The notes beneath the pieces were generated by a model. It had not been told where the DNA came from, made no database searches, and saw only the letters and a program-made list of their open reading frames with translations. This document shows, piece by piece, positions 1 to 45,590 of a DNA stretch of 45,590 bases (position 1 is its first letter; each line of letters opens with the position of its first letter). The position numbers and the translations under genes were made by a program. Where the stretch lies: IMG/VR virus record IMGVR_UViG_3300046009_009581, positions 1-45,590 of that record; one strand, 5' to 3'. Source of the DNA: a virus.

Positions 1-23
1 GGAACCCCCTCCCCCGCGGGGGG

Positions 24-55
24 CTTGGCTTTCGGGGGCCCCCTTATTATATTTA
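24..55 (+). promoter_or_regulatory. -33/-7 promoter P1
   Basis: CTTGGC at 24-29, a 17-nt gap, and TTATATTTA at 47-55. This variant has C for T at the first base of the upstream box. The spacer holds the perfect palindrome GGGGGCCCCC and the box lies next to a C5/G6 run, so a strong hairpin can form across the -33 element. It drives the gene at 77. Confidence 0.7.
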
Positions 56-76
56 GGTATAATAAAATAAAAACAC

Positions 77-391
77 ATGGAAAAAACAACAGGAAAACGG
101 GGTAGGCCAAAAGGGTCTGGTAAGAAAGATAAAATAGAAAAAGTAATCTCCATTTCCCCTTCAGGAGGAAAAAAAAGAGGAAGAAAAAAATTAGAAAAAA
201 TTAAAGTTGCCCCTGTAGAGGTATCACTGGACGGAGAGGTAGAGGGAACAGCGGTAGAGAAGTTGAAGGTGTTTTCACTCCAGGTCCAGAAGATGAATGA
301 CACTCTGGACCATGAGCCCTACAGGATGGACCTGCGCCAACGCAGAACGGAGGTCATAGCGCGAATGTGCTACTTGATTGAAACGCTATAA
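77..391 (+). CDS. Small basic AT-hook protein
   Basis: 104 aa with a very basic N-terminal half and an acidic to neutral C-terminal half. Residues 7-17 (KRGRPKGSGKK) are a textbook AT-hook (GRP core flanked by basic residues), and a second basic patch (KKRGRKK) lies near residues 32-38. This predicts minor-groove binding to AT-rich DNA. The C-terminal 40 residues look helical. The start is fixed by promoter P1 and the AACACATG context used by many genes here. The gene has its own promoter and a hairpin downstream. Two other proteins in the window (2475, 4028) carry the same GRP core. The exact role, for example DNA compaction or host takeover, is unknown. Confidence 0.75.
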   Translation: MEKTTGKRGRPKGSGKKDKIEKVISISPSGGKKRGRKKLEKIKVAPVEVSLDGEVEGTAVEKLKVFSLQVQKMNDTLDHEPYRMDLRQRRTEVIARMCYLIETL

Positions 392-506
392 CAGCGGGTT
401 ATTTGACAGACTAGGCGCTGTGCGGCAACTGCGGCGCCTAGGAGGAACAAGCGCTTTATCCCCAGGAAGAACAAGTAGGGGAACTGGGTAGGAGGATCGG
501 GTAGGG
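392..506 (+). terminator. Hairpin and G-rich intergenic stretch
   Basis: An 8-bp inverted repeat, CTAGGCGC at 411-418 and GCGCCTAG at 434-441, follows the stop codon of the AT-hook gene and probably ends its transcript, although no U-run follows. Positions 477-506 are G-rich with four runs of three or more G, just before the next promoter. No ORF is supported here. Confidence 0.45.
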
Positions 507-538
507 CTTGGCCTAGGGGGAAAGGGATGTTATATTTA
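507..538 (+). promoter_or_regulatory. -33/-7 promoter P2
   Basis: CTTGGC at 507-512, a 17-nt gap, and TTATATTTA at 530-538. It drives the 153-aa gene at 559. Confidence 0.75.
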
Positions 539-558
539 GGGAAATAAAAATTAAGGTT

Positions 559-1020
559 ATGGAAGATTACATTAGGGAGATCAAGCTGAAGGTAGCTAAG
601 TTAATGGTGGAAGAAAAAAGAGCATGGGAAACCACCTACAAGGACAGGGAGCCAACTGATTTTGAAAAGCGCACCTACGAGATGTATAAAAATGAAAAAG
701 AGGATGAGATTCAAAGAACCATTCCCCACAGCCAGAAATTGACTATCTGTATAAGTGGGTGTGCCAAAGGGGAGCTATGCCACTCAGACATTGAGTTCTC
801 ACTCCAGGAAGAATTTAAGGCAGGCGAAGGGATCCAGTATGACAGCGAGGGAGGTCAGTTTTGGGTGTATGTTAAGCCTTCGCTAGTGCAGAAGGTGTTA
901 CGGCATATTGACTATCACTTCCCAGGCCAGATAGACCTGAATGTAAGCCCAAACAACTACGCTAGTAACCCATGGTTCCAGAATTGGGCTCAGGCTGAGA
1001 GATACTTGGCGGCCAACTAG
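559..1020 (+). CDS. Conserved-looking hypothetical protein, 153 aa
   Basis: Soluble protein that I do not recognise. Residues 1-50 are charged and probably helical (alternating K/E). The centre contains CISGCAKGELCHS, where three Cys and one His could bind a metal. The C-terminal part looks like a compact alpha/beta domain. The start follows promoter P2 and has the AAGGTTATG context shared by seven genes in the window. A strong intrinsic terminator follows at about 1030-1056, so this is a single-gene transcript. Codon use is more GC-rich than in the structural genes. Confidence 0.7.
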   Translation: MEDYIREIKLKVAKLMVEEKRAWETTYKDREPTDFEKRTYEMYKNEKEDEIQRTIPHSQKLTICISGCAKGELCHSDIEFSLQEEFKAGEGIQYDSEGGQFWVYVKPSLVQKVLRHIDYHFPGQIDLNVSPNNYASNPWFQNWAQAERYLAAN

Positions 1021-1029
1021 AGACAGTGG

Positions 1030-1056
1030 TGGGCGCCGTAGCGCCTGCTCTTTTTT
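1030..1056 (+). terminator. Intrinsic terminator
   Basis: The stem GGCGC (1032-1036) / GCGCC (1041-1045) has a CGTA loop, a G.T extension, and a T6 run at 1051-1056. It ends the transcript of the gene at 559. The next 120 bp show no ORF. Confidence 0.75.
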
Positions 1057-1178
1057 CTAGTCTGGTTGATCCTCAATTACTACTAGCTTCAGTGATTTTC
1101 GGCATCGAGCCAATGTGTCGTCTTCGCAATTGAAATTCTATTATAAATATATAGGGGAGAAACCTTTGTCACCTTTTG

Positions 1179-1210
1179 TTTGGCCTTATGTATCATTTTT
1201 ATTATATTTA
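1179..1210 (+). promoter_or_regulatory. -33/-7 promoter P3
   Basis: TTTGGC at 1179-1184, a 17-nt gap, and TTATATTTA at 1202-1210. It lies inside the longest open frame (from 1115), which shows that the real gene starts downstream at 1235. Confidence 0.8.
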
Positions 1211-1234
1211 GGTATAATTAAAAAATTAAAACAT

Positions 1235-1531
1235 ATGATAAAAATTATTAACAAAGGTTTGAACAGAAAAGGAGCTAAAAAAATGAATGAATTTATAGAG
1301 CTCCGAAAAAAACAATTAAAGAGTCCTAAATTTAGATTTATGTTAGCATTTTGGGAAGTAAATATATATCCTGAAAAGTGTAAGCCTGTTAAGGTAGGAG
1401 ATAAAATAGGAAGTGCTACTAAGACCTATAAAAGGGATTGGGATTCAGTTAAAGAATATGCTACAATGGGAACTCATTTAGGATATACTATGCCGTTAGA
1501 TTATTTTGATTATGAAATAATAAAGATTTAA
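1235..1531 (+). CDS. Hypothetical protein, 98 aa
   Basis: Basic soluble protein with no recognised domain. The frame is open from 1115, but promoter P3 lies within that extension, so ATG 1235 is chosen. ATG 1283 is an alternative and is preceded by AAAGGAG about 9 nt upstream, the only good Shine-Dalgarno-like match nearby. It is a single gene between two promoters. Confidence 0.6.
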   Translation: MIKIINKGLNRKGAKKMNEFIELRKKQLKSPKFRFMLAFWEVNIYPEKCKPVKVGDKIGSATKTYKRDWDSVKEYATMGTHLGYTMPLDYFDYEIIKI

Positions 1532-1538
1532 CCTTTTG

Positions 1539-1570
1539 TTTGGCTTTGTGGAACAGGGATGTTATATTTA
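1539..1570 (+). promoter_or_regulatory. -33/-7 promoter P4
   Basis: TTTGGC at 1539-1544, a 17-nt gap, and TTATATTTA at 1562-1570. The spacer contains ACAGGGATG, conserved in many copies. The leader to ATG 1626 is about 50 nt, longer than usual here. Confidence 0.8.
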
Positions 1571-1625
1571 AGTATAATTAAAAATTAATAACACATTTCA
1601 AAGTAATAGGATTAAAATATACTAT

Positions 1626-1856
1626 ATGAAAAACAAGAAAATAAAAGCTGAAATCCAAAAAGGAAGTATTGTATCAATTAAAAATGGTTATGGTGGGTAT
1701 TATAAAATAACCAGTTTAAAAGATGGTAAGGTGAATTTAGGTTCTATAATTAGGAAGGAAATTCTTCATAAAGGAGTACCAATTGAAAACATTTATGAAA
1801 ATGGAAAAGAATGGTCTAAAAAATGGTCCAAAAATAATACATCCATGTGTATGTAA
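1626..1856 (+). CDS. Hypothetical basic protein, SH3/KOW-like
   Basis: 76 aa, rich in Lys and Gly. Residues 10-45 (KGSIVSIKNGYGGYYKITSLKDGKVNLGSI) read like a small SH3/KOW-type beta-barrel, with hydrophobic strands separated by G/N turns. This is a fold impression only. It is a single gene with promoters on both sides. Confidence 0.6.
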   Translation: MKNKKIKAEIQKGSIVSIKNGYGGYYKITSLKDGKVNLGSIIRKEILHKGVPIENIYENGKEWSKKWSKNNTSMCM

Positions 1857-1859
1857 AGG

Positions 1860-1891
1860 TTTGGCCTCCGAGTACAACCTTACTATATTTA
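1860..1891 (+). promoter_or_regulatory. -33/-7 promoter P5
   Basis: TTTGGC at 1860-1865, a 17-nt gap, and CTATATTTA at 1883-1891. It drives the gene at 1916. Confidence 0.75.
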
Positions 1892-1915
1892 AGTATAATT
1901 AAAAAATAATAACAC

Positions 1916-2119
1916 ATGACAGTACAAGAATTGATCGAAGAATTGACCAGATTAAAAGACGCGGGATTTGGTAACACAGAATTAGTATTATCAGTTACAG
2001 ACCACACTGATTGGACTTACAATTTAGATTTTCCAGGATTTGATGTTGGGAATGTTTATGATGAGGATGGTGAGTTTGATGATGAGACTGATTATGTAAT
2101 ATGTGAGGTGAGTATTTAA
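1916..2119 (+). CDS. Small acidic phage protein, 67 aa
   Basis: Very acidic C-terminal half. The N-terminal helix (TVQELIEELTRLKDAG) followed by a hydrophobic strand and acidic loops resembles a common class of short phage proteins, in which an MTVxELIxxL start precedes a beta hairpin carrying D/E residues. No function is known. The start follows P5 in the AACACATG context. Confidence 0.65.
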   Translation: MTVQELIEELTRLKDAGFGNTELVLSVTDHTDWTYNLDFPGFDVGNVYDEDGEFDDETDYVICEVSI

Positions 2120-2136
2120 ACTCCCTCACCACTTTG

Positions 2137-2168
2137 TTTGGCTTTGCCGAACATGGATGTTATATTCA
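2137..2168 (+). promoter_or_regulatory. -33/-7 promoter P6
   Basis: TTTGGC at 2137-2142, a 17-nt gap, and TTATATTCA at 2160-2168. It drives the gene at 2191. Confidence 0.8.
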
Positions 2169-2190
2169 GTCATAATTAAAAAACACAAAT

Positions 2191-2415
2191 ATGAAAGAAT
2201 TTAAAGATTATGAAGGCGTTATCTGTAAAGACAGAGCTGAGTTATTATTGTTAGCTAAAATAGCTAAAGAAAAAGGTTATAAAATTAATCCTAAATTAAT
2301 AAATAGACCTAGATACAGCCATATTATATTTTTTGAAGGTTATTTTTGTGATGCGGCATCTTGGGCTATTAAGAATAAGCTTAGTAAAGAAGAGTTTTTA
2401 GAGAGGGTAAGTTAG
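2191..2415 (+). CDS. Hypothetical protein, 74 aa
   Basis: Small soluble alpha/beta protein. The pattern 'KDRAELLLLAKIAKEKGYKINPKLI' is a helix followed by a basic turn, and a second helix closes the protein. No known domain is recognised. Single gene between promoters P6 and P7. Confidence 0.6.
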   Translation: MKEFKDYEGVICKDRAELLLLAKIAKEKGYKINPKLINRPRYSHIIFFEGYFCDAASWAIKNKLSKEEFLERVS

Positions 2416-2416
2416 G

Positions 2417-2448
2417 TTTGGCTTTGTGGGGAAGGGATGTTATATTCA
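2417..2448 (+). promoter_or_regulatory. -33/-7 promoter P7
   Basis: TTTGGC at 2417-2422, a 17-nt gap, and TTATATTCA at 2440-2448. It drives the RadA-like ATPase at 2475. Confidence 0.8.
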
Positions 2449-2474
2449 GTTCATAATAATTAACACACACAAAA

Positions 2475-3287
2475 ATGAAAAATTTAGTAATTGCAAAAAG
2501 AGGTAAAGGTCGCCCAAAAAAGAACCAACCAGTTGCTCAAGTAGCGTTTGACCCAAAATCAGTTCAAATATTTAAAGGATCAGATTTGACGTTTGGTGAA
2601 GCAGTATTTCGCCCAATGTCAACTGGGACATTAATGGATTCGATTTTATCAACAGATAAGGGTTTGATGCCAGCTGTTAATATGATTATCTGTGGTGGTC
2701 CAGGTTCTGGTAAGAGTACAGTAGTATTAGATATGTTGTCTAAACTTGCTTCCAGAGGTAAAAAGGTATTGTTTGTAAGTGGTGAGATGGACGAAATTGG
2801 TCACTTCAAATATTGCAAACGTATGCCTGGTTTTAAAGTGGTTCCAACATTGTTTTTGAAGAACTACACTGAGACAGTTAAGGAAACTATGGAGTATGTG
2901 TTCGATCAAGGTTATGATGTGATCGCGATTGACAGTATTGCGGAGGTAATTGAGATGTATAAAGATACTTACCGTACAACTGAAAGCGCTGCGGAGTTAT
3001 GGTTTTTAAACTTACAGTCGACAGTTAAGAAAGGTGGTAATAAATTAAAAAAATATACATCGTTCATTAATATTCAACAAGTAACTAAAGCAGGTGATTT
3101 TGCAGGTAGTAACCGATTGAAACATATGACCGAAGCAATGTGTCATATTGATCGAATTAAAGGTAGTGATAGTAGAAAGATTTATTTTAGTAAAAATAGA
3201 GATTGTGATACTGAATCGTATATCAAATATAGAATTGGGTTTAGTAAGGTAGAGTACAGTTTGCCAGACGCGGACGACGAGGAATAA
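2475..3287 (+). CDS. RadA/Sms-like RecA-fold ATPase with N-terminal AT-hook
   Basis: 270 aa. Walker A is GGPGSGKS at 74-81, followed by a hydrophobic strand and SGEM at 102-105. The Walker B strand DVIAIDS lies at 148-154, and QQVTKAGDFAGSNRLKHM at 201-218 matches the HVTKEGxxAGPxxLEHMVD segment of RadA/Sms. The zinc finger and C-terminal Lon-like domain of bacterial RadA are absent. Residues 8-16 (KRGKGRPKK) form an AT-hook, an unusual addition. RadA proteins drive branch migration and helicase steps in recombination, so a role in phage recombination or replication is inferred. The length is close to UvsX/DnaB-type cores, but the VTKxG motif favours RadA. Single gene with its own promoter and terminator. 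Confidence 0.8.
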   Translation: MKNLVIAKRGKGRPKKNQPVAQVAFDPKSVQIFKGSDLTFGEAVFRPMSTGTLMDSILSTDKGLMPAVNMIICGGPGSGKSTVVLDMLSKLASRGKKVLFVSGEMDEIGHFKYCKRMPGFKVVPTLFLKNYTETVKETMEYVFDQGYDVIAIDSIAEVIEMYKDTYRTTESAAELWFLNLQSTVKKGGNKLKKYTSFINIQQVTKAGDFAGSNRLKHMTEAMCHIDRIKGSDSRKIYFSKNRDCDTESYIKYRIGFSKVEYSLPDADDEE

Positions 3288-3289
3288 AG

Positions 3290-3338
3290 TGTGTGTTTTT
3301 TAATTATAGGAGTTGGGGCCACTTGTGGCCCCTCTTTC
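3290..3338 (+). terminator. Repeat element plus terminator hairpin
   Basis: TGTGTGTTTTTTAATTATA at 3290-3308 precedes the stem GGGGCCAC (3315-3322) / GTGGCCCC (3325-3332), which is followed by TCTTT. The 19-nt leader element is repeated exactly at 6904-6922 before another hairpin. Confidence 0.7.
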
Positions 3339-3346
3339 GTGTTATG

Positions 3347-3378
3347 TTTGGCCTCTGGGAAGAGTGATGTTATATTTA
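3347..3378 (+). promoter_or_regulatory. -33/-7 promoter P8
   Basis: TTTGGC at 3347-3352, a 17-nt gap, and TTATATTTA at 3370-3378. It lies inside the long open frame from 3313, so the gene starts at 3403. Confidence 0.8.
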
Positions 3379-3402
3379 ATCATAATTAAAAAATATAAAC
3401 AC

Positions 3403-3630
3403 ATGGCAAAGATTATTAAAACAGCAACAGTTAAAAAACCAAGAGCAAAACGTTCATTTAAGGTAGGGGAATCAGTTAAATGGTCCACAATTGAATTAAT
3501 CCGAAATGGTCTTTTTGGGGAAATAGATTGGGTAGGAAAAATAGTTAAGGTAAGATCCACTACGGTTCATTGTATGGATAAGGATGGAGATATCTGGTCA
3601 GTAAATAAAAAAGAGGTTTATAATGTGTAA
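3403..3630 (+). CDS. Small basic SH3-like hypothetical protein
   Basis: 75 aa. Basic N-terminal tail (KIIKTATVKKPRAKRSFK), then a likely small beta-barrel (VGESVKWSTIELIRNGLFGEIDWVGKIVKVRSTTVHCMDKDGDIWSVNKKEVYNV) with SH3/KOW-like strand spacing. Nucleic-acid binding is plausible but not shown. The ATG follows P8 in the AACACATG context. Confidence 0.65.
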   Translation: MAKIIKTATVKKPRAKRSFKVGESVKWSTIELIRNGLFGEIDWVGKIVKVRSTTVHCMDKDGDIWSVNKKEVYNV

Positions 3631-3637
3631 CCTCTTA

Positions 3638-3669
3638 TTTGGCCTAGTGGGACAGGGATGTTATATTCA
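3638..3669 (+). promoter_or_regulatory. -33/-7 promoter P9
   Basis: TTTGGC at 3638-3643, a 17-nt gap, and TTATATTCA at 3661-3669. It drives the gene at 3691. Confidence 0.8.
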
Positions 3670-3690
3670 GGTATAATTAAAAACAGATAT

Positions 3691-3960
3691 ATGAAAAATT
3701 TAGTAATTGAACCAGGTAAAAGAGCAGAACAATCAATCCACGCCCGTGTTGGCTGGTTAATCGGATCTATTAAGGGTGCTATTTCTTACTCCAATATGGA
3801 TGAGACGGCTTTTAAAGTGCTAGTAACGGCTTTAATGGAGGTACTAGACCCAAATAACGCCTTTGACGCACTTCAGATTAAACAACTTATAGCCGTCGCT
3901 GAGCAGAAAGGGTTTAATGTTTCAGAAGTGGTAAAAGAAGTGAATCTTATCCACGAATAA
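3691..3960 (+). CDS. Hypothetical helical protein, 89 aa
   Basis: All-helical appearance: IHARVGWLIGSIKGAISYSNM, then FKVLVTALMEVLDPNNAF, then LQIKQLIAVAEQKGF. The first eight residues (MKNLVIEP) echo the start of the RadA-like protein at 2475 (MKNLVIAK), which suggests a duplicated 5' end. No known family is recognised. The start follows P9. Confidence 0.65.
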   Translation: MKNLVIEPGKRAEQSIHARVGWLIGSIKGAISYSNMDETAFKVLVTALMEVLDPNNAFDALQIKQLIAVAEQKGFNVSEVVKEVNLIHE

Positions 3961-3961
3961 G

Positions 3962-3992
3962 TTTGGCTATGTTAGGATTGGATGTTATATTA
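3962..3992 (+). promoter_or_regulatory. -33/-7 promoter P10
   Basis: TTTGGC at 3962-3967, a 17-nt gap, and TTATATTA at 3985-3992. It drives the AT-hook gene at 4028 and probably the tRNA and structured region behind it. Confidence 0.75.
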
Positions 3993-4027
3993 AAGTAAAT
4001 AATAAAAACAAATAAATAATAAAGGTT

Positions 4028-4183
4028 ATGTCACAAAAAGGAAGACCAATTAAAGAGGGTAGCGCACGTCAAGCACGTCTAGCGGCCCGCGCAGCACGAG
4101 CTGCAGCAAACGGAGGAGTTATTAAACGTGGACGCCCAGCCAAACCAAAGGCAGAGCAAACAGAAGCGACTCCGGAGGCGTAA
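4028..4183 (+). CDS. 51-aa AT-hook protein
   Basis: A tiny, very basic, Ala/Arg-rich protein. Two GRP cores lie near the ends: KGRPIKEG at residues 4-11 and KRGRPAKPK at 34-42. Between them is an RQARLAARAARAAAN helix. Two AT-hooks joined by a helix suggest a DNA-bridging or nucleoid-type protein. The start has the AAAGGTTATG context after P10. The stop lies 9 nt before the tRNA-Leu, so both are probably on one transcript. Confidence 0.75.
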   Translation: MSQKGRPIKEGSARQARLAARAARAAANGGVIKRGRPAKPKAEQTEATPEA

Positions 4184-4192
4184 GCCTCAAAT

Positions 4193-4278
4193 GGCCGGGT
4201 GGTGGAACTGGTAGACACGCAGGACTTAAAATCCTGTTGCCAGTAATGGCAGTGCGGGTTCGATTCCCGCCCCGGCTA
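4193..4278 (+). tRNA. tRNA-Leu (UAA)
   Basis: 86-nt class II tRNA. The acceptor GGCCGGG (4193-4199) pairs with CCCGGCT (4271-4277), with G.U at the end, and the discriminator is A. The D-arm has TGGTAGA. The anticodon stem CAGGA/TCCTG has loop CTTAAAA, giving anticodon TAA. The variable arm is TGCCA-GTAA-TGGCA and the T-arm is GCGGG-TTCGATT-CCCGC. CCA is not encoded. It reads UUA codons, which an AT-rich phage uses heavily. Confidence 0.92.
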
Positions 4279-4280
4279 CG

Positions 4281-4545
4281 AGGAGACCGTTACTAATTCA
4301 TAGAACCCCTAAGTGCGCGGTGCGTAGAATTAGAACACAACATCAGTAGTTGATTATGAGACCCGAGGGTTGATTATGAGACATTTAATCTGGTAACAAA
4401 TGAGGAAGGCCCTTAGGCAAGGCTATATCGACTGGAACGTATGCCAGAAGATGAATAACCACTTACTCACGGGATTCGAAAGCGATGCAAAGCTCCCTTA
4501 ACCGAGGCATGGACCTGATCAGTTCATGCCTCACCCCTTCTTAAG
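4281..4545 (+). ncRNA. Structured non-coding region after tRNA-Leu
   Basis: About 265 bp without a supported ORF and less AT-rich than its surroundings. The visible structure is an outer CTAATTC/GAATTAG pairing around 4293-4333, a direct repeat GTTGATTATGAGAC at 4349-4362 and 4369-4382, a CTGG/CCAG hairpin near 4432-4449, and an 8-bp stem GAGGCATG (4504-4511) / CATGCCTC (4525-4532) at the end. It is probably co-transcribed with the tRNA and released by processing. I do not recognise a known RNA family. Confidence 0.45.
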
Positions 4546-4550
4546 GATAA

Positions 4551-4580
4551 TTTGGCGATTTAAAATTTTATCGTATATTG
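4551..4580 (+). promoter_or_regulatory. -33/-7 promoter P11 (variant)
   Basis: TTTGGC at 4551-4556 and TATATTG at 4574-4580. The spacing to the TATATT core is one base shorter than in all other copies, so it may be weaker or differently regulated. It drives the HTH gene at 4611. Confidence 0.6.
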
Positions 4581-4610
4581 GATAATATAAATAATTAACA
4601 AATTAAAGTT

Positions 4611-4820
4611 ATGCGTAAATTAAATCGTACAGCAAAATTGGCGTTCTACAATGCACGTCAACGTAAAGGTGATACTACTCGCCTAGCAGAGACTACTGGT
4701 TACTCAGTTAGCCATGTGTCAAACATCATTAACGGTCGCCGTTCGGTGAACCAAGACGTAGCAAACGCTATGTACAATATGTCTCGTCGTCGTATGAAGA
4801 CGATCGAACTAGTGGGTTAA
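4611..4820 (+). CDS. Small HTH DNA-binding protein (Cro/C1-like)
   Basis: 69 aa, basic. Residues about 19-60 (GDTTRLAETTGYSVSHVSNIINGRRSVNQDVANAMYNM) fit a helix-turn-helix of the Cro/C1 (XRE) type. 'TRLAETTGYSVSHVSNIINGRR' matches the helix 2 - turn - helix 3 pattern, with a polar recognition helix and a conserved NGRR end. It is probably a transcriptional regulator of phage or host promoters. Its own promoter has an altered spacer, and a terminator follows at 4851. Confidence 0.8.
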   Translation: MRKLNRTAKLAFYNARQRKGDTTRLAETTGYSVSHVSNIINGRRSVNQDVANAMYNMSRRRMKTIELVG

Positions 4821-4832
4821 TACCCCAAGCCA

Positions 4833-4875
4833 TGTGTGTGTTTTTGCAAAGTAGGCCCAAAGGGGCCTACCTTTG
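4833..4875 (+). terminator. Intrinsic terminator
   Basis: TGTGTGTGTTTTTG leader, then stem GTAGGCCC (4851-4858) / GGGCCTAC (4863-4870) with an AAAG loop, then CTTTG. It runs straight into promoter P12. Confidence 0.75.
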
Positions 4876-4907
4876 TTTGGCCTAGTGGGACAGGGATGTT
4901 ATATTCA
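4876..4907 (+). promoter_or_regulatory. -33/-7 promoter P12
   Basis: TTTGGC at 4876-4881, a 17-nt gap, and TTATATTCA at 4899-4907. It drives the gene at 4933. Confidence 0.8.
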
Positions 4908-4932
4908 TATATAATTAAAAACACATAACACA

Positions 4933-5220
4933 ATGGTAAATCCAAAACACGCCCCATTCACAACAACATTAGATTTCATCAAAGAAAACTATGGTCACTA
5001 CAAGTTATCATTTTCTCAATTGCAAAACAACAGAGCTTATTTTGTCTATGAAGACCATATAGGGTACATTAGAGCAGAAGTCACTACAGACTCTATAATC
5101 ACAACACCTCAAATTGATTTCAATACACCAGGTATTATCTGGAACGCAATTGAAGTCTTCATATACGCAGACGACAACACAACTGCATCTTACATTTCTA
5201 AGGATTATGAGTGGTCTTAA
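4933..5220 (+). CDS. Hypothetical protein, 95 aa
   Basis: Soluble, beta-rich appearance (HYKLSFSQLQNNRAYFVYEDHIGYIRAEVTTDSIITTPQIDF). No recognised domain. Single gene; the start follows P12 by the usual short leader. C-rich codons (AAC, CAC, ACC) set it apart from the very T/A-ending codons of the structural genes. Confidence 0.6.
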   Translation: MVNPKHAPFTTTLDFIKENYGHYKLSFSQLQNNRAYFVYEDHIGYIRAEVTTDSIITTPQIDFNTPGIIWNAIEVFIYADDNTTASYISKDYEWS

Positions 5221-5236
5221 CAGACCTACCCCCTTG

Positions 5237-5268
5237 CTTGGCTCTGTGGGACAGGGATGTTATATTCA
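5237..5268 (+). promoter_or_regulatory. -33/-7 promoter P13
   Basis: CTTGGC at 5237-5242, a 17-nt gap, and TTATATTCA at 5260-5268. It drives the genes at 5292 and 5458. Confidence 0.75.
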
Positions 5269-5291
5269 GTCATAATTAAAAACACAAATAT

Positions 5292-5447
5292 ATGTATAGT
5301 TTAAATTGTTCGTATTACGAAAAAGAATTTGGATCAATAATTGAATTGATTGATGATGTTATTATGTCAGGTATGGACCCGAATTATGAGATAACATTTA
5401 ATGGAGAAGGTATAGGGGAAGAAGCAATTGATTATATAACATTTTAA
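5292..5447 (+). CDS. 51-aa acidic protein
   Basis: Short acidic protein (MYSLNCSYYEKEFGSIIELI start) of unknown function, with a helix then a beta hairpin (YEITFNGEGIGEEAIDYITF). It is supported by its position directly after P13 and by its stop 10 nt before the next start, which makes a two-gene unit with 5458. Confidence 0.55.
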   Translation: MYSLNCSYYEKEFGSIIELIDDVIMSGMDPNYEITFNGEGIGEEAIDYITF

Positions 5448-5457
5448 ATTGAAACAC

Positions 5458-5727
5458 ATGGATTACGAAAAACACACAGACGAAGTATTAGAGCGCTTAC
5501 AAGCGCATCAGATCCTAGAGATACTGAATACGGCTAACCAGTCAATAGGTAAGGCGCTTGAGTCAATCCAGGAACTAGAGCATAACACGACAATGTATCT
5601 AGACCTAAGACCAACTCAGGAAATAGTGGATGACATGAATGCTCTTCATTTACACCTGCACTTCCTACAGTCAGCCAAGACATTCGCTAAACAGGAAATA
5701 CAAGAAATAGGGTTTTACCTTAACTGA
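5458..5727 (+). CDS. Hypothetical helical protein, 89 aa
   Basis: Almost entirely helical and probably coiled-coil (VLERLQAHQILEILNTANQSIGKALESIQELEHN... LHLHFLQSAKTFAKQEIQEIG). The start is ATG 5458 in AAACACATG. An in-frame TTG at 5449 would add three residues but lacks support. It is co-transcribed with 5292 and its role is unknown. Confidence 0.65.
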   Translation: MDYEKHTDEVLERLQAHQILEILNTANQSIGKALESIQELEHNTTMYLDLRPTQEIVDDMNALHLHLHFLQSAKTFAKQEIQEIGFYLN

Positions 5728-5732
5728 ACATG

Positions 5733-5764
5733 TTTGGCTTTTGGTTAAAGTGATGTTATATTTA
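5733..5764 (+). promoter_or_regulatory. -33/-7 promoter P14
   Basis: TTTGGC at 5733-5738, a 17-nt gap, and TTATATTTA at 5756-5764. It drives the gene at 5789. Confidence 0.8.
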
Positions 5765-5788
5765 ACCATAATTAAAAACACAAATAAC

Positions 5789-6028
5789 ATGAAAATTTAC
5801 CTATTAAAAATTTGGAATTACGATCCATCAAGTTTTGATTTGAATAACGTAACCTGTTTAGCTTTTAAGTCAAAAAATTTAGCTGAAAGAGAAATGGTTA
5901 AACATAATTTTGAAATAGCGATTGATAACGGGGATGTGGATGAAAATGAGGGGTATGATAATTGGGAAATGATTGATTATGAAAGTTACTCTTATGAAAT
6001 TGAAGAGTTAGAAGTAATTGAAGATTAA
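5789..6028 (+). CDS. Acidic hypothetical protein, 79 aa
   Basis: N-terminal beta strand (MKIYLLKIWNYDPSSF), a central helix (SKNLAEREMVKHNFEIAI), and a strongly acidic end rich in E, D and Y. The acidic tail could mimic nucleic acid, but this is speculation. The frame is open upstream through promoter P14, so ATG 5789 is the supported start. Confidence 0.6.
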   Translation: MKIYLLKIWNYDPSSFDLNNVTCLAFKSKNLAEREMVKHNFEIAIDNGDVDENEGYDNWEMIDYESYSYEIEELEVIED

Positions 6029-6045
6029 ACCTCTCTTACCATTTG

Positions 6046-6077
6046 TTTGGCTCAGCGAGACAGGGATGTTATATTCA
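6046..6077 (+). promoter_or_regulatory. -33/-7 promoter P15
   Basis: TTTGGC at 6046-6051, a 17-nt gap, and TTATATTCA at 6069-6077. It drives the gene at 6102. Confidence 0.8.
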
Positions 6078-6101
6078 GATATAATTAAAAAATATAAGCA
6101 C

Positions 6102-6284
6102 ATGAAAACATTTAAAGTAGAAGAAACGGTTTTAAAAACAGTTAAACGAGTTTATTTTGTAGATGCTGAAGATGAGGAAACAGCAGTTCATCAAGTGATG
6201 AGTGACGGGAAGGACGTTGATGAGGAGGATGAAGTGGGTGAAGAGGTAATTGACTATAAGGTAAAGAAATACAAATTTAAGTAA
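6102..6284 (+). CDS. Small charged protein, 60 aa
   Basis: Highly charged, with a likely beta-alpha-beta arrangement: VEETVLKTVKRVYFVDAEDEETAVHQVMSDG, then an acidic linker and a basic end (YKVKKYKFK). 'VYFVDAEDEETAVHQV' resembles short phage proteins with a single alpha/beta unit. No function is assigned. Promoter P15 lies in the upstream extension of the frame, which fixes the start. Confidence 0.6.
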   Translation: MKTFKVEETVLKTVKRVYFVDAEDEETAVHQVMSDGKDVDEEDEVGEEVIDYKVKKYKFK

Positions 6285-6291
6285 CCTTAAG

Positions 6292-6323
6292 TTTGGCTTA
6301 GGGGGATTAGGACGTTATATTTA
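6292..6323 (+). promoter_or_regulatory. -33/-7 promoter P16
   Basis: TTTGGC at 6292-6297, a 17-nt gap, and TTATATTTA at 6315-6323. It drives the gene at 6347. Confidence 0.8.
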
Positions 6324-6346
6324 GGTAAATAATAAAAACAGATAAC

Positions 6347-6895
6347 ATGAAAACAGTATTAGAACAATTAATGGAGGTAAATAAAAAATTAGCTGAAATT
6401 GAAAAAGTAGTAATGGGCGCTAGCACAGACGAAGAAATTGAAGCTAAAGTCAAATCACTTTTTCCTACAGATGAAGTTGAATGTGATGGACACTGCGGAT
6501 GCGGATGTGATGAGCCACCAGTGGAAACAGAAGACGAAGGACCAGAATTTGATAGCGCTGGTTTCAGTGAAGCGGATCGAATAGTAACACCCCAACAAGC
6601 AAATACAATTGTGTTCACCAAGGAAGAGCTTATTGACTTTGCCTTCAAGTTGATGGACCGGACAGTAGACGCTTGTAAGGAAGCAGTTGACAGTGCGTTT
6701 GGTGGGATTGATATAGAAGATTTAACAACAATAGAGTTAGGATATGATAATCGTATCACAGTTGAGGTAAATGAAAGATCAATTATCAATGAAATTCAAT
6801 CCGAAATCATCAACACAATTGACTTGGATACTGACTCGATTGAGATAGAAGTGGATAATGTTTTAACAGATATGTTAGACGAGAAAAACAGTTAG
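6347..6895 (+). CDS. Acidic Cys-rich hypothetical protein, 182 aa
   Basis: N-terminal coiled-coil-like helix (about residues 1-25), then an acidic linker containing CDGHCGCGCDEPP near residue 46, a compact Cys/His cluster that could bind a metal. The C-terminal half is helical and acidic. No family is recognised. Single gene with promoter P16 and a terminator at 6929. A 160-codon open frame runs on the opposite strand here but has no promoter or start context. Confidence 0.65.
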   Translation: MKTVLEQLMEVNKKLAEIEKVVMGASTDEEIEAKVKSLFPTDEVECDGHCGCGCDEPPVETEDEGPEFDSAGFSEADRIVTPQQANTIVFTKEELIDFAFKLMDRTVDACKEAVDSAFGGIDIEDLTTIELGYDNRITVEVNERSIINEIQSEIINTIDLDTDSIEIEVDNVLTDMLDEKNS

Positions 6896-6903
6896 ACTTT
6901 TCA

Positions 6904-6950
6904 TGTGTGTTTTTTAATTATACAGGATATGGGCCCATTAGGGCCCTTTC
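6904..6950 (+). terminator. Repeat element plus terminator hairpin
   Basis: TGTGTGTTTTTTAATTATA at 6904-6922 is identical to 3290-3308. It is followed by GGGCCC (6931-6936), ATTA, GGGCCC (6941-6946) and TTT. Confidence 0.7.
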
Positions 6951-6961
6951 CGCTACCTAGG

Positions 6962-6993
6962 TTTGGCCTCTGGTAAAGGTGATGTTATATTTA
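6962..6993 (+). promoter_or_regulatory. -33/-7 promoter P17
   Basis: TTTGGC at 6962-6967, a 17-nt gap, and TTATATTTA at 6985-6993. It drives the gene at 7018. Confidence 0.8.
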
Positions 6994-7017
6994 GTCATAA
7001 TTAAAAACATATATAAC

Positions 7018-7284
7018 ATGAACAAGACAGAAAGAAGAAAAGCGCTTAACAAGCTAGTATTTGAAATGGTAACAAGTTTAGGTTACGAGATAATAGATGA
7101 CGGGGACGGAGGACGTATAACGTTTATCAGACCTGGTAATAAAAATCTTTACGATAGTATTGAATATCATAAATCACGTTTTAGTATTTTTATTTTAAAT
7201 TTTGATGTTAGTGAACAAACTAAAGAAGATAGCAAAACTATAGAGTGGTTCATTGAAACACAAAGAAAATCATTAGATATATAA
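7018..7284 (+). CDS. Hypothetical protein, 88 aa
   Basis: Basic N-terminal helix (NKTERRKALNKLVFEMVTSLGYEIIDDG), then a beta strand region and a final helix. No known domain. The start follows P17. The stop is inside the next promoter region, with no room for a separate terminator except the hairpin that overlaps P18. Confidence 0.6.
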   Translation: MNKTERRKALNKLVFEMVTSLGYEIIDDGDGGRITFIRPGNKNLYDSIEYHKSRFSIFILNFDVSEQTKEDSKTIEWFIETQRKSLDI

Positions 7285-7318
7285 TGTTTGGCCTTCGGGC
7301 CAACATTTGTTATATTCA
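7284..7318 (+). promoter_or_regulatory. Promoter P18 overlapping a UUCG hairpin
   Basis: TTTGGC at 7287-7292, a 17-nt gap, and TTATATTCA at 7310-7318. The upstream box is also the left arm of the hairpin TTGGCC-TTCG-GGCCAA (about 7288-7303), extended by ATGT/ACAT. It could terminate the previous transcript and mark the start of the next. Confidence 0.75.
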
Positions 7319-7343
7319 ATCAATAATTAAAAATTTTAAACAC

Positions 7344-7517
7344 ATGAAAAATCAAAAAACACTTTTGGCGGTTACAGCAGTAATGTTTGTATTATGTACT
7401 TCATTAATAGTTAAAATACCGACCCCATCATTACAAATATTCTTTGGAGCGATAGATTTATTTATTATAACATTGTTCGCCTTTATTTCAACTGAATTTA
7501 AAAATTATAAAGCATGA
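7344..7517 (+). CDS. Small two-helix membrane protein
   Basis: 57 aa with two transmembrane segments (about residues 6-24 and 30-48) joined by a short loop with KIPTP. Inner-membrane location is likely. It starts the operon 7344-7952, and its last codons overlap the next start (ATGA). Function unknown. Confidence 0.65.
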   Translation: MKNQKTLLAVTAVMFVLCTSLIVKIPTPSLQIFFGAIDLFIITLFAFISTEFKNYKA

Positions 7518-7759
7518 GTAAATTTAGAGCAACACAAAACGAATTCAATAATGGGTTCCATATTACATTTGAAAACGGTTATACAGTGAGTGTCCAGTTT
7601 GGTAAAGTTAATTATTCAGATCAAGGTGAGACCACAGCTGAAGTAGCAGTATGGGGTCCAGATGGAGAATGGGTTAGACTAAGTGAGCATGATACTATTA
7701 AAGGATGGTGTGCGCCAAACGAGGTACTTGAAATCATGAACCAGATAGCAAATAAATAA
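7514..7759 (+). CDS. Hypothetical protein, 81 aa
   Basis: Beta-rich soluble protein: NGFHITFENGYTVSVQFGKVNYSDQGETTAEVAVWGPDGEWVRL, ending in a helix with CAPNEVLEIMNQI. It resembles small phage proteins of alternating strands and W/G turns. It overlaps the upstream membrane gene by 4 nt, so translation is coupled. Confidence 0.65.
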   Translation: MSKFRATQNEFNNGFHITFENGYTVSVQFGKVNYSDQGETTAEVAVWGPDGEWVRLSEHDTIKGWCAPNEVLEIMNQIANK

Positions 7760-7760
7760 C

Positions 7761-7952
7761 ATGGCAGATAACAATACATCAAGCGGAATAGGGGTTGGAA
7801 CAACATTATTTATAGTGTTTCTGATCCTTAAATTAACCGGGAACATCAGTTGGAGTTGGCTCTGGGTCACTAGCCCACTCTGGATCCCACTAGCGGTAGG
7901 TGTCCTACTGATAGGGGTAATAGGGGTAGCGTTACTCTTCCTTAAAAAGTAG
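7761..7952 (+). CDS. Two-helix phage membrane protein (Fragile-X-F-like)
   Basis: 63 aa with helix 1 (TTLFIVFLILKLTGNI), the motif SWSWLWVTSPLWIPLAVG, then helix 2 ending in KK. This pattern is typical of the phage family often named 'transmembrane Fragile-X-F protein', found in many unrelated phages with no known function. It directly follows 7514-7759 in a membrane-flavoured operon. Confidence 0.75.
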   Translation: MADNNTSSGIGVGTTLFIVFLILKLTGNISWSWLWVTSPLWIPLAVGVLLIGVIGVALLFLKK

Positions 7953-7963
7953 GTCACCTCTTG

Positions 7964-7995
7964 CTTGGCCTCGTGTATCATTTTTATTATATTTA
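7964..7995 (+). promoter_or_regulatory. -33/-7 promoter P19
   Basis: CTTGGC at 7964-7969, a 17-nt gap, and TTATATTTA at 7987-7995. It drives the three-gene unit 8022-8630. Confidence 0.75.
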
Positions 7996-8021
7996 ATCAT
8001 AATTAAAAAATAATAACACAT

Positions 8022-8270
8022 ATGAGCTACAGATTAGAAAGCGAAGCACCACAGACAACAGTTGAAAGAACAATTGAAAACATCTTAACCAACAACGGTA
8101 TCAAGCAGGATGAAATACAATTCCGAGGCCCAGAACGTATGTTGAGAATTGGTTACTGGGAACGTATAAACGAGAGCATAATGTCTCAATTATCAGGTCT
8201 GATAATGGTTGAGATAGACATGTACGATGACGATTGTGGTTATTTATTCAGTTACCAAGTTAATCAATAA
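8022..8270 (+). CDS. Hypothetical protein, 82 aa
   Basis: Soluble alpha/beta protein of unknown function (helix VERTIENILTNNGIKQDEIQF, then strands). First gene of an operon with 8272 and 8421. The start is in the AACACATATG context after P19. Confidence 0.6.
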   Translation: MSYRLESEAPQTTVERTIENILTNNGIKQDEIQFRGPERMLRIGYWERINESIMSQLSGLIMVEIDMYDDDCGYLFSYQVNQ

Positions 8271-8271
8271 T

Positions 8272-8424
8272 ATGAAGTACACTCCAGCAATGCAACAGGT
8301 AGTAATGACACTACAACAGTATGGGATTGACAACCCATCACCAAATCAAGTAGCATTAATCGCTTCAGACATAGGTGAAAAATTAACAGACGCTCAAATC
8401 ATTTATATATCAGATAACATATGA
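8272..8424 (+). CDS. Hypothetical protein, 50 aa
   Basis: Short helical protein (MKYTPAMQQVVMTLQQYGID...). The frame is open upstream, but ATG 8272 directly after the previous stop is the natural start. The last codons overlap the next ATG by 4 nt. Function unknown. Confidence 0.6.
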   Translation: MKYTPAMQQVVMTLQQYGIDNPSPNQVALIASDIGEKLTDAQIIYISDNI

Positions 8425-8630
8425 TTAAATTAAAATTATTTATCGAAGACAATTTCGATCGTTTCTCAGACCTAGATGAGAGCGAAGTACTAGAGCTAGA
8501 CGCTCACTATATGGACGACGACATTGTCAACTACCTGAAAGACAACGGCAAATTTGAGCACAACGGGATCTGTGTTTACTATGTTAAGGGTCCTGATGAG
8601 GTACATGTTGAAAATCTTAATGTGGATTAG
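8421..8630 (+). CDS. Acidic hypothetical protein, 69 aa
   Basis: Strongly acidic, with IEDNFDRFSDLDESEVLELDAHYMDDDIVNYLKDNGKFEHNGICVYYVKGPDEVHVE. Helix-rich N-terminus, then two strands. Last gene of its operon, followed by an unusual gene-free region. Confidence 0.6.
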   Translation: MIKLKLFIEDNFDRFSDLDESEVLELDAHYMDDDIVNYLKDNGKFEHNGICVYYVKGPDEVHVENLNVD

Positions 8631-8898
8631 TATGTCCTGATCTTCCTGCACCACGGGATCGCGCGTGTACACGTATATATATGATACGGTACATATGCCT
8701 GTGTACTCCCCCACGCGTTGGTATCCATATACGTGGTACCGGATAGTCCTGGTGGAATAGACGCACCTTCAACTCGTAAACGATTTTCCCACACCGATTC
8801 GTATATACATATATATGCTCCCACAACACACTCCAATTTCCGAAATAACCCTTTTAATAACAAATGTGAAATCTCAAATCTCCTCTTTTAACAAAAAG
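8631..8898. other. Gene-free region with alternating purine-pyrimidine tracts
   Basis: About 268 bp with no supported gene. Positions 8661-8683 are a perfect alternation of purine and pyrimidine that contains the palindrome CGTGTACACG (8664-8673). A second alternating tract covers 8800-8818. GGTACC and ACGCGT palindromes lie between. Such DNA is prone to Z-form or cruciform structure. An origin, a regulator-binding array or a nucleoid site are all possible. Three overlapping minus-strand ORFs here have no promoter or start context and are not called. Confidence 0.5.
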
Positions 8899-8930
8899 TT
8901 TGGCTATCGGGGAATATATACGTATATTTA
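8899..8930 (+). promoter_or_regulatory. -33/-7 promoter P20 with palindrome
   Basis: TTTGGC at 8899-8904, a 17-nt gap, and GTATATTTA at 8922-8930. The 12-bp palindrome ATATACGTATAT (8916-8927) overlaps the -7 box and is an operator candidate. Confidence 0.7.
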
Positions 8931-8951
8931 TATATAATAAAAATTAAGGTT

Positions 8952-9209
8952 ATGATATCATCAAGAGCAATTAGAAAAGGTATTACAGTCAAGTTTGACG
9001 GTAAAGTAGTAGACAAACCAACCGTTATAGAAGCAAGTAAAACGTGGGAACCAAAGCATGAAACGTTATTCATGAAACTATTGAAGCAGGGTGGTAAATT
9101 CACTGCTAACGGCGTTATAGTCGAAGTAATACCACAGGAACAACTACTAACTTCACGAGGTGAAAAAGATGGTGGCATCATCACTTCAGATCCATTAGCA
9201 CGATTCTAA
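8952..9209 (+). CDS. Hypothetical protein, 85 aa
   Basis: Basic soluble protein: SRAIRKGITVKFDGKVVDKPTVIEASKTW... then FMKLLKQGGKFTANGVIVEVIPQEQ. Likely a small beta domain plus a helix. It starts with the AAGGTTATG context after P20 and heads the operon 8952-9494. Function unknown. Confidence 0.65.
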   Translation: MISSRAIRKGITVKFDGKVVDKPTVIEASKTWEPKHETLFMKLLKQGGKFTANGVIVEVIPQEQLLTSRGEKDGGIITSDPLARF

Positions 9210-9210
9210 T

Positions 9211-9387
9211 ATGAAAGAAGGACAATACGTTATCATAGATCTTAGAAACATGGGTTATATGAAAGATAAAGATGGTAATATTATTTATTATAATACAGAA
9301 GAAGAAGCCCGTAACATATGTGGATTATATGAGTTTGTAGATGCTTGGGTAATGAAATTAATATATAACCATAAAGAAGAATTATGA
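9211..9387 (+). CDS. 58-aa hypothetical protein
   Basis: Starts 2 nt after the previous stop. 'GQYVIIDLRNMGYMKDKDGNI..YNTEEEARNICGLYEFVDAWVMKLIY' has the look of a small phage protein with a beta hairpin and a helix. The last codons overlap the next ATG by 4 nt. No known family. Confidence 0.6.
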   Translation: MKEGQYVIIDLRNMGYMKDKDGNIIYYNTEEEARNICGLYEFVDAWVMKLIYNHKEEL

Positions 9388-9494
9388 AAGAAAACCCACT
9401 ATTACGTTGGATAGAATTGTTAGCCTGGTTTGGAGTAATATTAGGAATGTTATTACTAGGCACACATGTAATAACAACATTCGCAAAATATTAG
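9384..9494 (+). CDS. 36-aa single-pass membrane peptide
   Basis: One transmembrane helix (about residues 12-32: LLAWFGVILGMLLLGTHVI...). Overlaps the previous gene by ATGA. Its small size and position at the end of a small operon fit a phage membrane microprotein of unknown role. Confidence 0.55.
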   Translation: MKENPLLRWIELLAWFGVILGMLLLGTHVITTFAKY

Positions 9495-9662
9495 CCCCGC
9501 TCGCGAGGGGATCGTAAAACACAGTAAGCCTCTGAGCTCGTACCAGCTACACTATCATGGTGTAGGCGAATCTCAAGTAACTGTTCTCATCGTATAGGAG
9601 ATAGGATATTAGTTAGCCTTTGCAAATATCTGACGTCGTTTCCCCACTTTAAAAGGCAACAT
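9495..9662 (+). ncRNA. Structured gene-free region before a tRNA-like element
   Basis: 168 bp without a supported ORF. A CCCC/GGGG hairpin around TCGCGA (9495-9510) directly follows a stop codon and may act as terminator. A 6-bp stem CTACAC/GTGTAG with the 7-nt loop TATCATG, the size of an anticodon arm, lies near 9547-9565. No T-arm motif (GGTTCGA) is present, so no complete tRNA can be called. It may be a processed leader of the RNA at 9663. Confidence 0.35.
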
Positions 9663-9768
9663 AGTCAGGTGGCGTTTTGGCAAGCGCGGCACCTTCCAGG
9701 GTTGAGACTAACAGCTAATGGCACTCAGAATGATAAAGCTGAAGCAGGTTCGATTCCTGCCCTGACTA
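9663..9768 (+). tRNA. tRNA-like RNA, isotype unclear
   Basis: The acceptor AGTCAGG (9663-9669) pairs perfectly with CCTGACT (9761-9767), with A as discriminator. The T-arm GCAGG-TTCGATT-CCTGC is perfect, and D-arm stem GCG/CGC with GG in the loop is present. The total of 106 nt is long. The anticodon arm is poor: the best fit around CTTCCAG (TCC, Gly) or TTCCAGG (CCA, Trp) leaves two or more mismatches. An AGCT/AGCT pairing closes a long loop in the variable region. It may be a class II tRNA with an insertion, a decayed tRNA, or a tRNA mimic. CCA is not encoded. Confidence 0.55.
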
Positions 9769-9782
9769 CTAAATTTAAAATT

Positions 9783-10337
9783 ATGAAATATATTTTCATT
9801 ATAGGTTTATTATCTGTTATCAATAGGATACCAGTGAGTAATTACTCAGTTACTCCTACAATTCAATGTAGTAACATAATAATTGGTGACTCACAATCAC
9901 CATATGTTGATTGGGGTAGTGAAGAGTTTAAACTCATCAACTCTAAACCAGGTTCATCTAGTTTATGGGAAGGTGGTAAAACATTAACTTGGTTATTATA
10001 TGCTGTTAAAGCATATAAAATAGATACAACAGTTTGTAATGTAGTTATTTGTATTGGTACAAATGGTGGATTTAATAAAAAAGATAATATATCTGGATTA
10101 GTAAATGAATTATATGTTAAGTTTCCAAAAGCTAAACTATTTGTAATTCAAGGCTCTTGGGGTTGGGGTGGTGTATCAAATAAAACCGAATCCACAGTAA
10201 GAGCATATTATTTGGAATTTGAAAAATTAGGTGTCACTATAGTTGAACCACCAATTGGTAAAATTGAACCACATGGTAAAAAACCAATTTATCAAACAAT
10301 AGGTAAAAATTTAGATAATTTAATATGGCAAAAGTAA
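9783..10337 (+). CDS. Exported SGNH/GDSL-type esterase candidate
   Basis: 184 aa. The first 20 residues (MKYIFIIGLLSVINRIPVSN) look like a signal peptide. GDSQS (about residues 36-40) gives the nucleophile-Ser block of SGNH hydrolases, and CIGTNGG near 90-96 fits the block with Gly-x-Asn (here GTN). A C-terminal catalytic Asp/His pair is not obvious (EPHGKKP may hold the His). Substrate unknown; cell-wall or surface polysaccharide deacylation is a guess. The frame is open from 9669 through the tRNA-like gene, but only ATG 9783 is usable. It overlaps the next gene by 13 nt. Confidence 0.65.
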   Translation: MKYIFIIGLLSVINRIPVSNYSVTPTIQCSNIIIGDSQSPYVDWGSEEFKLINSKPGSSSLWEGGKTLTWLLYAVKAYKIDTTVCNVVICIGTNGGFNKKDNISGLVNELYVKFPKAKLFVIQGSWGWGGVSNKTESTVRAYYLEFEKLGVTIVEPPIGKIEPHGKKPIYQTIGKNLDNLIWQK

Positions 10338-10564
10338 TACTAGAATTTGGAGAAGACGAGATAGAAGATGCTCGTGTAGCAATAGACGGACACAAGTATA
10401 GACATTTCATTTGGGAACTAGATCAAAAACTTCGTAGCGTTCATAAACATGGTGCTGCGCTTGAAGGTAGAGGTGAAGCAACTGAAGCTGAAATGGATGT
10501 CTGCTACCGCTTAAGAGACATCATTAGAGATATGTTACAAGAAGATAATTTAACAATAGAATAA
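10325..10564 (+). CDS. Conserved phage protein, 79 aa
   Basis: Helical acidic protein. 'DARVAIDGHKYRHFIWELDQKLRSVHKHGA...MDVCYRLRDIIRDML' matches a small protein family frequent in tailed phages (DGxKxxxxxWELDxxLRS core). Function unknown. It overlaps the esterase gene and is followed 2 nt later by 10567. Confidence 0.7.
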   Translation: MAKVILEFGEDEIEDARVAIDGHKYRHFIWELDQKLRSVHKHGAALEGRGEATEAEMDVCYRLRDIIRDMLQEDNLTIE

Positions 10565-10566
10565 AA

Positions 10567-10749
10567 ATGGCAATACTACAACGAATTGAAACTACTCATT
10601 ACATCTATGAGTATGAGTTAACTGATGAGGAACTAGAACTCTATGAAACAGATGAGGACGCGTTCTGGGAACAAATAGATGAAGATGGATGGAGCGACCC
10701 TGATTGGGATGTTGATTCAACACCTATAGAATATAAATTAATAAAATAA
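10567..10749 (+). CDS. Acidic hypothetical protein, 60 aa
   Basis: Very acidic (ELTDEELELYETDEDAFWEQIDEDGWSDPDWDVDSTP). Tightly packed after 10325-10564. Resembles short phage acidic proteins with ExxYExDExxFW segments. No function is known. Confidence 0.6.
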   Translation: MAILQRIETTHYIYEYELTDEELELYETDEDAFWEQIDEDGWSDPDWDVDSTPIEYKLIK

Positions 10750-10756
10750 ATAAGTT

Positions 10757-10921
10757 ATGATACAAATTATTTTTTGGGTTGTTTTAACAACTCTACACGC
10801 GATAAATGCTCGTTTATCTAAAGATAAACCAACTGGGTTTTGGTATAAGTCATCTTGGTTTTTCTTAGGATGGTCCACGTTAGCTACATTATATGCTATA
10901 GGTGAGTATTTCACCGCTTAA
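10757..10921 (+). CDS. 54-aa membrane protein
   Basis: Two hydrophobic segments (IIFWVVLTTLHAINA; SWFFLGWSTLATLYAIGEYF) joined by a basic loop with SKDKPTGFWYKS. It starts 7 nt after the previous stop and ends 30 nt before a terminator, closing the operon from 9783. Function unknown. Confidence 0.6.
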   Translation: MIQIIFWVVLTTLHAINARLSKDKPTGFWYKSSWFFLGWSTLATLYAIGEYFTA

Positions 10922-10950
10922 TATATCTGTATATACGTAGGAAGATGTGA

Positions 10951-10987
10951 AATGGAGGGTCCCATATGGGGTTCTCCATTTTCTTTT
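10951..10987 (+). terminator. Intrinsic terminator
   Basis: Outer stem AATGGAG (10951-10957) / CTCCATT (10974-10980), inner palindrome CCCATATGGG (10961-10970), then TTCTTTT. Ends the 9783-10921 operon. Confidence 0.8.
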
Positions 10988-10989
10988 AA

Positions 10990-10997
10990 TATTTATT
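10990..10997 (+). promoter_or_regulatory. Putative late box
   Basis: TATTTATT 3 nt before ATG 11001. It is a one-base variant of the ATATTTATA motif found upstream of several late genes and fits a T4-late-type element read in the opposite sense. Confidence 0.4.
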
Positions 10998-11000
10998 GAC

Positions 11001-11708
11001 ATGATAAAATTAGTCACATTGTTAAAAGAGATTACTAACCCATATAGTGTAGAATGGGTAGAACCTGATACGGCTTATTTTACTCAAGAATTAAGTGAGT
11101 TACTTGGGAATGAAATGAGGTTTTCTAAAAAAGAATTCTTTCATCCACAAAACTATGATTTAATGTATTCATTGTTTCCTCACACATTTAAAATGATTGC
11201 AGAACACTCAAAAGGATCTGAAGTGGAAAATAAACAAGAAATTAAAGATATATTGTTAAACAAAGAAATATCGGATTTAATGAATGATTGGGGTGATTTT
11301 AGACATACCCTAATGAAAGATTCTGAAGCAAAAAAAGAAGCTTTGAGTTTATTTAAAAAAGGTAAAATGGAAGAATGGCCTGATGATAAAATTAATAAAA
11401 CTTTTTACATGGGAGCATTCAAGAAATTATTCCCAAAAATGTTTAAAGACACAACTTCTTCTGGTTTAATGAAACAAATGAAAGGGGAAACTGGTGAAAC
11501 TGAACCTCATTTCAAAGGTTACGAAAAAAATATCCAAGATTTTAGAAACGAAAAACATAGAAAACTCCCCGCACCATTTATTATGAAACTACCATCAGGT
11601 GGAAGAGAAGGAAATGAATACACATTAATTGGTGGTCATAAACGTTCAACAATAGCTCACCAATTAAACATACCAATAAAAGTTTGGTTTATAGATTTAA
11701 TAAAATGA
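11001..11708 (+). CDS. ParB-like-fold candidate with MIKLxxLLxE leader
   Basis: 235 aa. Residues 1-10 (MIKLVTLLKE) are the leader shared with the proteins at 11705, 37829 and 39846 and end in LKE, the (L/I)xE form cut by T4-type prohead proteases. The middle is helical and charged. The end (LIGGHKRSTIAHQLNIPIKVWFID, GGHKR at about 211-215) looks like the ParB/sulfiredoxin-fold signature GxRR followed by a helix and a strand. No catalytic claim can be made. A terminator and the putative late box precede it, and translation is coupled to 11705 by ATGA. Head-packaging is inference from the leader. Confidence 0.6.
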   Translation: MIKLVTLLKEITNPYSVEWVEPDTAYFTQELSELLGNEMRFSKKEFFHPQNYDLMYSLFPHTFKMIAEHSKGSEVENKQEIKDILLNKEISDLMNDWGDFRHTLMKDSEAKKEALSLFKKGKMEEWPDDKINKTFYMGAFKKLFPKMFKDTTSSGLMKQMKGETGETEPHFKGYEKNIQDFRNEKHRKLPAPFIMKLPSGGREGNEYTLIGGHKRSTIAHQLNIPIKVWFIDLIK

Positions 11709-12664
11709 TAAAATTAACTGATTTACTTGGAGAATTAGATTTACGAGGTGGAGACCTAGATGAAAATATCACCTTAGAACAAGTATTGATTGCGTTCTTA
11801 GAAGACTTTCAAATACCTGAAGATGAGTTCTTTACTGTAAGTAGAGGTAAATTTAACTCTGAGAAATTTGATTTAAAACCAGATACTATATTTAACCCTC
11901 GTATAATTAAGAAAACAACTATTATAGCAGATGGTGAGTACGAGTTTATAGTACCTTCTTCTTATCGTGGTACTTTATATTTAGTAAATACTAAAGGTAC
12001 TACTTTAGATACTTATGTAGTTGGTCAAGTAGAAATAGAAAAAATATATGTTAACGCTAATTCTGGTAGAACTAAACCATATCGTTTACCTGGCGCAGAA
12101 ATAAGTTTAACTTATATTAACCCCAAATATCGTGGTAAAGGTTTAGGTGTTAAGATGTACACCATGTTACTTGACGCTTATAAAACTGTTTTCTCAGACA
12201 ATATTTTATACCCAGCGAGTTGGAATTTATGGATGAATAAATTAGCTCCTATAGGTTTACAAAGTGGTAATTTTGTGGGTGCTGAGGTAGCAGGGATTAT
12301 AATCCCACTCACACCTGAAGATATTGGTAACACTGATTTAATGCAGGGTATAGGGGTAGATCACTTAATTTTAACCATTGAGCCACCTCAAGTGTTACTT
12401 GACATTAAACAGGCTTTATCGGGGTTATCTTTAACTAAAAGTGACTATGGTATATATGAACCTACTTCAAATCTTAAAGTAACTCGATTGGATGAAATTG
12501 TTGATGAATCTAGTTCAATTGAAGAAGTAATTGAGGGCGCTGATTTAATGCAAATGGTTGGTCAAAGAGACGATGATGGATACTCAATTATAGTAGTGGC
12601 TACTCAGGATGCTTTAGCAATTGTTCGTGAAGAAGGTGACGATGTTATATTAGAGATTGTGTAA
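11705..12664 (+). CDS. GNAT acetyltransferase candidate with MIKLxxLLxE leader
   Basis: 319 aa. Residues 1-10 (MIKLTDLLGE) are the shared leader. YRGKGLGVKMYTMLLDAY (142-159) is a GNAT motif A, (R/Q)GxGxG/A, that binds the acetyl-CoA pyrophosphate, preceded by a beta strand (AEISLTYINPKY). The last 110 residues are acidic and of unknown fold, possibly an extra substrate-binding domain. GNATs transfer an acetyl group to an amine; the substrate here is unknown, perhaps a host protein. The ATG overlaps the stop of 11001-11708 (ATGA), which excludes the longer frame from 11684. Confidence 0.65.
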   Translation: MIKLTDLLGELDLRGGDLDENITLEQVLIAFLEDFQIPEDEFFTVSRGKFNSEKFDLKPDTIFNPRIIKKTTIIADGEYEFIVPSSYRGTLYLVNTKGTTLDTYVVGQVEIEKIYVNANSGRTKPYRLPGAEISLTYINPKYRGKGLGVKMYTMLLDAYKTVFSDNILYPASWNLWMNKLAPIGLQSGNFVGAEVAGIIIPLTPEDIGNTDLMQGIGVDHLILTIEPPQVLLDIKQALSGLSLTKSDYGIYEPTSNLKVTRLDEIVDESSSIEEVIEGADLMQMVGQRDDDGYSIIVVATQDALAIVREEGDDVILEIV

Positions 12665-12688
12665 TTTTGTAACCTCTCCGGTTGAATG

Positions 12689-12720
12689 TTTGGCTTCCGG
12701 GTGAATTGATGTTATATTTA
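12689..12720 (+). promoter_or_regulatory. -33/-7 promoter P21
   Basis: TTTGGC at 12689-12694, a 17-nt gap, and TTATATTTA at 12712-12720. It drives the gene at 12742. Confidence 0.8.
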
Positions 12721-12741
12721 GATATAATAAAAATTAAGGTT

Positions 12742-12981
12742 ATGGAAACAGTTAGAAATATTTTAGAGTTTTTAGATTTTAAAAATTCACTAATTTTAGT
12801 GACTATTGTAACATGTCTCAACATGGTATATATTCATACTAAAAATTTAGTTTTTCAATTAATGGTCCAAACATTAGGTATTAAAGCTAGTTTAATTGAG
12901 TTTAAAGCTCGTTTTTTAACATTTGCTTTACTTTACAGTGTAATTTATGGTGTTATATATTTAATTACTATTTTCGCCTAA
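12742..12981 (+). CDS. Two-helix membrane protein, 79 aa
   Basis: Hydrophobic segments at about 15-30 (LILVTIVTCLNMVYIH) and 58-79 (FLTFALLYSVIYGVIYLITIFA), with a short charged loop. Likely an inner-membrane protein of unknown function. AAGGTTATG context. Single gene between P21 and P22. Confidence 0.65.
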   Translation: METVRNILEFLDFKNSLILVTIVTCLNMVYIHTKNLVFQLMVQTLGIKASLIEFKARFLTFALLYSVIYGVIYLITIFA

Positions 12982-12983
12982 AA

Positions 12984-13015
12984 TTTGGCTTCACAGGAAA
13001 AGTTCATTATATTTA
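12984..13015 (+). promoter_or_regulatory. -33/-7 promoter P22
   Basis: TTTGGC at 12984-12989, a 17-nt gap, and TTATATTTA at 13007-13015. It drives the DUF932 gene. Confidence 0.8.
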
Positions 13016-13037
13016 AATAAATAAAAAAATAAAGGTT

Positions 13038-13841
13038 ATGCCACTAGATTTAAACAACAGTCAATTCCTGACTAAAGAGGAAATTAAAGAAAAAGCAAAA
13101 TCAATTTTCACAACTGATTCAGCTCCAGGTACAAGTCAAAAATATTCACATATCTCAACTGAACGTATCATAGATGATATGAGTGCTTTAGGTTGGGGTG
13201 TAGTTGATGCTAAACAAGTACGCGCCCGTAAAGGTGATGGTTACCAAAAACACCTAGTTGTGTTCCGTAATAATGATTTGTTCATTGAAGGTGAAGATGG
13301 TGATAATGTGTTTCCACAAATTCTATTAACTAATAGTCATGATGGTAAAAACGCATTTACATTCACAGCTGGTTTGTTCCGTTTAGTTTGTGAGAATGGT
13401 TTAGTAATTTCAACTCAAGAATTTGAGAATATGAAGATTCGCCATTATGGTTATGATTTTGAAGAGTTAGAGAAAGTAATCACTAACATGGTTGAAGCGC
13501 TTCCATTAGCAGTTGAGTCAATGAATAAGTTTAAACAAACTCAACTAGACCAAGAAACAATTCTTGAGTTTGCTAAAAGAGCAGTTCAAGCTCGTTTTGG
13601 TGAAGAACAAACACAAAACATTGCTATTGACTATAATGACTTGGTAACACCAACACGTCCTGAAGATCGTGGTAATGATTTATGGAGTGTATTTAATACA
13701 GTTCAAGAAAAAATTACTCAAGGAATGTTTAATTATACAGTTGGAGCTAAAGTTAGAAAAGCTCGTAAAATTAAAAACTTCCGCCAAGATTTAGATTTAA
13801 ATGCTAAGTTATATGAGTTAGCAGCTGAGTTTGCAGCTTAA
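13038..13841 (+). CDS. DUF932 family protein
   Basis: 267 aa, the usual length for this family. The core LLTNSHDGKNAFTFTAGLFRLVCENGLVI (about 98-126) is the DUF932 hallmark (NSHDGxxAF...GLFRxVCxNGL). The C-terminal third is helical and basic. DUF932 proteins are common on phages and plasmids, and their biochemical role is not established. P22 sits 23 nt upstream, the start context is AAAGGTTATG, and a strong terminator follows at 13867. Confidence 0.88.
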   Translation: MPLDLNNSQFLTKEEIKEKAKSIFTTDSAPGTSQKYSHISTERIIDDMSALGWGVVDAKQVRARKGDGYQKHLVVFRNNDLFIEGEDGDNVFPQILLTNSHDGKNAFTFTAGLFRLVCENGLVISTQEFENMKIRHYGYDFEELEKVITNMVEALPLAVESMNKFKQTQLDQETILEFAKRAVQARFGEEQTQNIAIDYNDLVTPTRPEDRGNDLWSVFNTVQEKITQGMFNYTVGAKVRKARKIKNFRQDLDLNAKLYELAAEFAA

Positions 13842-13866
13842 TAGATAGATTAGTTTTGGTTATAAG

Positions 13867-13892
13867 AGAGGAGCATTTGCTCCTCTTTTTTA
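13867..13892 (+). terminator. Intrinsic terminator
   Basis: AGAGGAGC (13867-13874), ATTT loop, GCTCCTCT (13879-13886), then T4. It ends the DUF932 transcript and abuts the late box at 13893. Confidence 0.85.
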
Positions 13893-13900
13893 TATTTATA
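13893..13900 (+). promoter_or_regulatory. Putative late box
   Basis: TATTTATA preceded by A, 15 nt before ATG 13916, right after a terminator, where a new promoter is expected. Confidence 0.55.
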
Positions 13901-13915
13901 CTAAAACACAACATT

Positions 13916-14203
13916 ATGAAAAAATTCTTTAAAGATCTATTATCAGGTTCTTCTGATACTTCAAGTAAGCGTTTCGCTTCATTATTAGCTTTATTCGTTG
14001 TTATATCTTTAGCATATATTGCCACTTATAAAGACGAAAAACATATCACACCTGAGTTCATGTTCGACTCAATAGCGTTAATCGCTGGTGGTGGATTAGG
14101 TTTAACTGTTATAGAAAACGTTGTTAAGATGAAACAACAAGCCAAGAATAACACATCAAATAACGGTAATACCCCACCTGCTAATCCAGATGAACAACTA
14201 TAA
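13916..14203 (+). CDS. Holin candidate
   Basis: 95 aa. Basic N-terminus (MKKFFKDLLSGSSDTSSKR), transmembrane helix 1 at about 20-38 (FASLLALFVVISLAYIATY), a charged loop, helix 2 near 50-67 (FDSIALIAGGGLGLTVIENVV), and a polar N/P-rich tail. The 'SSKR + two helices' layout is like putative holins of phages from Bacteroidetes. It could also be another small membrane protein. The frame is open upstream through the terminator, so ATG 13916 is chosen. The spanin-like pair lies 30 kb away. Confidence 0.55.
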   Translation: MKKFFKDLLSGSSDTSSKRFASLLALFVVISLAYIATYKDEKHITPEFMFDSIALIAGGGLGLTVIENVVKMKQQAKNNTSNNGNTPPANPDEQL

Positions 14204-14225
14204 TGTAAAATATAAATAGTCGTTT

Positions 14226-14252
14226 AAAGCCGGGTTAAACCCGGCTTTTTTT
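14226..14252 (+). terminator. Intrinsic terminator
   Basis: AAAGCCGGG (14226-14234), TTAAA loop, CCCGGCTTT (14240-14248), and a T run to 14252. Confidence 0.9.
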
Positions 14253-14263
14253 ATTAAAGTAAG

Positions 14264-14294
14264 TTTGGCTTCTTAATAAATAGATATTATATTA
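14264..14294 (+). promoter_or_regulatory. -33/-7 promoter P23 for the tRNA cluster
   Basis: TTTGGC at 14264-14269, a 17-nt gap, and TTATATTA from 14287. It lies 14 nt before the first tRNA. Confidence 0.7.
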
Positions 14295-14307
14295 ATATTA
14301 TGTAAAA

Positions 14308-14382
14308 GGCGGGATGGACTGGAGATGGTTCCAGCTTGGTCTCATAAGCCAAATGACGCAGGTTCGAGTCCTGCTCCCGCAA
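14308..14382 (+). tRNA. tRNA-Met (CAU)
   Basis: 75 nt. Acceptor GGCGGGA/TCCCGCA has a 1:72 G-A mismatch, D-stem CTGG/CCAG, anticodon stem TTGGT/GCCAA with loop CTCATAA (anticodon 14343-14345), and T-arm GCAGG-TTCGAGT-CCTGC. The unpaired 1:72 position recalls initiator tRNA, but the three G-C pairs of initiators are not complete (G-C, G-C, T.G), so initiator or elongator cannot be settled. Confidence 0.85.
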
Positions 14383-14388
14383 CTAAAT

Positions 14389-14486
14389 GCTCAAGTGGCG
14401 AAAGCGTGGTTTCCATGGAAATCCGATAGTAGACGCTAGATTTTCTAACTCGAAAGAGTGTGTAGGTGCAAGTCCTACCTTGAGTA
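14389..14486 (+). tRNA. tRNA-like RNA, isotype unclear
   Basis: 98 nt. The acceptor GCTCAAG (14389-14395) pairs with CTTGAGT (14479-14485, G.U at the end) and the discriminator is A. T-arm stem GTAGG/CCTAC is perfect, but the loop TGCAAGT has G where pseudouridine-55 is expected. ACTC-GAAA-GAGT could be a variable arm. The ends resemble tRNA-Leu (GTGGCG ... TAGACGC), with about 22 extra nt in the D-loop region that form a GGTTTCC/GGAAATCC hairpin. The anticodon arm is reduced to TAGA-TTT-TCTA. It may be a rearranged or non-decoding tRNA. Confidence 0.5.
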
Positions 14487-14492
14487 CAAATA

Positions 14493-14566
14493 GCGCCCTT
14501 AGCTCATTTGGTTAGAGCAACTGACTCATAATCAGTAGGTACCTGGTTCGATCCCAGGAGGGCGCA
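14493..14566 (+). tRNA. tRNA with CAU anticodon (Met or Ile2)
   Basis: 74 nt, fully canonical: acceptor GCGCCCT/AGGGCGC, D-arm AGCTC/GAGC with GGTTA, anticodon stem ACTGA/TCAGT with loop CTCATAA (anticodon 14527-14529), T-arm CCTGG-TTCGATC-CCAGG, discriminator A. With a second CAU tRNA in the same cluster, this one may be tRNA-Ile2, whose C34 is converted to lysidine to read AUA, a codon this phage uses often. CCA is not encoded. Confidence 0.9.
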
Positions 14567-14580
14567 CTAAATTTATTATT

Positions 14581-14724
14581 ATGTTAATACTAACAGCTAT
14601 TTTACTTATTGAAACTATTTTATCAATTACTTATCTTTATACTCTACATAAACGAGTAGAATATTTAGAAGACGAAATAAGTAAGTTAAAAACACAGAAT
14701 ATAAAACAATTATTAAAGGGTTAA
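14581..14724 (+). CDS. 47-aa membrane-anchored coiled-coil peptide
   Basis: One N-terminal transmembrane helix (ILTAILLIETILSITYLYTL), then KRVEYLEDEISKLKTQ as a short coiled coil. It starts 15 nt after the tRNA and shares the layout of the protein at 16296. Function unknown. A weak hairpin GTGGC/GCCGC follows at about 14738-14753. Confidence 0.55.
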   Translation: MLILTAILLIETILSITYLYTLHKRVEYLEDEISKLKTQNIKQLLKG

Positions 14725-14771
14725 TTTAATTATAAAAGTGGCTTAAAGCCGCTATTCCCCTACTTATCATA

Positions 14772-14779
14772 TATTTATA
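14772..14779 (+). promoter_or_regulatory. Putative late box
   Basis: TATTTATA preceded by A, 3 nt before ATG 14783. If it works like a T4 late promoter the mRNA would be nearly leaderless. Confidence 0.5.
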
Positions 14780-14782
14780 TAT

Positions 14783-15196
14783 ATGGATATTGAAGAAATA
14801 TTTAACTTATTTAAAAATCCTGAAGAAGAAAAGGATGAAAGTATCCAAATTAACTTAGCTGAATACCCAGCTGTATGGATGGGAATGTTTAAAAAGTTAA
14901 TATTAAATTATCAGACATTTAGTAAACAATTACTTAAATTTTTTGAAACCTCAGACCCTCAACTTGATACTAATGATATTGAAAAAGCTGGGTGTTATAT
15001 GGTGTTCAATAGAGCATTGGATAATTTATCTAAAATAGAAGTTGATAATTCTTTTCATATTGAGTGCCTTAAATTTTACGCTGATGATGATTTTAAAAAG
15101 GCTCTTAGCTTAGCTATAGATTATTTTGTATCTGAAGAAGAGTATGAGAAATGTTCATATCTTCAAAAAATTCATGATACAGTAAACTTCTCTTAA
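14783..15196 (+). CDS. Hypothetical helical acidic protein, 137 aa
   Basis: All-helical appearance with several aromatic positions (YPAVWMGMFKKLILNYQTFSKQLLKFFE). No recognised family. It starts right after a late box and lies just before the late sigma factor operon, so a structural or late regulatory role is possible. Confidence 0.65.
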   Translation: MDIEEIFNLFKNPEEEKDESIQINLAEYPAVWMGMFKKLILNYQTFSKQLLKFFETSDPQLDTNDIEKAGCYMVFNRALDNLSKIEVDNSFHIECLKFYADDDFKKALSLAIDYFVSEEEYEKCSYLQKIHDTVNFS

Positions 15197-15202
15197 AAAT
15201 AG

Positions 15203-15233
15203 CTTGGCTTTTATATTTTTACTATTTACATTA
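15203..15233 (+). promoter_or_regulatory. Weak -33/-7 promoter candidate P26
   Basis: CTTGGC at 15203-15208, a 17-nt gap, then TTACATTAT. The downstream box is imperfect. It precedes the 15330 gene across a 97-nt leader holding a 13-codon ORF (15246-15287), which could be a leader peptide. Confidence 0.4.
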
Positions 15234-15329
15234 TAACTACGAGTTATGAAACAATTAATAAACGTAGAGAAAAAGAAATGTGATTAAGGTAACTACGGGT
15301 AATGAAATATTCTATTAAAATAATTTACT

Positions 15330-15515
15330 ATGAAAAATAAAAATAATGTTCTACATCAATTAGATAAAATTGATAGTATTACTAACCAATTAAATTTTGT
15401 TGTGAAAAATCAACAACCAATTGAAGAATATCTAAAACTTTTAGAGATATTAAGAGAAACTGTAGACCAAACTCGTTTATTTGTTGAATCTGAGCAAACA
15501 ATGTATAACTACTAA
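15330..15515 (+). CDS. Small helical protein, 61 aa
   Basis: Helical, coiled-coil-like (LHQLDKIDSITNQLNFVVKNQQPIEEYLKLLEILRETVDQTRLFVESEQ). It lies 1 nt before the HD gene start, so the two are co-translated. Function unknown. Confidence 0.65.
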   Translation: MKNKNNVLHQLDKIDSITNQLNFVVKNQQPIEEYLKLLEILRETVDQTRLFVESEQTMYNY

Positions 15516-15516
15516 T

Positions 15517-16299
15517 ATGAATTTAACAGCCGAACAAATACAACAAAACTGGATAGATTTAGAGGAAACTATTAAATCATACATCAGTGAGCCACGTTGT
15601 TCACAGTTACTTGATTTCTACTCTAATTACTCAGAACGTCTTATGTTAATACCAGCAGCTCATAAGAAAGAATACCATAATGCTTTCCCAGGTGGTTACG
15701 TAGATCACGTATTACGGGTTATCGATTGTGCTCTTAAACTAAATAATGTTTGGGTTGAAATGGGAGTAGACACTTCTACTTACACTAAAGAAGAATTAGT
15801 ATTCGCAGCTTTAAACCATGATTTAGGTAAAATGGGTGATGAACAACATGATGCTTATATTCCTCAGGATGATCAATGGCGTAAAGATAAATTAGGTGAA
15901 GATTATAAATTTAATGACCGCTTAGAATTTATGTCCGTACCAGACCGTAGCTTACATTTACTACTTTCTCATGGTATCCAGATGTCTAAAAATGAATGGT
16001 TGGCAATTAAATTACATGATGGTTTATATGATGATGCTAATAAACCATATTTAATGTCTTGGTCACCAGAAACAAAACCTCGCACTTCATTAATTTATAT
16101 CATTCATCAGGCTGATTTAATGGCCGCTCGTATTGAGTTTGAACGTGAATGGAATCCAAAATTAAAAGATGGGAATAAAAAGAAAGTTAATAATTTTAGT
16201 TTAACTACTGAAAAGAAAGCTTCTAAACCAACAATTAAAACTAAAACATTAAGTTCAATTGAAAGCACAGGACTAATGAATATGTTAAATGATTTATGA
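15517..16299 (+). CDS. HD-domain phosphohydrolase
   Basis: 260 aa. HD-superfamily metal ligands are visible: H64 in GGYVDHVLRV, H101-D102 in LNHDLGKMGD, H164 region (LLLSHGIQ), and a C-terminal Asp in IIHQADLMAARIEFE. HD hydrolases cleave phosphate esters such as nucleotides; the substrate here is unknown. ATG 15517 is used, since the longer frame from 15481 overlaps the gene before. The stop overlaps 16296 (ATGA), giving an operon with the membrane protein and the sigma factor. Confidence 0.85.
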   Translation: MNLTAEQIQQNWIDLEETIKSYISEPRCSQLLDFYSNYSERLMLIPAAHKKEYHNAFPGGYVDHVLRVIDCALKLNNVWVEMGVDTSTYTKEELVFAALNHDLGKMGDEQHDAYIPQDDQWRKDKLGEDYKFNDRLEFMSVPDRSLHLLLSHGIQMSKNEWLAIKLHDGLYDDANKPYLMSWSPETKPRTSLIYIIHQADLMAARIEFEREWNPKLKDGNKKKVNNFSLTTEKKASKPTIKTKTLSSIESTGLMNMLNDL

Positions 16300-16571
16300 T
16301 AATACTAACAATAATATTAGGAATAATGGTCGTGATCTTAGGATACACGACCTTTAATCTTCTTAAAAAGAATGAACGACAAGAGGATATTTTAGCTGGT
16401 TATATGTCTTATTTAAACAAAATATCAGATACAATTGACTTTGCTGATAAGAAACTTAAAGAAGTAGACGCTAGGGGATCATTTGAATCAGATGATGAAG
16501 TAGGTTTTTTCTTTAAACAAATTAAACAATTGCAAGATATATTAAACGCTTTTAAAATTAAAAATTTATGA
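16296..16571 (+). CDS. Membrane-anchored helical protein, 91 aa
   Basis: N-terminal transmembrane helix (MIILTIILGIMVVILGYTTFNLL), then a charged helix (KISDTIDFADKKLKEVDARGSF) and a final helix (FFFKQIKQLQDILNAFKIKNL). Linked by ATGA overlaps to both neighbours, the HD hydrolase and the sigma factor. Function unknown. Confidence 0.7.
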   Translation: MIILTIILGIMVVILGYTTFNLLKKNERQEDILAGYMSYLNKISDTIDFADKKLKEVDARGSFESDDEVGFFFKQIKQLQDILNAFKIKNL

Positions 16572-17278
16572 TTGAGGTGAAAGCTAAGAAAAAATCCAAT
16601 CAATATTTTACTCAAGATACTGAAGATGCTATAGTGTTATATAATAATACTTCTGATTATGATGAGAAAGATAGAATATATAGAACACGTATACATTATG
16701 CTTTCTTTAAATTAACAGAAAATATTATCCATACTTTTAAATTTTACTACACTGAAGTAGATAATATTGAGGATTTACAACATGAAGTAATAACATTTTT
16801 ACTTTCCAAAATCCATCTATTCAACCCAGCTAAAGGAGCTAAAGCATACTCATATTTTGGTACTATTGCTAAACGTTATTTAATTATTACTAATACTAAA
16901 AATTATAAAAAACGAGTAGATAAAGCACCTATTGAGGAAATTGAATCAAATGAAGATTTCTCATACACAATTGAAGAAGGATCAGCTCAAGATAAATTAT
17001 CTAATTTTATTGATGAATATGTCTTACATTGTACTAAGAATATTTATACTTTATTTCCTAAAGAAAATGACGCTCAAATAGCTGACGCTATTTTGGAATT
17101 ATTCCGTAAGCGTGAGAGTATAGACATTTTTAATAAAAAAGCACTGTATATATACATTCGTGAGATTATTGACGCTAAAACCCCTAAAATCACTAAGATA
17201 GCCGATAAATTGTATATTGTATTTAAACAACATTATTTTTTCTATCTAGAAAATGGATATACAGATTTCCATCGTTGA
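16568..17278 (+). CDS. gp55-like late sigma factor
   Basis: 236 aa. Residues about 40-115 have a sigma region 2 look: a helix (HYAFFKLTENIIHTFKFYY), then IEDLQHEVITFLLSKIHLFNPAKGAKAYSYFGTIAKRYLI, which matches the gp55 pattern DLxQExxxxxLxKxxxFNPxKGxxAYxYFxxIxxR. T4 gp55 directs host RNA polymerase to late promoters (TATAAATA). The C-terminal part is helical and Lys-rich, where T4 gp55 has its clamp-binding tail. This makes the ATATTTATA boxes downstream the natural targets. It lies directly before the tail module. Confidence 0.8.
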   Translation: MIEVKAKKKSNQYFTQDTEDAIVLYNNTSDYDEKDRIYRTRIHYAFFKLTENIIHTFKFYYTEVDNIEDLQHEVITFLLSKIHLFNPAKGAKAYSYFGTIAKRYLIITNTKNYKKRVDKAPIEEIESNEDFSYTIEEGSAQDKLSNFIDEYVLHCTKNIYTLFPKENDAQIADAILELFRKRESIDIFNKKALYIYIREIIDAKTPKITKIADKLYIVFKQHYFFYLENGYTDFHR

Positions 17279-17286
17279 TATTTATA
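17279..17286 (+). promoter_or_regulatory. Putative late box
   Basis: TATTTATA preceded by A, 14 nt before ATG 17301. It stands at the border of the sigma-factor operon and the tail module. Confidence 0.55.
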
Positions 17287-17300
17287 ATTAAAATAAATAT

Positions 17301-17645
17301 ATGAGTAATGGTTTAGATAATGTTGTTTTTGGTAAAAAGAAATTCTCTGATTTATTAGAGGAGATTTATGATAATCAAAAGAAGAAAGAAAAACAAATAT
17401 CTATATTAATTTCTGAGTTAAAACCACTTGTACAAAGTATAGGTGACGCTACTCTTATTGTTCCTTTAATTAAAGAATACTTAGAAATAAGTGTTAAAAA
17501 TGATGAACAATTAATCAAAATGGCTACTATTATTCAACGTATTATGAATAATAACACTAATAACACTGATGGTGGGTTTGGTATCTCTGAAGAAGAAAAA
17601 CAACAGTTATTAGCTGAAATAGATAAATTTAAAACTGAAGAATAA
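17301..17645 (+). CDS. Helical virion-operon protein, 114 aa
   Basis: Helical with coiled-coil potential (DLLEEIYDNQKKKEKQISILISELKPLVQ; LIPLIKEYLEISVKNDEQLIKMATIIQRIM) and an N/T/G linker near the end. Its stop overlaps the next start (TAATG), so it belongs to the tail operon. It may be an assembly factor or a minor tail component. Confidence 0.65.
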   Translation: MSNGLDNVVFGKKKFSDLLEEIYDNQKKKEKQISILISELKPLVQSIGDATLIVPLIKEYLEISVKNDEQLIKMATIIQRIMNNNTNNTDGGFGISEEEKQQLLAEIDKFKTEE

Positions 17646-18925
17646 TGGGTATAGATATTACATTTGGAGCTGTAGGTCTAAATAATACTATTTACAATAA
17701 TGGGCAATCTAAAGGAGCTAATTTTTCTTTACCACAACAAAATACTTCTTTCACTCAAATTATTCCTGTAAGAGTTAAAAAAATTATTTTAGATAATTCT
17801 GAACCTGAACTTTTTTCAAAATTCGGTGAATGGAATAGTATAGGAACAATATTTTGGGAAGCATTAGACAAACCTACAGATGGATATAATGATAAACAAT
17901 TTGCTCAACCTATATTTTCTAATATAAAAGCTTATCCATTATTAAATGAGCTTATATATATTCTTCAACTCCCAACCACTAATATTTCAACTAATTTACA
18001 ATCTGTAGGGTATTATTATTTTCCACCAATAAATATATGGAATAGTCAAATTCATAACGCTATGCCAAGTTATGATAATGATCCAAGTAATGATATTTCT
18101 CAAAGAGTAGACTATTCATCTTCATTCCAAGGGGAAGTTAGAAAAGTTAAAGATAATAGTACTGAAATAAATTTAGGTAAAACATTTAATGAAAATAATG
18201 TAATTGATATTCATCCTTTATTACCATATGAAGGGGATATAATATATGAAGGAAGATTTGGTAACTCAATAAGATTAGGCTCAACAGTTAAAAATACTAA
18301 TAATAATTGGTCATCAACAGGTGAAAATGGGGACCCTATTTTTATAATCAGAAATGGCCAAACTGACTATACTTCTGATCCGTGGGTATCTGAAGTAGAA
18401 AATATTAATACAGACTTATCTTCTATATATTTAACATCTACCCAACAACTTCCATTATTCCCAGCTAGTACTAATAAAATTTCATTTTCTAAATCTACTC
18501 CACCTACCAATGTAGAACAATATAATGAAAATCAAATTGTATTAAATTCTGGTAGATTAGTATTTAACGCTAAATCTGATTCTATAGTAGCTTTAGCTAA
18601 TAAATCAATCCAATTATCATGTAATGAGACATTAGGAGTAGATGCCAAACAAATAGTATTATCTGCAAATGAAGTATATTTAGGTTCTTCTGATAGACCT
18701 GACATCCAATCAGTTGTATTAGGTGAAAATCTAAATTTTGTATTATCTGATATAGCTACATTTTTACAAACACTTAATATAGCTTTTAAAACAGCTACTG
18801 ATAGTAATGGAGCACCCATTGTGTCTTTACAATCTATAGCTTTTGAGGCTAATACTTTAAGTAATGATATTACTAATATAGTTAATAATAAAAATTTACT
18901 TTCTAAAACAGTTAAAACAATATAA
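17645..18925 (+). CDS. Baseplate hub/spike protein candidate (gp5/gpV-like)
   Basis: 426 aa. N-terminal half is beta-rich. LLPYEGDIIYEGRFGNSIRLGST (about 193-215) followed by NGDPIFIIRNGQ has the OB-like strand pattern of hub and spike proteins. The segment near 300-350 (QIVLNSGRLVFNAKSDSIVALANKSIQLSCNETLGVDAKQIVLSANEVYLG) has short repeating V/I strands with N/S/G turns, like the beta-helix needle of gp5/gpV spikes. No lysozyme domain is seen. It would sit at the tip of the tail tube. The assignment rests on strand patterns and position. Confidence 0.55.
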   Translation: MGIDITFGAVGLNNTIYNNGQSKGANFSLPQQNTSFTQIIPVRVKKIILDNSEPELFSKFGEWNSIGTIFWEALDKPTDGYNDKQFAQPIFSNIKAYPLLNELIYILQLPTTNISTNLQSVGYYYFPPINIWNSQIHNAMPSYDNDPSNDISQRVDYSSSFQGEVRKVKDNSTEINLGKTFNENNVIDIHPLLPYEGDIIYEGRFGNSIRLGSTVKNTNNNWSSTGENGDPIFIIRNGQTDYTSDPWVSEVENINTDLSSIYLTSTQQLPLFPASTNKISFSKSTPPTNVEQYNENQIVLNSGRLVFNAKSDSIVALANKSIQLSCNETLGVDAKQIVLSANEVYLGSSDRPDIQSVVLGENLNFVLSDIATFLQTLNIAFKTATDSNGAPIVSLQSIAFEANTLSNDITNIVNNKNLLSKTVKTI

Positions 18926-18929
18926 AAAT

Positions 18930-20483
18930 ATGGCACTTAACCCAGTTTTTCAAGGACAATTAAAAGATAGTAATGGTAAAGTTTTAAGTGGAGTGACAGT
19001 TACAGCTTATTCAACTATTGATAAAGTAGATACTGTATTAGGTTCAACAACAACTGATTCTGATGGTAGGTATAAATTAGTAGTAAGAAGTAATATAAAT
19101 GCTCTTAAAGATAATTATAAGGTAACATTTACTAAAAATGGGCTTGAAACAAAAGTAATTACTAAACCTAACCAATCATCTATAATTAAAGGTTATATAG
19201 ATCCTGTGCTAGGAGGAACTTTAGATCTTCAAGGTTACTACCCATCAGGAAAATATAAAGTTAGTTCATTATTAAGTGAACAGCAATCTGTCATTAATCA
19301 TGAATTAGAAGACATGCTTACTTTTATTAAATCTAACCCAGACTCAGTCACTATTAAAATTTCTTCTTCAGAGTCTTTACCTACTAATTATGATCGAGAA
19401 GAAGGATCCCCCAATAATGGTAAACAGTTAGCTAAAGGACAATTAGCTGAGTTAAGAGCTAAAGCTTTAGAAGAATATATAACCTCATTTTTAGAGAGGA
19501 AAAAAAGTGAAGATCCTAGTAATAATTTTACATACACTATCCTACCTATAATTGGGAAAATAGGTTCAGAAAAGTATAATCCTAGTGTAGATGATCCTAA
19601 AGATGAAAAATATACTAAAGAACAATGGGTAAGAGTAGATGTGGAAGTAGATGTTAGTAAAAATGATTGTTTTAGAAAAGGATACCTAGTTATTGACATT
19701 TCATATAATGAGAAATTACGTTCTGTACAACATAATTGTAATAACGCTATGTTTGAATTATATGCTAATGGTGTTTTATTAAAAAGAGATGATGGAAAAC
19801 CGTATGCTAATTTAAATAATGCTCCCAATGATATAAATGTCACTGTTAATGGTGATATAAAAAATAATAATATAGCGTTTGCGGATAATGCTTTTGGTAG
19901 ATATCATGAGAATGATATTATTGGACCTTTTAAGGGATATCCAGAAAATTCTGGAAGATTTAAACGAAAAGAAGAAGGAAAAATATATACTAGGGATGAG
20001 ATAATAACTAAACCCTCACCATCTAATATTGATGAAAAAATTACTACAGTAGTAAAAACTTATGATGGAGGTTTAAGATTTAATAGGTTTGTTTTAGATA
20101 TAGCGTTACTTGACCAAATAACACAAACTCAAGGTGTAAGTTATGTTGATTTTACAATAAAATGTATTAATCCATTTAATATTGAACATGTAAATTGGAA
20201 AGATGGTTGTCATAAAGGAGCTAGTGCTTTTAATCTTTATAGAGTTGAACCTGACAAAGATGATAAATTTAAAGTCATATACAGTTATGAATTACTAGGT
20301 CTAACTCCTAGTAAAAGAAATGAAGAAATACAATTATTTAGATTTAACCCATGTAGTAATACTGTAAATAATATAGGTGTAGATTTACTTGGATCTTTAG
20401 TTACTCTTTATCAAGAAGACCAAAATACTGGACAAAAACAAGGAGTATTTGGATTAGATATATATGAAAATATAGAAAGATAA
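18930..20483 (+). CDS. Tail protein with Ig-like and OmpA-like domains
   Basis: 517 aa. Residues 1-70 look like a carboxypeptidase-regulatory-like beta domain (GQLKDSNGKVLSGVTVTAYSTIDK...TTTDSDGRYKL). Residues about 110-240 match an OmpA-like layout: helix SSLLSEQQSVINHELEDMLTFI, strand VTIKISSSES near 142, AELRAKALEEYITSF near 175, and WVRVDVEVDVS near 231. OmpA-like domains bind peptidoglycan, so the protein may contact the wall during injection. The rest is of unknown beta fold. Its 3' end faces the minus-strand lipoprotein gene. Confidence 0.65.
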   Translation: MALNPVFQGQLKDSNGKVLSGVTVTAYSTIDKVDTVLGSTTTDSDGRYKLVVRSNINALKDNYKVTFTKNGLETKVITKPNQSSIIKGYIDPVLGGTLDLQGYYPSGKYKVSSLLSEQQSVINHELEDMLTFIKSNPDSVTIKISSSESLPTNYDREEGSPNNGKQLAKGQLAELRAKALEEYITSFLERKKSEDPSNNFTYTILPIIGKIGSEKYNPSVDDPKDEKYTKEQWVRVDVEVDVSKNDCFRKGYLVIDISYNEKLRSVQHNCNNAMFELYANGVLLKRDDGKPYANLNNAPNDINVTVNGDIKNNNIAFADNAFGRYHENDIIGPFKGYPENSGRFKRKEEGKIYTRDEIITKPSPSNIDEKITTVVKTYDGGLRFNRFVLDIALLDQITQTQGVSYVDFTIKCINPFNIEHVNWKDGCHKGASAFNLYRVEPDKDDKFKVIYSYELLGLTPSKRNEEIQLFRFNPCSNTVNNIGVDLLGSLVTLYQEDQNTGQKQGVFGLDIYENIER

Positions 20484-20485
20484 AT

Positions 20486-20800
20486 TTAAAATATTCTATA
20501 TCTTTTTTCATCAAAAGGACTAATACCATAAAATTTTTTTCTTTCAAAAATAATTCTATGTATTTTACCTGTCTCAAGACTTTTAATATCATACCAATTA
20601 TACACACCACTACAAAGATACCTTAACGAATCAGCTATATAACGATGGTCTTTATTTTTAAAAATTAATGAATCAATATCTATAAATTCAATTTGAATTG
20701 TATCCTCATAAATTCTGAAATTATCTAAATTTTCTACAATTTGTGATTTGCATGATAAAAATGAATAAAATAATAAACCTGTGACTAATATCTTTTTCAT
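20486..20800 (-). CDS. Minus-strand lipoprotein (moron candidate)
   Basis: 104 aa. Signal peptide MKKILVTGLLFYSFLSCKSQ with a Bacteroidetes-type lipobox (FLSC) puts a lipidated Cys at residue 17. The mature part is an acidic to basic soluble domain (DTIQIEFIDIDSLIFKNKDHRYIADSLRYLCSG...). It is the only convincing minus-strand gene, sits between two tail genes with a 2-nt gap to the convergent stop, and has its own promoter of the early type with the AAAGGTTATG start context. A role in host-surface change or superinfection exclusion is inferred by analogy with other phage lipoproteins. Confidence 0.8.
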   Translation of the reverse strand: MKKILVTGLLFYSFLSCKSQIVENLDNFRIYEDTIQIEFIDIDSLIFKNKDHRYIADSLRYLCSGVYNWYDIKSLETGKIHRIIFERKKFYGISPFDEKRYRIF

Positions 20801-20817
20801 AACCTTTATTTATATAA

Positions 20818-20849
20818 TAAATATAATAAATATAACTTGGAAAGCCAAA
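20818..20849 (-). promoter_or_regulatory. -33/-7 promoter P24 (minus strand)
   Basis: On the minus strand, TTTGGC (20849-20844), a 17-nt gap, and TTATATTTA (20826-20818). Spacing is identical to the plus-strand copies. It drives the lipoprotein gene. Confidence 0.8.
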
Positions 20850-20870
20850 CAAAATCCCATACCTTTCGCA

Positions 20871-20885
20871 TATTTATTATAAATA
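20871..20885 (+). promoter_or_regulatory. Putative late box, both orientations
   Basis: TATTTATT (20871-20878) overlaps TATAAATA (20878-20885), the exact T4 late consensus, 7 nt before ATG 20893. Confidence 0.5.
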
Positions 20886-20892
20886 ATAAAAT

Positions 20893-22257
20893 ATGAGTAC
20901 ATCTATATTTAAAGTTAGTGATGGAAGCACAATTACGTTTAAAAAACGTGGTCCTGAGCTATATGCTGTACTCTCTACACCTAGTGGGCAAGTTATCAAT
21001 GGACCATCAAGGATAAGTAACACTGAGGAATCAGCCGCTAGAGAAATATTATTAGCTAATAATATAATTAACCCCAATAATGGTGAACCATTACCTTACA
21101 TTATTGAAGGAAAACAAGATCAATCGAATCCTAATAATAACGGAGATATACCAGTTTATGATGTATCAATAACTATGAATGAAGTTGTTGATAATACAGC
21201 TCTAAACATAGCTAAAACTAATCAAGAAATATTAAAACAAGATAATGAAGCTTTAAATCAAACTTTAGAGGCTGAATTACCACCTGAAGTTAAGTTTACT
21301 AATTTTATTAATAATCAAAAATCAACTCTTAAAAAAAGATTAATTCCATTTGTTATAGATTTAATAACACCTATGGCTCCACAAATTATCCCTTTAGTAA
21401 TTTCTAATTTAGGTATAAGTGGAGACACAACAGTTGACTCATTAAAATCATCAGCTAAAGAAAAAGCAGATGAAGCTAAACAAAAAGCTAATGATGCTAA
21501 AGACGCCGCTAGTGAGGCTAAGGATAAAGCTAAAGACAAAGATGCTTTAAAAGCAGCTGCTTTAGCAGCTTCACCTACTATATTAAGTTTAATTCCTATA
21601 GAACAATTAACTAATTTAATAGATTGCCCATCAGCATCTGTTATACAATCAATTATTAAAAAACGAAATTCATTAGTTAATCAAATAAATAATATATATA
21701 ACTCTATTAAAAAAATTACATCTTTACAAGAAAGATCAGGACAGATTATAACTGCTGTGACTGTAGGTATTAATCTTATAACTTTAGCTCCCCCAAATAC
21801 AGTACCTGGAGCTTTTATAATAAATCATGAAAAATTAGCCACAGCTTTAAAAGTAGCTAAAACTGTAGTTAACACTGTCACATTATCATTAATATCATTT
21901 GGTACTTTTTTAGGTGTTATTTTAAAATTCTTAAGTGTGCTAGATGTTATAACACAATATTGTGCTGAAGATCTAAGAATGGATTTTGAAACTATAAATG
22001 ATGAGATTAACGCCTTAGCTAATCCTACAGTAGCCGCTACTCAAAATAGTAACACTAATACTTATAAAGGATTTACTTTAGGAGTGAAAATTGATGAAAC
22101 TAATGAAAGTAAGTACATTAGGCGATATGCTGTTGCTCAAAACAAACAAGGTGTAGACTTATTAAGAACAGACTCATCATTTGCCTCCGACCCATCAGTA
22201 TTAATATCTCAATTAAAATTTATAATAGATTCAAATCCTAATATAACAGCTGAATAA
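20893..22257 (+). CDS. Virion protein with Ala/Lys-rich repeat
   Basis: 454 aa. N-terminal beta part (FKVSDGSTITFKKRGPELYAVLSTPSGQVI), then a helical segment, hydrophobic stretches near 150-175 and 330-350, and a coiled-coil-like heptad stretch (EKADEAKQKANDAKDAASEAKDKAKDKD) near 190-217. The C-terminal part has a YKGFTLGV...RRYAVAQNKQGVDLL segment that resembles conserved ends of T4-like baseplate-region proteins. Role unknown; a tail or baseplate component by position. Confidence 0.6.
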   Translation: MSTSIFKVSDGSTITFKKRGPELYAVLSTPSGQVINGPSRISNTEESAAREILLANNIINPNNGEPLPYIIEGKQDQSNPNNNGDIPVYDVSITMNEVVDNTALNIAKTNQEILKQDNEALNQTLEAELPPEVKFTNFINNQKSTLKKRLIPFVIDLITPMAPQIIPLVISNLGISGDTTVDSLKSSAKEKADEAKQKANDAKDAASEAKDKAKDKDALKAAALAASPTILSLIPIEQLTNLIDCPSASVIQSIIKKRNSLVNQINNIYNSIKKITSLQERSGQIITAVTVGINLITLAPPNTVPGAFIINHEKLATALKVAKTVVNTVTLSLISFGTFLGVILKFLSVLDVITQYCAEDLRMDFETINDEINALANPTVAATQNSNTNTYKGFTLGVKIDETNESKYIRRYAVAQNKQGVDLLRTDSSFASDPSVLISQLKFIIDSNPNITAE

Positions 22258-22262
22258 TCAAA

Positions 22263-22270
22263 TATTTATA
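22263..22270 (+). promoter_or_regulatory. Putative late box
   Basis: TATTTATA preceded by A, 5 nt before ATG 22276. Confidence 0.5.
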
Positions 22271-22275
22271 ATCAT

Positions 22276-22650
22276 ATGAAAATCGATAGTTTAAAAAAAT
22301 TAATTAAAGAAGCAGTACGTGAAGCCATTCAAGAAGAATTAAAAGATATTCTACTTGAAGCGGTTAAATCACCTAAAACAGTAGTACAAGAAACATATGC
22401 TGGTGTGCAACCATCATATAGTCCACAACCAGTAATAGCCCAATCAAATGGAACAACTGTGAATCATGATCTTAGACGTAATCTAAGAAGTATGATTGGA
22501 AGTGAATTTGACACAGTTATTACTACTAATTCATCACACGCTCAACCATCTTATACTCCTCCACCTGTTAATACAGCTGGTGAAGGATCAAGTTTACCTG
22601 GTGGAGAAGTAGGTTTAGATCAAATAATGGGATTAATGAACACTAAATAA
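22276..22650 (+). CDS. Small virion-operon protein, 124 aa
   Basis: N-terminal amphipathic helix KIDSLKKLIKEAVREAIQEELKDILLEAV, a type often seen at the start of T4-like virion proteins, then a Pro/Gln/Ser-rich disordered region and a short helical tail (GLDQIMGLMNTK). Overlaps gp25 by TAATG. It may be a baseplate assembly helper. No known family is assigned. Confidence 0.65.
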   Translation: MKIDSLKKLIKEAVREAIQEELKDILLEAVKSPKTVVQETYAGVQPSYSPQPVIAQSNGTTVNHDLRRNLRSMIGSEFDTVITTNSSHAQPSYTPPPVNTAGEGSSLPGGEVGLDQIMGLMNTK

Positions 22651-23051
22651 TGGCATATAGAGTACCAAATATAAATCCAATAGATGTAGGACAACAAGTT
22701 GCTATAGGAGTGCCTATTCCTTTTAATAATCCTCAAGTTTTTACTCAAACTTTTACCACATCAGATCAGATAAAATCTAACTTAATTAATTTTATATTAA
22801 CAGCTAAAGGTGAAAGACTTTTAAACCCAAATTTTGGGACAACTATTAGACAATATTTGTTTGAAGATATAAATAATGATACTTTACAAAATTTAGAATC
22901 TACTTTAAATGTTGAGTTAACAACTAATTTTCCAACAGTTACATTCACTAGTATAAAAATTACTCCTGAGTATGATGTTAATACTATCAATATAGTTATT
23001 AATTATTATATACTTGGAGGTAATCCTAATACTCTTAACATAACATTATAA
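22650..23051 (+). CDS. gp25: Baseplate wedge protein gp25 (GPW/gp25 family)
   Basis: 133 aa, the usual length. Family pattern visible: IGVPIPFNNPQVFTQTFTTSDQIKSNLINFILTAKGERLLNPNFGTTIRQYLFE, then two strands. The EPR-type loop at the start of the conserved region is replaced by KGERLLNPNFG, as in many members. gp25 forms the inner wedge junction, contacts the sheath-tube base and joins gp6. It lies directly before gp6, the same order as in other contractile tails. Confidence 0.9.
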   Translation: MAYRVPNINPIDVGQQVAIGVPIPFNNPQVFTQTFTTSDQIKSNLINFILTAKGERLLNPNFGTTIRQYLFEDINNDTLQNLESTLNVELTTNFPTVTFTSIKITPEYDVNTINIVINYYILGGNPNTLNITL

Positions 23052-23052
23052 T

Positions 23053-24894
23053 ATGGCTAATGAAAATAGAAATATAAATTATTTAAATAAAGATTTTAAT
23101 AGTTTTAGAACATCATTAATTGATTTCGCTCAAACATACTTCCCAACAGTATATAATGATTTTACTCCATCATCCCCAGGGATGATGTTTTTAGAAATGT
23201 CAGCTTATGTTGGGGATGTTTTATCTTTTTATTTAGATAATCAAATTCAAGAAAATTTTTTACAATTTACTAGACAACAAAATAATTTATATGCTTTAGC
23301 ATATATGATGGGTTACACCCCTAAAGTAACCTCAGTTTCTACAGTTAACATTGATTTTTATCAAAAAATACCATCAGTAGCTAGTAACCCAGATTTTAAT
23401 TATGTTTTAAAGGTAGATGAAAACTTATCAATATCTTCACCATTACAAAATATAGCTACATTTTTAATTCAAGATCCTATTGATTTTTCTTATTCAAGTT
23501 CATCAGACCCAACAGAAATAACACTATATGATAATGATTATTATTTATTAAAAAAGACTAGAAAAGCTATATCAGCTGAAATCAAAACCACAACATTTTC
23601 ATTTACAAATCCCCAACGATTCCAAACTGTAGAAATAAATGACTCTAATATAATAGGTGTTTTAGATATAACTGATAGTGATGGAAATAAATGGTACGAG
23701 GTACCATATTTAGCTCAAGAGATGGTTTTTGATACTATCAAAAATACTAATATTAATAATCCTAATTTCTCATCAGATAGTGGAAATACCCCATATTTAT
23801 TACAACTTCGAAAAGAACCACGTAGATTTGTAACTAGATTTATAAATACTGGATCTTTAACACTCCAATTTGGAGCTGGTACTAATACTCAAAATAATGA
23901 TGAAGAAATTACACCTAATCCTGAGAATGTTGGTTTAGGTTTACCTTACAAACAATCTAAATTAACAACAGCTTATTCACCGACAAATTTCTTATTCACA
24001 GATACATATGGAATAGCTCCATATAACACTACTCTAACAGTTAGATATTTAACTGGAGGTGGATTACAATCAAATGTAGGTATTAGTACTTTAACAGTAA
24101 TTAATAATAAAGATTTAATAAAATTTCAAAATGTAAACTTAGATCAAACTTTAGCTAATACTATTTTTAATTCTATAGCTGTAACTAACCCTATAGGATC
24201 AACTGGAGGTGGAGCTGGGGATACTGATGATGATATTAGGTTAAAATCTTTAAATTCTTTTACTACTCAACAAAGAACTGTAACCCAAAATGATTATTTA
24301 ATTAGAGCTTTATCATTACCTTCTGATTATGGTAATTTAGCTAAAGCTTATATTGAGCCTGAAAAAATATCAAACTTATTACCTGGAGAAACACCCTCAA
24401 TATTGAATTTATATATTTTAGCTTTTGATGCTAATAAAAAATTAACAACATCCCTCCCAGCCTTAAAACAAAATTTATCTACCTATTTATCACAATATAG
24501 AGTAATAAATGACTCTATTAAAATTAAAGATGCATTTATTATTAATATAGGTATTGATTTTGAAATTACAGTATTACCTAATTTTAATAGTAGTTTAGTT
24601 ATAGCTAATTGTATAACTAAGTTAAAAGAATATTTTAATATAGATAATTGGCAAATTAATGAACCTATAATATTAAAAGATATATATATTCTTTTAGATA
24701 AAATAAGTGGTGTACAAACTGTTAAAAATGTTAATATAATTAATAAATATGGTTCATTATTAGGTTATTCTAATTATTCATATGATATAGCAGGTGCTAC
24801 CCAAAATGAAACTATTTACCCCTCATTAGATCCAATGATATTTGAAGTAAAATATCCTGATGTTGATATAAAAGGTAGAGTTGTATCTTTTTAA
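23053..24894 (+). CDS. gp6: Baseplate wedge protein gp6 (baseplate J-like)
   Basis: 613 aa. Start YLNKDFNSFRTSLIDFAQTYFPTVYNDFTPSSPGMMFLEMSAYVGDVLSFYLDNQIQENFL is the gp6 N-terminal signature. The middle has GGGAGDTDDDIRLKSLNSFTTQQRTVTQNDYLIRAL, the core block of baseplate J/gp6 proteins. The C-terminal part has alpha/beta modules (LKEYFNIDNWQINEPIILKDIYILLDKISGVQTV). gp6 forms the ring that holds the wedges together. It starts 2 nt after gp25. Confidence 0.92.
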   Translation: MANENRNINYLNKDFNSFRTSLIDFAQTYFPTVYNDFTPSSPGMMFLEMSAYVGDVLSFYLDNQIQENFLQFTRQQNNLYALAYMMGYTPKVTSVSTVNIDFYQKIPSVASNPDFNYVLKVDENLSISSPLQNIATFLIQDPIDFSYSSSSDPTEITLYDNDYYLLKKTRKAISAEIKTTTFSFTNPQRFQTVEINDSNIIGVLDITDSDGNKWYEVPYLAQEMVFDTIKNTNINNPNFSSDSGNTPYLLQLRKEPRRFVTRFINTGSLTLQFGAGTNTQNNDEEITPNPENVGLGLPYKQSKLTTAYSPTNFLFTDTYGIAPYNTTLTVRYLTGGGLQSNVGISTLTVINNKDLIKFQNVNLDQTLANTIFNSIAVTNPIGSTGGGAGDTDDDIRLKSLNSFTTQQRTVTQNDYLIRALSLPSDYGNLAKAYIEPEKISNLLPGETPSILNLYILAFDANKKLTTSLPALKQNLSTYLSQYRVINDSIKIKDAFIINIGIDFEITVLPNFNSSLVIANCITKLKEYFNIDNWQINEPIILKDIYILLDKISGVQTVKNVNIINKYGSLLGYSNYSYDIAGATQNETIYPSLDPMIFEVKYPDVDIKGRVVSF

Positions 24895-24901
24895 TTTTAA
24901 A

Positions 24902-24909
24902 TATTTATA
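24902..24909 (+). promoter_or_regulatory. Putative late box
   Basis: TATTTATA preceded by A, in AAATATTTATAATAAAATG, 5 nt before ATG 24915. Confidence 0.55.
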
Positions 24910-24914
24910 ATAAA

Positions 24915-25955
24915 ATGGCTATCTATAAAATTTTTCCTGAAAAAGACGCTACAATATACTCAGAGTATCCTACTAAAAATACAGGATTAGATGAAATTTT
25001 AGAAGCATCAGTATATTTAGACACTAGTTCTAACTCTCAAAGAAGTAGATTTTTAATAAAATTTCCTTCAGATGAAATATCAAGTATTTTTACTAATTAT
25101 ATTAATCCTGGAAACTTAACATGGAGTGCATCTTTAAGATGTTACTCAGCTTTTGCTGAAGGTTTAAATGGATCATCTTCTATTTTAGTATATTTAGTAT
25201 CTGGTTTATGGAATATGGGAACTGGAAAATACAATTATGATCCTGAGTACCAAAATGGAGTTAGTTGGAATTATAAATTTTCATCAGGAAGCAGCCCATG
25301 GAATACCCCTGGTGGTGATTTAGCCTCAGGAGTTATTGGGTCTCAATCATTTTCATATTATAATAATTTAGATTTAAATATAAATTTATTTGGTGTAGAT
25401 AGTAATACTTTAATAAATAATGATGGATTTATATTTAAACAACCTTATGAATATATAGATAGTTTAAATTCCCAAGTTAAACTTCAATATTTTTCAAGAG
25501 ACACTCATACTATTTACCCACCATGTCTAGAACTAAAATGGTATGATTTTACTTTCAATACAGGTTCATTATCCCCATTAACTACACCACAAGCTGTTAT
25601 TTCTATAGATGAAAACCCAGGTGTATTTTATCCTGAAAGTATTAATAGATTTAGAGTGAATGCTAGACCCGAATACCCAGCTAGAGTATTCCAAACTTCA
25701 TCTTATTATACTCAAACATATTACTTACCTACAACTTCATACTACGCTGTTAAAGATTTAGATACTAATGAATATATTATTGATTTTGATACTCAATTTA
25801 CTCAATTAAGTTGTGACTCTAATGGTAATTATTTTGATCTTTATATGAATGGGTTGGAGCCTGAAAGATATTATACTATATTAATTAAGACAATTATTAG
25901 TGGTAGCACTATAATATTTAATAATAATTATAATTTTAAAGTAATAAATGGCTAA
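24915..25955 (+). CDS. DNRLRE-like virion protein
   Basis: 346 aa. KDATIYSEYPTKNTGLDEILEASVYLDTSSNSQRSRFLIKF (about 10-50) matches the DNRLRE domain start, KDTTIxxxxPxxNxGxxxxLxV...RxLIxF, found in carbohydrate-binding and surface proteins. It is followed by GNLTWSASLRCYSA and a beta-rich tail. In related phages proteins of this type follow gp6 in the baseplate cluster. Likely a peripheral baseplate or wedge protein. Its end overlaps the next gene by 8 nt. Confidence 0.65.
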   Translation: MAIYKIFPEKDATIYSEYPTKNTGLDEILEASVYLDTSSNSQRSRFLIKFPSDEISSIFTNYINPGNLTWSASLRCYSAFAEGLNGSSSILVYLVSGLWNMGTGKYNYDPEYQNGVSWNYKFSSGSSPWNTPGGDLASGVIGSQSFSYYNNLDLNINLFGVDSNTLINNDGFIFKQPYEYIDSLNSQVKLQYFSRDTHTIYPPCLELKWYDFTFNTGSLSPLTTPQAVISIDENPGVFYPESINRFRVNARPEYPARVFQTSSYYTQTYYLPTTSYYAVKDLDTNEYIIDFDTQFTQLSCDSNGNYFDLYMNGLEPERYYTILIKTIISGSTIIFNNNYNFKVING

Positions 25956-26295
25956 TTACCCATTAAATAAAACAGTGTATGATTCTACTCAATATAAAAA
26001 AGTAGTTGATACTTCTTTTAGTCAATTATCACCACCACCATTACCAAAAGAAGATACTATAACAGTTGGTGAATTTTTTAATTATTATACTAAAATATTT
26101 TATGATATCCCAACAACAGGAAATATTAATTCTCATGAGTATTTAGTTAAAACAAGTGGCGAGTACATAAATATCTCGGCCCCAAATGAAGAAGTTCAAT
26201 TATTGTTAGATGAAATAACTTCATTAAGACAACAGTTATTAGAATCACAACAACAAGTGATTAATTTACAAACATCATCAAGTTTAAATATATAA
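25948..26295 (+). CDS. Small virion-operon protein, 115 aa
   Basis: Mostly helical C-terminal end (EEVQLLLDEITSLRQQLLESQQQVINLQ) with coiled-coil heptads, and an N-terminal region with PPPLPKEDTITVGEFFNYYTKIFYDIPTTG. Overlaps the gene before by 8 nt. Probably a baseplate assembly component; no family is recognised. Confidence 0.65.
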   Translation: MANYPLNKTVYDSTQYKKVVDTSFSQLSPPPLPKEDTITVGEFFNYYTKIFYDIPTTGNINSHEYLVKTSGEYINISAPNEEVQLLLDEITSLRQQLLESQQQVINLQTSSSLNI

Positions 26296-26299
26296 TTAC

Positions 26300-29200
26300 A
26301 TGGCTATAGAGGTTAACCCATTACAAGATACTAATACTACTAATATTCCTCTTGTAGAATCATTATCAAACATAGCTTTTTTTGATCCTTCTATTGATCA
26401 TGTAGAATATGTTATACAATCAAATGATAAATCTTTTATAAGTACTAATTATGATTTTAAAAATTATAGATTCCCAACAAATGGGACTATAATTAATAAC
26501 ATGATATCAGATATTGATATTGACCCAATATCTGATTTAACCAATAATGGTTTAAATAATGGAATCTTTATTGTAAGTTATAATTTTCTTAGAAATCAAC
26601 TCCAAACATCATATCAAAATCAAAATCTTTTTATAAAAGAAATATCAGCTGATAGGACAGAATTAAAATTAGATTTTTTACAAAATAATATTTTTACATC
26701 AGAATTAGAAAATTTTAAAATTCTTATAACTAATAATTTTAATAATTATTTTGAGGAATTTTATTTAAATTTTGGGGACAATAATTTAATAGCTGCTAAT
26801 AACTTTGATTATAACTCAACAACATATGAAATTATTGTTAATTTAGTTAACCCATTACCAAATATTCTAACAGTTAATACTCCATTATGGATAGTTACTA
26901 AAATAGCAGATTCTTTAGTTTTTAGAATAACATCTACTCCTGAACCTATCTCTCCAACCGTAACTTCATTTCCATTAAGAGGTCCAAATTTTAATTTATC
27001 ATTAAATGATCAAATAAACAACTCAACAGATTATAATAATTATAGTACATTAATAACTAGTTCCTTATTATCTACATCATATTCCCAATTAAATAATCTA
27101 ATCTCTTCTTCAGGAATAGAAATTAATGTAGATTATACTGATTTTAATAATTTTATATATTTCTCCTCAGCTGTTCAAAGAATAAATAATTTTACTTATA
27201 AAGTATCTCAAATTTCATCATCACAAGCTGAAATAAACATATTAAATGGGTCAATTGGTTATATTACATCAAGTAATATTATAACTTTAACTAACCAAAT
27301 TAATAATATTATTGAAAATTTCGATGGTTATGAGTATTTTTTATATTATGGAACAGGATCTTGGTCTTGGCCTAAATCTACATCAACAATCCCATATACT
27401 TTATTCTCTCCAACTTCAACAGAAGTTATAAACTGGTTAGGAAGCTCAAATATAAATTCCACATCAGGAGTGCTAGGAAGTGCTTCTTTATTTGACAATA
27501 GTAATTCTAATCAATTAATTAAATCTATCCCAGATTATCTTAAAGATGATCCTCAAAATACTCCATACAATTTATTTATTGATATGATGGGTCAGCATTA
27601 TGATGATATATGGTTATATTATAAAGATGTTACTAATTTATACCAAGCTGATAATAGATTGGATTACGGTATTTCTAAAGATTTAATTAAACAAGCTTTA
27701 GAATCTTTTGGTGTTTATATTTATCAAAATAATTTTTCATCAAATGATTTATACACTTCATTTTTAGGATATGGAACTCTCAACCCAGAGACTACTAATG
27801 TATTGCCTGTAACTACAGGATCATTCCAAGATTATATAAATAATTATATTACTGCTTCTTATGATGCCTCTGTAACTCCATTAGATGATTATAATAAAGA
27901 AATATATAAAAGAATATACCATAACTTACCTTATTTAGCTAAAACTAAAGGTACTATACCTGGTTTAAGAGCATTAATAAATTGTTTTGGTGTACCTGAT
28001 ACTGTTTTAAGAATTAGTGAATTTGGAGGTAGAGATAAAGATACTTCTACTTATGATTATTTTGATCAACAATTTAATTATGCTTTAAACATAGAGCAAG
28101 ATGCTGATACATATGTTACAAGTTCATTTAGAGTACAAAATGCTTGGCCTAACAACCATTCCATAAATGGTGGACCACCAGATGCTATCCAATTAAGAAT
28201 TAAACCATATGTTGCATCTGATTTTTCCCAACCGTATTCCCAAAGTATATTCGAAGTATCAGGTAGTACTGGAGGTTATACATCTAATCTAACATTAACA
28301 TATACTGGCTCAGGTTTAATTTCTTCTTCTTATAGTGGATCAACATATTCATCCTCTTATCAATTTGCCACCTTAACATTAGATGTTAAAGGTAACTCAA
28401 CATCAACATGTAGTATATATGCTCCATTCTTTGATGGAAATTGGTGGTCAATTATGATTAGTAGGTCTGGGTCATTAACAGATGGAACAACTGATAATTC
28501 TACTTTCACATTATATGCTGGTAATAGATTATATTATGATGGGTATGATGGAAATCAAATAGGATATTTAGTCTCATCCTCATACGCTGGCCCAACCTGG
28601 GGTTGGAATGGAGATGACATTTATCATTTCTCAACTCCAATCCAACCCCATTACTCAACATACTCCGGTTTTGTAGGATTAGCTCAAGAAATAAGGTATT
28701 TAGCTAGCACTCAAAGTGTAGAGCCATTTAAGGATTATATAATGAATCCTCAATCTATAGATAATCTTGGAGAAACAACATACGCTGATAGATTAATTTT
28801 TAGAGCTCCATTAGGTGGAGACTTATATACTGGTTCTATTTCTGTCCATCCTAAAATAACTGGCTCTTGGGCTATTACTCAATCATTTAAACCAGTTGGA
28901 GGTGGAACTCTAAGTGGCTTTAAAATTAATAGACCTAATTTTACACCAAATGTAGAAACAAGATTTTTAAATTCTCCTATAATAGGTTTAAGAGGAAGAG
29001 TAACAGATAAAATACAAATTGTATCTTCTAGTTTACCTACAGGAAGTGTATTATCACAATATACTAGTTTAGAACAAAATTATCCATCATTAGGTAGTGA
29101 ATCTCCAGATGTTAATTTATTAGAAGTAGCATTTTCACCTCAAAACGAGATTAATGATGATATTATTGACTCATTAGGATATTTTAATATAGGTGAATAT

Positions 29201-30301
29201 ATTGGTGACCCAAGACAAGTATCATCATCAGCTACATCATACCCTGATTTAGTAAATTTAAGTAATAATTTCTTTCAAAAGTATTTTGATACTTATAATT
29301 TAAAAGATTATGTAAGACTAATTAAATATTTTGATAACTCCTTATTCAAAATGATTAAAGATTTTGTTCCTGCCAGAACAAGTCTTACATCAGGTGTAGT
29401 TATTAAACAGCATATTTTAGAAAGAAATAAGTATCCTCAACCTCAAGTAGAGTGGGAAGAACTAGATTATAGTGGTTCTATTGACACAGCTTTCTTTAGT
29501 GGTAGTACTGGAGGAACATTTAATAATTATAATACTCTAATAGCAGGTGTAGGATCAGTTCCAGGTACTGGTGATGCTCCATTAGTATATTCTGGTTCAT
29601 TTATAGTTAATAGTGCTTCTCCAATAAATTATTTCACTGTGTCTTCAAGTGGATTATATTTTGATAATAGAAATAACCCTGATCAAATAGAATTTGTTAA
29701 TGGAGAAATAGTGACTTATTTCACAGGTAAAACAATTATAGGGACAACAGGAATTGTACCCGCAAGTGAAACTGTTACTTTTATATTATCTTCTTCTATT
29801 CAAGGACAAATCACATCTAGTATTATAGCAACAGGTGGAGGCCCTGTTAGTTTCCAAATATACTCTCCTTATATATCTTGCTCTAATGAAGAAAGATTTT
29901 CATTATGGATACAAGGAGATGCAGGAACTATACCAACAACTTTATCTCCAATATATTTTGGAGTATATGAGTTTTTACCATACTCTGAACAAACTTGGAC
30001 TCAATATTATACTGGGTCAACTGGGGTATCTACTATAATTTATTCTTCTCAAGATGAATTTTATAATGGGGAATTACCTGGGACTGAGTTCACAGTAGTA
30101 GATGGTGAATTAAACCCAGATAATGAATTTAAACTACCTACTACTTTAGAAATATACTATGATCCAACATTATATCTAAGTAATATAACACCTTTAGGAG
30201 ATTTTTTAGATATTAACACTTCACCAAATCAAGGTGAAATATATTTATGGTATGACACTGGTAGTATATTACAACCTGGTGGGCCACCAATACAAAGATA
30301 A
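26300..30301 (+). CDS. Large baseplate wedge or tail-appendage protein, 1333 aa
   Basis: The longest gene of the window. A region near residues 420-560 (YDDIWLYYKDVTNLYQADNRLDYGISKDLIKQALESFGVYIYQ and EIYKRIYHNLPYLAKTKGTIPGLRALINCFGVPDTVLRISEFGG) is typical of large baseplate proteins of T4-like and P2-like phages, with KTKGTxxGLRALINCFG as its core. The rest is beta-rich with many T/S/G repeats, suited to a fibre or appendage. T4 gp7 has similar size and gene position, so gp7-like is a reasonable reading. The C-terminal third may bind the next proteins of the cluster. Confidence 0.7.
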   Translation: MAIEVNPLQDTNTTNIPLVESLSNIAFFDPSIDHVEYVIQSNDKSFISTNYDFKNYRFPTNGTIINNMISDIDIDPISDLTNNGLNNGIFIVSYNFLRNQLQTSYQNQNLFIKEISADRTELKLDFLQNNIFTSELENFKILITNNFNNYFEEFYLNFGDNNLIAANNFDYNSTTYEIIVNLVNPLPNILTVNTPLWIVTKIADSLVFRITSTPEPISPTVTSFPLRGPNFNLSLNDQINNSTDYNNYSTLITSSLLSTSYSQLNNLISSSGIEINVDYTDFNNFIYFSSAVQRINNFTYKVSQISSSQAEINILNGSIGYITSSNIITLTNQINNIIENFDGYEYFLYYGTGSWSWPKSTSTIPYTLFSPTSTEVINWLGSSNINSTSGVLGSASLFDNSNSNQLIKSIPDYLKDDPQNTPYNLFIDMMGQHYDDIWLYYKDVTNLYQADNRLDYGISKDLIKQALESFGVYIYQNNFSSNDLYTSFLGYGTLNPETTNVLPVTTGSFQDYINNYITASYDASVTPLDDYNKEIYKRIYHNLPYLAKTKGTIPGLRALINCFGVPDTVLRISEFGGRDKDTSTYDYFDQQFNYALNIEQDADTYVTSSFRVQNAWPNNHSINGGPPDAIQLRIKPYVASDFSQPYSQSIFEVSGSTGGYTSNLTLTYTGSGLISSSYSGSTYSSSYQFATLTLDVKGNSTSTCSIYAPFFDGNWWSIMISRSGSLTDGTTDNSTFTLYAGNRLYYDGYDGNQIGYLVSSSYAGPTWGWNGDDIYHFSTPIQPHYSTYSGFVGLAQEIRYLASTQSVEPFKDYIMNPQSIDNLGETTYADRLIFRAPLGGDLYTGSISVHPKITGSWAITQSFKPVGGGTLSGFKINRPNFTPNVETRFLNSPIIGLRGRVTDKIQIVSSSLPTGSVLSQYTSLEQNYPSLGSESPDVNLLEVAFSPQNEINDDIIDSLGYFNIGEYIGDPRQVSSSATSYPDLVNLSNNFFQKYFDTYNLKDYVRLIKYFDNSLFKMIKDFVPARTSLTSGVVIKQHILERNKYPQPQVEWEELDYSGSIDTAFFSGSTGGTFNNYNTLIAGVGSVPGTGDAPLVYSGSFIVNSASPINYFTVSSSGLYFDNRNNPDQIEFVNGEIVTYFTGKTIIGTTGIVPASETVTFILSSSIQGQITSSIIATGGGPVSFQIYSPYISCSNEERFSLWIQGDAGTIPTTLSPIYFGVYEFLPYSEQTWTQYYTGSTGVSTIIYSSQDEFYNGELPGTEFTVVDGELNPDNEFKLPTTLEIYYDPTLYLSNITPLGDFLDINTSPNQGEIYLWYDTGSILQPGGPPIQR

Positions 30302-30306
30302 TAGAT

Positions 30307-31299
30307 ATGCCAACAATAGGATTCGGACAGTTATATAACAATGGAGTAAAATATATTAAGATTAATAGATATGACTCTGGTGGACTTGATAGATCAGATT
30401 ATTTAAGTCAACTACAATCAATTACTTTAACATACCCTGATCGTAGTGCTATTGAGTACCCTATCACTACTATTCAAGAACAAGCTAACTTTTACTTATA
30501 TGGTATAACCCCAGGATATAGTACTTCATCTAAAGGAGAAATTTTAGATTACTCATTAGATGTTCAAAAAAATAGTACTGTAGCCCCATCTGGAGTTATA
30601 ACTTACATAACTAGTTATGGGACTATAACTTCAAATCCAATAAATTATTTCACTGCGTCTTCAGGAGTATATTATTTTCATAAAACTCCTAATGTGGGTA
30701 TAATATATTCTTGGTCAGCTGAAATTAAAATAGCATCAGGTACAGCTGGAGATGATAGTGTTATAGTTTTAGCTCAATCTGGTTCAAGAACAGGCGGTGA
30801 TAAAACATTATATGATTTTACTGGATTAACATCTACTGTGTATATCCCTATATCAGGATCTGGGGTATTAACTCCAAATATTATTTTTGGAGAAAGTTTT
30901 AGCCCTATAGAAAATAGTTACTATATAGCGTCAATATTCAATAGTAATATAACAGTTTCAGGAGGAAATGTAACATTAAGAAATTTTAACCTCCAATTTA
31001 TAACATCCTCAGCCCCATTTAATGGCTCATCATCATTAGCAATATTTAACCCAGACGCTATTAATTTTGATTATAATGATTATAATCCATTACTAGATAA
31101 TGCTGAGACAGCCCAATACTCAGATGTTTGGATGGATGTAGATTATTCTCAAAATCCCTTGACTCCTGTTAATTTTGGCCTTATCATATCTGGAACAGCA
31201 GATAGAGCTTATGTTCAAGACTCAAATTATAGTTCACAAGCTTGGTCTAATATCAGGTACAATGGTAGTAAAACAACTTCATATATAGTAAACCAATAA
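30307..31299 (+). CDS. Virion structural protein, 330 aa
   Basis: Beta-rich, with the opening FGQLYNNGVKYIKINRYDSGGLDRSDYLSQLQSITLTYPD. Segments such as SNPINYFTASSGVYYFH recur in the preceding gene (SPINYFTVSSSGLYFD), suggesting a shared domain or contact surface. No enzymatic motif. Part of the tail operon. Confidence 0.65.
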   Translation: MPTIGFGQLYNNGVKYIKINRYDSGGLDRSDYLSQLQSITLTYPDRSAIEYPITTIQEQANFYLYGITPGYSTSSKGEILDYSLDVQKNSTVAPSGVITYITSYGTITSNPINYFTASSGVYYFHKTPNVGIIYSWSAEIKIASGTAGDDSVIVLAQSGSRTGGDKTLYDFTGLTSTVYIPISGSGVLTPNIIFGESFSPIENSYYIASIFNSNITVSGGNVTLRNFNLQFITSSAPFNGSSSLAIFNPDAINFDYNDYNPLLDNAETAQYSDVWMDVDYSQNPLTPVNFGLIISGTADRAYVQDSNYSSQAWSNIRYNGSKTTSYIVNQ

Positions 31300-31303
31300 G
31301 TTT

Positions 31304-32830
31304 ATGGCTAATTTTACAACAGTATTTAAAACTAAAAATAACTCACCTATACCAACTAATATAGATAATGATCCTCAAAAATTTTTATTAGGGGATAGTA
31401 TTATAGGTGATTTTAATACTTCTACTAATAACGGGAGTGGACAGGGTAATTTATCAGCCGCTGAAAAAAATCAAACATACTTTGCTTATTTTGATGGTGT
31501 TGGGGGTACGGGTCCTGAAATTATAGACCAAACCGCTTATTTTATTAAATATTTGATTGATTCTCAAGGTAATGTTGTTACTCCTCAAGCTAATTCATTC
31601 GCTTTATTAAACTTAAATCAAAATTTTGAAAAAGGTAAAATAGTAAATGTTACTAGTTTAGATGGTACAACATTATTTACTACATTATTAGGTAATAAAG
31701 CGATAACAGGTATTGGTAAAATAGAAACAATTCTTGTGACTGAAACTGGCTCTGGAAGAATGGATTATATTCCAACTATGAGTTTTGGAGCTAGCTATTT
31801 AGCTGTTAGTTCTGAAACAGCTTATAATTATTATTTTGAAGCTCAAAAACAAAACTCAGCTGTAATAAATAATACAAATTATCAAAAATTAGACTTTTCT
31901 ACAGTAGTTAATAATAATAACAATGATTATTCCCCATCAACCTATATTTATACCTTTCCTAATAATACCTCAGATCAAGGTACTTTAGTGAAGTTTAAAA
32001 CTAAATTAAATGTTAGAAAAGAAAATGGAAGTGGAGTTTCTAACGCTCTAGCTGTACAAATTTGGAAAAATGGAACACCTTTACAACTTGAAAGTACTTC
32101 AGATATAGATCTCACTACTAGAGTAAAATCTTTCTCTTCTATTACTCCTGAACCATTCCATATCTCAAGTAAACCTTTTAATTTTATCACTGGAGATCAA
32201 ATAGAAATCCGTTATAGAGTAGCTAATGGTGCTAGTAACGCTAAATTACAAATAGTAGCTAATGATAATAATTATAATACCTACTTTAGATCTTATCAAA
32301 CATATGTGGCTACTAATTATACAACTAGTTCATATTGGTCAATAGGAACCTGGTCAGAAAATCCAACATTAGAATACTCTGTTTTAACAGCATCTAAAAC
32401 ATTAACAGGATTATATAGTGATCAATTCACTCAACTCATGCCTACAGCTTCAACTAATTTTGGTTTTTCAACCATTACTCAACCATTCCAACCTAAACCA
32501 GGTGATTTTATACGTTTTGAATATGATAAAAGTAAAGTCCATACTATATATGAGGTAGGAACAGCAAATACTGGAAGTGGTACTAATATATCTGGTAGTT
32601 TAACATTAAAAGTTAGACCTGGGATACCAACAGGTTCTATATTAGATCATTTTTGTTTATATAGAGTAATACCAAATGGTAATTATGTTATATTAGATAT
32701 TAAAAAACCATCCGGTACAACAGGTCAACCTTTGACTGGATTTATTAAACCACAATATATATCTAAAGAATTAGAGGATAATTTTGAAACTATAATTAGT
32801 AAACTTAACGCAGAAGGTACATTATCATAA
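31304..32830 (+). CDS. Virion structural protein, 508 aa
   Basis: Beta-rich with alternating hydrophobic positions and many N/T/S turns. Contains SKPFNFITGDQIEIRYRVANGASNAKLQIVAND, which reads like a jelly-roll strand pair. The N-terminal 200 residues differ in style from the C-terminal half. No known family is recognised. It precedes the late box at 32831. Confidence 0.6.
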   Translation: MANFTTVFKTKNNSPIPTNIDNDPQKFLLGDSIIGDFNTSTNNGSGQGNLSAAEKNQTYFAYFDGVGGTGPEIIDQTAYFIKYLIDSQGNVVTPQANSFALLNLNQNFEKGKIVNVTSLDGTTLFTTLLGNKAITGIGKIETILVTETGSGRMDYIPTMSFGASYLAVSSETAYNYYFEAQKQNSAVINNTNYQKLDFSTVVNNNNNDYSPSTYIYTFPNNTSDQGTLVKFKTKLNVRKENGSGVSNALAVQIWKNGTPLQLESTSDIDLTTRVKSFSSITPEPFHISSKPFNFITGDQIEIRYRVANGASNAKLQIVANDNNYNTYFRSYQTYVATNYTTSSYWSIGTWSENPTLEYSVLTASKTLTGLYSDQFTQLMPTASTNFGFSTITQPFQPKPGDFIRFEYDKSKVHTIYEVGTANTGSGTNISGSLTLKVRPGIPTGSILDHFCLYRVIPNGNYVILDIKKPSGTTGQPLTGFIKPQYISKELEDNFETIISKLNAEGTLS

Positions 32831-32838
32831 TATTTATA
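32831..32838 (+). promoter_or_regulatory. Putative late box
   Basis: TATTTATA in AATATTTATAATAAAATC, 20 nt before ATG 32858. The flanks match those at 24902 and 41403. Confidence 0.6.
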
Positions 32839-32857
32839 ATAAAATCATAAAAAAGAA

Positions 32858-33514
32858 ATGGGATATTTAAATAACCAAATCATAACAGTTGACGCTATCT
32901 TAACTAAAAAAGGTAGAGAGTTACTAGCCAAAAATGATGGCTCATTCAGAATTACACAGTTTGCCTTATCAGACGATGAAATAGATTATACTTTATATAA
33001 TCCAAATAATCCATCAGGCTCGGCTTATTATGGTCAAGCGATTGAAGGTATGCCTCTTTTAGAAGCATTCTCAGATGAGACTCAAATAATGAAATATTTA
33101 CTTACTACTTTACCCCGTGGTACAGCTAAAATGCCTATTATTAATATTGGTTATACTAATATTACATTAAAACAAGGTGCTTCATTATCAATCACACCTC
33201 AAACATTAAATTATTTAGGTGGAACACAAACTTATGAAACATCTGGTTATAATTTTACTATTGGTGATGTTAGAACAATGAGTGTATTTAATGGTGTTGG
33301 TATTAATACAACAGCTGCTACATCACTTAATTCAACAACTACTCTTGGAACTAATGTGTCTAAAACAGTAATTGGTTCTACATTAAATATGACTGGTACT
33401 ACTATTAATACTTTATTTGGTAATCAAACTCAATTACAAACTATATTAATTGTACAAGGTAGAGATAGTGGAGCAAGAGTAACAATTCCAATTACTATAA
33501 CAAAAGTTAGTTAA
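32858..33514 (+). CDS. Conserved T4-like virion protein, 218 aa
   Basis: The opening MGYLNNQIITVDAILTKKGRELLAKNDGSFRITQFALSDDEIDYTLYNP is a signature shared by virion proteins of marine T4-like phages (VDAxLTKKGRELLAxNDGSFxITxFALxDDEIDY). The C-terminal half is a beta-rich, Thr-rich domain. Role in the virion not defined. Late box 20 nt upstream. Confidence 0.75.
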   Translation: MGYLNNQIITVDAILTKKGRELLAKNDGSFRITQFALSDDEIDYTLYNPNNPSGSAYYGQAIEGMPLLEAFSDETQIMKYLLTTLPRGTAKMPIINIGYTNITLKQGASLSITPQTLNYLGGTQTYETSGYNFTIGDVRTMSVFNGVGINTTAATSLNSTTTLGTNVSKTVIGSTLNMTGTTINTLFGNQTQLQTILIVQGRDSGARVTIPITITKVS

Positions 33515-33531
33515 TAAAAATATTATAAAAA

Positions 33532-34605
33532 ATGTCATATAAAACCTTAGACCCTCAAGATTTCCTAGTTAGTGCGGATACTGTAACAGCTCCATGTTGG
33601 ACTAATTATATTTCTCCACTAACAGCTATGTATACATCATCTGTACAAATAGCTGGATCATCTGGAAATTATTACCTAAATATATATAATTTAGATCCAT
33701 CTACTAATTCAAGTACTACTGAGTTGCAATTTAATATTACTTATGGCAATAAACAAGGATCAGGATCATTATTATATGATGCTGGAATTAATGGTTTATC
33801 CCCAACTAGAACAATTTATGGACAGTGGAGAAATATGATTTATGGAGATGAAAATACAGATTTTTCATTTTCAACTGTAACCCCAACTCAACAAGATTTT
33901 TATGCTATCACAATTGATAGAGCTAGGTACAAAGAATCATTATTCCCTGGATCATTAAATTTAACACTATACTCAGCTTCTAATTCAATTACTCTAACAG
34001 ATAATAGTTTAGATACAACTACTATTACATATAGTGATGCTGGTCGTATATTTCAAATAGTATCTGGAAGTAATGGATCCGCTGTCACAACAGCTAATAG
34101 TGCCTTAGGAGCAATTAGTGCGGGTATGACAACATCAGGATCATATGGTTTATTTTTACCTGATGTTGGAACTATTATATTAAATGCGGCCGCTTTAGAT
34201 TTACCATATGCTAGTGGAGGCATTGCTTTAAATACTTTAAGAACATCAAATTCTAATGTTAATAACCCACTACGTTTATACTCAACAGCTTCTGGAAGAA
34301 TTGGTATGACTACAGGTTCATTTACAAGTAGTTTTGCTTTAAACAGTCAAGAAACAATCACCTCTGATTTTGTATTCTGTAGAGCTAGAAATGCTGAGTT
34401 TAATTACACTGAAAATCCAAGTTTCATATCAGGTAGTACAGGCGCTGTATTATATGATTTGTTCATTAATAGCCCAACCACTTATATTACAACAGTGGGA
34501 ATGTATAATGATCAAAATGAATTATTAGCTGTAGCTAAATTATCTAAGCCACTTAAGAAAGACTTTACAAAAGAAGCATTAATACGTGTTAAATTAGACT
34601 TTTAA
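33532..34605 (+). CDS. Virion structural protein, 357 aa
   Basis: Shares its C-terminal block with the next protein: AEFNYTENPSFISGSTGAVLYDLFINSPTTYITTVGMYNDQNELLAVAKLSKPL against EEFNFSLNPSLISGSTEGTVYNFVTSSYFAPYVTTVGFYNEAQELLMVAKLGQPL. The common block holds the motif FNxxxNPSxISGST and is known from tail-region proteins of T4-like phages. Position suggests a baseplate or tail-sheath-end component. Confidence 0.7.
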   Translation: MSYKTLDPQDFLVSADTVTAPCWTNYISPLTAMYTSSVQIAGSSGNYYLNIYNLDPSTNSSTTELQFNITYGNKQGSGSLLYDAGINGLSPTRTIYGQWRNMIYGDENTDFSFSTVTPTQQDFYAITIDRARYKESLFPGSLNLTLYSASNSITLTDNSLDTTTITYSDAGRIFQIVSGSNGSAVTTANSALGAISAGMTTSGSYGLFLPDVGTIILNAAALDLPYASGGIALNTLRTSNSNVNNPLRLYSTASGRIGMTTGSFTSSFALNSQETITSDFVFCRARNAEFNYTENPSFISGSTGAVLYDLFINSPTTYITTVGMYNDQNELLAVAKLSKPLKKDFTKEALIRVKLDF

Positions 34606-34608
34606 TGA

Positions 34609-35601
34609 ATGAGTGCTTACAAACAATTTTTAAGCACGGATGTTATAGTATCTCCGTTAGTTGTTAACAAAAGTTTCACTTTTGCGGGAAGTGCATCTTG
34701 TGCTGAGGTTGGAATTCAAAGATATATAGGGGTTAATACCCCTTTTCTTTCATCTTTTGAAACAAATGACGTTTCCCCATTCCAATCAATTTCAGGTTCT
34801 TTAGTTTATAATTCTATAAAACAATTATATTATACTAATTACATCCCTAACCCAATTAGTGGGTCACCTTATATCACTAATTATTTAGGACAAGTAGTTG
34901 AAGATGACTCATTAACTAATGTTTATAGTAGATTTTATAATTATGAACAAACTAGTTTATTCCAAACTAGCTCAGCTACTTATATTTCTAATTACGGATT
35001 TAGTAGATATTTCCCTACCCAATCAGCATTAACTTTTAGTGGAGGAAATAATGAAGGCACTATAGGTGTTCTATCTATACCTAAGAATTTATTTGGGGAT
35101 TACATTAATCCAAATTCATTCTATATGTCTGTAGATTTAGAAGAATCAGGTAACCCATATATCTTTACAGACAATGGTGAGGGTCTTTTAAATTTATCAG
35201 GTTCTACTGAAACAAAAGGAATTATTAATTATTCTCATGGGATAATAGTAATTGATTTATTCAACGCTGCAGATGCTGTTTATGATTGGATTGGAACATA
35301 TGTTGGAGCTGGTTCCCCATTCACATGCAGTTTCCAAAGTTCAAGAACAATATTTGAAACACAATACAAATGTACTATTAGACCTGAAGAATTTAACTTT
35401 AGCCTAAACCCATCATTAATATCAGGCTCAACAGAAGGAACAGTTTATAATTTTGTAACAAGTTCATATTTTGCTCCATATGTCACAACAGTAGGTTTTT
35501 ATAATGAAGCTCAAGAATTACTAATGGTAGCTAAATTAGGACAACCACTTCCAACAAGTACAACAACTGATACAACAATATTAGTTAATATAGATAAATA
35601 A
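34609..35601 (+). CDS. Virion structural protein, paralog of 33532
   Basis: 330 aa. The C-terminal 75 residues align with the protein before it (see that entry), while the N-terminal parts differ, consistent with duplication of a shared C-terminal domain. Starts 3 nt after the previous stop. Ends the main tail block. Confidence 0.7.
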   Translation: MSAYKQFLSTDVIVSPLVVNKSFTFAGSASCAEVGIQRYIGVNTPFLSSFETNDVSPFQSISGSLVYNSIKQLYYTNYIPNPISGSPYITNYLGQVVEDDSLTNVYSRFYNYEQTSLFQTSSATYISNYGFSRYFPTQSALTFSGGNNEGTIGVLSIPKNLFGDYINPNSFYMSVDLEESGNPYIFTDNGEGLLNLSGSTETKGIINYSHGIIVIDLFNAADAVYDWIGTYVGAGSPFTCSFQSSRTIFETQYKCTIRPEEFNFSLNPSLISGSTEGTVYNFVTSSYFAPYVTTVGFYNEAQELLMVAKLGQPLPTSTTTDTTILVNIDK

Positions 35602-35605
35602 AATT

Positions 35606-36073
35606 ATGAGTAAATGGTTATATAAAGGTAGTGAAATAAATAATATAGAAGACTTTGGTGATAAAACACCATTTGGTTTTGTTTATTTAATTTCTAATAC
35701 TATCAATGGTAAAATATACATTGGTAAAAAATTCCTACAGCATAAAAAAACTAAAAAATTAGGTAAAAAAGCCATGGCTGAACAAACTGGTCCTGGTCGT
35801 AAGAAAACTAAAGAAGTCACTTACGCTGAATCAGATTGGAAAACATATTGGGGTAGTTGTAAACCATTATTAGAAGATGTAGCAACTATTGGTGAGGATA
35901 AATTCTATAAAGAAATTTTAGAATTAGCATGGACTTCAAAACATTTATCATATCTTGAAGCTAAATACCAATTTGTAACTGAGTGTCTAGAAAAAGATAG
36001 TTACAATGATAACATACAAGGAAGATACTTTAAAAAAGATTTGGCATCCCCAACTGTAGTTGATATACTATAA
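35606..36073 (+). CDS. GIY-YIG nuclease-fold protein
   Basis: 155 aa. GFVYLISNTINGKIYIGKK at 24-42 gives the two-strand GIY-YIG motif (VYL ... YIG), followed by a basic loop and WKTYWGSC; a Glu in LSYLEAKYQF near residue 118 fits the metal-binding residue. Similar proteins occur in many T4-like phages, where their role is not settled (DNA processing or a domesticated homing nuclease). It has no separate DNA-binding tail. It begins the replication/DNA-processing block after the tail genes. Confidence 0.8.
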   Translation: MSKWLYKGSEINNIEDFGDKTPFGFVYLISNTINGKIYIGKKFLQHKKTKKLGKKAMAEQTGPGRKKTKEVTYAESDWKTYWGSCKPLLEDVATIGEDKFYKEILELAWTSKHLSYLEAKYQFVTECLEKDSYNDNIQGRYFKKDLASPTVVDIL

Positions 36074-36075
36074 GT

Positions 36076-37008
36076 ATGGTAAATCAAGCTTTAGTAGCTA
36101 CATTAAATTCTGTTTTAGGACAAGGTAAAAAAACCTCAAAAGGTAATTACGCTTATCATTGTCCATTCTGTAATCATCATAAACCTAAACTAGAAGTTAA
36201 CTTATCTGAGAATGATAAAGGTGAACATCCATGGCATTGCTGGGTTTGTGATAAACGAGGTAAAAGTTTAGTTAAACTGTTTAAACTAACATCAGCCCCA
36301 GCTGATAAAATAGCTGAGGTAAAATCATTAGTTAAATATGTCTCCGATCATTTAGAAGTAACAGTAACTAATACTAAAGTAGAATTACCACCTGAGTTTA
36401 AATCATTAACTAACATATACAATAGCATTGAATATAAGCACGCTATCAGTTATTTAAAACGCAGGAATATCACCCTTAACGACATTATTAAATATAATAT
36501 AGGTTATTGTGAATCCGGTAAGTATAACAACTGTATTATTATACCATCATATGACGCTAACGGAATTTTAAATTATTTTACAGCTAGAAGTTTTGATAAA
36601 AACTCATCTTTAAAATATAAAAATCCTGATGTATCTAGAGATATAATACCGTTTGAACTGTTTATTAATTGGAATATACCAATTACATTATGTGAGGGAC
36701 CATTTGATGCGCTTGCTATTAAACGTAATGTTATCCCGTTATTAGGCAAAAATATTCAGAAAAGTTTAAGAAAAAAATTAGTAACATCTAAAGTAGAAAA
36801 AATATACATAGCGTTAGATAAAGATGCTATTAAACAAGCTCTATCATTTTGTGAAGAGCTACTTAATGAAGGTAAAGAAGTATACCTGGTAGATATGGAT
36901 GATAAAGATCCAAGTGAAATGGGATTTGAAAAATTCACTAGTTTGATTCAAACATGTCAACCATTAACATTCTCAAATCTATTTGAGAAAAAATTACAAT
37001 TAATATGA
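36076..37008 (+). CDS. DNA primase (gp61/DnaG-like)
   Basis: 310 aa. Zinc-binding domain CPFCNHH...HCWVC (Cys 29, 32, 55, 58), then a helical linker. The Toprim core is visible as LCEGPFDAL (205-213, catalytic Glu) and IALDKDA (245-251, Asp pair). It would make RNA primers for the lagging strand, together with a replicative helicase not seen in this window. Its stop overlaps the nuclease gene by ATGA. The zinc domain spacing is typical of phage primases. Confidence 0.9.
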   Translation: MVNQALVATLNSVLGQGKKTSKGNYAYHCPFCNHHKPKLEVNLSENDKGEHPWHCWVCDKRGKSLVKLFKLTSAPADKIAEVKSLVKYVSDHLEVTVTNTKVELPPEFKSLTNIYNSIEYKHAISYLKRRNITLNDIIKYNIGYCESGKYNNCIIIPSYDANGILNYFTARSFDKNSSLKYKNPDVSRDIIPFELFINWNIPITLCEGPFDALAIKRNVIPLLGKNIQKSLRKKLVTSKVEKIYIALDKDAIKQALSFCEELLNEGKEVYLVDMDDKDPSEMGFEKFTSLIQTCQPLTFSNLFEKKLQLI

Positions 37009-37775
37009 GTAAAATCAAACATTCATATGATCGAATTTTAGAAATATCAGACGACCATAAACAAATTACTCTCCCTGATTCTAGATATTATAGAAGAAAC
37101 GGTGACTACTACCCATCAGTTACTTATGTATTAAGTTTTTATCCTAAAGGAAAACATTTTGAAGATTGGCTTAAAAAAGTAGGTTATGCTTCAGAATACA
37201 TTGTTAAAAAAGCCGCTGATGAAGGTACTCAAGTTCATGAAATGATTGAAGAATATTTAAATGGTGAAGAATTAAAATTTCTAAATATACATGGGACACC
37301 TCAATATCATCCTGAAGTGTGGCAAATGTTTTTACGCTTTGTAGAGTTTTGGGAAACATATAATCCTAAATTAATTGAAACAGAAGTACATTTATTCTCA
37401 GATGAATTAAAAGTAGCTGGTACATGCGATTTAGTTTGCGAGATAGATGGTGAGTTATGGATTATTGATTTTAAAACATCTAACCATTTACAGACAACTT
37501 ATGATTTACAAACAGCTGTTTATAAACAATGTTATAAAGAATGTTATGGAAAAACAGCAGATCACGCAGCTGTGTTATGGTTAAAATCATCTAAACGTAA
37601 GTTAAGTAAAGAAAAAATGACAGGTAAAGGATGGGAGATATATGAATCAGAACGTACATTTGAAGAAAATTTAGATATATTCAAAACAGTACGTAAGTTA
37701 TTTGATCTTGAAAATCCTAAATCAGCGCCTGTGTTTGAGTCATTTAGAACTACTGCAAAACGAGAAGATCTATAA
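37005..37775 (+). CDS. RecB-like PD-(D/E)XK nuclease
   Basis: 256 aa. Motifs in order: GTQVHEMIE (H78), VAGTCDLVCEIDGELWIIDFKTS (G139, D142, D155 and K157), and the Q169 in YDLQTAVYK typical of the RecB/Cas4/lambda-exonuclease clan. Likely a DNA exonuclease used in recombination or repair. It is translationally coupled to the primase. The final RTTAKREDL tail is basic. The substrate cannot be told from the sequence. Confidence 0.82.
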   Translation: MSKIKHSYDRILEISDDHKQITLPDSRYYRRNGDYYPSVTYVLSFYPKGKHFEDWLKKVGYASEYIVKKAADEGTQVHEMIEEYLNGEELKFLNIHGTPQYHPEVWQMFLRFVEFWETYNPKLIETEVHLFSDELKVAGTCDLVCEIDGELWIIDFKTSNHLQTTYDLQTAVYKQCYKECYGKTADHAAVLWLKSSKRKLSKEKMTGKGWEIYESERTFEENLDIFKTVRKLFDLENPKSAPVFESFRTTAKREDL

Positions 37776-37783
37776 TATTTATG
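37776..37783 (+). promoter_or_regulatory. Weak late-box variant
   Basis: TATTTATG directly after the nuclease stop, 45 nt before ATG 37829. The last base differs from the consensus. Confidence 0.3.
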
Positions 37784-37791
37784 ATAAGAGG

Positions 37792-37823
37792 CTTGGCTTA
37801 GTCAAGTCTCTTTATTATATTTA
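37792..37823 (+). promoter_or_regulatory. -33/-7 promoter P25 in a hairpin
   Basis: CTTGGC at 37792-37797, a 17-nt gap, and TTATATTTA at 37815-37823. GAGGCTTG and CAAGTCTC around the upstream box form a 7-of-8 stem followed by TTTATT, so a terminator overlaps the promoter. Confidence 0.75.
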
Positions 37824-37828
37824 CATAG

Positions 37829-38638
37829 ATGATTAAACTAATCGAATTACTAAAAGAAGTTCAAAACGGTAAAAAAGCTATTATTATGGCTGGGGCCGCG
37901 GGTGTTGGTAAAGGTACATTTATTAAAGATATAAAAAATAAGTACCCACAAGTTAAATCTCTTAACCCTGATGATTTTTTTAATGCTGAATTAAAAGGAA
38001 GAGGAGTATCATTAGATTTAAAAAATGTATACAAATCAGATCCTGAAGGTAGATCAATAGCAGCCCAAGCTATGGGTACAGCGAGAAGTAAATACGAAAA
38101 AGAAATCCAATCATCTTTAGACAACTCAGTATTAATATTTGATATTACTTCAAATTCATATAATCCTATCTTAAAATTAAAAACAAGATTAGAAGAAAAT
38201 GGATATGAAGTAATGATGGTTTATTTATTTGCTTCATTAGATACTGTTTTAGATAGAAATGATAGAAGATTTGAAAAATCAGGAGGTGAAGATAGAAGTT
38301 TATTCCCACCAATGGTTGTTAAAACATGGAAAGGAGTAGTTGAAAATTTTGAAAAATATCAACAGTTATTTGGAGATAATTTTGTTCCAACAACTACTGA
38401 TGATACACCTATATCTTCATACTCATATGAAGAATTAAAAGATAAATATATTAAACCATATTATCCTGATCCTACAACCACAAAAGAAAAAACTGAAAAA
38501 GAAATCCAACAAGCTGAAAAAGAAAGAATAGAATTAATACAACTACTAAAAAAAGATAACCCAGCTATTCAAAATATTATTAAGAGTTTTAAAACTAAAG
38601 ACGAAGTTTTAGACAAAGTAAATACATTTTTAGGATAA
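37829..38638 (+). CDS. Zeta-toxin-like P-loop kinase with MIKLxxLLxE leader
   Basis: 269 aa. Leader MIKLIELLKE at 1-10. Walker A GAAGVGKGT at 22-30, LNPDDF at 45-50 (where zeta toxins have DPDxF), DITSNS at 105-110, and an Arg-rich lid (DRNDRRFEKSGGEDRSLF at 142-159) resembling the zeta-toxin RxxRxxxGGR region. Zeta toxins phosphorylate UDP-N-acetylglucosamine and block wall synthesis; other members phosphorylate other substrates. No epsilon antitoxin is seen nearby. The C-terminal 60 residues are a charged helix. Coupled to the next gene by TAATG. Confidence 0.65.
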   Translation: MIKLIELLKEVQNGKKAIIMAGAAGVGKGTFIKDIKNKYPQVKSLNPDDFFNAELKGRGVSLDLKNVYKSDPEGRSIAAQAMGTARSKYEKEIQSSLDNSVLIFDITSNSYNPILKLKTRLEENGYEVMMVYLFASLDTVLDRNDRRFEKSGGEDRSLFPPMVVKTWKGVVENFEKYQQLFGDNFVPTTTDDTPISSYSYEELKDKYIKPYYPDPTTTKEKTEKEIQQAEKERIELIQLLKKDNPAIQNIIKSFKTKDEVLDKVNTFLG

Positions 38639-39849
38639 TGAATTCATTAGTTAAATCACTTATATCTCCATTCTTAAATGAAGAAGAAATATCTAATGTA
38701 GGTAAAAATGAGTATACTTCTACAATTGGAGTATTTGGTGGTGGGTTTAAACCCCCAACTAAAGGTCATTTTGAAGTTGCAAAGCAAGCTTTAAAAATGT
38801 ATCCTAATTTAGATAAATTTATAATTTATGTTGGTACAGGTGGTGATAGATCAAAATATATAACTCAAGCTCAATCATTAGCTATTTGGAATATATATAA
38901 AGATAAATTACCTAGTAATAAAATAGAAATTATTTCATCTGCTAATCCACGAATGTCTGTTTACAATTTAAGAAGAGAAAATCCATCAACTCAAATTAAA
39001 TGGTTTATAGGTTCTAGAGAAGGAAATGAGCAAGATGAAAAGGATTATCAAAACGCATTATCAACTATAGGACCTACTAGACCTAATTTAGAATTAATAA
39101 ATATAGTAACACCTGAAGAAGTTAGTGGTACTAAAGCTAGACAAGTATTAACTAATAGAGAACTATTATTTAATTATCTCCCAAATGAATTAACAGACGA
39201 AGAAAAAGAAGAAATATTTAATATACTTAATCCAATGTCTGAAGGTGAAGAAATAACATCTTGGGTTAATGAAGTAGTACCTGAACCTGAGGTAATATCT
39301 AAAAATAATTTTTTTGAACCACTTCAAGATAAACAAATAGATATAAACATATCTTCTGAACCAACTAAAGTAGATTATTATAAGGAATACTATAAAAATT
39401 TATCACCAACTGATTTTAAAGTTGGTAAAGATAAAGATAAAATAGTAATATCTAATATTAATAAAAATGGATTAGAACATAATCCTGAATTTAAAGAATT
39501 ATTAGTGTCATTGACAATGTATATGATGGATCATATTAATATTGAACCATTACCTGATTTAATATTCATTGAAGATGATGTCAAAAATGCTAAAGATTTA
39601 TTAGGAAAAACAGCATATTACAACCCAGAAAATAAATCAATTACTCTATATACTTTAAACAGACATCCAAAAGATATATTACGTTCATATGCTCATGAAA
39701 TGATTCATCATAAACAAAATCTTGAAGGTAGATTAACTAACATTCAAGGTCATAATATAAATGAGGATGATTATCTAAAGGAAATAGAATTAGAAGCATA
39801 TAAGTACGGAAATGGTGAAATGTTTAGAGGTTGGGAGAATTCATTATGA
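38638..39849 (+). CDS. Nucleotidyltransferase fused to HEXXH metallopeptidase-like domain
   Basis: 403 aa. The N-terminal part is a cytidylyltransferase/NMNAT-like domain: GVFGGGFKPPTKGHFEVAKQAL (31-52; TKGH stands for the HxGH motif), and SGTKAR at 163-168 stands for the (I)SxTxxR motif. The C-terminal part has HEMIHHKQNLEGRL with the zinc ligands H353 and H357, catalytic E354, and a likely third-ligand Glu in KEIELEAYKYGNG (382-386). A linker of about 90 residues joins the two. Function of the fusion unknown. Stop overlaps the nucleotidase gene by ATGA. Confidence 0.75.
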   Translation: MNSLVKSLISPFLNEEEISNVGKNEYTSTIGVFGGGFKPPTKGHFEVAKQALKMYPNLDKFIIYVGTGGDRSKYITQAQSLAIWNIYKDKLPSNKIEIISSANPRMSVYNLRRENPSTQIKWFIGSREGNEQDEKDYQNALSTIGPTRPNLELINIVTPEEVSGTKARQVLTNRELLFNYLPNELTDEEKEEIFNILNPMSEGEEITSWVNEVVPEPEVISKNNFFEPLQDKQIDINISSEPTKVDYYKEYYKNLSPTDFKVGKDKDKIVISNINKNGLEHNPEFKELLVSLTMYMMDHINIEPLPDLIFIEDDVKNAKDLLGKTAYYNPENKSITLYTLNRHPKDILRSYAHEMIHHKQNLEGRLTNIQGHNINEDDYLKEIELEAYKYGNGEMFRGWENSL

Positions 39850-40358
39850 TTAAATTAAAAGAGTTATTAGAAGAAGTTGAAAACAATAAGTATACTATCT
39901 ATTGTGATATGGATGGTGTGTTAGTTGATTTTGACAAAGGTTATAAAGATTTAACAGGTAAATTACCTAAAGATGCAGGTGATGGCCCTGAATTTTGGGA
40001 ACCAATACATAAAGCAGGAGCGTCATTTTGGATAAAATTAAAATGGATGCCTGATGGTCATACATTATGGAAATACATTAACAAATATAATCCTATATTA
40101 TTATCAGCCCCTTCAAAAGAAGAATCATCTAAAATAGGTAAACGAGTATGGAAAAAGAATAATTTACCTGACACTAAATTAATTTTAACACCAGCTAGGT
40201 TTAAACAAAAATACTCTGGAGAAAATAAAATACTTATTGACGATAGAGAAGACAATATCCAACAGTGGAAAGATAAAGGTGGAATAGGCATATTGCACAC
40301 ATCAGCAGCAGATACAATTAAACAACTAGAAAAACTACCAAATTGGCCTAAAAATTAG
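39846..40358 (+). CDS. 5'(3')-deoxyribonucleotidase-like HAD protein with MIKLxxLLxE leader
   Basis: 170 aa. Leader MIKLKELLEE at 1-10. HAD motif I is DMDGVLVDF at 21-29 (D21 nucleophile, D23 acid/base), motif II has LLSAPS at 85-90, and motif III IDDREDN at 131-137. This set is typical of the small phage and bacterial 5'(3')-nucleotidases that remove phosphate from dNMPs. It could adjust nucleotide pools. The ATG at 39846 overlaps the previous stop, so the longer frame from 39831 is not used. Confidence 0.8.
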   Translation: MIKLKELLEEVENNKYTIYCDMDGVLVDFDKGYKDLTGKLPKDAGDGPEFWEPIHKAGASFWIKLKWMPDGHTLWKYINKYNPILLSAPSKEESSKIGKRVWKKNNLPDTKLILTPARFKQKYSGENKILIDDREDNIQQWKDKGGIGILHTSAADTIKQLEKLPNWPKN

Positions 40359-40362
40359 AACT

Positions 40363-40824
40363 ATGAGTAAATACAGTTTAATAAAATTAATGGAAAATGA
40401 AGGTGAAGACGGAGCTACATTTTCAATTAATAAGCAAACAAACGATTTGTTATTAACACCAATTGATTCAACTGTTGATAAAGTAAAAGAAGCAATTAAG
40501 AATCCTAAAAATTATGAAAAATTATTTGCTAAAATTTCTAAAGCAGATCTAGAAAAATACTTTGGCCCACAAAACCCAGCTAAAAAAAGATCTTTAGAAG
40601 CAAAAAGAGGAAAGAAATTTCCACTTAGAACACGTGATGAAATGATAAAATTTAAAGAAGATCTTAAAAATCCTAATAAGTTTAACTTTGAAGTTGAAGG
40701 TAATTCTTTAAGATTTCCACAATCTAAAAATACACTTACTTTAGTTCAAATAGAGAATGATCTAAAAGTAATTTTAGATAGTGCTAAAATAAAATATAAT
40801 ATAGAAAAAGTTCCATCAAAGTAA
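40363..40824 (+). CDS. Basic hypothetical protein, 153 aa
   Basis: The opening MSKYSLIKLMENEGEDG may be a longer variant of the leader shared by neighbours (IKL..., then LME). The rest is Lys-rich and helical with KKRSLEAKRGKKFPLRTRDEMIKFKEDL, suggesting nucleic-acid contact. No known family. Lies 4 nt after the nucleotidase. Confidence 0.6.
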   Translation: MSKYSLIKLMENEGEDGATFSINKQTNDLLLTPIDSTVDKVKEAIKNPKNYEKLFAKISKADLEKYFGPQNPAKKRSLEAKRGKKFPLRTRDEMIKFKEDLKNPNKFNFEVEGNSLRFPQSKNTLTLVQIENDLKVILDSAKIKYNIEKVPSK

Positions 40825-40828
40825 TATT

Positions 40829-41398
40829 ATGGCTGAAAATGTTTTGAAAAAAGAATTTAAGGAGAAAGACGTACAACGTCTTCGTAACCTTATGACAGGT
40901 AAATATGGTGAAAAGGCTACTATAGGTACTGGTTATACTAAACAACAAGAATTCCATGAGGAAGGTGATATATGGGAAGAAGATGGACGTACTTGGACTA
41001 TTAAAAATGGTGTTAAGCAAAATATTACTAAATTAGACGCCGCCAAAAAGGAAATTAATTTACCATTATTTTGCCCATGTTGTTCCAATGTAATGAAACC
41101 TCATTTAGATAAACGTTTTTATTTACAATATAAAAGATGTTTCAATTGTCAAGTAGACTTTGAATGTGACCTTAAAAAGAAAGGATTATGGGAAGATTAT
41201 GAAAAATTTATCACTAACTCAGACATTGATGGTATGATCTATGAATTCAATATTTGGATTGATGAAGAAATTAATACTAAAAATGAGTCATATATGACTG
41301 AAGCTGGTGAAATGGAACGTTGGGTTGGAAATGCTAAACAAAAACTTCTTGAAAGTAAAGAAGAAACTATCAAATATCTTGAAAGCTTGAAGAAATAG
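40829..41398 (+). CDS. Zinc-ribbon phage protein, 189 aa
   Basis: Two Cys pairs, CPCC (about 73-76) and CFNC (93-96), form a zinc ribbon. The block EGDIWEEDGRTWTIKNGVKQNITKLDAAK just before it is a strong signature of a family in T4-like phages (GDIWEEDGRTWTIKNGIKQNVTKLD). Function unknown; the C-terminal helix is acidic. Starts 4 nt after the previous gene. Confidence 0.75.
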   Translation: MAENVLKKEFKEKDVQRLRNLMTGKYGEKATIGTGYTKQQEFHEEGDIWEEDGRTWTIKNGVKQNITKLDAAKKEINLPLFCPCCSNVMKPHLDKRFYLQYKRCFNCQVDFECDLKKKGLWEDYEKFITNSDIDGMIYEFNIWIDEEINTKNESYMTEAGEMERWVGNAKQKLLESKEETIKYLESLKK

Positions 41399-41402
41399 TA
41401 AA

Positions 41403-41410
41403 TATTTATA
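41403..41410 (+). promoter_or_regulatory. Putative late box
   Basis: TATTTATA in AAATATTTATAATAAAATT, 12 nt before ATG 41423. The 18-nt context matches 24900 almost base for base. Confidence 0.6.
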
Positions 41411-41422
41411 ATAAAATTTACT

Positions 41423-41785
41423 ATGGATTTTGTTAAATTAATTTCTTATTTATTTCACTCTCGTACCCAAGCTCACATCTTCCACCTCCAAACTCAGTCA
41501 TTTGCTGAGCATATGGCTTTAAATGTTTACTATGATGGTATAGTACCATTAATTGATGGTATTGTAGAAGCTTATCAAGGTAAATACGGTATTGTAAAAG
41601 GCTACTCTAACTTCAGTTTAATGGAATATAATAATGTTCAACAGGTAATCGCTTACTTAGATACATTATGTAAGGCAGTCCATACTGTATATGGTACAAT
41701 TGAAGATACTAATATTCAAAATTTATTAGATGGTATCACAGATTTAATTAAATCAACCATTTATAAACTTCAAAATTTACGATAA
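41423..41785 (+). CDS. DUF5856-like helical phage protein
   Basis: 120 aa, all-helical. SRTQAHIFHLQTQSFAEHMALNVYYDGIVPLIDGIVEAYQGKYGIVKGY is the characteristic block of a four-helix phage family (often DUF5856), with a ferritin/Dps-like look: H17/H20, E28/H29, Y36, D44, E48 could bind a metal. Function not known. Preceded by a late box, coupled to the next gene by TAATG. Confidence 0.7.
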   Translation: MDFVKLISYLFHSRTQAHIFHLQTQSFAEHMALNVYYDGIVPLIDGIVEAYQGKYGIVKGYSNFSLMEYNNVQQVIAYLDTLCKAVHTVYGTIEDTNIQNLLDGITDLIKSTIYKLQNLR

Positions 41786-42390
41786 TGAAACAAATACATG
41801 AGGCTAAACTTCACCCTGAAGAAAAAGGTTGGTTCCATAAATATCTAGATCAATGGAATAAAGAAAGTGATGATCAGAAAAAAGTCAATAAGGTAGTAGC
41901 TGCTAGAAAAAAATTAGATAGTGTAAGATCTGAAATCACAGATGATGAATATAAAAAAGCTAAAGAATATATTGATTCTAAAGCTAAAGAGTGGGGAATT
42001 GAAGAAAATAATATTTATAGTAAAAATACAATGAACGAATTAAAATCTATCATAAATAAACTTGTCAAAGAAGAATTAGCTCTTTTTGAAAAGAAAAAGA
42101 AAACAGAAGAACCAACTGATGAGTCAGAGTTAGATCTAGACACACCACAAGAAGATGAATCAGTTGACATTGAAACCCCAGCTGAAGAACCAGCTTTAGA
42201 TACTGAACCAAGTATGGATATGTCTGGTGGAAATGATACAGAAAAAACTATAGGTAAAGGTTTACAAATGGCTTTAGACGCTGCTAAACAATTACCAGAT
42301 GGTGAAACTAAAGATAAATTAATTCGTCAAATTGGAAACACTGCTTTGTTCTTCCTTAAGACACAAATCCCAACAGGAGGACAAGCTTAA
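41785..42390 (+). CDS. Acidic hypothetical protein, 201 aa
   Basis: N-terminal helical domain (HPEEKGWFHKYLDQWNKESDDQKKVNKVVAARKKL...), then TMNELKSIINKLVKEELALFEKKKK near residue 84, a low-complexity D/E/P-rich stretch (about 110-150), and a final helix (KGLQMALDAAKQLPDGETKDKLIRQIGNTALFFL). The internal MNELKxxIxKxL segment is like the one in the protein at 42648. A head-associated or scaffold-like role is possible but unproven. Confidence 0.6.
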   Translation: MKQIHEAKLHPEEKGWFHKYLDQWNKESDDQKKVNKVVAARKKLDSVRSEITDDEYKKAKEYIDSKAKEWGIEENNIYSKNTMNELKSIINKLVKEELALFEKKKKTEEPTDESELDLDTPQEDESVDIETPAEEPALDTEPSMDMSGGNDTEKTIGKGLQMALDAAKQLPDGETKDKLIRQIGNTALFFLKTQIPTGGQA

Positions 42391-42416
42391 TATAAATCAA
42401 TAAATAAATTAAATCT

Positions 42417-42590
42417 ATGAACAGTCAAGAGTTATTAGAAAAGTTGCAAGGTTTGTTTGAAAATTTAGTAGTAGAACACGCTAAACCTTCAAAAGCAGCA
42501 CATGGTAGAGCTCGTAAGGTAGCTGGTGAAATTAAAAAATTAGCCACTGAGTACCGTAAAGCTTCCATTACTGAAGATAAGGTAAAGTAA
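42417..42590 (+). CDS. Histone H1-like (Hc1-type) DNA-binding protein
   Basis: 57 aa. The segment KPSKAAHGRARKVAGEIKKLATEYRKAS fits the Hc1 core (GNKAAGTRARKxxxELKKLAQEIRKE) found in chlamydiae and Bacteroidetes. Conserved A-A-G-R-A-R-K spacing and a basic second helix support DNA binding. It lacks the long Lys-rich C-tail of Hc1. It could compact phage or host DNA. Own leader after the acidic protein, and a terminator follows at 42611. Confidence 0.7.
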   Translation: MNSQELLEKLQGLFENLVVEHAKPSKAAHGRARKVAGEIKKLATEYRKASITEDKVK

Positions 42591-42609
42591 TATAACCTTA
42601 ATTAGTTAT

Positions 42610-42636
42610 AGGGGAGCTTAGCTCCCCTTAACTTTA
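42610..42636 (+). terminator. Intrinsic terminator
   Basis: GGGGAGC (42611-42617), TTA loop, GCTCCCC (42621-42627), flanked by an A-T pair and followed by TTAACTTTAATTT. Confidence 0.75.
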
Positions 42637-42647
42637 ATTTAGAACAT

Positions 42648-43337
42648 ATGCCATACGAAAGAAAAGGAAAATGTGTTTATAATAAAGAAACAGGTAAGAA
42701 GAAAGGATGTTCTTCATCTGTTGCTAAAGCAAAGGCTTACTTGAAAGCCCTTTATGCTTCTGAACCAGAAGCTGTTAATGAAGGACTATCACAAGCTGTT
42801 AAAGACAGAACCCAAGACATTTACTCAGCTATGAAAGCTGATAAAAAGGCTGCTAGAAAAGCAGCTCGAAACTATAAAAAAGGCGCTCAAGATGTATTAT
42901 ATGGTAGAGCAGTAAATATAGCTAAATCACAAGTTAAAACTATGAATGAAGAAAGATTAAAAGAACTCATTAAAAAATCATTATCTAAACCAATGGGTGA
43001 GACATTTTCTAAAGAGTATGATGATAATCCAGCTTTAAAAGGTGGACAAAAGAAACTACCTGATGAACTTCAAAAATCAATTATTAAGAAAAAATCAATG
43101 AATGAAGAAGTTGATTATGAAGGTGAAATGGCTAAATCTGAATTATATCGTTTGATTAAAAACGCTAAATTAATAATGTCAATGCTTGATGATGATACTC
43201 AATTAGAAGGTTGGGTACAAAGTAAAATCACTAAAGCCGCTGACTACCTAAACTCAGTATCACAATACTTAGAATTCCAATCAGTTAATAATTCAAATCC
43301 ATTGGATGAAAAAACTGAGTATACAATAGAGAAATAA
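42648..43337 (+). CDS. Conserved T4-like virion-associated protein, 229 aa
   Basis: Two known blocks: the opening MPYERKGKCVYNKETGKKKGCSSSVAKAKAYLKALYA, and near the end MAKSELYRLIKNAKLIMSMLDDDTQLEGWVQSKITKAADYLNSVSQYLE, a block common in cyanophage and other T4-like virion proteins (DDxQLExWVQxKITKAADY). Between them is TMNEERLKELIKKSLSKPMGETFSKEYDDNPALKGGQKK. Exact function unknown. Confidence 0.72.
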   Translation: MPYERKGKCVYNKETGKKKGCSSSVAKAKAYLKALYASEPEAVNEGLSQAVKDRTQDIYSAMKADKKAARKAARNYKKGAQDVLYGRAVNIAKSQVKTMNEERLKELIKKSLSKPMGETFSKEYDDNPALKGGQKKLPDELQKSIIKKKSMNEEVDYEGEMAKSELYRLIKNAKLIMSMLDDDTQLEGWVQSKITKAADYLNSVSQYLEFQSVNNSNPLDEKTEYTIEK

Positions 43338-43879
43338 TGGCTAGTAAAAAGGAAACAGAAGATAAAATTAGAACTATACTCAGACGAGTATATAATACTA
43401 AAATTAAAGATAACACATTAGGTGTAACACCTGATGAAGTTAACTTTGATAAGGAGACATTCCCAATTCTGTCTAAATTTGAAAACCTAAGACAAATTTT
43501 AATCAATCTTCTAACCAAACAATATGAAGATTTTATATCAGATATATGGTGGGTAGCTCCACGTCCAACTACTTTTAAAATTATATTAGCTAATGATCAA
43601 CATTTTTATTTAATATATGGTGAAAGATCATGGGTAGCTAAAGTTGAAGGTAAAAAATACTATTTAACAAATATTAGTGAAGAAGAGAGAGCAGCTGAAT
43701 CTATATCACGTATATTAATGTATGGTACTGGAGGTGGAGAAAAAGAAGAAGTAAGTGGAGAAGTACCAACAGGAGGTGAAACACCATCTGATGAAACAAC
43801 CCCAGAAACACCAGCGGAAACACCAACAGAAGAAACACCACCAGCTGAAGAAACACCAGCTGAAACTGTACCAGCATAA
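43337..43879 (+). CDS. Hypothetical protein with P/E/T-rich tail, 180 aa
   Basis: N-terminal 125 residues form a globular alpha/beta domain (KFENLRQILINLLTKQYEDFISDIWWVAPRPTTFKIILANDQHFYLIYGERSWVAKVEGKKYYL). The last 45 residues are a low-complexity series of TPxETP units. Opposite-strand frames over this tail are an artefact of the repeat. Coupled to both neighbours by TAATG. Confidence 0.65.
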   Translation: MASKKETEDKIRTILRRVYNTKIKDNTLGVTPDEVNFDKETFPILSKFENLRQILINLLTKQYEDFISDIWWVAPRPTTFKIILANDQHFYLIYGERSWVAKVEGKKYYLTNISEEERAAESISRILMYGTGGGEKEEVSGEVPTGGETPSDETTPETPAETPTEETPPAEETPAETVPA

Positions 43880-44205
43880 TGAAAACAATAAACAAGTTCT
43901 TAACCCACCCAGCTTTACCTTGGATATTAGTAATATTATTAATATCATTATTAGTGATAAAAAGCTTTAAACCAAATCCAAGACCAATAGAACCACCAAA
44001 AGACAATCGCTTAGATAGTTTACAGCAAGTTGTAAATAATTTAAATCTATCATATATTAAATTAAAACAAGATTATGATAGTGCTCAAGCTAATGTAAAA
44101 ACTGAAATTAAATATATAAAAATCCAAAATGCTAAAGACGTCTCTAACATTCATTCTTTCACTACTAATCAGTGTGACAGTATGTGGTCAACTCTTAACC
44201 CCTAA
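43879..44205 (+). CDS. i-spanin-like membrane protein
   Basis: 108 aa. N-terminal transmembrane helix (ALPWILVILLISLLVIKSF, about 12-30), a proline-rich hinge (KPNPRPIEPPKDN), then a periplasmic coiled coil (RLDSLQQVVNNLNLSYIKLKQDYDSAQANVKTEIKYIK). This is the layout of an Rz-type inner-membrane spanin. It overlaps the next gene by 77 bp in another frame, which is also typical of spanin pairs. Assignment rests on topology. Confidence 0.6.
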   Translation: MKTINKFLTHPALPWILVILLISLLVIKSFKPNPRPIEPPKDNRLDSLQQVVNNLNLSYIKLKQDYDSAQANVKTEIKYIKIQNAKDVSNIHSFTTNQCDSMWSTLNP

Positions 44206-44581
44206 ACGTATTGTTTTCCTTGGGGACACAGGTATATTTTTTACTAAAAAACAAGAAATTGAATTATTAGTAAAATTTAAACAATTTGAAGGTTGTAAGC
44301 TTGAAAAAGCAAAATGGGAAAAATATGCTATAGATGCTGATTTGCAAATAGACAGAGAAAGAGAAGCATATGATCATTTAGATAAAGAATATGATAATTT
44401 AATGTTAGTATCTAAAGATTTTGAGAAAAAATATAATGATGAGTACACAGCTCATGAAAATACTAAAATTAAGCTAACTGAAATGACTGATAAAAGGGAT
44501 AAATGGATTAAAGCTACATTTATTACAGGTGGAGTTTCATTAATAATTATATCACCTTTAGTCTATTTATTAGCCCGTTAG
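44129..44581 (+). CDS. u-spanin-like protein with signal peptide and C-terminal TM
   Basis: 150 aa. Signal peptide MLKTSLTFILSLLISVTVCGQ, with a Cys at 19 that may be lipidated (VTVC is a poor lipobox) or lie at the -2 side of a signal peptidase I site before Gln. A long charged coiled coil follows (about 35-120), then a C-terminal transmembrane helix (WIKATFITGGVSLIIISPLVYLLA, about 126-149). Outer-membrane anchor plus inner-membrane C-terminal helix is the unimolecular spanin layout of T1 gp11. Its first 77 nt are shared out of frame with 43879-44205. Confidence 0.55.
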   Translation: MLKTSLTFILSLLISVTVCGQLLTPKRIVFLGDTGIFFTKKQEIELLVKFKQFEGCKLEKAKWEKYAIDADLQIDREREAYDHLDKEYDNLMLVSKDFEKKYNDEYTAHENTKIKLTEMTDKRDKWIKATFITGGVSLIIISPLVYLLAR

Positions 44582-44582
44582 A

Positions 44583-44590
44583 TATTTATC
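44583..44590 (+). promoter_or_regulatory. Putative late box
   Basis: TATTTATC (one base off the consensus), 3 nt before ATG 44594. Confidence 0.35.
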
Positions 44591-44593
44591 GAT

Positions 44594-45565
44594 ATGGATA
44601 TATTCGATAAATTTTTACATAGTGTTTCTTATAAATTTCCTAAGGGTTACCCAGACATGGATAACCCTAAAGATGTTTCACTACTTGAGTCTTTAATAAG
44701 TGAAATATTAAACAAAGATACAGAATTAACTGAAACTATTGTTTTAACTGAAGCTAATGGATCATTTGATGAAAGAATAAAATCAGCTTTAGGTGTTAAT
44801 GAGATTCCAAAATGTAAAACTCCATTAAGTGTAGGTAGTCCTTTTAATTTACAAGGAGAAGATGAAAAAATATGGGCTCAACTATACCCAATTAAACCTT
44901 TAAAAGCTGATGGGACTCCAACAGCTGGGTCAGGTAATGGAGAAATAGCTACATATTGGGCTTATCAACATAATGTAAAACCAATAGATACTGTTGATGG
45001 TAGAGGAGGAGAAAATCCTGACTTAATTATTGGAGGAATAGGTGTTGAAGTTAAAGCATATGACACTAAAACTATTACTTTAGGTAAATTTGGTACTGAC
45101 AAAGAAACAATTTATTTATTGAACAAAGTATTTGGTACCTTATCATTATTTAGTGAAGAATCAATCCCAGCTAATACTGGTAATTTTAAATCTCAAGATT
45201 TATTAAGTGGTTTTAAAATTATATCTCAGATATTCTCTAGTGATGAATTAAAAAAATTACCTATAACTAAACCTTTTTTTGATAAAATAAATACTTTATA
45301 TAAAGTACTAGGTTTAGAGACTAATGCTACCCCAGAGCAAGCTACTTCCGCTTTACTACGTAAACTTTTATGGACTAAATTAGTTAAAAAACCTAATATG
45401 AACCAAGAAGTAGGATATATTTTAAATGTTAATGCTGCTGGGAAAGGAGACTACACACAGATAACTAAACAAATAATTGACAACATCTCAGATGAAAGCC
45501 TATTAAGTGGAGTTACAGTTAAATCTTCTGAGATATCAATGAATTTTAATCAATTGTTCAAATAA
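44594..45565 (+). CDS. PD-(D/E)XK nuclease-like protein, 323 aa
   Basis: An E-x(25)-D-x(8)-ExK set is visible: E117 in GSGNGEIATYWA, D143 in GENPDLIIGG, and E152/K154 in VEVKAY. This matches the PD-(D/E)XK fold of endonucleases. The N-terminal 55 residues are helical and contain LLESLISEILNKD, recalling leader-like helices of head proteins. Similar proteins in T4-like phages often lie near virion genes. The last codons overlap the next start (TAATG). Confidence 0.6.
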   Translation: MDIFDKFLHSVSYKFPKGYPDMDNPKDVSLLESLISEILNKDTELTETIVLTEANGSFDERIKSALGVNEIPKCKTPLSVGSPFNLQGEDEKIWAQLYPIKPLKADGTPTAGSGNGEIATYWAYQHNVKPIDTVDGRGGENPDLIIGGIGVEVKAYDTKTITLGKFGTDKETIYLLNKVFGTLSLFSEESIPANTGNFKSQDLLSGFKIISQIFSSDELKKLPITKPFFDKINTLYKVLGLETNATPEQATSALLRKLLWTKLVKKPNMNQEVGYILNVNAAGKGDYTQITKQIIDNISDESLLSGVTVKSSEISMNFNQLFK

Positions 45566-45590
45566 TGAAACAGATTATAGACACCGTTTC
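45565..45590 (+). CDS. Partial gene cut by the window end
   Basis: ATG 45565 overlaps the previous stop (TAATG); only MKQIIDTV is readable. The start resembles MKQIHEA at 41785. Identity cannot be told. Confidence 0.45.

Follow-up and report, generated by a model that had tools for sequence, protein, structure and literature searches.

Why should four unrelated genes on one viral DNA fragment open with the same ten residues? The window, by which we mean the whole 45,590-nucleotide stretch analysed, is a 45.6-kb piece of the genome of a T4-type phage. It contains four starts of the form MIKLxxLLxE, all with ATG and all on the plus strand, as the preliminary description had read them; the rest of the window contains no further strict match.

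11001..11030, plus strand: leader MIKLVTLLKE of a 235-aa protein (gene 11001-11708)
11705..11734, plus strand: leader MIKLTDLLGE of a 319-aa GNAT-domain protein (gene 11705-12664)
37829..37858, plus strand: leader MIKLIELLKE of a 269-aa zeta-toxin/P-loop kinase-like protein (gene 37829-38638)
39846..39875, plus strand: leader MIKLKELLEE of a 170-aa HAD 5'-deoxyribonucleotidase-like protein (gene 39846-40358)

That description assigned the four proteins to different folds, and three of its labels stand: the 37829 kinase matches Zeta_toxin (Pfam, 1.2e-5), the 39846 protein matches a 5'-deoxyribonucleotidase (PHROG, 4e-25) as well as nucleotidases in the PDB, and the 11705 protein matches GNAT at 4.3e-4, slightly above the Pfam cut-off. 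The label "ParB-like" for 11001 is not supported: this protein has no family match and its structural model is of low confidence (mean pLDDT 43).

Positional residue frequencies in 283 genes of the window and its close relative predict 4.4e-4 MIKLxxLLxE starts for the 71 genes called in the window, against four observed (Poisson ~1e-15). In our survey set, 1.1 Mb of related phage DNA, the relaxed motif MI[KRS]Lxx[LI][LI]xE begins at Met in 60 of its 62 open-frame occurrences, and 40 permuted motifs returned 0 or 1 match each (mean 0.05), which together with the Poisson value rules out a chance origin. Once the leader is removed, the tagged bodies sort into 16 groups between which BLAST finds no similarity, and a wider scan found 74 tagged body families, most of them lacking a known domain; a short N-terminal leader is thus common to otherwise unrelated proteins. 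Codons at the fixed residues are free to vary (six Leu codons occur at position 4, for example), which places the constraint on the protein and excludes a signal in RNA or DNA. The phages that carry the tagged enzymes are T4-like and come from water samples. The isolate relative of the window phage is Flavobacterium phage immuto, recorded on Flavobacterium sp. LMO8, and another relative, Mel-JY01, is recorded on Microcystis elabens.

The similarity was said to stop at residue 10, and it does: entropy is 0-0.8 bit at positions 2-4, 7, 8 and 10 and at least 3.5 bits from position 11 on, in a sample that was in part selected by the leader itself. Since contigs selected by the pattern have its positions fixed by construction, what we say about fixed positions is drawn from homologues that were identified by their bodies. 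Across the kinase, HAD and GNAT homologues, exactly positions 2, 4, 7 (L or I), 8 and 10 are fixed, with a single exception at position 10 (K in one HAD homologue), and positions 5, 6 and 9 are the most variable. Mutagenesis of the T4 tag attributed targeting to residues 4 and 7 and processing to residues 8 and 10 (PMC9026906); these four are the ones constrained here, with position 2 fixed in addition. The GNAT leader of 11705 is retained in every homologue that covers the start (L192-L203), and the kinase family of 37829 has 21 tagged members in the related phage DNA. Three more window genes carry leaders or candidate leaders that depart from the strict form:

22276..22311, plus strand: type B leader MKIDSLKKLIKE of a 124-aa protein (gene 22276-22650)
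38638..38682, plus strand: probable variant leader MNSLVKSLISPFLNE of a NadR/cytidylyltransferase-like protein (gene 38638-39849)
40363..40395, plus strand: possible variant leader MSKYSLIKLME of a 153-aa protein (gene 40363-40824)

Homologues of the NadR-like protein begin with MNSLVKSLILPFLTE, MKSLVKSLITPFLAE or MIDLNTILNE. A variant at 40363 had been suggested before and is plausible, as homologues of this protein start MKYSLVRLMENE or MSKYSLKRLMEAD, with leaders such as MKYSLVRLME and MSKYSLKRLME, and one HAD homologue (L047) has the same opening, MSKYSLKELFKE. The 22276 gene lies directly upstream of a gp25-like baseplate gene; its leader is kept in the relative G1 (41148), and a similar start is present in immuto (81525).

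Three leader types could be distinguished, namely A (MIKLxxLLxE), B (MK.SxLKxIIKEE..) and C (..QF.RMQKLAGIITE then S/G, where the cut is predicted), the last of which resembles the C-terminal sequence of the scaffold protein (..RWQKLAGIIK-end). Several types coexist within the same genomes, and A and B are swapped on one cargo. The 11001 protein documents an exchange of leaders: its homologue in L191/G007, 84% identical by pairwise alignment and 86% over the tblastn match, starts with MKKLNLKQIIKEEIRKILKE where the window has MIKLVTLLKE, both before the same ITNPYS, with protein identity resuming at LKE. The leaders read in immuto, with a slash at the predicted cut, are:

immuto 24569: MIKLIDLLTE/S
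immuto 103366: MISIYNILKE/V
immuto 109856: MKKVMGNLADLLLE/E
immuto 25061 and 111675: LAGIITE/S

A standalone HAD carries a leader, whereas a HAD fused behind NadR does not, the NadR alone being tagged; the most distant HAD homologues have none. That the leader is the N-terminal part of each enzyme fold was rejected, given that fused HADs are untagged, that the fold of the HAD model begins at residue 17 and that the SOD Pfam domain begins at residue 25. The AlphaFold model of 39846 places the leader in a helix (residues 4-13), with a mean pLDDT of 55 over residues 1-10. The hydrophobic moment of the leaders is no higher than that of shuffled leaders, so the amphipathic helix as such was dropped as an argument. 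Judged from these sequences, the tag is a portable module whose cargo changes fast.

The window stops before the head-gene region and contains no head genes. The lack of a prohead protease gene, named beforehand as a result that would refute the packaging idea, does not apply to the relatives: all seven tagged records longer than 150 kb encode Peptidase_S77 together with a T4 portal. Near-complete relatives possess a Gp20 portal, a Gp23 major capsid protein, a T4-type scaffold and a Gp21-type prohead protease. In the closest of them, a PDB search with the protease retrieves T4 gp21 (E = 8e-13). The protease N-termini, MKQVLIE then T and MSKQVLIE then T, match that of T4 gp21 (MNEPQLLIE then T), and the predicted sites in the gp23-like capsid protein (QLVVEA, QLVVES, QLVTET, QLISEA and, in immuto, QIVSEA, cut before the last letter) fit the same cut motif as the tag. 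Pelagibacter phage HTVC008M and Methylophilales phage Melnitz lack the MIKL tag despite having protease and portal. The HADs of these two phages bear other short leaders. The literature that we searched contained no virion proteome of any member, immuto and Mel-JY01 included.

On indirect evidence, which supports this reading well, we consider it likely that MIKLxxLLxE is a capsid-targeting sequence (CTS) of a group of T4-type phages, whose cargo would be cut by the Gp21-type protease and injected. The CTS of T4 IPII, IPIII and IPI (MKTYQEFIAE then A; MKTFKEFTSTTTPVSTITE then A) is likewise N-terminal and 10 residues long (19 in IPI), ends in (L/I)-x-E, is portable between unrelated bodies and has its decisive residues at positions 4, 7, 8 and 10. 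It differs from the present tag in the residues at positions 2-6, and it sits on small basic proteins, whereas the tag occurs on a wide set of enzymes. The earlier comparison with T4 internal proteins stands as to the LxE form, but a better comparator is T4 gp24 (MAKINELLRE then STTT), from which gp21 removes a 10-residue propeptide (PMC9958956) that shares with the tag its length and register, K3, I/L4, L7, L8 and E10; gp24, however, is a shell protein and the tagged proteins are predicted internal cargo. In phage P1, DarB is also brought into the head by an N-terminal signal (PMC9024508), but the Dar proteins share no consensus and P1 seems to have no separate scaffold. The internal proteins of SPN3US and other phiKZ-like phages are cut C-terminal to Glu (A-X-E) by a gp21-related protease (PMC5694885), with propeptides mostly longer than 100 residues and no common 10-residue tag.

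Whether the leader is cut is a separate matter. The LxE rule given in the preliminary description agrees with the published gp21 motif, L/I-X-E (PMC9026906), and the leaders end in (L/I)-x-E; among the deviating leaders of HAD, NadR and kinase proteins, [LIV]xE is found in 29 of 29, against 15.2 after shuffling. The caveat raised about the following residue (P1') holds, since it is I, L, V and V in the four window proteins and A, S or T at the T4 sites compared; among 202 tags it is broad (I45 V28 A21 E20 S16 G15). Because I, V or L so often follows the Glu, the proteins may be packaged with the leader intact, as a targeting signal only, which is a sub-case of the CTS reading as regards targeting. 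T4 offers a precedent, in that changing residue 10 to Asp leaves targeting without processing (PMC9026906), but we regard this as unlikely, given that the T4 processing positions 8 and 10 are among the most strictly kept, that LxE persists in deviating leaders and that P1' is A, S or G in other tagged families.

A promoter-like element precedes the first tagged gene of the window:

10980..11000, plus strand: late-type promoter-like motif ttcttttaATATTTATtgac, some 12 nt upstream of the start codon of 11001

The core of this motif, ATATTTAT, occurs in G1 46 times on the coding strand and 7 times on the other, and precedes there the sheath, tube, tape measure and portal genes. It is commoner upstream of genes that carry the tag (20% vs 10%, p = 7e-5), which favours capsid targeting. 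Against capsid targeting speak the P1' residues, the unremarkable hydrophobic moment, the absence of head genes from the window and of a virion proteome from the literature searched, and also the early-type promoter of the window kinase and the location of the 11001 homologue of G007 within a ribonucleotide reductase (nrd) operon. The last two, with other tagged genes outside the head module that have early-type motifs, would also be expected if the leader were a docking helix for a phage or host structure unrelated to the head, such as a membrane, a phage chaperonin or a replication/transcription complex, and the nucleotidase and kinase could then serve nucleotide metabolism. A docking helix would not, however, predict a near-invariant Glu10 or a boundary exactly at LxE, and it is at odds with the absence of type A from G1 genes of known replication, nucleotide or tail function, with the agreement in length and register with the gp21 substrate gp24, and with the likeness of type C to the scaffold C-terminus; we hold it to be quite improbable. 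Least credible of all is a recombination by-product, in which a promoter-plus-start cassette spreads cargo genes with no function at the protein level: the GNAT gene of L192 does lie directly behind DNA that in the window precedes 11001, as exchange through shared starts would produce, but upstream DNA is generally not shared between tagged genes, the fixed residues are encoded by widely differing codons and the pattern of residues persists in proteins that share no more than 25-55% identity.

Under the capsid-targeting reading, the ten-residue leader, probably a short helix, would bind the core of the prohead scaffold through positions 4 and 7, and the protein behind it would thereby be built into the prohead. 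After closure of the shell, the Gp21-type protease would cut after Glu10, at (L/I)-L-x-E, and the freed enzyme would remain in the head and enter the host with the DNA. Among the tagged cargo found elsewhere are superoxide dismutase (SOD), an ADP-ribosyltransferase domain (ART-PolyVal, in L087) and Acb1-like/2H phosphoesterase-like proteins, functions that would suit early action inside the host. T4 Alt, a packaged and injected ADP-ribosyltransferase, is likewise an enzyme cargo, and its leader, MELITELFDE.., is short as well; none of the tagged proteins scanned matches the Alt family, and ART-PolyVal belongs to a different ART clade (PMC5512222).

Injected proteins decide the first minutes of an infection, and they are known for few phages because purified virions are needed. 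Should the tag be a CTS, the proteins injected by a large environmental T4-type group become readable from sequence, and the enzymes that these phages inject into their hosts are probably predictable in this way. We lean, by a modest margin, towards a broader picture in which uncultured T4-type phages load dozens of unrelated enzymes, with antioxidant, ADP-ribosylating and counter-defence roles, by means of the sequence-readable tags A, B and C, one of which copies the C-terminal peptide of the scaffold plus a protease site. Were this so, the injected proteins of phages that have never been grown could be listed from DNA alone. The 74 tagged families, mostly with no known domain, would be candidates for new roles in counter-defence and host takeover, and the tag itself could become a new packaging signal that is portable in experiments.

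The MIKLxxLLxE leader is probably a capsid-targeting sequence (CTS). The window, a linear record of 45,590 bp with 31% GC, is a fragment of a T4-type myovirus. The baseplate wedge protein encoded there shares 46% identity with the counterpart in Flavobacterium phage vB_FspM_immuto_2-6A (immuto), and the gene order primase, exonuclease, NadR-like, HAD nucleotidase is common to the window and immuto. Many proteins of the window are matched, often at about 60-90% identity, in a near-complete relative, G1 (IMGVR_UViG_3300011115_000874, 160,798 bp), in which the window's right-end genes continue towards terminase, portal, prohead protease, scaffold and major capsid genes; the window therefore ends short of the head module. 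ARAGORN reports a tRNA-like gene at 14308-14383, with a two-base anticodon (ct) and without amino acid assignment.

The four tagged starts of the preliminary description (11001, 11705, 37829 and 39846) are present, about 4e-4 strict copies being expected in the window by chance, and no further strict copy occurs there. In 1.1 Mb of related DNA, collected mainly via the HAD body, MI[KRS]Lxx[LI][LI]xE is found 62 times in open frames, beginning at Met in 60 cases, and permuted motifs give a mean of 0.05 copies; without the leader, the tagged bodies sort into 16 groups. A wider set, the IMG/VR matches listed for the tag written as a degenerate DNA pattern plus the earlier loci, comprises at least 202 non-redundant tagged bodies in at least 74 groups. 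Among the matches listed, 30 of the 99 contigs selected by the pattern also encode another, different tagged protein. Proteins with the tag include:

Window 37829, zeta-toxin-like kinase
Window 11705, GNAT
Window 39846, nucleotidase
L213:7433-8119 (G007 47433), Fe/Mn superoxide dismutase (Pfam 1.6e-30, domain from residue 25)
L087:4514-4897, ART-PolyVal protein (2e-10)
L148:96-635, 2H phosphoesterase (weak Acb1 similarity, 3.7e-4, below the curated cut-off)
L223:276-923 and 2056-2715, Microcystis phage Mel-JY01 paralogues bearing a WHxT...S..R motif
L055:16507-16929 (G1 16929), 141-aa family annotated in other records as high-potential iron-sulfur protein

In T4, gp21 cleaves behind L/I-X-E, and CTS mutants assign residues 4 and 7 to targeting, 8 and 10 to processing (PMC9026906). 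Among kinases, HADs and GNATs retrieved by their bodies, the fixed leader positions are 2, 4, 7 (L/I), 8 and 10, with K in one HAD homologue as the exception at position 10, and the most variable are 5, 6 and 9. The T4 vertex protein begins MAKINELLRE/S (slash, cut site), of which gp21 takes off the 10-residue peptide (PMC9958956); this peptide differs from MIKLxxLLxE solely in having A instead of I at position 2 and I instead of L at position 4. The gp21-like protease sought by the preliminary description was found in the relatives: G1 encodes homologues of gp21 (PDB 5jbl, E = 8e-13) and gp23 (E = 3e-27), and Peptidase_S77 and a T4 portal are both present in 7/7 tagged records above 150 kb. 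Near the expected start of mature gp23, five relatives read QLVVE/A, QLVVE/S, QLVTE/T, QLISE/A and QIVSE/A, predicted cut sites by homology, and the protease N-terminus in relatives is VLIE/T, like LLIE/T of T4. In T4 itself (NC_000866, about 19110, minus strand), a 54-aa open frame begins MKTFKEFIKE/DM, resembling an internal-protein tag.

The leader is a module. Over their alignment, the 11001 protein and its homologue in the related phage G007 share 84% identity, yet the homologue has MKKLNLKQIIKEEIRKILKE where the window has MIKLVTLLKE, the identity beginning at LKE/ITNPYS. The same slot in G1 holds an alpha/beta-hydrolase-like protein with MIKLTHLLKE, beside the same GNAT. The HAD nucleotidase has a leader when standalone and none when fused behind NadR, which then begins with its own; remote HADs carry none. 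[LIV]xE occurs in all 29 hand-listed leaders (15 NadR, 9 HAD, 5 kinase), nearly all deviating and some kin by descent, against 15.2/29 after shuffling. AlphaFold models the window HAD with a mean pLDDT of 91; residues 1-10 average 55 and the fold begins at residue 17.

Type B (MK[LIV]SxLKxIIKEE) and type C (QF.RMQKLAGIITE, then S or G) leaders share genomes with the MIKLxxLLxE type. Scaffold C-termini in five relatives read RMQRLAGLRK, RWQKLAGIIK, RWQKLAGIK, RMKKLAGL and RMKKLAGIVK. Type C leaders look like this peptide followed by a protease site, a likeness which suggests that leaders may act by mimicking a scaffold contact. The scaffold C-terminal peptide of G1 155405, RxQKLAGI, recurs as an N-terminal leader on other proteins:

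RMQKLAGIITE leaders: G1 156449; G7 97842, 104271, 104609; immuto 25061, 111675

Two promoter-like classes lie upstream of G1 and window genes (e.g. window 22260, 44580), labelled early or late from the genes downstream. The late-type motif ATATTTATA is strand-biased (46 vs 7 copies on G1's two strands) and stands before sheath, tube, tape measure, hub and portal genes, the early-type motif TTATATTTAG before early-region genes. The late motif lies about 12 nt upstream of the ATG of tagged G1 genes 53950, which sits among early-type genes, and 104173, and in variant form of window 11001. Several late motifs are only 12-14 nt ahead of the ATG, where the 5' leader would be very short or absent. 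Across all contigs, ATATTTAT is found within 30 nt of 20% of tagged vs 10% of untagged genes (p = 7e-5, ignoring operon position). The window kinase 37829 has an early-type motif, and not all tagged genes are therefore plainly late.

Cleavage is somewhat less certain than targeting, because the first residues after the predicted cut (I, L, V, V in the window) are hydrophobic, and no virion data confirming capsid targeting of tagged proteins were found in the literature searched. The G007 superoxide dismutase, with leader MITLLEILKE and a 24-residue extension ahead of the Pfam domain, is a predicted virion-packaged antioxidant enzyme, and the Mel-JY01 paralogues may, from their motif, be another ADP-ribosyltransferase family. 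In Actinomycetia phage DSL-LC01, the 141-aa family adjoins genes annotated as capsid maturation protease. Precedents for such cargo are T4 Alt, an injected ADP-ribosyltransferase, and IPI, an inhibitor of a restriction enzyme (PMC9026906, PMC3012670). The leader would be a variant form of the T4 CTS system, its cargo wider and more enzymatic than the T4 cargo described in the cited literature.
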